DNA from: a virus
Length of the DNA stretch: 26,004 nt
Virus record (IMG/VR): IMGVR_UViG_3300041809_003489
Location: 1-26,004 of that record
Reading direction: 5' to 3' (one strand)
Below the pieces are notes generated by a model, which saw only the letters and a program-made list of their open reading frames with translations, made no database searches and was not told the origin of the DNA. Below are positions 1 to 26,004 of the stretch, in pieces (the stretch's first letter is position 1; each line of letters begins with the position of its first letter). A program made the translations under genes and the position numbers.

Positions 1-801
1 ATGCCGAGGGTTCTCGACTGGGACACCATCACGCTCGACGGCTCGACCGTCCCGCTCGTCTCCGGCGACTGGGACGCGCTCGACCTGGAGACGTGGTGCG
101 CCTTGCCCTTGGAGGATTTTTCCTACTCCTACACGGGAGAAGGCTCGACGACGTTCTCCGGGCAGGCGACGACCATTGCAGGGATCTCCTACTCAGGCTC
201 GGGTGAGGTCGTACTCTCCGGGCAGGCGACCACGGGTCATACGGTACGGTACGCCTACACCGGCGAAGGCTTGATGACGCTCTCCGGGGCAGCGACCGCC
301 ATCGCCACGGCGCTCTACGCCTACACGGGTGAAGGCAGCGCGGCGCTTTTGGGCTTCGCCTCCTACAACGTCGGTCAAGAGGACTACTCCTACACGGGCG
401 AAGGTTCGACGGCACTCTCCGGCACTGGGTCCTACGGCATCGAGTCCCTACGCTGGCGCTGCACGGGGGCGGGTGAGACGGAACTCTCCGGGGATGGGAC
501 CACGAGCGCTACGGCGCTCTACGGCTACGCAGGCTCCGGCAGCGTGTCACTCTCCGGCGCTGCCCTCTGTGGCATCGACTGGGAGAGCTACGCCTACGTG
601 GGCTCCGGGCTGGTGCGGCTGTTCGTGTCGCTGCCCATCGAGTTCGAGGGCGAGGTGCAGGTCATGGGCAGGTTCGGCGGGCGGGTGTCGAGCTGCGGGG
701 CGATGGCAGGCATCGTCGAGACCGAGGACCGGGATGGGCTGGTCGTCGTGGGCTCCGGCTCCGCCTTCTCCTCGGCATTCTCGTCGGGGTTCGGATCATG
801 A
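1..801 (+). CDS. Gly-rich repeat protein, probable virion appendage
   Basis: The 266-residue product contains about eight imperfect repeats of 21-23 residues, starting near residues 41, 62, 83, 105, 129, 151, 173 and 196. Each follows the pattern aromatic-x-aromatic-T/S-G-E/S-G followed by a short hydrophobic strand and L-S-G. This looks like a beta-solenoid or stacked beta-hairpin fold, as in phage fibre and decoration proteins. The last 60 residues are not repetitive and end in a Gly/Ser-rich tail. There is no signal peptide or membrane segment. The stop codon overlaps the start of the small terminase gene (ATGA), so it belongs to the same transcript. The ATG is the first base of the window, so a longer upstream form cannot be excluded. 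The fibre or decoration role is inferred from composition and context only. Confidence 0.6.
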   Translation: MPRVLDWDTITLDGSTVPLVSGDWDALDLETWCALPLEDFSYSYTGEGSTTFSGQATTIAGISYSGSGEVVLSGQATTGHTVRYAYTGEGLMTLSGAATAIATALYAYTGEGSAALLGFASYNVGQEDYSYTGEGSTALSGTGSYGIESLRWRCTGAGETELSGDGTTSATALYGYAGSGSVSLSGAALCGIDWESYAYVGSGLVRLFVSLPIEFEGEVQVMGRFGGRVSSCGAMAGIVETEDRDGLVVVGSGSAFSSAFSSGFGS

Positions 802-1223
802 AGACAGCAGCACCAAGACTCTTGACGCACGAGGGGAAGACGCAGGCACTCAAGGACTGGAGCCAGGAGACCGGGATCTCGGAGTGGACGATCAGGGACC
901 GCATCGACAAGCAGGGGTGGGACGTAGGGCGGGCGCTCACCGTCGCGCCGAACTCACGGAAGAACGCCCCGGTGGGCGCTGGGCGGGAGCTCAAGGACGG
1001 GGTGATGGCGAGCTTTCTGCGGGTGTGGAAGAAGTACGGCAAGGAGGAGTTCGAGCGGCAGCTGGTCGAGGCGTTCAAGGAGGATGCCCTCAAGGTCATG
1101 CGGGACTTCCGCAACTTCCTCCCCGACGACGTGAAAGAGCAGGGGAGCAAGGCGGAGCGAGCGACGGTACGCATCGAGTTCACCGGAGCTCCCCCGAACA
1201 ACGTGACTATCGGAGGTAAATGA
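798..1223 (+). CDS. Putative terminase small subunit
   Basis: The 141-residue protein lies directly before the large terminase, overlapping it by 4 bases (ATGA). Residues 15-45 read as a helix-turn-helix (K-x-W-S-x-E-T-G-I-S-x-W-T-I-x-D-R-I), as found in small terminase subunits that bind the packaging site. The rest is a charged helical region that could form the oligomerisation core, followed by a C-terminal tail that may contact the large subunit. The role is inferred from the HTH, size and position; no terminase-specific signature can be seen by eye. The start is fixed by the overlap with the upstream stop. A simple DNA-binding regulator is the alternative. Confidence 0.65.
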   Translation: MKTAAPRLLTHEGKTQALKDWSQETGISEWTIRDRIDKQGWDVGRALTVAPNSRKNAPVGAGRELKDGVMASFLRVWKKYGKEEFERQLVEAFKEDALKVMRDFRNFLPDDVKEQGSKAERATVRIEFTGAPPNNVTIGGK

Positions 1224-2473
1224 GCAGCATCGCCCTCGTGCCTAAAGCTAGGGAGTGGGGAGAACTCTACCGGGAAGGCGGGAAGCTGCTCAAGTGGTAC
1301 CCCGTCCATGAGGCACAAGCCGAGATCCTCGCCTCCACCGCTCGGTTCTCGGCTGCCATCGCCGGCACGGGCGGGGGCAAGACGGCGTGCGGGGCGCTGT
1401 GGCTGATGCAGCGCATTCAAGAGAAGCCCATGGGGAAGTTCCTCGTGGTCACGCCGAGCTTCAAGGTGCTGTACAGCGCCACCTTGCCCACTTGGAAGGC
1501 AACCGTGGCGGGGACCGACTTGGAGGGCGAGTTCCGCCCGGCATACAGTGACATTGTTCTCCCTACCGGCGGTGTCGTGTACTTCCGCAGCGCGGAGAAC
1601 CCCAGCTCGATGCAGGGGATAGTGGCGCATGCGGCATGGATCGACGAGGGCGGGCTCATCACCCGGGAAGCATGGGACACCGTGCTCCAGAGAGTCGGCT
1701 ACCAGCGCGGGCGGGTGCTGGTCACTACCACGCCATACTCGCACAATTTCCTCTACAAGGACTTCTACACGAGGTGGCGAAGTGGCGACAAGGACTATTT
1801 CGTTCGCCAGTTCCCCTCGATACTTAACCCCACCTATCCCCGGGAAGAATACGAGCGGGCCCGCAAGACACTCCCGGCGCACAAGTTCGCTATGCTCTAC
1901 GACGGGGTGTTCCAAAGGGCTGCGGGGCTGGTGTATCCCGAGCTGGACGAGTGCATCGCCGACGTGGACGCAGTGCCGCCCGGCAAACTCTGCGGAGGCT
2001 TGGACTGGGGCTTCAATGATCCTTTCGTCGCCCTTGCCGGGGTGCTGGATGATGACGGCTGCTTGTGGCTCTTCTATGAGCGGTACGTGCGGGGGCTCAC
2101 GGTGGCGGAGCACGCCCAGCATATTCCCAAGCAGGTGCAGTGGTATGGCGACAGTGCCAACCCCGATGGGATCAAGACCTTGAGGCGCTCCGGGTTCGCC
2201 ATCAAGCCGGCGAAGAAGGGGGCAGGCTCCATCGAGCACGGGATAAACCTGGTGCATCAGAGAATGAGGCGAGGGGAGCTCAAGATAGTGCGGCTCAAGG
2301 GGCAGATCACCTGCCCAAACCTCGTCGAGGAGGCGGAGGAGTACCGCTACCCGAGCCGGGATGAGGAGAGCTACGGCGACACTCCGGCGGAAGGGCAGCG
2401 AGACCACGCACTCGACGCGCTGCGCTACCTGGTGACGATGCTGGACCGGCGGCGGGCACTTGCGGCTGCCTAA
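1220..2473 (+). CDS. terL: Terminase large subunit (packaging ATPase and nuclease)
   Basis: The 417-residue protein has the layout of phage large terminases. The N-terminal ATPase has Walker A at residues 49-55 (GTGGGKT), Walker B at 138-145 (AAWIDEGG) and a coupling motif near 168-172 (VTTTP). The C-terminal nuclease of RNase H fold has candidate metal ligands D262 (GLDWGFNDP), D311 (YGDSANPD) and D399 (HALDALRYL). It would translocate DNA into the prohead through the portal and cut concatemers. The start has a good Shine-Dalgarno site, GGAGG at 1211-1215, and overlaps the upstream stop (ATGA). The length is normal for a short siphovirus TerL. A TGGCGA direct repeat, seen elsewhere in non-coding DNA, lies within this gene at 1771-1787. 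Confidence 0.95.
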   Translation: MSSIALVPKAREWGELYREGGKLLKWYPVHEAQAEILASTARFSAAIAGTGGGKTACGALWLMQRIQEKPMGKFLVVTPSFKVLYSATLPTWKATVAGTDLEGEFRPAYSDIVLPTGGVVYFRSAENPSSMQGIVAHAAWIDEGGLITREAWDTVLQRVGYQRGRVLVTTTPYSHNFLYKDFYTRWRSGDKDYFVRQFPSILNPTYPREEYERARKTLPAHKFAMLYDGVFQRAAGLVYPELDECIADVDAVPPGKLCGGLDWGFNDPFVALAGVLDDDGCLWLFYERYVRGLTVAEHAQHIPKQVQWYGDSANPDGIKTLRRSGFAIKPAKKGAGSIEHGINLVHQRMRRGELKIVRLKGQITCPNLVEEAEEYRYPSRDEESYGDTPAEGQRDHALDALRYLVTMLDRRRALAAA

Positions 2474-2490
2474 GTTCGTGCCTGCTTCCC

Positions 2491-2496
2491 TAGATA
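2491..2496 (+). promoter_or_regulatory. TAGATA motif before gene at 2503
   Basis: TAGATACTCATC precedes the ATG at 2503. It is a shorter match to the motif, flanked by a TCCC/GGGA pair. Confidence 0.4.
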
Positions 2497-2502
2497 CTCA
2501 TC

Positions 2503-2742
2503 ATGGGACGACCGCGCAAAGTGCCGGATAGCAAACCGGCGACCGGGGGCAACCTCAACATCTTCGAGCAGCTGGCAGGCATCGCCAAGGGCAGCGTGCC
2601 CGTCAAGGCGACTGTGAAGAAGCCCGCCGCGCCGCAGCCGACTCCCGATGGTCCCGACCAGCTCACCCTCGGTCCCGTGCAGTTTACGGTAGACCCCGAG
2701 TGGCTGCAAATCACCAATGACGCACTCTTCGAGGGTCTCTGA
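2503..2742 (+). CDS. Small unknown protein between terminase and portal
   Basis: The 79-residue protein has a basic N-terminus (MGRPRKVP), a Pro/Lys-rich middle and an acidic end. No family is recognised. The gene sits where many phages encode a head-tail joining or portal accessory protein, and its stop overlaps the portal start (TGATG). A TAGATA motif at 2491-2496 precedes the start by six bases, as for several other genes here. The initial G-R-P-R-K resembles an AT-hook, but there is only one copy, which is weak evidence for DNA binding. It is real by spacing and coupling; the function is unknown. Confidence 0.7.
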   Translation: MGRPRKVPDSKPATGGNLNIFEQLAGIAKGSVPVKATVKKPAAPQPTPDGPDQLTLGPVQFTVDPEWLQITNDALFEGL

Positions 2743-5147
2743 TGTTCGACTGGCTCAGCAAGGCATACCACCGGATCACCGGCAAGGCATACGACACGAG
2801 GGACCTCTTGGGGGTCGTGGACACGTCCCTCGGCTATGTCGATATTTGGCGCAAGCAGCCCCGCCCGAACCGCTACGCCCTCGCCCTCCAGCACAAGAAC
2901 GTCGCCTACTGCTGCTCGAACCTCAACGCGCAGGCGTGCCTCAAGACTCCGCTCCGGGTGTACCAGAAGAAGTACAACGGCGACAAGAGCCGGTTCCCGG
3001 CGAAGACCTTGAGCGGCATCGAGACCAAGCAGCTCACGACAAGGAACAAGCTCCGGCTTGCCGACGAGCAGCGGATTGACGAGCTGGCGGCGCACCCGCT
3101 CCTTGAGCTCCTCGACCGCCCGAACCCCTACATGGATACGGCGGCTTTGCTGGAATTCACGCAGTTGTTTATGGAAATCGTAGGCAGCTGCTACTGGTAC
3201 TGCATGAAAAACGACTGGGGCGTGCCGGTGGAGCTCTACCTCTTGTTGCCCCAATATGTGAGACCCGTTTGGGACCACATCGGCGGCAAGATTCTCTACT
3301 ACGACTACGCCGTGCCGGGCAAGCGGATCACCTACCAGCCTGATGAGATCGTGCCGTTCCTGATGCCCAACATCACGAACCCTTTGCTTGACGGCTACTC
3401 TCCGCTGATGGCGGTGTTTGAGAGCGTGAACATCGAGAACAAGCTGGCGGGCACGACCGCCAGCATCCTCGACAATTCCGGGCGACCGGATGCCGTGCTC
3501 ATCCCCAAGGACGGCATCGGGGCGGAGGAGGCGAGCCGGTGGGAGCAGCGCTTCAATGCACGTTTCCGCCGAAGTGGTAACGGCGGGGTGCTGGTCGCCG
3601 AAGAGGACGCGCAGCTCGTTCCGTTGCAGTTCTCTCCCCGTGATATGAGCTGGATGGCGATGCACGAGACCACCAAGGAGGCAATCTGCAACGCCTACGG
3701 GGTGCCTCCGCAGATGCTCTCCGCCGATGGGAGCACGCAGTACAACGTGGACGTCACTATCAGGCAGCGGCACGTCGAGGATGCCGTCACGCCTCGGCTA
3801 CGGCGCAACCAGAGCATTATCAACCGCTACCTCGTGCCCTTGTTCGACGGCTCCGGCGACCTGTTTTGCGCCTTCGACGACCCCAGCCCCACGAACCGGG
3901 AGATAGAGCGGCAGGATCTCCAGCTCTTGAGCGTGAATGGGGCGATGACCAAGAACGAACTGCGGCAGAAGTACGGCTATGAGCCGGTGGAGGAGTTCGA
4001 CGCGCCCACCGGGCAGAGTTTTTCCGTGGGATCGGGCAAGGTTGAGGAGGAAAAGCCCGCCGAAGTGGAGCGGGAAGAGGAAGAGAAGCCCGTCGAGGCG
4101 GAAGAGACCGAGCAGAGCCTCCAAACGAACCCCGCCTTGACCTTGAATGGGGCGCAAATTGCCTCGGCGACTGCCATCGTGCAGGCAGTGGCAGCGGGAC
4201 AAGTGCCTCGGGACTCCGGGATCGGGCAGCTGATGGTACTGCTCAACCTCACGGGAGAGCAGGCGGGGCAGGTCATGGGCTCCGTGGGGCTGGAAAAGCC
4301 CGCCGCAGCGCCCTCCGGGCCCGCCGAAGCCCCTCCCAAGCCCGCCAAGTGCGACTGCGGGCACGAGCACAAGGCGCACGAGGGGAGGAAAGGGCACGAC
4401 AAGGAGCTCCCCAAGGGCGAAGAGCTGGTCAAGGTACTCCGCAAGTTCTTCAAGAGCCAGCGTGAGCAGGTTATCGCCTCCTTGAACCGCACCAAGAGTG
4501 ACGACGGGCGCTTGCCCAGCAAGTTCCAGCCCTTGAAGAAGTGGGACCGGGAGCTCTACACCGAGGCGCAACCGCTGGTGCAGCTGGAGTTCCGCAAGGA
4601 GTACGAGAAGAACGCCCATGAGCTCAAGGCACGCACCGGGGTGAGCGACGAGAAGTTCAACGTCACCAGCCCCAAGCTCAAGGAGAAGTGCGAGCACCTC
4701 GCCTTGCACTTCTGCCAGGAGACCAACAACAGCACGACCATGGAGCTCAACGCAGCCCTCACGCAGCTCCGCAAGGACATCGAGGAAGGGCTGGTCGAGG
4801 AAGGCGACCGGATGAGCGACTTGACCAAGAGGGTGGAGGCGGTGTTCGACCGCGCCGACAAGGAGCGGGTGGAGTTGATAGCCCAAACGGAATCAAGCCG
4901 GGCGCATCACGAGGGCTTGAGGCAGTCGGCGAAGGATAGCGGGGTCGTCAAGGGCTTCAAGCTCCTGCCCAGTTCGGCAGCCTGCGAAAAGTGCCTTGAG
5001 CTGGCGGATACGGAGATCGGGCTCGACGAGTTCTTCGCCCACGATGAGCAGGCACCGGCAGAGTATCAAGACCGGTTCGTTCCGGTGCATCCGGCTTGTG
5101 AGTGCGCCGTGGAGCAGGTGTTGACGGAGGAGGAGCCGAAGGAATGA
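2742..5147 (+). CDS. Portal protein fused to a MuF-like head morphogenesis domain
   Basis: The 801-residue protein is about twice the usual portal length. Residues 1 to about 425 look like an HK97-type portal (N-terminal MFDWLSKAYHRITG, a central region with PPQMLSADGSTQYN). An acidic Glu-rich linker follows near 430-460, then a short helical region, a Cys/His cluster near 536-548 (CDCGHEHKAH) and a C-terminal domain resembling SPP1 gp7 or Mu F. That domain includes QTESSRAHHEGLRQ and paired cysteines near 745-748 (CEKC) and 783-785 (HPACEC), a likely zinc site. Portals form the DNA channel at the capsid vertex, and MuF-type proteins are internal minor head proteins. The fusion would place about one MuF domain on each portal subunit. 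No frameshift is visible. Confidence 0.88.
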   Translation: MFDWLSKAYHRITGKAYDTRDLLGVVDTSLGYVDIWRKQPRPNRYALALQHKNVAYCCSNLNAQACLKTPLRVYQKKYNGDKSRFPAKTLSGIETKQLTTRNKLRLADEQRIDELAAHPLLELLDRPNPYMDTAALLEFTQLFMEIVGSCYWYCMKNDWGVPVELYLLLPQYVRPVWDHIGGKILYYDYAVPGKRITYQPDEIVPFLMPNITNPLLDGYSPLMAVFESVNIENKLAGTTASILDNSGRPDAVLIPKDGIGAEEASRWEQRFNARFRRSGNGGVLVAEEDAQLVPLQFSPRDMSWMAMHETTKEAICNAYGVPPQMLSADGSTQYNVDVTIRQRHVEDAVTPRLRRNQSIINRYLVPLFDGSGDLFCAFDDPSPTNREIERQDLQLLSVNGAMTKNELRQKYGYEPVEEFDAPTGQSFSVGSGKVEEEKPAEVEREEEEKPVEAEETEQSLQTNPALTLNGAQIASATAIVQAVAAGQVPRDSGIGQLMVLLNLTGEQAGQVMGSVGLEKPAAAPSGPAEAPPKPAKCDCGHEHKAHEGRKGHDKELPKGEELVKVLRKFFKSQREQVIASLNRTKSDDGRLPSKFQPLKKWDRELYTEAQPLVQLEFRKEYEKNAHELKARTGVSDEKFNVTSPKLKEKCEHLALHFCQETNNSTTMELNAALTQLRKDIEEGLVEEGDRMSDLTKRVEAVFDRADKERVELIAQTESSRAHHEGLRQSAKDSGVVKGFKLLPSSAACEKCLELADTEIGLDEFFAHDEQAPAEYQDRFVPVHPACECAVEQVLTEEEPKE

Positions 5148-5506
5148 GCGAGGGCTTCTTCTACACCTACTTCGGCGATGCCCTCTACAAGCGCCTCCAT
5201 GACCAGCAGGCGCAGCGCATGGAGCGGGCTTGCATCCACTTGGAGAACGCCGTCAAGAAGGAGCTCGGCACCAAGTCCCCGCCAGCCAGCGCCCCGGGCG
5301 ACTTTCCGCACCTGGTCTCCGGCGAGCTGCGGCGCTCCATCACGCACGAGGTGGACAGGGCGAAGGTGACGGGCAGGGTAGGGACGAACAAGCTCTACAG
5401 CCGTTTCCTCATCCTTGGCACCCGCTACATGGAGCCGAGGGAGTTCCTCGACCGCACGCTCAAGGCGGAACGGGGACGCATAAGCCAGATATTGAAGGGT
5501 AGATAG
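5144..5506 (+). CDS. HK97 gp10-like head-tail protein
   Basis: The 120-residue product starts at the ATG overlapping the portal stop (ATGA). A longer reading frame from 5102 is open but lies inside the portal and adds only low-complexity residues. The pattern P-P-A-S-A-P-G-x-x-P-x-L-V-S-G-E-L-R-R-S-I, followed later by a G-T-x-Y-M-E-P-R-E-F-L-type ending, is characteristic of the HK97 gp10 family of head-tail connection or tail completion proteins. Its location before the protease is unusual, because this family normally follows the connector genes after the capsid. The stop codon lies within a TAGATAG motif that precedes the protease gene. Confidence 0.75.
   Translation: MSEGFFYTYFGDALYKRLHDQQAQRMERACIHLENAVKKELGTKSPPASAPGDFPHLVSGELRRSITHEVDRAKVTGRVGTNKLYSRFLILGTRYMEPREFLDRTLKAERGRISQILKGR
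5500..5506 (+). promoter_or_regulatory. TAGATAG motif before protease gene
   Basis: TAGATAGAGC directly precedes the ATG at 5510 and carries the stop of the gp10-like gene. No stem flanks it and no Shine-Dalgarno is present. Confidence 0.55.
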
Positions 5507-5509
5507 AGC

Positions 5510-6271
5510 ATGGGACTACAACGCAAGACCTACAAGGCGCTCAACCTCGCCATCGACAAGAAGAAGCGGGAGGTCGTCGCCGTCGCCAGCACCGACACCG
5601 TGGACCGAGTGGGTGAGGTCATCCTCCCCTCCGGTCTCCGCAAGGGGATCGACTACGGCGGGCGACCGATCCTGTGGAGCCATGAGGACGAACAGCTCCC
5701 CGTGGGCGTTATCAAGTGGGCGAAGGCGGATGGGGACAAGCTCATCGTCAAGTATCGGCTGAGTGACAAGACGCAGTTCGCCCGGGACGTGTTCGAGCTG
5801 ATGCAGGACGACTGCCTCCGCTTCCAGTCGATCGGGTTCGACATCTTCGAGGCTTCTCCACCCAGTGCTGAGGAGCAGAAGACCTACCCCGAGTGCAAGC
5901 GGATCATCCGGGACTGGGAGCTCCTGGAGCTCTCCATCGTCAACGTGCCCTGCAACCCCGAGGCGATGGTCATTGCCAAGAGGTACTGCGAGGACACCCG
6001 CAAGATGTTGGGCGCTGCATGGGAAGAGGTCGCTGAGGAGTGCTGGGAGTGGGACACGAAGGAGCTGTCACCTCAGCAGGTCAAGGAGCCCGTGCAGTCG
6101 GTCGTCGAGGCACCCAAGGCGCTCGTCATCCCCAAGCCCCGGATCATCCGCAACCTCAGCGCGGAGAAGCGGCGGCGACAGGCGGAGCTGGAACGGAAGG
6201 CGGTACAGCTCGTCAAGGCACGCCTCGACCCGGAGGAAATCCGCAAGAGAATCATGGGCATCGTGGGGTAA
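5510..6271 (+). CDS. HK97-family prohead maturation protease (S78-like)
   Basis: The 253-residue protein matches the prohead protease fold. The N-terminal strand region contains STDTVDRVGEVILP, followed by W-S-H-E with H58, then F-Q-S-I-G-F with S107, and W-E-L-L-E-L-S-I-V-N-V-P with E140. Together these give the expected His, Ser and acidic catalytic set. The enzyme would cleave the scaffolding part of the capsid protein during head assembly. The C-terminal third (residues 160-253) is highly charged and helical, as in proteases with a removable targeting tail. The start follows a TAGATAGAGC motif with no Shine-Dalgarno sequence. A strong terminator-like hairpin lies downstream at 6294-6331. 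Confidence 0.9.
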   Translation: MGLQRKTYKALNLAIDKKKREVVAVASTDTVDRVGEVILPSGLRKGIDYGGRPILWSHEDEQLPVGVIKWAKADGDKLIVKYRLSDKTQFARDVFELMQDDCLRFQSIGFDIFEASPPSAEEQKTYPECKRIIRDWELLELSIVNVPCNPEAMVIAKRYCEDTRKMLGAAWEEVAEECWEWDTKELSPQQVKEPVQSVVEAPKALVIPKPRIIRNLSAEKRRRQAELERKAVQLVKARLDPEEIRKRIMGIVG

Positions 6272-6293
6272 CTAGGATCGACCTTTCTGAAGC

Positions 6294-6331
6294 ACAAGGG
6301 CGGGGGAACGATTCCTCCGCCCTTGTTGTTT
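6294..6331 (+). terminator. Terminator-like hairpin after protease gene
   Basis: A 13-base-pair core stem with one G-U pair (6296-6308 with 6312-6324, loop CGA) is followed by a GTTGTTTG tract. It would separate protease from capsid transcription, which suggests the capsid has its own promoter or relies on read-through. Confidence 0.75.
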
Positions 6332-6336
6332 GTAGC

Positions 6337-6392
6337 TGGCGAAATGGCGAGGTGGCGAGACCTCTTCGCCATTTCGCCACCTCGCCATTTTT
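6337..6392 (+). repeat. TGGCGA repeat palindrome with T-tract
   Basis: Three TGGCGA units in direct order are followed by their inverted copies. Two alternative stems are possible: 6338-6350 with 6366-6378 (13 bp, perfect) and 6344-6358 with 6374-6388 (15 bp, perfect), the second ending in TTTTT. It can act as a second terminator behind 6294-6331. Related TGGCGA-NN-TGGCGA repeats occur elsewhere in the window. Confidence 0.7.
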
Positions 6393-6405
6393 CTGCGCAG
6401 GTGCC

Positions 6406-6412
6406 CTATCTA
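6406..6412 (-). promoter_or_regulatory. TAGATAG motif, minus strand, no adjacent gene
   Basis: The minus strand reads TAGATAGGGCA, a full match to the recurrent motif, within the protease-capsid gap. No convincing minus-strand gene follows. It lies between possible TGCCC and GGGCA stem halves. The rest of the gap (6413-6525) holds nothing else recognisable. Confidence 0.4.
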
Positions 6413-6525
6413 CGGCAGCGGGCAGTGCCGCAGTGGGCAGCCGAGCATCACGCACAAGCGAGGGTGACGGCAGGCAATGCAGGGAACACGACCGCAGCAG
6501 CTTTAGATTGTGGAGTGTTTCCAAG

Positions 6526-7875
6526 ATGAAGAAGGACAACGAAGAGACGGTCAAGTGCTCGATGCTCAAGGATGTGGGTGATGCCAAGAAGGGCGACGTG
6601 GTCGAGCTGGATCGTGATACCGCCGACAAGTACGTTTCCCTCGGTCTTGCTGAGGTCGCCGATCAGGACGGCGACGAAGAGCAGCCCGCCGACGAGGACC
6701 AGGACGCCGAGAAGCGGCTGAATCTGGTCATCGAGAAGAGCGTGGCGAAGATGGCGACGAAGATCGCCGGGTCGATCGAGACCAGCGTCAAGAAGATTCC
6801 CGCGCAGCCGAAGGACCACGACAGCAAGAACCCCGAGGAGAACTTCTGGGTGGCGGTAGGTCGCACGGCTCACCCCGACCAGGAGATCCGCACCAAGGCG
6901 TACAACGTGCTGGCGCAGCAGTACGGGCAGAAGAGCATCATGGACCAGGGCTCGGCGACGACCGGCGGCTGGCTGGTCCCCGTCGAGTACAAGGAAGAGC
7001 TGCTCCGGGTCGATGGGTACGAGCCCGGCGCGTTCGACGACATCCGCCGGGTGCCGACCAGCGTTCGCACGATGAACTTCCCGGCGCTCGACCAAACCGT
7101 GAACCCCGATGGGCAGGGCTCTTCGGCGTTCTACGGCGGCGTCCAGATCGGCATCGTGAGCGAGGGCACCGCCCCGAGCAACAACACGCAGCCCGCCTTC
7201 AAGCAGGTGCAGCTCGTGGTCAAGAAGTGCATCGCCACCGCGCAGGTCTCGAACGAGCTCGTTTACATGAGCCCGATTTCGGTCGATGCCATGCTCAACG
7301 AGCTCTTCCGTGGGGCGACCTACGCCTGGGCACAGTGGATGATTTTCAACGGTGCCGGCAACAGCACCAGCTGGACGGGCATCCTCAACAGCCCGGCGAC
7401 GATCAGCGTGCCCCGTGAGAACGCCGGCGAGATCGGGCTGGTGGACCTGGCGAACGTCTACGCCAAGATGAGCCCGGTGTCCCGCAAGCGGGCGAAGTTC
7501 TACGTCAACGCGGCAGCCATCGGGCAGTTTCCGCTGGTAGGCAACGGCTACCAGCTGCCGATGCTGATGCCGAAGGGCGCGCAGAGCGAGATGATGCTCG
7601 CCTTCCTAGGTCGTGAGATCGTCCCGGTCGAGTGCCTGCCCTCTCTGGGCACGGCGGGCGACCTGGTTCTCGCCGACCTCAAGTCGTACATCGCAGCCAT
7701 CGGCTACGACGTGCGTGTCGAGGCTTCTCCGCACTTCGCCTTCACCAGCGACTTGACGACCTACCGCCTCACGTTCATGGCGGATGCCAAGCCGCAGCTC
7801 ACGGCTCCGATCTATCTCCAGAACGGAGTGGATCAGGTGTCCCCGTTCGTGATGCTCGGGGCGACCGGCTCCTAA
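6526..7875 (+). CDS. Major capsid protein (HK97 fold) with N-terminal extension
   Basis: The 449-residue protein starts at the ATG at 6526; the open frame continues upstream but only through non-coding hairpins. Residues 1-110 are acidic and helical (TMLKDVGDAKKGDVVELD-like start, a D/E-rich stretch near 45-60). This would be the delta or scaffold domain removed by the upstream protease. From about residue 140 the sequence looks like the HK97 coat (DQGSATTGGWLVPVEY, then ALDQTVNPDG, CIATAQVSNELVYMSP, and a C-terminal FTSDLTTYRLTFMADAKP). Position after the protease and before the connectors supports this. No strong Shine-Dalgarno is seen; the sequence before the start is GGAGTGTTTCCAAG. It is expected to be among the most abundant phage products. 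Confidence 0.92.
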   Translation: MKKDNEETVKCSMLKDVGDAKKGDVVELDRDTADKYVSLGLAEVADQDGDEEQPADEDQDAEKRLNLVIEKSVAKMATKIAGSIETSVKKIPAQPKDHDSKNPEENFWVAVGRTAHPDQEIRTKAYNVLAQQYGQKSIMDQGSATTGGWLVPVEYKEELLRVDGYEPGAFDDIRRVPTSVRTMNFPALDQTVNPDGQGSSAFYGGVQIGIVSEGTAPSNNTQPAFKQVQLVVKKCIATAQVSNELVYMSPISVDAMLNELFRGATYAWAQWMIFNGAGNSTSWTGILNSPATISVPRENAGEIGLVDLANVYAKMSPVSRKRAKFYVNAAAIGQFPLVGNGYQLPMLMPKGAQSEMMLAFLGREIVPVECLPSLGTAGDLVLADLKSYIAAIGYDVRVEASPHFAFTSDLTTYRLTFMADAKPQLTAPIYLQNGVDQVSPFVMLGATGS

Positions 7876-7902
7876 GCGAAGAGCATACGCTGAGTACCGG
7901 AA

Positions 7903-7936
7903 GAACCCGTCAAGGTGAAAACCTTGGCGGGTTCTC
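7903..7936 (+). terminator. Hairpin after capsid gene
   Basis: AGAACCCG and CAAGG pair with CCTTG and CGGGTTCT around a GAAAA-type loop, then CTGTTG follows. The stem is strong but the T-tract is poor, so it may be a partial terminator or an mRNA 3' stabiliser that keeps capsid transcripts abundant. Confidence 0.65.
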
Positions 7937-7973
7937 TGTTGATCCATGCGGCAAGAATGCTGCCTGCTCTGGG

Positions 7974-7980
7974 TAGATAG
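7974..7980 (+). promoter_or_regulatory. TAGATAG motif before gene at 7985
   Basis: TAGATAGATCC precedes the ATG at 7985. The motif lies in the loop of a 6-bp stem with one bulge (CTCTGG 7967-7972 with CCA-t-GAG 7983-7989), so the start codon would be partly paired. Confidence 0.55.
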
Positions 7981-7984
7981 ATCC

Positions 7985-8341
7985 ATGAGGCGGAACTATT
8001 GCCGTAAGCCCTATGTCCCGCCCGGGAGGAAGACTGTGCTGTATTTGGACTGCGACACCTTGTTCAAGTGGAAGGGCATGAGGGATGCCGTGACCGGGCA
8101 GCCCATCGACGATGCCACCGTGACCGGCATCCTCGGCGATATGATCGGGCACCTGCTCTGCACCTTCACCTTCTCCTATGTCACCGGCAGCGACGGCGAC
8201 TACGTGGGAGTAGTCACGAAGGAGCAGGCGCAGCAGCTCGACGAGGGCGACCTGTACGTGGTGGAGATCACGGCGACCAAGAACGGCAGCACCGATGTAC
8301 GGCGCAGCCAGCACACGGCGGCTTACCGGGGGGACTTCTAA
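7985..8341 (+). CDS. Unknown structural protein after capsid
   Basis: The 118-residue protein sits between the capsid and the first connector. A start at 7946 is open, but the ATG at 7985 is chosen because it follows the TAGATAG motif directly. The sequence alternates hydrophobic and polar residues and ends with D-V-R-R-S-Q-H-T-A-A-Y-R-G-D-F, suggesting a beta-sandwich. The V-T-G-x-P-I-D-D-A-T-V-T-G segment resembles immunoglobulin-like domains used in virion decoration or baseplate proteins. A head decoration or tail accessory role is possible but not shown. It has no membrane segment. Confidence 0.65.
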   Translation: MRRNYCRKPYVPPGRKTVLYLDCDTLFKWKGMRDAVTGQPIDDATVTGILGDMIGHLLCTFTFSYVTGSDGDYVGVVTKEQAQQLDEGDLYVVEITATKNGSTDVRRSQHTAAYRGDF

Positions 8342-8342
8342 G

Positions 8343-9179
8343 ATGGCGCTACTCGACTACACCTCTCCGTACTTCGACGCCCTTGGCATCGGCGACGACA
8401 GCGAGGCGGCGGAGCGGCTCATCCGCTACATCGCAGCCACCATCGCCTTCGCCGAAAAGTTCTGCCGGAGGAAGTTCGCCCTCGCCGACTACACCGACAT
8501 CGGCATCAGTGCCGACGACGGGAGCTTCGTCTTGCGTAACAACCCCTTGCAGGCGATCTGGCGGGTATGTTGCGGGTGGGGCAATTATGTCACCATCAGC
8601 GGGCCCGCCGGGGCGCAGATTGCGAACTACAGCACGGATCACAGCGGCAACCTCTACTTGAACTCGGTCTCCTCGGGGACTCCGGCACGGGTCGTCCTCC
8701 CGCTCACCGGGACTTTGCAGGACCTCGCCACGGCGATCAACGGCGCAGGCTGGGTCTCGACCATCCAGAGCAACTACGGCTCCTTCCCTGCCGCCGACGT
8801 GGTGCCGGGGCAATACGGAAGCGCCACCATGGCGGCGGTGGGCTACAGCCCGGCGCAGGTCTACGTGTGGCAGGATTATCAGGGAGTCTTCGACAGCATC
8901 GCGCCCGGGCAGAATGCCGCGCCCATCACTTGCCCCGGTGTGGTGCAAGGTCTTCCCCGTTTCGTCCAAACTCGTGTGGACTACCGGGGCGGGTTCGCCA
9001 CGCTCCCCAGTGACCTGGCGCAGTGCCTCTCGAACATCACCATCAGCCAGTACAACGGCGGGCGGGAGCTGAAGACGGAGAGCTTGCAGGGCTGGTCCTA
9101 CACCTACTTCGAGCAGGACGAGCTCACGATGAGCGACAAGAAAATCCTCAGTCAGTACCGGGAGCGCCTCTACCAGTGA
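8343..9179 (+). CDS. Head-tail connector (gp6-like) with inserted domain
   Basis: The 278-residue protein begins with EAAERLIRYIAATIAFAEKF and C-R-R-K-F, and ends with L-P-S-D-L-A-Q-C-L-S-N, then F-E-Q-D-E-L-T-M-S-D-K-K-I-L-S-Q-Y-R. This pattern is typical of HK97 gp6-type adaptors that form the ring below the portal. Between these helical ends, residues about 80-185 form a Gly/Ser/Thr-rich insertion that typical 100-residue adaptors lack. A GGGGGA sequence lies upstream of the ATG. The final codons overlap the next gene's GTG. Confidence 0.78.
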   Translation: MALLDYTSPYFDALGIGDDSEAAERLIRYIAATIAFAEKFCRRKFALADYTDIGISADDGSFVLRNNPLQAIWRVCCGWGNYVTISGPAGAQIANYSTDHSGNLYLNSVSSGTPARVVLPLTGTLQDLATAINGAGWVSTIQSNYGSFPAADVVPGQYGSATMAAVGYSPAQVYVWQDYQGVFDSIAPGQNAAPITCPGVVQGLPRFVQTRVDYRGGFATLPSDLAQCLSNITISQYNGGRELKTESLQGWSYTYFEQDELTMSDKKILSQYRERLYQ

Positions 9180-9550
9180 CGACACCGCAGCGACGAACAG
9201 CGCAGCTCCCCACCAGGATGATGGTCCACACCATGACGGTGCGGCGCATCCAGAAGCCCTTGCCCCGTGACAGCGCGGGTGGGCAGGTTCCGGCATACGA
9301 CTACGCTTGGCGGGACGTTCCCTGCTGCATCCTGGAGGACTACAGCAGGCTCTATGACCAGTACCTCCAGCGCGACGAGGAGGAGCAGAGCACGATATGG
9401 CTCCTCGACAAGAAGGTGTACGAGGACGTGAGGATGGAGGACGTGGTGCAGGCAATCGGAAAAACCTACCGGGTCTACGCCAAGCATGACGTAGGCAACC
9501 AAGGGCGGGTGTTCAGGGTGCAGGTCAAGAAGACGGTGGACATCGACTAA
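9176..9550 (+). CDS. Putative head-tail adaptor / stopper
   Basis: The gene is read from a GTG at 9176 that overlaps the upstream stop (GTGA), giving 124 residues. ATG codons at 9218 and 9221 are alternatives and would give about 110. The core has short beta segments ending in I-G-K-T-Y-R-V-Y-A-K-H-D-V-G-N-Q-G-R-V-F-R, similar in layout to SPP1 gp16-like stopper proteins. The call rests on size, position after the connector and this C-terminal beta pattern. It probably closes the DNA channel after packaging. Confidence 0.6.
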   Translation: MTTPQRRTAQLPTRMMVHTMTVRRIQKPLPRDSAGGQVPAYDYAWRDVPCCILEDYSRLYDQYLQRDEEEQSTIWLLDKKVYEDVRMEDVVQAIGKTYRVYAKHDVGNQGRVFRVQVKKTVDID

Positions 9551-9559
9551 CGGAGGACT

Positions 9560-9973
9560 ATGGCAGCACTGGTAGAGACCATCATCGAGTATTTCGAGCA
9601 GAGCGAACAAGGGGCGGCGCTGCGGGAGCTGCTGCCGGTGGGCTCCATGGTGGCGGAGTTCGACCTCTCGGGCGTCGAGCCTCCCTACTGCGTGCTCTTG
9701 GAAGGCGAGACCGTCCCGGGGGCGATGGGATTTGAGGGCAGTTTCCGCATCGATGAAACCCCGGTCGTGTTCGAGGTGGTTGCCACGACCCGGGCGCAAT
9801 GCCTCGCCATTATCGAGGCACTCGACGACCTGTACCAGCCCGCGCAGCTCGACGGTACCAACGCCTTCCCGCTCTTCGTGAGCAAGGAGCCGGTGCTCCG
9901 GCACGGTGACAGCCTCGACCGCTGGGTGTGCCGCATCGCCTACAAATTCCCGAGTCAAAAGAGTTTCGGCTGA
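9560..9973 (+). CDS. Putative tail terminator / tail completion protein
   Basis: The 137-residue protein has a clear Shine-Dalgarno, GGAGG just upstream of the ATG. It starts with a helix (LVETIIEYFEQSEQG) and then alternates strands and a helix (RAQCLAIIEALDDLY), ending with R-W-V-C-R-I-A-Y-K-F. This is the usual layout of small tail terminator proteins, which cap the tail tube. The position immediately before the tail tube gene agrees. Assignment is by context and fold style rather than a diagnostic motif. Confidence 0.6.
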   Translation: MAALVETIIEYFEQSEQGAALRELLPVGSMVAEFDLSGVEPPYCVLLEGETVPGAMGFEGSFRIDETPVVFEVVATTRAQCLAIIEALDDLYQPAQLDGTNAFPLFVSKEPVLRHGDSLDRWVCRIAYKFPSQKSFG

Positions 9974-10002
9974 GGGGACTAGATAGAGCAGGTCCACCTC
10001 AG
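9970..10002 (+). promoter_or_regulatory. TAGATAG motif in hairpin loop before tail tube gene
   Basis: CTGAGGGGAC (9970-9979) pairs with GTCC (9992-9995), a bulged A, and CCTCAG (9997-10002). The 12-base loop is exactly TAGATAGAGCAG. It lies 12 bases upstream of the tail tube start and next to its AGAGG ribosome site. Confidence 0.7.
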
Positions 10003-10013
10003 AGGTTTTGTAA

Positions 10014-10418
10014 ATGACGACCCCCACCAAGATGTTCGGCTACCAGGGCACCGTGACGTTCAACGCCACCGACTACGGCTGCACCGATTTCTCGCTCAAG
10101 CTCGACCAGGAGAAGTGCGAGTACGTTCCCATGGGCAGCGACGGCTCCCGAGTACAGGTTCCCGGCGGCGTCCACGGGTGCTCCGGCTCCTTCACCTTCG
10201 TTGCCGATGCGACCCTGTTGGGTGACGGCACCGGCGGTCCTGGTCCCTACAACAACACGGCGCTCGTGCCCATCGTCGCCACCTACGGCGCAAGCGGCAG
10301 CACGCACAGCTTCACCTTCAGCGCCGCCGTCTACGACCTGAGTATCAAGAAGAACTCCAAGGGCTTGCTCGAAGTGAGCGGCTCCTACGAGTCCTCCGGC
10401 ACCATCACCTGGGCATAA
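10014..10418 (+). CDS. Major tail tube protein
   Basis: The 134-residue protein is rich in beta strands (GYQGTVTFNATDYGCTDFSL, then G-C-S-G-S-F-T-F-V-A, S-F-T-F-S-A-A-V-Y-D-L, and a final S-G-S-Y-E-S-S-G-T-I-T-W). This layout and its place between the tail terminator and the frameshifted chaperone identify it as the tail tube subunit, which polymerises around the tape measure. It is translated from an AGAGG site near 10001-10005. Upstream is a hairpin presenting TAGATAG in its loop. The next gene starts four bases after the stop. Confidence 0.75.
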   Translation: MTTPTKMFGYQGTVTFNATDYGCTDFSLKLDQEKCEYVPMGSDGSRVQVPGGVHGCSGSFTFVADATLLGDGTGGPGPYNNTALVPIVATYGASGSTHSFTFSAAVYDLSIKKNSKGLLEVSGSYESSGTITWA

Positions 10419-10421
10419 CGC

Positions 10422-10841
10422 ATGGAGTTTGTTTTTCACGGCACCGATGGGAAGCGCTACGAGCTCTCCCCCATGACCTTGGGCAATATGAGGCAGTTCA
10501 AGGAGTGGGTGCAGCTCTTGCCCTACTCCTTCTTCCTCGCCCACAAGGACCTCATGCCGCCGGAACAGGCGGCGCAGGAGGGCAGCAGAGTCCTCAAGGA
10601 GTGCCTCGACCGGCACCTTACCGAGGGCAGCCCGGAGGTCACGGCTGCCATGGACACCATGGAGGGCGCTTTGCACCTGCTCCACCTGATGCTGCGGAAG
10701 AACCACCCCACGCTCACGGTCGAGGAGCTGGAGGACGTGGTGACGGTCTCCTCCCTCCAGCACTTGGGCAGCCTCATCAAGGCGTGCAACGCCGTCGCCG
10801 GGGACGAAAAAAAAACGACACCGGCATCGAGTTCGACCTAG
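10422..10841 (+). CDS. Tail assembly chaperone, short form (gpG-like)
   Basis: The 139-residue protein is helical (FKEWVQLLPYSFFLAHKDL, then MEGALHLLHLMLRKNHP, LEDVVTVSSLQHLGSL) and lies between the tail tube and tape measure genes, the position of the lambda G/T chaperones. Near its end is a run of nine A at 10807-10815. The unshifted frame reads on for only eight more residues to TAG. Such chaperones coat the tape measure before tail tube polymerisation. The short form is the expected major product. Confidence 0.82.
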   Translation: MEFVFHGTDGKRYELSPMTLGNMRQFKEWVQLLPYSFFLAHKDLMPPEQAAQEGSRVLKECLDRHLTEGSPEVTAAMDTMEGALHLLHLMLRKNHPTLTVEELEDVVTVSSLQHLGSLIKACNAVAGDEKKTTPASSST

Positions 10842-11020
10842 CCGAGTTCTACCGCATCGGTCTCCAGAACCACCTCACCCCGCAGCAGATCGACGATATC
10901 ACGCTCCCGCAATGGTTCGCCCTCGCCCGCGCTTCTGAGTCCTCCGTCCCTGCCCCGATGATGCCCGCCAGCGCCGAAGAGGCTCGTCGGCTAGGGTTTG
11001 CGGTCAAGGCGGATAGATAA
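10422..11020 (+). CDS. Tail assembly chaperone, -1 frameshift product (gpGT-like)
   Basis: The heptamer A AAA AAA at 10808-10814 is in the correct register for a -1 slip. Slipping joins the first 131 codons to a -1 frame that is open to TAA at 11018-11020. The product is about 199 residues, with a 68-residue T-like extension that starts N-D-T-G-I-E-F-D-L-A-E-F-Y. The extension has no good start of its own; ATGs upstream in that frame lie inside the short form. Programmed -1 slippage at this spot is a conserved property of long-tailed phages, so this is well supported although the efficiency is unknown. Its stop overlaps the TAGATAA motif before the tape measure gene. Confidence 0.85.
11014..11020 (+). 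promoter_or_regulatory. TAGATAA motif before tape measure gene
   Basis: TAGATAAGGC lies directly before the ATG at 11024 and contains the chaperone stop codon. No flanking stem is seen here and no Shine-Dalgarno is present. Confidence 0.5.
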
Positions 11021-11023
11021 GGC

Positions 11024-12550
11024 ATGGGTGCTAATACGTTGGCGGAAGCAGTCGTCGAGATCAAGACGCAGGGCTTGGAGCAGGTCAAGAGCGGGTTCGC
11101 CGGGGTCAAGTCGATGCTCGGGCAGCTGGGCATCACTCCGGCGGCGCTGGGGTTCACTGCTCTGGGCGGCGCTCTGGCGTTCGCCACCAAGCGCGCCATC
11201 GACGCCGAAAAGCACCTCGCCGAAATGAAGGGGGCTTTGTCCTCCAGTGGGCAGGCAGTCAACGAGAACATCGCCCGGTTTAACCAGCTGGCGGAAGCAA
11301 TCCAAGGGACTACTACCGCAAGCAAGGGCGAGGTCAACGCGCTCATCCTCCAGGGCTTGCACATGGGGCTCTCTGCTCAGCAGGCGGCGCAGTTCGCCTC
11401 CATGAGCCTCGGGGCTGCCAAGGCGACCGGCAAGAGCGCCGAAGAGATCCTCGACGGTGCGGTCAAGCTCGCCAACGGGATGCGCTCGGGATTGGAACAC
11501 AGTGTCCCGGCCATAGCCAACGCAGCCACCCAGAGCGGCAAGCTGGCGGCGCTCTCCGCGCTGGGTAGGCAGGGGATGGGGATGATGCAGGAGGAGGCAG
11601 GGACGACCGGGGGCAAGATGGAGCATCTTTCCCAGAGCATCGGCTCCCTCTACACGAAGCTCGGCTCGGTCTTCCTCCCCGTGGTCTCTTCAATCGTAGA
11701 CGGCGTGCAGAGCTTCATCGACGTCGTGACGCAGGCAATCGGGGCGATACAGAGATTCAACGCCTCCAACGCTACGAGCATGAGCGAGAGCTCCGCCTCC
11801 TTCATCGACTTCGGCAACATCGGCAAGATGGTCTTCACCTGGATCACCGAGGGCGTCGAGTGGTGCGCCAAGTCCTGGCTCAAGATGAAGCTCAGCTTGG
11901 AACTCGTGGGGGCGGTGCTGGCGGCTACGTTCGACTACGGGCTGGAGTACGTCAAGGTTTTCGCCACCAACTCGTGGAACACCATTACCTGGTTCTTCGA
12001 GAACTTCGGCGACATCGCCAAGACGGTAGGGAACTACGTCGTGACCGTGTTCACCAACATGGGCAGCAACATGAAGAAGCTCTGGCAGGGAGTGATGGAC
12101 TTCCTCCACGGCAAGGGGTTCCACGTCGATTTTACCCCGCTCACCGAGGGCTTCAAGAACGAGATCAAGAAGATGCCGGAGTACGTCAAGGCGCAGGACC
12201 TCGGCTATGGGCAGGTCATCAACGGCATCCTCGACAAGATGAACGCCATCGACGAGAAGTTCCCCCAGCACTGGGCGAACGCAGCGAAGAAGGCGACCCC
12301 CGAACTCAAGAAGCAGCTGCAAGAGGCGATGAAGGTGGACTTGAAGCCCGTCGCCCCGAAGAAGACGGAAGGGAGCGGGAGCAGTAGCAGTTCGCTCACC
12401 GACATCTGGAAGAACGCGCAACAATCACTGCTCGGGGGCAACGTCGCCAAGCAACAGCTCAACATCGCCCAGCAGCAGCTCGTGGTTGCCAAGCAACAGC
12501 TCGCCATCACCAAGCAACATCAGCACAAGGGAGGCGTCGTCATCAAGTGA
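11024..12550 (+). CDS. Tail tape measure protein
   Basis: The 508-residue protein is almost entirely helical. It has the usual N-terminal coil (LAEAVVEIKTQGLEQVKSGF), Ala/Gly-rich hydrophobic segments near residues 40-65 and 285-310, and a C-terminal run of KQQL-type seven-residue repeats at about 475-500. It would set tail length and pass into the host membrane at infection. The length predicts a rather short tail: tens of nanometres if the common rule of about 0.15 nm per residue applies. Position after the frameshifted chaperone is diagnostic. The next gene's GTG overlaps its stop (GTGA). Confidence 0.88.
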   Translation: MGANTLAEAVVEIKTQGLEQVKSGFAGVKSMLGQLGITPAALGFTALGGALAFATKRAIDAEKHLAEMKGALSSSGQAVNENIARFNQLAEAIQGTTTASKGEVNALILQGLHMGLSAQQAAQFASMSLGAAKATGKSAEEILDGAVKLANGMRSGLEHSVPAIANAATQSGKLAALSALGRQGMGMMQEEAGTTGGKMEHLSQSIGSLYTKLGSVFLPVVSSIVDGVQSFIDVVTQAIGAIQRFNASNATSMSESSASFIDFGNIGKMVFTWITEGVEWCAKSWLKMKLSLELVGAVLAATFDYGLEYVKVFATNSWNTITWFFENFGDIAKTVGNYVVTVFTNMGSNMKKLWQGVMDFLHGKGFHVDFTPLTEGFKNEIKKMPEYVKAQDLGYGQVINGILDKMNAIDEKFPQHWANAAKKATPELKKQLQEAMKVDLKPVAPKKTEGSGSSSSSLTDIWKNAQQSLLGGNVAKQQLNIAQQQLVVAKQQLAITKQHQHKGGVVIK

Positions 12551-13332
12551 GCCTGGTAGTCGTCAATTACGGATCGGAGAGGGCATCGAGGGACAACCCA
12601 AGCGGCGAGGTGGACTACCTCTGCTACTTCACCGAGCGCTGGTCCTGCGCCACGACCTTGATCGGCGGGCTGGTCAACGGCTACTACGTCGCCCCCTACG
12701 TCTACCCCGGGTTCGGCTCCTCCTACATGATCTGCACAGAGGTGTCGATGAGCCCGCTCGGGTCCTCGGCAGGCTTCCCCGGAGTGTCGCAGCTCAAGGC
12801 GACCTTCGGCAAGCCGGAGTGCGCGAACCCCTCCAGCACGAGCCCGCAGGAGATAGCGGAGCTCTCGATCGAGTTGAGCGGGCAAGGGATGCCGATCCCG
12901 AACGCCGGGATGATCTGGGGCAGTGATGCGCCCTCCGGTTTCGCCGGGCAAGCTCTGGGCGACGGCACCATCCAGCCCTTCGCCATCCTCGCCGAAGGGA
13001 CCTACAGCATCCGCATGAAGTATTGCACCTCAATCAACTTCTCCGGCATCAAGAGCTATATCGGGTGCATCAACTCCGGCAGCACCACGCTCGGCAGCGA
13101 CACCTTCAGCACCGGCACGCTCCTGTTCATCGGCTACACGGCACGGCAAACCATCACGACCCAAGGGGCGATGCAGGTGGAGCGCGAGTATAAATTCGCA
13201 ATTCAGTGCGCGCTGTCGTCATGGAACCTGTTGGTCGATCCCAAGGACGGGTTCACGGCGACTCCCACCGACAAGAACGGCAACCCGATGTATCGGCAGG
13301 TGGACTTCTCAGCACTCTTCTCGGGGACCTAA
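12547..13332 (+). CDS. Putative distal tail protein
   Basis: The 261-residue product begins at a GTG overlapping the tape measure stop. It is Gly/Ser-rich and beta-rich, with a hydrophobic start (SLVVVNYGSERAS) and an ending W-N-L-L-V-D-P-K-D-G-F-x-A-T-P-T-D-K-N-G-N-P-M-Y. No known family is recognised. The gene directly downstream of the tape measure normally encodes the distal tail or tail-tip hub, and this is the basis for the call. It lacks a signal peptide and membrane segments. Confidence 0.5.
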   Translation: MSLVVVNYGSERASRDNPSGEVDYLCYFTERWSCATTLIGGLVNGYYVAPYVYPGFGSSYMICTEVSMSPLGSSAGFPGVSQLKATFGKPECANPSSTSPQEIAELSIELSGQGMPIPNAGMIWGSDAPSGFAGQALGDGTIQPFAILAEGTYSIRMKYCTSINFSGIKSYIGCINSGSTTLGSDTFSTGTLLFIGYTARQTITTQGAMQVEREYKFAIQCALSSWNLLVDPKDGFTATPTDKNGNPMYRQVDFSALFSGT

Positions 13333-13335
13333 TCA

Positions 13336-14040
13336 ATGTACGGGCGAAAACCTTTCGACAAGCCATCACCGGGGAGCAAGGAATACCAGCTCAACATCAA
13401 CAAGACCAATGAGGAGCTCCGGCGGCTGGGGAACCTCCGGGTGACGGCTCCCCTGTCGATGGTTTCGACACCGGCGGGCATCACGCTCGGGTGTAGTCCT
13501 CCGCCCTCTAGCGCCAAGCTCTACCAGGTGCAGAACCCGCTCGTGTATCCCGAGGACCAAACCCAGCCGCCGAACATGACGGGAGCGCTGCTGCTCAAGT
13601 GGGACGGCACCAACAGCAAGTACACTGCGCCCGACCCCAGCGGCGACCCGCCCCCGCCTACGTACCAGCTCTATCACCCCATGGCGCTGCGGGACACCAA
13701 CAACAACTACATCGGGCTCCCCTCGCTGTTCACGCCGGCTTGGGTGTGGGCTTGGAGCAACCCTATGAGCGGAAACCTTGAGATCATCGACGACCGAATC
13801 CATGCCTACCGGGCGCAGCTGCTCGCCGACCTCAACCAGGGAAGCAGCGCGCAGGCTATCGTATGGGAGAACTCCGGCAGCGCCGACTCCGGAGGAACAG
13901 GCGACCAGGAGGGGGCGACGATCACCGTCTACGACTGGTACCTGCCGAGCGGCGGGACCCTCACCAACGGCACCCGCGTCGGCATACAGTGGTTCGCCGA
14001 CGACTTTCGTTTTTATGTCACCACGGCGGCTTGCTCATGA
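13336..14040 (+). CDS. Tail-tip or fibre candidate, unknown family
   Basis: The 234-residue protein has a basic helical N-terminus (NINKTNEELRRLGNLRV), a Pro-rich middle (DPSGDPPPPTYQLYHP) and a beta-rich end (V-Y-D-W-Y-L-P-S-G-G). It starts three bases after the previous stop and overlaps the next gene (ATGA). A short helical anchor followed by a Pro/Gly-rich linker and a beta domain is a common plan for tail appendages. No enzymatic motif is visible. The receptor-binding role is an inference from position. Confidence 0.5.
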   Translation: MYGRKPFDKPSPGSKEYQLNINKTNEELRRLGNLRVTAPLSMVSTPAGITLGCSPPPSSAKLYQVQNPLVYPEDQTQPPNMTGALLLKWDGTNSKYTAPDPSGDPPPPTYQLYHPMALRDTNNNYIGLPSLFTPAWVWAWSNPMSGNLEIIDDRIHAYRAQLLADLNQGSSAQAIVWENSGSADSGGTGDQEGATITVYDWYLPSGGTLTNGTRVGIQWFADDFRFYVTTAACS

Positions 14041-14672
14041 CCACACCAAAGCATATCAACTTCCGTTTCGACCCCTGTACAAATTGTTGCGGCACCTGCG
14101 CCGCCTGCAAGTTCCAGCTGATGCCGAACCATGTGCAACTGGAGTTCTCGGGCATCGAGGATGGCAATAGCGGAGGCGTAGACACTGATTGCACGAATTG
14201 CGACGACCTCAATAGCACCTGGATCGTGCCTGCCAGCGGTTCAAGCAGCTCAGGTTGTTTGTGGACCAGCTTGAATTACTCCGGCACGCAGTTCCAGTCG
14301 TGGACGTGCGACAACGACCAGTGGCAACGTATCACCTCGATCTGGTGTCTTATTGGGTGCAATAACCTAGGGGCAAGCTTCCAGTGGTTTGGACCTAACA
14401 GTAAAAACAGCCCTCCGGCAGTCAATAACTACTACATTGAGCTGTGGCTAGAGAGCGACTTTGCGTGGCCCTACTATGGTCCCTGGGTCGTTTGGATGCT
14501 GGACCTCGGCGTGCAGGACCCTCCCGACTGCACGACCTGGGACGGGTTGGAAATCCCGTACTACGACTACTGGGGCAATCCCGCCGACGATCCGCAGCAC
14601 ACGGGCTTCTTCCACGGGTTCGGCTGCGACCCGACGAGCTCCGTAGTCAAGATAACCAGCCACAACGTATGA
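14037..14672 (+). CDS. Cys-rich tail appendage candidate
   Basis: The 211-residue protein starts at the ATG overlapping the upstream stop. The first 30 residues carry a cysteine cluster (C-T-N-C-C-G-T-C-A-A-C-K-F), and further pairs occur near residue 52-55 (C-T-N-C). The remainder is rich in Trp, Tyr and Gly, as in carbohydrate-contacting beta domains. Eleven or more cysteines in a small phage protein is unusual and suggests metal knuckles or disulfides formed outside the cell. A function in host recognition is possible but unproven. Confidence 0.55.
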   Translation: MTTPKHINFRFDPCTNCCGTCAACKFQLMPNHVQLEFSGIEDGNSGGVDTDCTNCDDLNSTWIVPASGSSSSGCLWTSLNYSGTQFQSWTCDNDQWQRITSIWCLIGCNNLGASFQWFGPNSKNSPPAVNNYYIELWLESDFAWPYYGPWVVWMLDLGVQDPPDCTTWDGLEIPYYDYWGNPADDPQHTGFFHGFGCDPTSSVVKITSHNV

Positions 14673-14869
14673 CCCAATGCGAATTCGAGACCGTCTCCGA
14701 GAACCTCCACCGGTGCAAGCACTGCGGGATGGAGGTGCGCACCAAGCACCCGCCGCAGAGAATTCATGCAGAGTGCCGCAGCTCCGCACCTCGACCCCCA
14801 AGGCGCTGCGAGCCCTGCGAGCGGCAGGCGGAAATCCGCCGGAGACTCGACGCCCTGCGAAATAGATAG
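14669..14869 (+). CDS. Small CxxC zinc-knuckle protein
   Basis: The 66-residue protein overlaps the previous stop (ATGA). It has C4, a C-K-H-C pair at 16-19, C36 and C-E-P-C at 47-50, with a very basic middle and end. This suggests a small zinc ribbon. Its stop TAG forms part of the TAGATAG motif before the next gene. The role is unknown; nucleic-acid or protein binding is plausible. Confidence 0.6.
   Translation: MTQCEFETVSENLHRCKHCGMEVRTKHPPQRIHAECRSSAPRPPRRCEPCERQAEIRRRLDALRNR
14863..14869 (+). promoter_or_regulatory. TAGATAG motif before gene at 14873
   Basis: TAGATAGGGC precedes the ATG at 14873. GCCCT (14852-14856) can pair with AGGGC (14868-14872), with part of the motif in the loop. 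Confidence 0.5.
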
Positions 14870-14872
14870 GGC

Positions 14873-15232
14873 ATGGACTCTACCTGCAAGACTTGCGGCA
14901 TACCACTCTGGCACAGCGCCATCATCAACCGGGATATGGTACAGGGCACCGACCAGAACGGCAGCCCCGCCCTCGTCGCCCATGAGAAGCACGGCTGGGC
15001 ATCACAGATCATCGGGCACTGTCCCAAGTGCCATGCGGAGGTGGTCGAGGAGGTCGATTGTCACTGGAGCGAGCTCCCGCCCGCGCCGAAGGCTCCGCTC
15101 CAGCCGTTGCCCCCGGCTGCTCCGGGCTCATTCCCGGGGACGGCGGCGATACAGGCGACGGTGAAGACCGGCACGACCACGACCACGGCTACCGTGCAGG
15201 CTCCGGCTCCCACGACCCCGGAGGCGAAATGA
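14873..15232 (+). CDS. Small zinc-ribbon protein with Pro/Thr tail
   Basis: The 119-residue protein has C-K-T-C near residue 5-8 and C-P-K-C near 50-53, giving a four-cysteine zinc ribbon. The rest is a flexible tail rich in Pro, Ala and Thr, including a T-T-T-T-T stretch. It follows a TAGATAGGGC motif with no Shine-Dalgarno. The stop overlaps the next start (ATGA). A secreted or virion location is possible because of the tail, but there is no signal peptide. Confidence 0.6.
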   Translation: MDSTCKTCGIPLWHSAIINRDMVQGTDQNGSPALVAHEKHGWASQIIGHCPKCHAEVVEEVDCHWSELPPAPKAPLQPLPPAAPGSFPGTAAIQATVKTGTTTTTATVQAPAPTTPEAK

Positions 15233-15390
15233 GCACCACCACAGCTCCCACCTGCCCCACCTGCCCCACCTGCGGCGCTGTCATCTTCCCTGCAATCCAG
15301 GTCCCGGATCACCCCACGAACATCGTGGGAACGTGCCCCCGGTGCCGCAAGGTCGTGACGACCCCTATTCCTCCAGCGACCTCATCTTAA
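15229..15390 (+). CDS. Small CxxC protein
   Basis: This 53-residue protein has C-P-T-C-P-T-C-G and then G-T-C-P-R-C-R-K-V, so it is a compact zinc ribbon. It overlaps both neighbours (ATGA upstream, TAATG downstream), so it is translationally coupled and probably real despite its size. It is the third CxxC-ribbon protein in a row. Confidence 0.55.
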   Translation: MSTTTAPTCPTCPTCGAVIFPAIQVPDHPTNIVGTCPRCRKVVTTPIPPATSS

Positions 15391-15587
15391 TGGAACTCGA
15401 CGACGCAACCTTCAACCAGATTGCCGAGGAGCTCAGCAAGCGCCCGGTGAAGTTCTGCCTGGTGACGATGGAGGAAATGCAGGACGGGGACCCGGAGGGC
15501 GTGAGATCCAACCTGGAATGGCAGCAGGCTTGTAGGCTGCTGCGGTGCGGGGAGAAGTACCTCCGCCTCCAGCACAAGAACGACTAG
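15390..15587 (+). CDS. Small unknown protein
   Basis: The 65-residue protein starts at the ATG sharing a base with the upstream TAA. It is acidic and helical (DDATFNQIAEELSKRPVKF, then N-L-E-W-Q-Q-A-C-R-L-L-R-C). No family is recognised. It is the last member of the coupled tail-side run before an 85-base gap. Confidence 0.5.
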   Translation: MELDDATFNQIAEELSKRPVKFCLVTMEEMQDGDPEGVRSNLEWQQACRLLRCGEKYLRLQHKND

Positions 15588-15672
15588 CAGCCCCCTCTTG
15601 ATCTTCCTCGGCTCACCGGTTACCTTTGCAGAGGGTAGATCTCCAGTGTTGCAGGGGGCATAAAAGCATATC
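15588..15672 (+). other. Gap with interleaved complementary segments
   Basis: The gap holds GCCCCC near its start and GGGGGC near its end. Inside it, CCCTCT/AGAGGG and GATCT/AGATC are complementary in interleaved order, as in a pseudoknot. There is no T-tract and no gene. Confidence 0.4.
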
Positions 15673-16083
15673 ATGGCAGAACCGATCCTCGATGACTACG
15701 AGAAGGAACTGGTACGATGGTTCGCACAGAAGTATCTCGACCACCAGGGCGATATGATCCGTGTTTGCGACTTGCCGCGCTTCACAGAGCTCGGCAAGGA
15801 GAAAGTTTCCTTAGCACGTACGAGGCTCACGGATTTTGGATTGATCAGGGCAGCAGGCTCTTTGGAAATCGAGGTCCTACCCGCCTGCGTCGAACTCGTC
15901 CATGCATGGGACAACCCGCCCATGCCCGACCGTTGGGAGGAAGCGACGAAGTGGTTCCGCAGCAAGTGGTGGTCGTTGCCTGTGCTGGTGGTGTTTGTAG
16001 GGCTGCCTGCACTGGTTACATGGATCGGGATGCTCAAGACCATCCTTGAGTGGATGGGCTTCATCAAGGGCAGTTCGCACTGA
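15673..16083 (+). CDS. Winged-helix-like protein with C-terminal membrane helix, copy 1
   Basis: The 136-residue protein has a helical N-terminal half (D-D-Y-E-K-E-L-V-R-W-F-A-Q-K-Y-L then L-G-K-E-K-V-S-L-A-R-T-R-L-T-D-F-G-L-I) that resembles a winged helix. After W-D-N-P-P comes a hydrophobic segment at about residues 105-130 (LPVLVVFVGLPALVTWIGML), a likely single membrane helix. It would sit on the inner face of the membrane, tail-anchored. The next gene is a clear paralogue. Its place after the tail genes is where holins are often found, but a winged-helix head is not holin-like. Confidence 0.65.
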   Translation: MAEPILDDYEKELVRWFAQKYLDHQGDMIRVCDLPRFTELGKEKVSLARTRLTDFGLIRAAGSLEIEVLPACVELVHAWDNPPMPDRWEEATKWFRSKWWSLPVLVVFVGLPALVTWIGMLKTILEWMGFIKGSSH

Positions 16084-16160
16084 GCCAGCAACGACCGGCA
16101 GGTCCCGCTCTTCATCGATGTGCTCGATACCTTTGGATGGCATCATTTCATGCGGGGTTC

Positions 16161-16610
16161 ATGATGGACGGTCAAGGCGACTACTCCGACACGGTTAAGC
16201 AGGCACTCAGGATGCAGTTCTCGGATTATGAGAAGGATGTGATCCGCTACTGTGCCAAATACTATGGCGAAAAAGACACCCTTGTAGAGATCGAAGGATT
16301 GCCGCATTCTAAGGAGCTTGGCACGGGGATTTGGGGCTTGGTTGATCGCCTTAGCCGGCTCAGGTTGCTTGGCAGTCCTGCCACTGCCGCACATAGAACC
16401 ATTCTGCCCGCTTGCGTCGAACTCGTCCACGCATGGGACAACCCGCCCCTGCCCGACTACCGGGACAAAGTGACCAAGTGGTTCTGGAGCAAGTGGTGGT
16501 CGGTGGGCATTTATCTCGTGGTCATCATTCTGCCTGCCTCAGTGGGCTACATCGTGATGCTGAAGACCGCCCTTGAATGGATGGGCGTCATAAAGGGCAG
16601 CTCGCACTGA
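16161..16610 (+). CDS. Winged-helix-like protein with C-terminal membrane helix, copy 2
   Basis: The protein is about 149 residues from the ATG at 16161; ATG at 16137 or 16164 are alternatives and no start has a strong ribosome site. The last 65 residues match copy 1 closely (C-V-E-L-V-H-A-W-D-N-P-P, then T-K-W-F-x-S-K-W-W-S, and L-E-W-M-G-x-I-K-G-S-S-H), while the N-terminal half has diverged. This indicates tandem duplication with conserved membrane part and changed head domain. Function unknown. It ends ten bases from the convergent leftward cassette. Confidence 0.62.
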   Translation: MMDGQGDYSDTVKQALRMQFSDYEKDVIRYCAKYYGEKDTLVEIEGLPHSKELGTGIWGLVDRLSRLRLLGSPATAAHRTILPACVELVHAWDNPPLPDYRDKVTKWFWSKWWSVGIYLVVIILPASVGYIVMLKTALEWMGVIKGSSH

Positions 16611-16620
16611 GCTGTTGTAA

Positions 16621-16866
16621 CTAGCAGGTACAGCCGTACTCCCCGAAGTCCTCTTGCTCGTGGCCGGAAAATGACCCGGAGTCCTCACTCCAGCTGCACA
16701 CCCAGTACCAGCCGTACTCCGGGTCGTACACCTGTTCGAATATCACCCGCACGTGGTCGCCGTGATGATGCCTTGAGGGTCCCGGGACCTTGTGCCTCTT
16801 GGGGCAGCACCAGATTTTCCCGATGAGCCTGCCCTCGTGATGGCAGGCGGGGCAACGTGAGATCAT
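16621..16866 (-). CDS. Zinc-ribbon protein
   Basis: The 81-residue protein has C-P-A-C-H-H near the start, then C-C-P-K-R-H, a His-rich stretch (S-R-H-H-H-G-D-H) and C-T-C at its end. The first part is a plausible zinc ribbon. Its ATG overlaps the stop of the membrane protein gene (ATGA), so it is the last gene of the leftward cassette. It resembles the rightward CxxC proteins in style rather than obvious sequence identity. No function can be assigned. Confidence 0.6.
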   Translation of the reverse strand: MISRCPACHHEGRLIGKIWCCPKRHKVPGPSRHHHGDHVRVIFEQVYDPEYGWYWVCSWSEDSGSFSGHEQEDFGEYGCTC

Positions 16867-17180
16867 TTCGTCTCCCTCCGGCTCTTGAGCAGCTCCTTGA
16901 CGTCGCTCTTGATTTCGCCAAGGGTCGTAAAGAGCTCCTTCTCAGTGACGACCTGCGCGGCGACGTGAGCCTGGTAGGACGTGTTGAGGGTTGCGGTGGA
17001 GCTCTCGGCACTGTTACCTGCCGCCAGCGCCATGCCCACCAGCACGATAAGGACCGTCAAGAGGATGCCCAGTGCCGAGAGTGCCCAGCGGGTCACGGTT
17101 TCGTTGCGCTGGCAGTGGAGCATCGGCACGTACTCTTCGGTGGTCGTGGTCGTCGGCATTGATTGTCCCTCTTGTGACAT
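16863..17180 (-). CDS. Single-pass membrane protein with coiled tail
   Basis: The 105-residue product has one strong membrane segment at about residues 33-55 (ALSALGILLTVLIVLVGMAL) and a charged helical end (VVTEKELFTTLGEIKSDVKELLKSRRE). The first ATG (17180) follows a TAGATAGGAT motif. A second ATG at 17159 has a GAGGG ribosome site and would remove seven residues. Topology by the positive-inside rule is unclear. It could be a holin-like or host-modification protein; no family is recognised. Confidence 0.65.
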   Translation of the reverse strand: MSQEGQSMPTTTTTEEYVPMLHCQRNETVTRWALSALGILLTVLIVLVGMALAAGNSAESSTATLNTSYQAHVAAQVVTEKELFTTLGEIKSDVKELLKSRRETK

Positions 17181-17183
17181 ATC

Positions 17184-17190
17184 CTATCTA
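17184..17190 (-). promoter_or_regulatory. TAGATAG motif before membrane protein gene
   Basis: On the minus strand TAGATAGGAT precedes the ATG at 17180, and its TAG is the stop codon of the 25-residue ORF. ATCCT and AGGAT flank the site and could pair. Confidence 0.5.
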
Positions 17191-17265
17191 TCCCAGCCGG
17201 GCGAGGATGCGGCAGAGCTGGGCGAGGAGGAGCTCAAGTGCTTGCATCAGTTCTTCCTCACTCAT
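17188..17265 (-). CDS. 25-residue coupled peptide
   Basis: The ORF starts inside the last codons of the nuclease gene (8-base overlap) and encodes a 25-residue Leu-rich amphipathic helix (MSEEELMQALELLLAQLC, then RILARLG). It fills the gap between nuclease and membrane protein genes exactly, and its stop is part of the TAGATAG motif. Translational coupling from the nuclease makes expression plausible. It could be a toxin-like, antitoxin-like or purely regulatory peptide. Confidence 0.45.
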   Translation of the reverse strand: MSEEELMQALELLLAQLCRILARLG

Positions 17266-17812
17266 AGCCCCGGCTCCTGGTTGCGCGGGAGAGCTCCCGC
17301 AAGGTCTTGAGCTCCTCCGGTAGCAAGGGTCTCACCTCATGCATGAGCTCCAAGGAGAAGTAGACAATGCCTCCCTGGTAGTTGTCCTCGACGTGGACCA
17401 GCCCCCGCCGCTCTACCTCGGGCTCACGCTCCAGCTCCCGGAAGCTCAGGCAGTAGATCCTTGCTTCTGATGGGTGTTCGTCGATGAACAGTAGGAGGAA
17501 GTCGATGAAGAGCGGGTCGTCCTTTGCCTTCTCATAGGCATCGAGGTAGGCGAGAAAATACTTGAGGCTAACGCCCGTGTCGGGGTAGAGGTTCCTGCGC
17601 GCCTTCGCCTTCGAGTCCCCGAGGATGTAGTGCCCGTCCTCGGCAGTGAACCGGTGGTCATAGTCGTGCGACCCCTCGGGGCAGAGCTCCCCGCCGCGCC
17701 ACGGTCCCAAGTGCTCGAACCCCTGCCCGGCGAACTCCGCCTTGATGAGATCCTCGGCATAGTCCCCATGCGACTGCCGTTGCAAGAATGTGCCTGCCAT
17801 AGTGCCTCCCAT
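17258..17812 (-). CDS. PD-(D/E)XK-like nuclease
   Basis: The product is 184 residues from the ATG at 17812. Motifs, numbered from that start, are a helix Y-A-E-D-L-I-K with E20, then H-D-Y-D with D50 and D52, then a strand ending G-D-S-K-A-K with D66 and K68. The order E, D, D-x-K fits the restriction-endonuclease-like fold. It would cut DNA, but specificity cannot be told. Three starts are possible: GTG at 17863, ATG at 17812 and ATG at 17800. Each ATG is preceded by the same GGGAGGCACT ribosome site because a 12-base unit is duplicated. It heads the leftward cassette. Alternatives are a resolvase-like or replication nuclease. Confidence 0.6.
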   Translation of the reverse strand: MGGTMAGTFLQRQSHGDYAEDLIKAEFAGQGFEHLGPWRGGELCPEGSHDYDHRFTAEDGHYILGDSKAKARRNLYPDTGVSLKYFLAYLDAYEKAKDDPLFIDFLLLFIDEHPSEARIYCLSFRELEREPEVERRGLVHVEDNYQGGIVYFSLELMHEVRPLLPEELKTLRELSRATRSRGYE

Positions 17813-17855
17813 AGTGCCTCCCACAAAAAAACGGCTTGAGCTTTCGCACGTTCTT

Positions 17856-17891
17856 TCAGGCACTCACGCAGGCACTCACTCCTTCTTTCAT
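17856..17891 (-). CDS. Possible 11-residue leader peptide
   Basis: The minus strand reads TAGATAAGG and then an ATG opening MKEGVSACVSA and a stop. The motif spacing is like that of true genes here. It overlaps the upstream GTG of the nuclease frame and contains a repeated GTGAGTGCCTG segment. It may be a leader peptide, or the motif may just be the promoter for the nuclease. Confidence 0.3.
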   Translation of the reverse strand: MKEGVSACVSA

Positions 17892-17893
17892 CC

Positions 17894-17900
17894 TTATCTA
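17894..17900 (-). promoter_or_regulatory. TAGATAA motif before leftward cassette
   Basis: Minus-strand TAGATAAGG lies immediately before an ATG at 17891. It is in the 68-base divergent region between the leftward cassette and the triple-HTH gene. Confidence 0.5.
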
Positions 17901-17914
17901 TGCACCAGCCCGCA

Positions 17915-17928
17915 AAAAATTCCGCAAG
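17915..17928 (+). promoter_or_regulatory. AAAAATTCCGC-AAG element, copy 1
   Basis: The sequence AAAAATTCCGCAAG, followed by TACTACATA, is nearly identical to 18966-18980. It lies between divergent genes, so it may be a shared operator or promoter element. Confidence 0.45.
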
Positions 17929-17968
17929 GACGCTACTACATATCTATAACCAACAACGGAGGTAGAAG

Positions 17969-18643
17969 ATGAAGGACAAGGAAATGGCGGGAAAGCTTGA
18001 CGACGAGAAGCTGGGCACGCTCTGGACGACAGCGGCAGTGGCGCGGGAGGTGGGAGTCTTCGATGCCACGTTCCGGGACTGGCGGAAGACCGGGAAGATA
18101 ACCGCCGCGCCCTCGGTCAAGCGGGGCAAGCGGTGGTTCTACACGGAAGAGCAGGTCGCCGAGCTGCTGCGGGAGGTCAAGCGGCGCGCCCTACGCCGTG
18201 CTGAGCGCGACCGGCACTACACGGGCATTCAGCTCGCCAAGGACCTGCAAGTACACCCGAATTCCTGGAGGATGCACCTCCGGCTCGGCAACCTCCCCAA
18301 GCCTGCCCTCGACGACCGCTACTACACCCACGAGCAGGCGCAGGCAATCCGGGCGTTTTTCAGCCACCGGGCGAAGCTCGCCCACGACTGCGGGCAGCTC
18401 TTCCCTGGCTTGCAGCAGCTCGGGGCGACCCGGAAGGAGGCGGAGTGGTGCATGGGGCACAAGTCCCTGTGGCTCGACCTCGACCAGCCGTTCCTCGGCG
18501 GGCGCGGGAAGAAGTCCCGCTACTACAGCTGGCAGCAGCTCACCAAGATACTCCGCCGGTGCCGGCTGATGAGACCTACCCTCAACCCCCGGGCACAACA
18601 GCGAGGTGGCGAGATGGCGAAGACCAAGAAGGGGGAAAAATGA
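17969..18643 (+). CDS. Regulator with three MerR-like DNA-binding units
   Basis: The 224-residue protein appears to contain three tandem winged-helix units of MerR/excisionase type. Unit 1 is about residues 18-70 (TAAVAREVGVFDATFRDW, ending W-F-Y-T-E-E-Q-V-A-E-L). Unit 2 is about 84-135 (Y-T-G-I-Q-L-A-K-D-L-Q-V, ending Y-Y-T-H-E-Q-A-Q-A-I). Unit 3 is about 150-200 (GATRKEAEWC, ending Y-Y-S-W-Q-Q-L-T-K-I-L). Each ends with an aromatic pair and a helix, the wing pattern of the family. It has a good GGAGG site. It stands first in the rightward early region and overlaps the next gene (ATGA). It could be the main transcriptional switch or an origin-binding protein. A TGGCGA repeat lies near its 3' end. 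Confidence 0.65.
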   Translation: MKDKEMAGKLDDEKLGTLWTTAAVAREVGVFDATFRDWRKTGKITAAPSVKRGKRWFYTEEQVAELLREVKRRALRRAERDRHYTGIQLAKDLQVHPNSWRMHLRLGNLPKPALDDRYYTHEQAQAIRAFFSHRAKLAHDCGQLFPGLQQLGATRKEAEWCMGHKSLWLDLDQPFLGGRGKKSRYYSWQQLTKILRRCRLMRPTLNPRAQQRGGEMAKTKKGEK

Positions 18644-18942
18644 TCGACGAGAACCTCAAGGCGGAGCTCCTTGCCGAAGCAGCCCGCAAGCCCGTGCGGC
18701 AGTACACCCAGCTCGACGGGTTCCTGGATCAGGAGCCCGATTGCCTGATGAAGCCCGATGAGGACGGCGACTGCCTCTTCGCCGGCAGGACCCACGAGCT
18801 CCGCAACACCGACCTCCCGGTGAGAGTCCAGGTCCTCCGGGGCACCAAGCCCGAGGACGTCGCCCGGCTCCTCCGCAAGTTCGCCAAGTGGATCGACAGG
18901 GACCCCGAACTCCTAGAATCCCTCTGGGAAAAGCCCTGCTAG
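18640..18942 (+). CDS. Small acidic unknown protein
   Basis: The 100-residue protein starts at the ATG overlapping the upstream stop, after a GGGGGA-type ribosome site. It has a helical start (LKAELLAEAARK), an Asp-rich centre (D-Q-E-P-D-C-L-M-K-P-D-E-D-G-D-C) and a helical end (DVARLLRKFAKWIDRD). No family is recognised. Its coupling to the triple-HTH gene suggests a partner or early function. Confidence 0.6.
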   Translation: MIDENLKAELLAEAARKPVRQYTQLDGFLDQEPDCLMKPDEDGDCLFAGRTHELRNTDLPVRVQVLRGTKPEDVARLLRKFAKWIDRDPELLESLWEKPC

Positions 18943-18965
18943 CGGCGACAGCAAAAATCAGCTTG

Positions 18966-18980
18966 AAAAATTCCGCCAAG
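18966..18980 (+). promoter_or_regulatory. AAAAATTCCGCCAAG element, copy 2
   Basis: This repeats the 17915 element with one extra C and is followed by ATTACATAA, near the 19024 start. A TTGAAA sequence just upstream could be a -35 box, but no well-spaced -10 box is clear. Confidence 0.45.
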
Positions 18981-19023
18981 ATCCGACAGGATAACTATTA
19001 CATAACAAGAGGAGGGCAAGAGC

Positions 19024-19215
19024 ATGAGGACCAACAGGCACAAGGACGGGACGACCAAGAGCTACCCCATCGAGTCCCTCAACGTACCCGAGGGGACGGG
19101 AGCCCTGGTACGCAGGCTTGCCGAAGAGCGGAAAACCTCCGCCTACCAGCTCGCCGGGGAAATCATCCGGCAGTGGGCGGAGACCCATGAGGCGGAGCTG
19201 CTAGATACCCAGTGA
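19024..19215 (+). CDS. Ribbon-helix-helix-like small protein
   Basis: The 63-residue protein has a polar beta-like start (S-Y-P-I-E-S-L-N-V-P) and two helices (ALVRRLAEERKT and YQLAGEIIRQWAETH) in the order of MetJ/Arc-type DNA-binding proteins. A strong GGAGG site precedes it. It lies just before the polymerase-like gene and could control it. The call is by layout only. Confidence 0.55.
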   Translation: MRTNRHKDGTTKSYPIESLNVPEGTGALVRRLAEERKTSAYQLAGEIIRQWAETHEAELLDTQ

Positions 19216-19229
19216 ACAGCAACAAAAAT

Positions 19230-19259
19230 GCCCACGGGTCCCGCCAAGAACCCGTGGGC
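19230..19259. terminator. 10-bp hairpin before polymerase-like gene
   Basis: GCCCACGGGT (19230-19239) pairs perfectly with ACCCGTGGGC (19250-19259). In the rightward sense there is no T-tract after it, and an AAGGA ribosome site follows. In the leftward sense it is followed by TTTTT, so it would terminate antisense transcription. It covers the first codons if the ATG at 19228 were used. Confidence 0.6.
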
Positions 19260-19269
19260 GAAAGGAAAG

Positions 19270-20778
19270 ATGCCTACTCAATATAGCCCAGCCGAACTCA
19301 GAAAAGCAAACGGAAGAACCGTCAAGGGCTTCAAGTCGTACCCCGAGGCAGAACGTCACGGCTACTTCAGCGCCAAGAACCTCAAGCAGAAGTTCGGGCT
19401 CTCCGTCCCCGAGCGCGTCCTCCCGCTCTATGATGCAACCGTGAGCACCAACTGGGGCGCGAAGGCGGTCTACACCCTCAAGCAGTGCCGGAAGCCCGAG
19501 GAAGTACGTCGAGAAACCTCTCCGGCGCAAATCCCGGAGATCCCCGATCACTATAAACCTTCTTCTCCTCCTCCCTCCCCTCCCCATTACGATATGGATC
19601 ATGTCGTAATCCAGGAAAGTTTAAGGTACTTACGTCAAGAGACACCCGAGACGGAGAATAAGGACTTACGGCGACGGAAGACCTACCTCCCGGAGCACCT
19701 CGACCTTGAGAAGGCGCTGCCCGAACTGGTAGCCGTCAAGCCCCAAGTCGAGAGCCTCCTCGACATCCTGCACCGCCGACGTATCCAGGAGAAGCTCGGG
19801 CGCGAGGACTTCGTGCCCCTCAAGGCCCGCTACCTTCAGGACCAGCTCGGCTGGGACGCATCAAGAAAGCCTCTGTGGGACTCAATCCGTGAGCCTCTGC
19901 TCCTAAGCGGGCTCTTGGAGTGCGACCACCACTATGAGAAGGGCACGAAGTGCTTCGGCTACCGGCTCGGTGAGAAGTACCGCCAAGAGAAGACTGTCCT
20001 CGTCGAGACTCAAGCCCCCAAGGCCCGCCGCAAGGACCAGGAGAAGCCCACGCTCCCCGTCCATAAGCAGCTCGTCGCCAACCTCCAGAGTATCACCCTC
20101 GACCCGTCATGGCACGAGGACGTGCCGAGCGAGCGCTTCCAGGACTGCTGCCAGATGATCGACGACCGGCAGTGGTGGTGGAGGCTCAAGGACGAGAGCG
20201 GGCACCGCTTCCACTGGAACCTCACCAATACCCCCAGGGACGCCAAGAAGTACATCCGCGTTGACGGCACGAGCCCCGTGGAGATCGACATCAGCAACTC
20301 CCAGCTCTGGGCGCTCGCCATGCTGCTCAAGCAGCGCGGCACAGCAGGCTGCGAGGAGTTCATCCGCTTTGCCGAGCGCGGCGAGTTCTACGACCACTTC
20401 ACCCGCCACGGGTTCTCCCGCCAGGAGGTCAAGGACGAGTTCCGGGAGAACATCCTCTTCAAGCGCAACGGCTACCAGAGCCGCATCAAGACCGCCTTCA
20501 AGCAGGAGTTCCCGGCGGTCAACGCAGCCATGGAGAAGTGGAAGGAGAAGGACCCGAAGACCTTCGCCAAGCTCCTCCAGCGCACCGAGGCAAAGTTCTG
20601 CATCTACACCGTAGCCGAGCGGCTCTGCCGCATGGGGATCTGGTGCGTCACCATCCATGACTCCTTCCTGGTTTTACCCGATGACCGGGAAGCTGCTATA
20701 AACACGATCCAAGAAGCGGCGCGAGAACTCGGCATGACCATCACCAACAAGGTCAAGGACTATGGACTCCACGACTAA
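19270..20778 (+). CDS. Divergent family-A DNA-polymerase-like protein, probable replicase
   Basis: The 502-residue protein has a basic N-terminus, a Pro/Ser linker near residues 90-105, a winged-helix-like segment near 187-238 (ending F-G-Y-R-L-G-E-K-Y), and a C-terminal palm-like region. Motif A is V-E-I-D-I-S-N-S-Q with D340. A motif B-like helix has R384-x3-K388 and later N-G-Y. Motif C is C-V-T-I-H-D-S-F with H463 and D464. The order and the HD pair match Pol I-type polymerases, but the protein lacks the exonuclease domain and is shorter. It probably replicates or primes phage DNA. The start at 19270 has an AAGGA site and is preferred over 19228, which lies at a hairpin. The alternative is an inactive polymerase-derived initiator. 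Confidence 0.65.
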   Translation: MPTQYSPAELRKANGRTVKGFKSYPEAERHGYFSAKNLKQKFGLSVPERVLPLYDATVSTNWGAKAVYTLKQCRKPEEVRRETSPAQIPEIPDHYKPSSPPPSPPHYDMDHVVIQESLRYLRQETPETENKDLRRRKTYLPEHLDLEKALPELVAVKPQVESLLDILHRRRIQEKLGREDFVPLKARYLQDQLGWDASRKPLWDSIREPLLLSGLLECDHHYEKGTKCFGYRLGEKYRQEKTVLVETQAPKARRKDQEKPTLPVHKQLVANLQSITLDPSWHEDVPSERFQDCCQMIDDRQWWWRLKDESGHRFHWNLTNTPRDAKKYIRVDGTSPVEIDISNSQLWALAMLLKQRGTAGCEEFIRFAERGEFYDHFTRHGFSRQEVKDEFRENILFKRNGYQSRIKTAFKQEFPAVNAAMEKWKEKDPKTFAKLLQRTEAKFCIYTVAERLCRMGIWCVTIHDSFLVLPDDREAAINTIQEAARELGMTITNKVKDYGLHD

Positions 20779-20953
20779 GCAGGCAATCTTCCAAGAGGCG
20801 ACCCTCGACGGGTCCAGCGACGGCACCACCACCGTAACGTACCAGGAGTACATGAGGCAGCGCCGGGCAAGGTTCGAGGCGGTCATCGGCTACAAGGTGC
20901 GCGACACCGAGCTCCTCGACTGGATGATCTACCACGCAGAGAAGGACGACTGA
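20762..20953 (+). CDS. Small acidic unknown protein
   Basis: The 63-residue protein overlaps the polymerase-like gene's end by 17 bases, so is probably coupled to it. It contains YQEYMRQRRARFEAVIGYKV and ends in Glu, Lys and Asp. No family is recognised; a small polymerase partner is possible by position only. Confidence 0.5.
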   Translation: MDSTTKQAIFQEATLDGSSDGTTTVTYQEYMRQRRARFEAVIGYKVRDTELLDWMIYHAEKDD

Positions 20954-20970
20954 GGGACAATGGAAAAACG

Positions 20971-21010
20971 CCTCCGGCACTCGATAGATAGGTAAGAGGA
21001 GAACCGGAGG
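20971..21010 (+). promoter_or_regulatory. TAGATAG motif in hairpin before RHH-like gene
   Basis: CCTCCGG (20971-20977) pairs with CCGGAGG (21004-21010). The motif TAGATAG (20985-20991) lies in the 26-base loop. The right arm contains the ribosome site of the gene at 21019, so the hairpin would block translation. Confidence 0.65.
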
Positions 21011-21018
21011 GCAGTACG

Positions 21019-21231
21019 ATGAGCAAGCGGATCACCGTAACCGTGGACGAAAAACTTGAGCGGCACCTCCGCGCCGTCGCTCATTTCCGGCGGCAGGCGT
21101 GGCATGAGTTCATGGTAGACCTGCTCAGCAAGGGCAGCGAGTACGGCGAGGCATCCTACACCGTCAAGAGGTTCCCCCGGCATAGCCCAGCCGTGACCAA
21201 TGAAGAGCTAGCCAAGGCGCTGGGCTGGTGA
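21019..21231 (+). CDS. Ribbon-helix-helix-like protein
   Basis: The 70-residue protein starts with an R-I-T-V-T-V-D-E strand, followed by a helix (LERHLRAVAHFRRQ) and a second helix (WHEFMVDLLSKGS), the CopG/Arc layout. It ends with T-N-E-E-L-A-K-A-L-G-W. A GGAGG site precedes it but is held in a hairpin with the TAGATAG motif in its loop. It ends exactly where the convergent gene ends. It is probably a transcriptional repressor or autoregulator. Confidence 0.65.
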   Translation: MSKRITVTVDEKLERHLRAVAHFRRQAWHEFMVDLLSKGSEYGEASYTVKRFPRHSPAVTNEELAKALGW

Positions 21232-21444
21232 TTAGGACGGAGCCCGCCGTAGAACCGCAGAGACCCTTCGCCCGTCCCTCTTGGGTCGAGTGTGCTGGCC
21301 GTCGAGTACGTACCCCCGCACGGTCTCCGGCACTCCAGGTATGAGCCCCCGAACCGCCCGGGACATCGAGCATCGCTGGCGGCGAGCATAGGCAGCCAGC
21401 GCCTCGAACTGGTCCTCGGTCATGTAGATGCAGGCAATCCTCAT
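21232..21444 (-). CDS. Ribbon-helix-helix-like protein, leftward
   Basis: The 70-residue protein starts R-I-A-C-I-Y-M-T-E-D-Q-F-E-A-L-A-A-Y-A-R and has a strongly basic end. A short strand followed by a helix fits ribbon-helix-helix regulators, though the second helix is short (SRAVRGLIPG). It is convergent with the 21019 gene with no spacer. Its start follows TAAATAGGGC, a one-base variant of the recurrent motif, within a 9-bp inverted repeat. It could be a lysogeny-type regulator because it is read opposite to the replication genes. Confidence 0.55.
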   Translation of the reverse strand: MRIACIYMTEDQFEALAAYARRQRCSMSRAVRGLIPGVPETVRGYVLDGQHTRPKRDGRRVSAVLRRAPS

Positions 21445-21467
21445 GCCCTATTTATCCCGAGGATTGC
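21434..21467 (-). promoter_or_regulatory. TAAATAG motif inside 9-bp inverted repeat
   Basis: GCAATCCTC (21434-21442) and GAGGATTGC (21459-21467) are perfect inverted copies. Between them, on the minus strand, lies TAAATAGGGC followed by the ATG. The start codon itself is at the edge of the stem. Confidence 0.65.
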
Positions 21468-21778
21468 TTGAATGGCGATCAGATCGCCAGGGCTGCCGCT
21501 CATGCACAGCTCAGCCGAAGCCCGGGAACCTCGACTCCCAAGCCCGGCGGAACCACTTCCGCGCCCTCCGCGCCCTCTACTCTGCAAACGGCTCTGCAAA
21601 TTCAAGCCCACCTCCAGCCGTTCCCTAGCAACCAGCCCCGAGGCAATTAGCCTCCGCACCTATACCCCGCCACCTGCCCACCTTAACGGGTTATTGTAGT
21701 ACCACCAGAATAGGGCTAGGATGCGTTCGAGGTGCTAGGTGGTGTCCCAGGAGGCTTAGACCCCTCCGAATTGATCCT

Positions 21779-21810
21779 GGGGCATTCTAGGGGCATTGTG
21801 GGGCATCCTA
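21779..21810 (+). repeat. Three iteron-like GGGGCATnnT units
   Basis: GGGGCATTCTA, GGGGCATTGT and GGGGCATCCTA start at 21779, 21790 and 21800. Spacing of 10-11 bases would put them on the same face of the helix, as expected of a protein-binding array. A ribbon-helix-helix or MerR-like protein encoded here could be the binder. Confidence 0.5.
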
Positions 21811-21983
21811 GCAGGTCATCCGAGACTACACCAGAAGAGTTGACCACCTGGGGGTAGGACTTTTTTCGGGGCGACGGGGTGGTAAAGGGCAGCGTAGGCG
21901 CTAACACCCGACTCCTAGTACACCCTTAATAACTTCCGCAGAAGGTGGCGAAATGGCGATCAGAGCCGATCCGAATCTATCGG

Positions 21984-22012
21984 TTTACATCCGCGGGCAG
22001 TCGGGCTATAAT
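21984..22012 (+). promoter_or_regulatory. Sigma70-type promoter
   Basis: TTTACA (21984-21989) and TATAAT (22007-22012) are separated by 17 bases. This is the clearest housekeeping promoter in the window and would start RNA near 22019, some 160 bases before the 22183 gene. It lies next to a TGGCGA repeat. Confidence 0.75.
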
Positions 22013-22018
22013 CCGGGT

Positions 22019-22182
22019 GAGGTTGGAGGCACCTAGCCCAAAAAGTGAATCCCCCGAATCCGCCGCAAGCCTTGGACCGCCACCGAAAGGTGGGGTGACA
22101 GGCTTGGTACGCAGGCGACGTACCGACGACCCGCAGTCATAGGGACTACGGGCAGCATCATCCTTGCTGTAGTCGGTGCGTC
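22019..22182 (+). ncRNA. Structured 5' leader or small RNA, unclassified
   Basis: The transcript would fold into several hairpins. CAAGCCT (22066-22072) pairs with AGGCTTG (22100-22106) around an inner CCACC-GAAA-GGTGG stem with a GNRA loop. GTACG (22107-22111) pairs with CGTAC (22119-22123). Then CCCG-AGTC pairs with GACT-CGGG (22130-22152), or alternatively GACTAC (22144-22149) pairs with GTAGTC (22169-22174). The last two are mutually exclusive. No known riboswitch class could be recognised by eye. It could be a regulatory leader for the excisionase-like gene or an independent RNA. Confidence 0.5.
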
Positions 22183-22422
22183 ATGCCTCGTCTTCTTACG
22201 GCTACCCAGGCTGCCGAGTATCTCGGCATTTCCCGCAAGCGATTCCAGCGGTTCGCTCCGCGGTTGCCGCACTTGGTCCCCGGTCTCAGGACCCGCTACT
22301 ACCGCCAGTCGGATCTCGACCGGCTTGAGCTGTTTCTAGGTGCGCCTCCGCAGGCCGTGGAGGCACGTTCCCAGGGCAAGATGCCTGTCAATCAGCAGGA
22401 TTTTTGGAAGGAGGAAAAATGA
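22183..22422 (+). CDS. Excisionase-like MerR-type HTH protein
   Basis: The 79-residue protein starts L-L-T-A-T-Q-A-A-E-Y-L-G-I-S-R-K-R-F-Q-R-F, a classic helix-turn-helix, then R-Y-Y-R-Q-S-D-L-D-R-L-E-L-F, the wing and closing helix. This is the layout of phage excisionases and AlpA-like regulators. It is preceded by a sigma70 promoter and a long structured leader and has no ribosome site, so the leader may control it. It could direct excision by the integrase or be an early regulator. It overlaps the next start (ATGA). Confidence 0.65.
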   Translation: MPRLLTATQAAEYLGISRKRFQRFAPRLPHLVPGLRTRYYRQSDLDRLELFLGAPPQAVEARSQGKMPVNQQDFWKEEK

Positions 22423-22682
22423 AGACGATGGTAATCAACGTGGACAAGCAGTGGCGGCTCGAAGGCTCGGCAGGCTATTGGGAGCTGTCACGCTGGGAAG
22501 GAGCAGTGGCAGGACTGGTCGGCATCATGGAACTGGACGAGCGGCAGGACAAGGACCAGCAATGGATCGTATGTCCCAGCTTTTCCGGCGGCGGCTTCTT
22601 CCGTTGCGGGAAGCGATCCCAAGCCGTACATCAGCTGATTCAGTTATACGACCAGCGCGACGCGCAACCACGGCATTCTTGA
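22419..22682 (+). CDS. Small unknown early protein
   Basis: The 87-residue protein has a very strong AAGGAGG site and overlaps the upstream stop. It contains G-Y-W-E-L-S-R-W-E-G, D-Q-Q-W-I-V-C-P-S-F, and a final helical R-S-Q-A-V-H-Q-L-I-Q-L-Y. It is probably a small alpha/beta fold. No family is recognised. Confidence 0.6.
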   Translation: MKTMVINVDKQWRLEGSAGYWELSRWEGAVAGLVGIMELDERQDKDQQWIVCPSFSGGGFFRCGKRSQAVHQLIQLYDQRDAQPRHS

Positions 22683-22701
22683 TTGACGGGAGGTTGGAGC
22701 C

Positions 22702-22839
22702 ATGACCACCGAGCTGTTGAGTGATCGGGTTGAGCACGTGCTCGACCTACTGGCGAGGGCCCGCTCGGAGGAAGAGCGTGAGCAGCTCCAGCGCCTCCTC
22801 GACTACCTGCTGTTCGGCAGGGAGGAAATTGAGAAGTAG
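22702..22839 (+). CDS. 45-residue helical protein
   Basis: The ORF encodes a 45-residue, mostly helical, acidic and Leu-rich peptide (RVEHVLDLLARARSEEEREQ, then LQRLLDYLLFGREEIEK). It has a GGGAGG-type site upstream and fits between two other genes, followed by an attenuator-like region. It could form a coiled-coil dimer. Function unknown. Confidence 0.5.
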   Translation: MTTELLSDRVEHVLDLLARARSEEEREQLQRLLDYLLFGREEIEK

Positions 22840-22867
22840 TTCCGCGGTTGCCTGCCCATGGACGGGC

Positions 22868-22915
22868 GGGGCTGATTGTTAGCCCCGGTGGTGACGGATG
22901 CTGCCGGGGCGATTT
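22868..22915 (+). promoter_or_regulatory. Attenuator-like hairpin pair A
   Basis: GGGGC (22868-22872) can pair with GCCCC (22882-22886). The segment GCCCCGG (22882-22888) can instead pair with CCGGGGC (22904-22910), which is followed by GATTT. The two are mutually exclusive. The same design recurs at 23352-23405. Confidence 0.6.
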
Positions 22916-22939
22916 CATGATCTGGAGGAGACGTTGATA

Positions 22940-23329
22940 ATGCGAGATTTTATGAGTGAGGTATTGCCCCAATGGAGGACGCTTGAGCGGCTTGTGCCGG
23001 AGTGGAAGCGGGACGTCCCAGAGATTTCGTGGATGCACCAGCTCTACCGGGAGCTGCACGAGGTGCTCCATCGCACGGCGACGGAGTTCGTCAATCGGAA
23101 GTTAGAGGAGCTCCGCCCCGGCGGTCGGTCGCTCTACTACGCCAGCGTAAAGCCCGACGACAGCGGCGAGGCGATCTGCATTGGGCTGCCGTTGAGCGTG
23201 CAGGTCATGGCGATCGACGGCTGGGACGCGCGGCGGCAGGTGTTCGGCGCGGGGCTCTACCAGTTCCGGCGAGCGCCGGAGATCGACCAGATCATTTGCC
23301 AGGTGAAGGGGCAAGAGGACGAGGAGTAG
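22940..23329 (+). CDS. Unknown protein, early region
   Basis: The 129-residue protein has a GGAGGA site upstream of the ATG at 22940; ATG at 22898 and 22952 are alternatives. It is helical at first (FMSEVLPQWRTLERLVPEWK, then H-Q-L-Y-R-E-L-H-E-V-L-H-R-T-A-T-E-F) and beta-like later (A-I-C-I-G-L-P-L-S-V-Q-V-M-A-I-D-G-W-D). It ends in an acidic tail. It lies after attenuator A and before attenuator B. No family is recognised. Confidence 0.6.
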   Translation: MRDFMSEVLPQWRTLERLVPEWKRDVPEISWMHQLYRELHEVLHRTATEFVNRKLEELRPGGRSLYYASVKPDDSGEAICIGLPLSVQVMAIDGWDARRQVFGAGLYQFRRAPEIDQIICQVKGQEDEE

Positions 23330-23351
23330 AGTAGTACCCGCGTATGACGGG

Positions 23352-23405
23352 CGGGGTGTTGTGAGTAGAACCCCGGGCCCACACGGAAGTGGTTCCGGGG
23401 CTTTT
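23352..23405 (+). promoter_or_regulatory. Attenuator-like hairpin pair B
   Basis: CGGGGT (23352-23357) can pair with ACCCCG (23370-23375). CCCCGG (23371-23376) can instead pair with CCGGGG (23395-23400), with an inner CCAC/GTGG stem, and is followed by CTTTT. The second form is a terminator. It shares flanking ATG(G)ACGGGCGGGG and CATGATC sequences with pair A. Confidence 0.65.
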
Positions 23406-23438
23406 CCATGATCCGAACGAAAGTAAAAAGGTGCAGTG

Positions 23439-23690
23439 ATGAACGAGCGAGAGAAGAAGCAGCAGCTCAACGACAGCGACGGCGACCGCTTTATGCGAAA
23501 GCTAGTCGCTCTGTGCGAAGGCGAAGATATCGGCGTGGTGCTAAATGCCGGGCTGATTTTGGTGGCGAGCTGCTGGGTCAACTGGAAGCGGGCAGAGCAC
23601 TCGGAGGTGACGGTCGTCGCCCATGCGCTGGGCGACGCGCTGACTGCCTTCGAGCGGGACTTCGATCTGCGAAACTTGGAGGCGAACTGA
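23439..23690 (+). CDS. Small protein before AAA+ ATPase
   Basis: The 83-residue protein starts at the ATG at 23439; a GTG directly before it (23436) is an alternative. It has a weak AAGGTG site. The charged start (NEREKKQQLNDSDGDRFMRK) is followed by a hydrophobic stretch (IGVVLNAGLILVASCWV) and a helix (VVAHALGDALTAFERDF). Its stop overlaps the ATPase start (TGATG), suggesting a partner in a fixed ratio. The hydrophobic part is short for a membrane helix. Function unknown. Confidence 0.55.
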   Translation: MNEREKKQQLNDSDGDRFMRKLVALCEGEDIGVVLNAGLILVASCWVNWKRAEHSEVTVVAHALGDALTAFERDFDLRNLEAN

Positions 23691-24649
23691 TGGACCATTT
23701 AGAAGCCCTCCGCCAGCGCCAGGAGATCATCATTGCCCGTGTGCGGAGCGTGGCGCTGCGGTACACCAACGGGGTGTACCTTTGGGGTCCACCAGGCACG
23801 GGCAAGACCCACACCGTCAAGGAGACCCTCACTGCCGAGCTCGGCAAGGAGGGAGACGGCTGGGTGTACACCCGAGCGAAGATGACCGACCAGGGGTTTT
23901 TTGAGCTCTTGGAGGAGAACCCCTCCAAGGTCATCACCCTCGACGACGTGGTGGAGGTCAAGGCGAAGGGCGACCTCGAACGCTACTTGTTGGCAGCGTG
24001 TGGGAACGAGGACTCCGCCGGGAGTCCCCGCCGGGTGCCATATCGAAGGAGCGGCGGATCTCGGGTGGTGGAGTTCTCCGGCGGCATCGTGATCATATCG
24101 AACCTCACCACGGTCAACGAGGCATTGAAGAGCCGGCTCCCCTACCTCGCCCACGACCCCACGCCGGAGCAGTTGGCGGCGCTGGTGCGGGAGATCGCCC
24201 GCGCCGGATGCCCCCACTACGGGCTCACGGCTCGGGAGTGTGCTGAGGTCGCCGAGTTCGTGATCGAGGACTGTGCGAAGGAAGGCACGCGCCTTGACCT
24301 CCGGTGGCTCGTGGACAAGGGCTACCCGGATCGGGCAATGCACAAGGACGGCAAGACCAAGGTTCACTGGAAGACCTTGCTGCACGCCAGCATCGTCGAG
24401 GCGGCGGTGGTTGTGGAGCGGCAGCCCGAGACCTTGGCGGAGCGAACGGCGAAGCACCGCTCGGAGGCGAGGGAGATACTCCGGCTGTTCCCCACGAGCC
24501 TCCAGGACCAGTACAAGATGTGGGAGGCGCTGGGCGGCGATTACCGCACCCGCCGCACCTTCGACCGCCTCAAGCAGTGGTGCAAGGCGAATCCTTCGCC
24601 ACCTCGCCATCTCGGCAACGGCAGCCAGAACGGCAACGGTCACGCCTAG
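23690..24649 (+). CDS. AAA+ ATPase, possible helicase loader or DNA-handling factor
   Basis: The 319-residue protein has Walker A at 33-40 (GPPGTGKT), Walker B at 81-86 (VITLDD), a sensor-1 Asn at 138 in I-V-I-I-S-N-L-T and a candidate arginine finger at R149 (ALKSRLPYL). An insert near 105-125 (G-N-E-D-S-A-G-S-P-R-R-V) is basic and may bind DNA. The C-terminal part is helical with an HTH-like R-T-R-R-T-F-D-R-L-K-Q-W and a Gly/Asn tail. Such short AAA+ proteins in phages often load helicases or move DNA; this fits with the replicase in the same element but is inferred. A terminator follows at 24682. Confidence 0.75.
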   Translation: MDHLEALRQRQEIIIARVRSVALRYTNGVYLWGPPGTGKTHTVKETLTAELGKEGDGWVYTRAKMTDQGFFELLEENPSKVITLDDVVEVKAKGDLERYLLAACGNEDSAGSPRRVPYRRSGGSRVVEFSGGIVIISNLTTVNEALKSRLPYLAHDPTPEQLAALVREIARAGCPHYGLTARECAEVAEFVIEDCAKEGTRLDLRWLVDKGYPDRAMHKDGKTKVHWKTLLHASIVEAAVVVERQPETLAERTAKHRSEAREILRLFPTSLQDQYKMWEALGGDYRTRRTFDRLKQWCKANPSPPRHLGNGSQNGNGHA

Positions 24650-24653
24650 ATAG
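24647..24653 (+). promoter_or_regulatory. TAGATAG motif after ATPase gene
   Basis: TAGATAGGGCA overlaps the ATPase stop and is followed by an ATG at 24660, but the frame there runs through a terminator. Only GCC/GGC (3 bp) flanks the motif. It might start a short RNA ending at 24712. Confidence 0.45.
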
Positions 24654-24681
24654 GGCAGCATGCAGGATCTACTTGAGCTAC

Positions 24682-24712
24682 AGCCCGGGGCTCGTCGTCC
24701 CGGGCTTTTTTC
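24682..24712 (+). terminator. Rho-independent terminator of early operon
   Basis: AGCCCGGG (24682-24689) pairs with CCCGGGCT (24699-24706), followed by six T. It ends rightward transcription from the ATPase operon. Confidence 0.9.
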
Positions 24713-24723
24713 TGCGCATAAAG

Positions 24724-24748
24724 AGAGCCGGGAGGTCGTCCCGGCTCT
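24724..24748 (-). terminator. Terminator of integrase gene
   Basis: AGAGCCGGGA (24724-24733) pairs with TCCCGGCTCT (24739-24748), a perfect 10-bp stem. On the minus strand it is followed by CTTTAT, so it would end leftward integrase transcription. Confidence 0.7.
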
Positions 24749-24777
24749 GCCGTGCGAGGTGGCGATCTGGCGAAGGG

Positions 24778-26004
24778 TCAATCTGCCAGCGCGTTGACGA
24801 CCCGGTGCCCCGCCACGACGCTCTCGTGGTGCTTGGAGTAGATTGCGTCGATCATTTTGAAACTGGTCCCCGTTTGCGTGGCAATATCCGCAACGGTCAT
24901 CCCGAGGTCGATAGCCCGAGTGATAAAACTGTGCCTCAGCGTGTAGGCGCAAACCTCCGGGCTCAGCCCGGCGGCGTCACGGGCATGGACCAGGTTCTTA
25001 TCCCACCAGGAACTAGAGCAGCGGGTGCGCCATGAGGTACGGAAGAGGTACTTGTCCTCGCCGTCCATTTCGGAGATCCTCGCCTCCGTCCACTTGGTCC
25101 ACTTGATGCCGAGGCTGATGTACCTGCTCCGCCCGGTCTTCTTTCCGTTCTTCCAGAACTTCGGCGGGAGCACCCAGCGCTGGCTCTTGGGGTCGTAGTG
25201 GCTCGCCCGCACTTTGGCGAGTTCACCGGGACGACATCCGAGATCCCAGAGGGCACTCAAGAAGTCCCGGAACCTCGGCTTGCTCTTCGCCCGCAACTGG
25301 TCGTACTGCTCCACCGTGAGGACTTCCTCACGTGCATGGTTGCCGGGCACGGTGACGCAGGAGAGCGGGTTCTCCGACAACAACTTCCGCCCGTCCTCAG
25401 TGCGGTGCTTCGTGGCGTACTCCATGGCGGCCTTGAGCGCCTTGAGGGCGTTGCGTTGCCCGGTGTCGCCCCAGTTCGGATGGAACTTGACCCATGCCTC
25501 TGCATGGTGCTCGGTGAGTTCGGCTATCTTCATGTTACCCCATCCCGCATAGGGCAGGATGGAGTACCGGCGACCCCCGTGCTCCTTGTAGTTGGCGTGC
25601 AACTTCTGTCCCGGTTTCCAGAGCCGTCCCGGCTCTCCGGCGCAGAAGGTCTCCAAGTAGCGGCGGGCGTTCTTCTGATACATGGGGCAGGTTTTGGGCA
25701 GGTGATGCACCACGAAGAACTGGCACACCTCGTAGACGGTCACGGGCTGGGCGGCGCGGATTGCCTCGGCTTGGGCGACCTGCTGCAACCCCTCCAGCCA
25801 TCGGGCGCGGGCTTCCAGGGCGAGGCTCTTGTCGCCCTTGTTCTGATACTGCCGGGGAGCGCCGAACTTGCTGAGGTTCACCTGCTTGCCGGAGTGCCAG
25901 CAGTACCAGAAGCCTCGCACGGGCTTGTGGGTTTTCTTATCGACCCAGCCGGGTCGCCAGCAGGGGAGGTTAGCGGTGAGGGTAGGGGTAGTTGCACGGA
26001 TCAT
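24778..26004 (-). CDS. int: Tyrosine recombinase (phage integrase)
   Basis: The 408-residue protein has the tyrosine recombinase pattern: R258 in L-G-C-R-P-G-E-L, then A-Y-T-L-R-H-S-F with R357 and H358, and the nucleophile Y389 in D-A-I-Y-S-K-H. The usual His of box II is Tyr354, and box III reads T-G-T-S-F rather than G-H-S. The N-terminal 80 residues form a basic arm-binding-like region (W-R-P-G-W-V-D-K-K-T-H-K-P-V-R). It would join attP and attB and, with the excisionase-like protein, reverse this. The ATG is the last base of the window on the minus strand, so a longer upstream form cannot be excluded. The attachment site probably lies beyond it. Confidence 0.92.
   Translation of the reverse strand: MIRATTPTLTANLPCWRPGWVDKKTHKPVRGFWYCWHSGKQVNLSKFGAPRQYQNKGDKSLALEARARWLEGLQQVAQAEAIRAAQPVTVYEVCQFFVVHHLPKTCPMYQKNARRYLETFCAGEPGRLWKPGQKLHANYKEHGGRRYSILPYAGWGNMKIAELTEHHAEAWVKFHPNWGDTGQRNALKALKAAMEYATKHRTEDGRKLLSENPLSCVTVPGNHAREEVLTVEQYDQLRAKSKPRFRDFLSALWDLGCRPGELAKVRASHYDPKSQRWVLPPKFWKNGKKTGRSRYISLGIKWTKWTEARISEMDGEDKYLFRTSWRTRCSSSWWDKNLVHARDAAGLSPEVCAYTLRHSFITRAIDLGMTVADIATQTGTSFKMIDAIYSKHHESVVAGHRVVNALAD

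Follow-up and report, generated by a model that had tools for sequence, protein, structure and literature searches.

A recurrent TANATA element at gene starts as the probable core of a phage-specific promoter in Gemmataceae phages

Known systems and the motif

Several described systems resemble the motif analysed here. In cluster A mycobacteriophages (L5, TipsytheTRex), stoperators serve as repressor sites, and their sequence changes along with the repressor (PMC9283540, PMC6550527). Start-Associated Sequences (SAS), known from cluster K mycobacteriophages with the consensus GGGATAGGAGCCC (PMC3203893) and from cluster EF Microbacterium phages (PMC7302621), occupy a ribosome-binding position 3–9 bp upstream of the start and show Shine-Dalgarno (SD) complementarity. 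The late promoters of phage AR9, AACA-N6-TA/G, are served by its own multisubunit RNA polymerase and give long leaders (PMC5312081), and in TA-led leaderless genes TANNNT precedes the start by about 12 bp (PMC3160421). No matching study was found in the literature on gene regulation in planctomycete phages, a field that is almost undescribed.

The window, the whole stretch of 26,004 nt of viral DNA that was analysed, carries a repeat that shares traits with these systems. Like stoperators, it is asymmetric, lies in short intergenic gaps and is oriented with transcription across the genome of a temperate phage, but neither the fixed distance to the ATG nor the second promoter box present here has been reported for them. 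Like SAS, it is a short asymmetric repeat conserved directly at many phage gene starts but rare in the host, which in places runs into the stop codon of the preceding gene and contains GATAGG; unlike SAS, it abuts the ATG without an SD sequence and is preceded by an A/T box and, at a subset of sites, by a terminator. With AR9 it shares a dedicated consensus ahead of phage transcription units, although no multisubunit polymerase of that kind was identified here. As in TA-led genes, a TA-rich hexamer lies just upstream of the ATG, no SD sequence is present and the mRNA is predicted to be leaderless; the motif differs in its TANATA core, its extra A/T box, its confinement to phages and its near absence from host genes. 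The motif is probably the core of a phage-specific bipartite promoter of Gemmataceae phages, often yielding leaderless mRNA.

The repeat in the window

An earlier note on this DNA had described an element-wide repeat, TAGATAG(G/A)GCA, at gene starts, and all the sites that it lists are present (Table 1). TAGATAG occurs 8 times in the window against 0.87 expected from shuffles, and the exact 11-mer TAGATAGRGCA five times (5500+, 9980+, 14863+, 24647+, 6412-), accompanied by the variants TAGATAAGGCA (11014+), TAAATAGGGCA (21454-), TAGATAGATCC (7974+), TAGATAGGTAA (20985+), TAGATAGGATA (17190-) and TAGATAAGGAT (17900-); the site at 2491+ (TAGATACTCATC) has TAGATA alone in common with the motif. 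The extension to GGCA claimed in the note holds as a frequent tail but not as a constant one, the invariant core being TANATA, with a variable G-rich tail and distance to the ATG. Its site set was also incomplete: TACATA at 17937+ and at 18999+, as well as TAGATA at 19202+, had been overlooked, all three 25–32 bp before a start. The hexamer TASATA (S = C/G) is observed 15 times against 3.7 expected under a first-order Markov model, and 11 of the 15 copies precede a called start of the same strand by 8–40 bp (binomial P ~6e-15, start windows making up 2.7% of strand positions), the starts having been picked by hand as the longest sensible ORF or, occasionally, an internal ATG (e.g. 7985). Position-blind k-mer enrichment was swamped by codon bias.

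Table 1. Motif sites and associated features in the window
Positions	Strand	Feature	Context
2491..2502	+	TAGATACTCATC, weak motif	Terminase-portal junction; 12 bp before ATG 2503 (g4)
5500..5512	+	TAGATAGAGC-ATG	Start 5510, prohead protease gene; overlaps stop codon of upstream gene
6402..6412	-	TAGATAGGGCA, orphan exact copy	No gene start; A/T box 1/7; faces hairpin 6340-6392
7903..7934	+	Strong terminator-like hairpin	3' of major capsid gene; just upstream of 7974 motif
7974..7987	+	TAGATAGATCC-ATG	Start 7985 of gene following capsid gene
9980..9990	+	TAGATAGAGCA	34 bp ahead of SD-led ATG 10014
11014..11026	+	TAGATAAGGC-ATG	Start 11024, putative tape-measure gene
14863..14875	+	TAGATAGGGC-ATG	Start 14873
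17178..17190	-	TAGATAGGAT-ATG	Start 17180, minus-strand gene; A/T box 2/7
17889..17900	-	TAGATAAGG-ATG	Ahead of gene 17258-17863; full A/T box, 7/7
17937..17942	+	TACATA	32 bp ahead of SD-led ATG 17969 (MerR-like gene)
18999..19004	+	TACATA	25 bp ahead of SD-led ATG 19024
19202..19207	+	TAGATA	26 bp ahead of ATG 19228 (polymerase-like protein)
20985..20995	+	TAGATAGGTAA	34 bp ahead of SD-led ATG 21019 (RHH-like protein)
21442..21454	-	TAAATAGGGC-ATG	Start 21444, second RHH-like gene
24647..24657	+	TAGATAGGGCA, orphan exact copy	Overlaps AAA gene stop; faces terminator 24682-24711

Two exact copies, 6412- and 24647+, drive no obvious gene, as the note had recognised, and each faces a hairpin; these orphans count against the promoter reading, as does the poor A/T box at 17190-. 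An ORF of 11 codons begins at the ATG adjoining the 17900- site, and the true start of the gene there is therefore uncertain. Half-sites with an inverted partner were spotted by eye at 24647.

Second box and terminators

A second A/T-rich box is found at -20 to -15 from TANATA at the window sites (permutation p < 2e-4) and recurs in other phages after removal of terminator-linked sites (permutation p = 6e-4), so that the element is bipartite with a fixed spacing. Motif sites often lie directly 3' of a terminator. Hairpins are located 10–45 bp upstream at G138 23208, G223 10375, G098 28371, G265 19666 and window 7974, which leaves little room for an RNA start except beside the motif. Only some sites have such a terminator, so its presence upstream of every site was rejected, and the T-rich stretch upstream of the portal gene in G118 and G223 is the coding end of the terminase gene. 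The idea of a -10-like promoter for leaderless mRNAs, one of three meanings offered in the earlier note, gains support from the A/T box at fixed spacing, the upstream terminators in relatives and the SD pattern described below, whereas TANATA with 4 bp to +1 misfits the sigma-70 -10 element.

It is unlikely that the motif represents stoperators, at which a repressor bound to an asymmetric site in a short intergenic gap halts transcription of the prophage, as in mycobacteriophage L5. Such sites would account for the asymmetry, the orientation with transcription, the distribution in short gaps throughout a temperate genome, the overlap with start and stop codons and the orphan copy at an operon end ahead of a terminator, and they have a parallel in cluster A mycobacteriophages. 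They would not explain the fixed distance to the ATG, the second A/T box or the sites just after terminators, where blocking elongation would be pointless; moreover, stoperator sequences track their repressor, whereas the same sequence occurs here in phages without a detectably shared repressor.

Shine-Dalgarno sequences and translation

No well-placed SD sequence is found at the window starts that abut the motif, and 21 of 22 motif-abutting starts elsewhere also lack one, whereas an SD-like match is present at 4 of the 5 window starts whose motif lies 25–34 bp upstream. The motif itself is not an SD variant, as the note had stated, since it matches the planctomycete 16S tail CCTCCTTTCTAAGG over no more than 4 contiguous nt.

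A motif in the RNA, read at the start codon by the ribosome or by a phage factor like the SAS of cluster K, is likewise improbable. The fixed distance of 10 bp to the ATG at most abutting sites, the abutting starts without SD and the stop codons of upstream genes lying within the motif, as in SAS, would all suit this explanation. It is opposed by three of the five exact 11-mers, which do not adjoin an ATG, by the TACATA and TAGATA copies located 25–34 bp upstream of mostly SD-led starts, and by the A/T box, which is a feature of DNA. The motif neither occupies a ribosome-binding position with 16S complementarity, given the short match to the 16S tail, nor follows the SAS consensus, its own being TANATANGGC. 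An RNA-protein binding site, also among the meanings offered earlier, is disfavoured by the two exact 11-mers without a start codon and by the more distant copies ahead of mostly SD-led starts.

Distribution in Gemmataceae prophages

Searches with the terminase, portal, integrase and polymerase-like protein revealed no close relatives of the window among viral contigs, phages and plasmids, and its portal protein points to Planctomycetota. A scan of related prophages, as the earlier note had proposed, finds the signal in five Gemmataceae prophages (G138, that of Zavarzinella formosa, and G118, G098, G223, G265), which share TA(G/C/A)ATA-N-GGC-ATG, located ten or eleven, mostly 10, bases before the ATG. 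The terminase-portal junction carries the motif in 6/6 elements, five other phages thus matching the 2491 site at the orthologous junction. A motif after the capsid gene is found in several elements, with the layout of window 7974 in G223, G098 and G265, and a motif also precedes a 701-aa gene of G138, as at 11014.

The note had named equal frequency throughout the host genome, without a bias to start codons, as evidence against its proposal. In Zavarzinella formosa (10.1 Mb), all seven TASATANNNCATG matches fall inside one 38-kb prophage region, as do 3/3 matches to TASATANGGCA; for the latter, the phage contigs account for 3/3 in G118, 3/4 in G098 and 2/3 in G223. TASATA lies near only 1 of 144 host starts sampled over 740 kb of Z. 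formosa. The motif is repeated before phage transcription units and nearly absent before host genes. A host-wide motif was rejected, with 9 matches to TAGATAGRGCATG against ~14 for reversed controls in 392 planctomycete genomes, and the motif was not found in distant HK97-type viral contigs of other origin (3 matches against 5 controls, 541 kb). Portal-related contigs gave 5 matches against 2 controls, three of the five on L279, where both the motif sites and their flanking sequences correspond to those of the Z. formosa prophage; the three TACATA-N5-ATG sites of L281 are suggestive only. Ordinary host sigma-70 promoters of the TA-led type, not specific to phages, are very unlikely to explain these sites: such leaderless genes are widespread in bacteria (PMC3160421), but TASATA is scarce at host starts, TANNNT is not enriched at window starts (5/152 in start windows), base six is A and not T, and the core lies at 10–12 bp, mostly with a spacing of 10 rather than 12.

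Proposed promoter and its recogniser

In the proposed promoter, RNA polymerase with a candidate specificity factor would recognise TANATA together with the A/T-rich box centred ~17 bp upstream, and RNA synthesis would start a few bases downstream of TANATA. Where the ATG follows TANATA by 4–6 bases, the mRNA would be leaderless or nearly so and lack an SD sequence; the upstream terminators and the absence of SD sequences suggest that the transcript begins at the start codon, and such mRNAs would presumably be translated as they are. With 25–34 bases between motif and ATG, the expected product is an mRNA with a short leader that usually includes an SD sequence. Through these promoters, the genes for head, tail, regulators and other functions would form separate transcription units, often placed right after an intrinsic terminator, in the temperate planctomycete phage represented by the window and in other Gemmataceae phages.

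The suggestion of a phage-specific sigma site is borne out as far as the phage-specific transcription signal is concerned, near-absent from host genomes as it is, but no sigma factor or other recogniser was identified, nor an immunity repressor. A recogniser common to all six phages was not found: only the portal and capsid families occur in all six, no regulator family does, and there appears to be little detectable protein kinship among these phages beyond those two. The phage polymerase-like protein was rejected, as it has a homologue only in G265, and so was a double-HTH protein of G118, G098, G223 and, loosely, G138, which is not joined with any window protein.

Implications

A broader proposal, to which we give slightly less than an even chance, is that a private promoter class (A/T box, ~14 bp, TANATA-N-GGC-ATG) is common to Gemmataceae phages, is read by a non-housekeeping specificity factor and gives structural and regulatory mRNAs that are for the most part leaderless, in a host with SD-led starts of its own. 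A shared class of this kind, almost missing from host genes, would make it possible to map promoters and call transcription units in these phages from sequence alone, and it predicts an undiscovered specificity factor. It would also offer a testable case of phages that depend on leaderless translation, for which the Zavarzinella formosa prophage provides a culturable system.

Nature of the element and its relatives

The window is assigned to a temperate tailed phage because it encodes a terminase, a portal protein with a Mu-F-like domain, a prohead protease, a capsid protein and an integrase. Searches of viral, phage and plasmid collections found no close relative; many planctomycete genomes encode portal homologues (27-36% identity), the strongest in genomes G037 and G138. 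The latter is Zavarzinella formosa DSM 19928, as it contains that strain's locus L088; the genus Zavarzinella belongs to the Gemmataceae. A 516-aa protein (19228-20778, +) harbors palm-polymerase-like stretches (VEIDISNSQ, IHDSFLV), and gave no match in the Pfam search. Jumbo phage genomes encode distant matches to it, and the G265 prophage has a homologue; it is possibly a PolA-like replication protein.

Core and distribution of the motif

All sites listed in the earlier note are present in the window, and its estimate of about one TAGATAG per window agrees with dinucleotide shuffles (0.87, versus 8 observed). The repeat described there as TAGATAG(G/A)GCA is real, with five exact copies of TAGATAGRGCA, but a reading of all TANATA hexamers places its core at TANATA. 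TASATA (S, C or G) occurs 15 times (first-order Markov expectation, 3.7), and for 11 of these a same-strand called start follows 8-40 bp downstream (binomial P ~6e-15, start windows being 2.7% of strand positions), a P value whose main weakness is that starts were hand-called; the enrichment much exceeds any plausible start-choice error. The motif set also includes 17937+, 18999+ and 19202+, absent from the earlier list. The consensus is not sigma-70-like: its hexamer has A in the sixth position, and window starts show no enrichment of TANNNT.

The motif precedes both starts of two convergent, tail-to-tail genes for small ribbon-helix-helix-like proteins (21019-21231, +; 21232-21444, -), which gave no match in the Pfam search. 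Another string, GCAGGCAAT (ATTGCCTGC), occurs six times in the window versus 0.2 expected (6474, 20777, 21432 and others).

A scan of related prophages and host genomes, proposed earlier, found the motif in the prophages and scarce in the host genomes. The Z. formosa prophage portal gene begins with TACATAGGGC-ATG, and TA(G/C)ATA-NNNC-ATG is found at several further starts of this prophage. All seven matches to TASATANNNCATG in the 10.1-Mb genome (six forward, one reverse) lie inside the 38-kb prophage region. TASATANGGCA falls within the prophage in 3/3 cases in G138, on contig C52 in 3/3 in G118, at 45-60 kb of contig C1 in 3/4 in G098 and on contig C307 in 2/3 in G223, the reversed control giving 13, 3, 1 and 8 matches genome-wide; a wider pattern recovered the same clusters. 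In 740 kb of the Z. formosa chromosome, TASATA lies near 1 of 144 usable ATG starts and SD-like (Shine-Dalgarno) tetramers are concentrated at -9 to -14, while TAGATAGRGCATG is at chance level across 392 planctomycete genomes. Given this prophage confinement, the single host start and the chance level elsewhere, the signal is that of a group of phages and not of their hosts, and not a general feature of planctomycete phages.

The 38-kb G138 region (L163/L164) also contains 21 copies of CGGGAAAA/TTTTCCCG, versus 2.7 expected. The viral contig L281, with 50% GC and a related portal, carries TACATA-N5-ATG at 5418, 7594 and 17057 (+) with nearly the same spacing, possibly a variant of the same signal.

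Promoter-like features of the sites

The terminase-portal junction carries the motif in all six elements, namely the window and the prophages of G138, G118, G098, G223 and G265.

Motif sites at corresponding positions, and candidate regulators. Relatives' coordinates are within fetched regions (G138, L163+L164; G118, L178+L179; G098, L180-L182; G223, L183+L184; G265, L190).
Feature	Element	Position	Strand	Remark
Terminase-portal site	window	2491		one small gene before portal
Terminase-portal site	G138	9682
Terminase-portal site	G118	7526
Terminase-portal site	G098	31478
Terminase-portal site	G223	7169
Terminase-portal site	G265	10667
Site after capsid gene or at next head-tail gene	window	7974		hairpin upstream
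Site after capsid gene or at next head-tail gene	G223	10375		hairpin upstream
Site after capsid gene or at next head-tail gene	G098	28371		hairpin upstream
Site after capsid gene or at next head-tail gene	G138	17146
Site after capsid gene or at next head-tail gene	G265	19666		hairpin upstream
Site before large gene following small tail genes	window	11014
Site before large gene following small tail genes	G138	23208		hairpin upstream
MerR-type HTH + resolvase- or GcrA-like HTH small protein	G118	L178 3826-4239	-
MerR-type HTH + resolvase- or GcrA-like HTH small protein	G223	L183 3624-4268	-	orthologue in G098

The hairpins marked in the table are strong and lie 10-45 bp upstream; if they act as terminators, the stretch from hairpin to ATG, next to the motif, is where the following RNA has to begin. 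A second element, for which there was no prior expectation, lies at -20 to -15 from TANATA, where five to six bases are A/T-rich (~0.65 versus 0.41 overall; permutation p < 2e-4 with window sites alone and p = 6e-4 in the other phages once terminator-linked sites are removed). The A/T box plus TANATA is a promoter-like arrangement at the DNA level.

The motif does not resemble a SD sequence, as previously noted: its longest contiguous match to the Z. formosa 16S tail (CCTCCTTTCTAAGG) is 4 nt. No well-placed SD is found at window starts with an abutting motif (distance 9-12), the protease gene having one marginal AAGG at -15, and SD is absent from 21/22 such starts outside the window. Where the motif lies 25-34 bp upstream of a window start (10014, 17969, 19024, 19228, 21019), an SD-like sequence is present in four of five cases. 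Such a split is predicted by a promoter and not by a start-codon element. A possible leader ORF of 11 codons separates gene 17258-17863 (-) from the 17900 motif, and direct repeats GTGAGTGCCTG occur at 17855-17900 (-).

The exact copies 6412- (earlier given as 6406) and 24647+, two of five, have a hairpin ahead and, as recognized before, no gene in front; the A/T box is also missing at 6412- and is poor at 17190-. The two copies may have decayed, may act as promoters for very short RNAs or may serve some other function. TGGCGAAATGGCGAGGTGGCGA-type sequence is repeated at 6340-6400, 21943-21960 and 24755-24775; between the protease and capsid genes it gives a long hairpin (6340-6392), after which comes TTTTTCTGCGCA, a string closely resembling that after the 24682-24711 terminator.

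Comparison with known systems and proposed model

The motif is assigned neither to stoperators nor to the Start-Associated Sequence (SAS). Stoperators share its asymmetry and orientation, but they are repressor sites (PMC9283540, PMC6550527). SAS of cluster K mycobacteriophages and cluster EF Microbacterium phages has a similar distribution, although it is located at the SD position (PMC3203893, PMC7302621, PMC12699233, PMC11373665). TANNNT ~12 bp upstream of starts is reported to mark leaderless genes in a study of 953 bacterial genomes (PMC3160421); the window signal would work in a similar way, but differs in sequence, spacing and phage confinement.

The A/T box, the hairpins, the SD split and the scarcity in hosts favor the earlier suggestion of a leaderless, phage-specific promoter, and the sites probably constitute a phage-specific promoter class with mostly leaderless mRNA. 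RNA polymerase with a specificity factor, host- or phage-encoded, would recognize the A/T box and TANATA and start RNA a few bases downstream of TANATA, giving a leaderless mRNA from sites next to an ATG and a short leader from the others. At the sensitivity used, only portal and capsid families are common to all six elements, which favors either a factor supplied by the host or phage regulators that are small and diverged. A MerR-like protein is encoded at 17969 of the window, and a MerR-type plus second-HTH protein is common to G118, G098, G223 and, loosely, G138; these small double-HTH proteins of motif-bearing prophages are candidate regulators.
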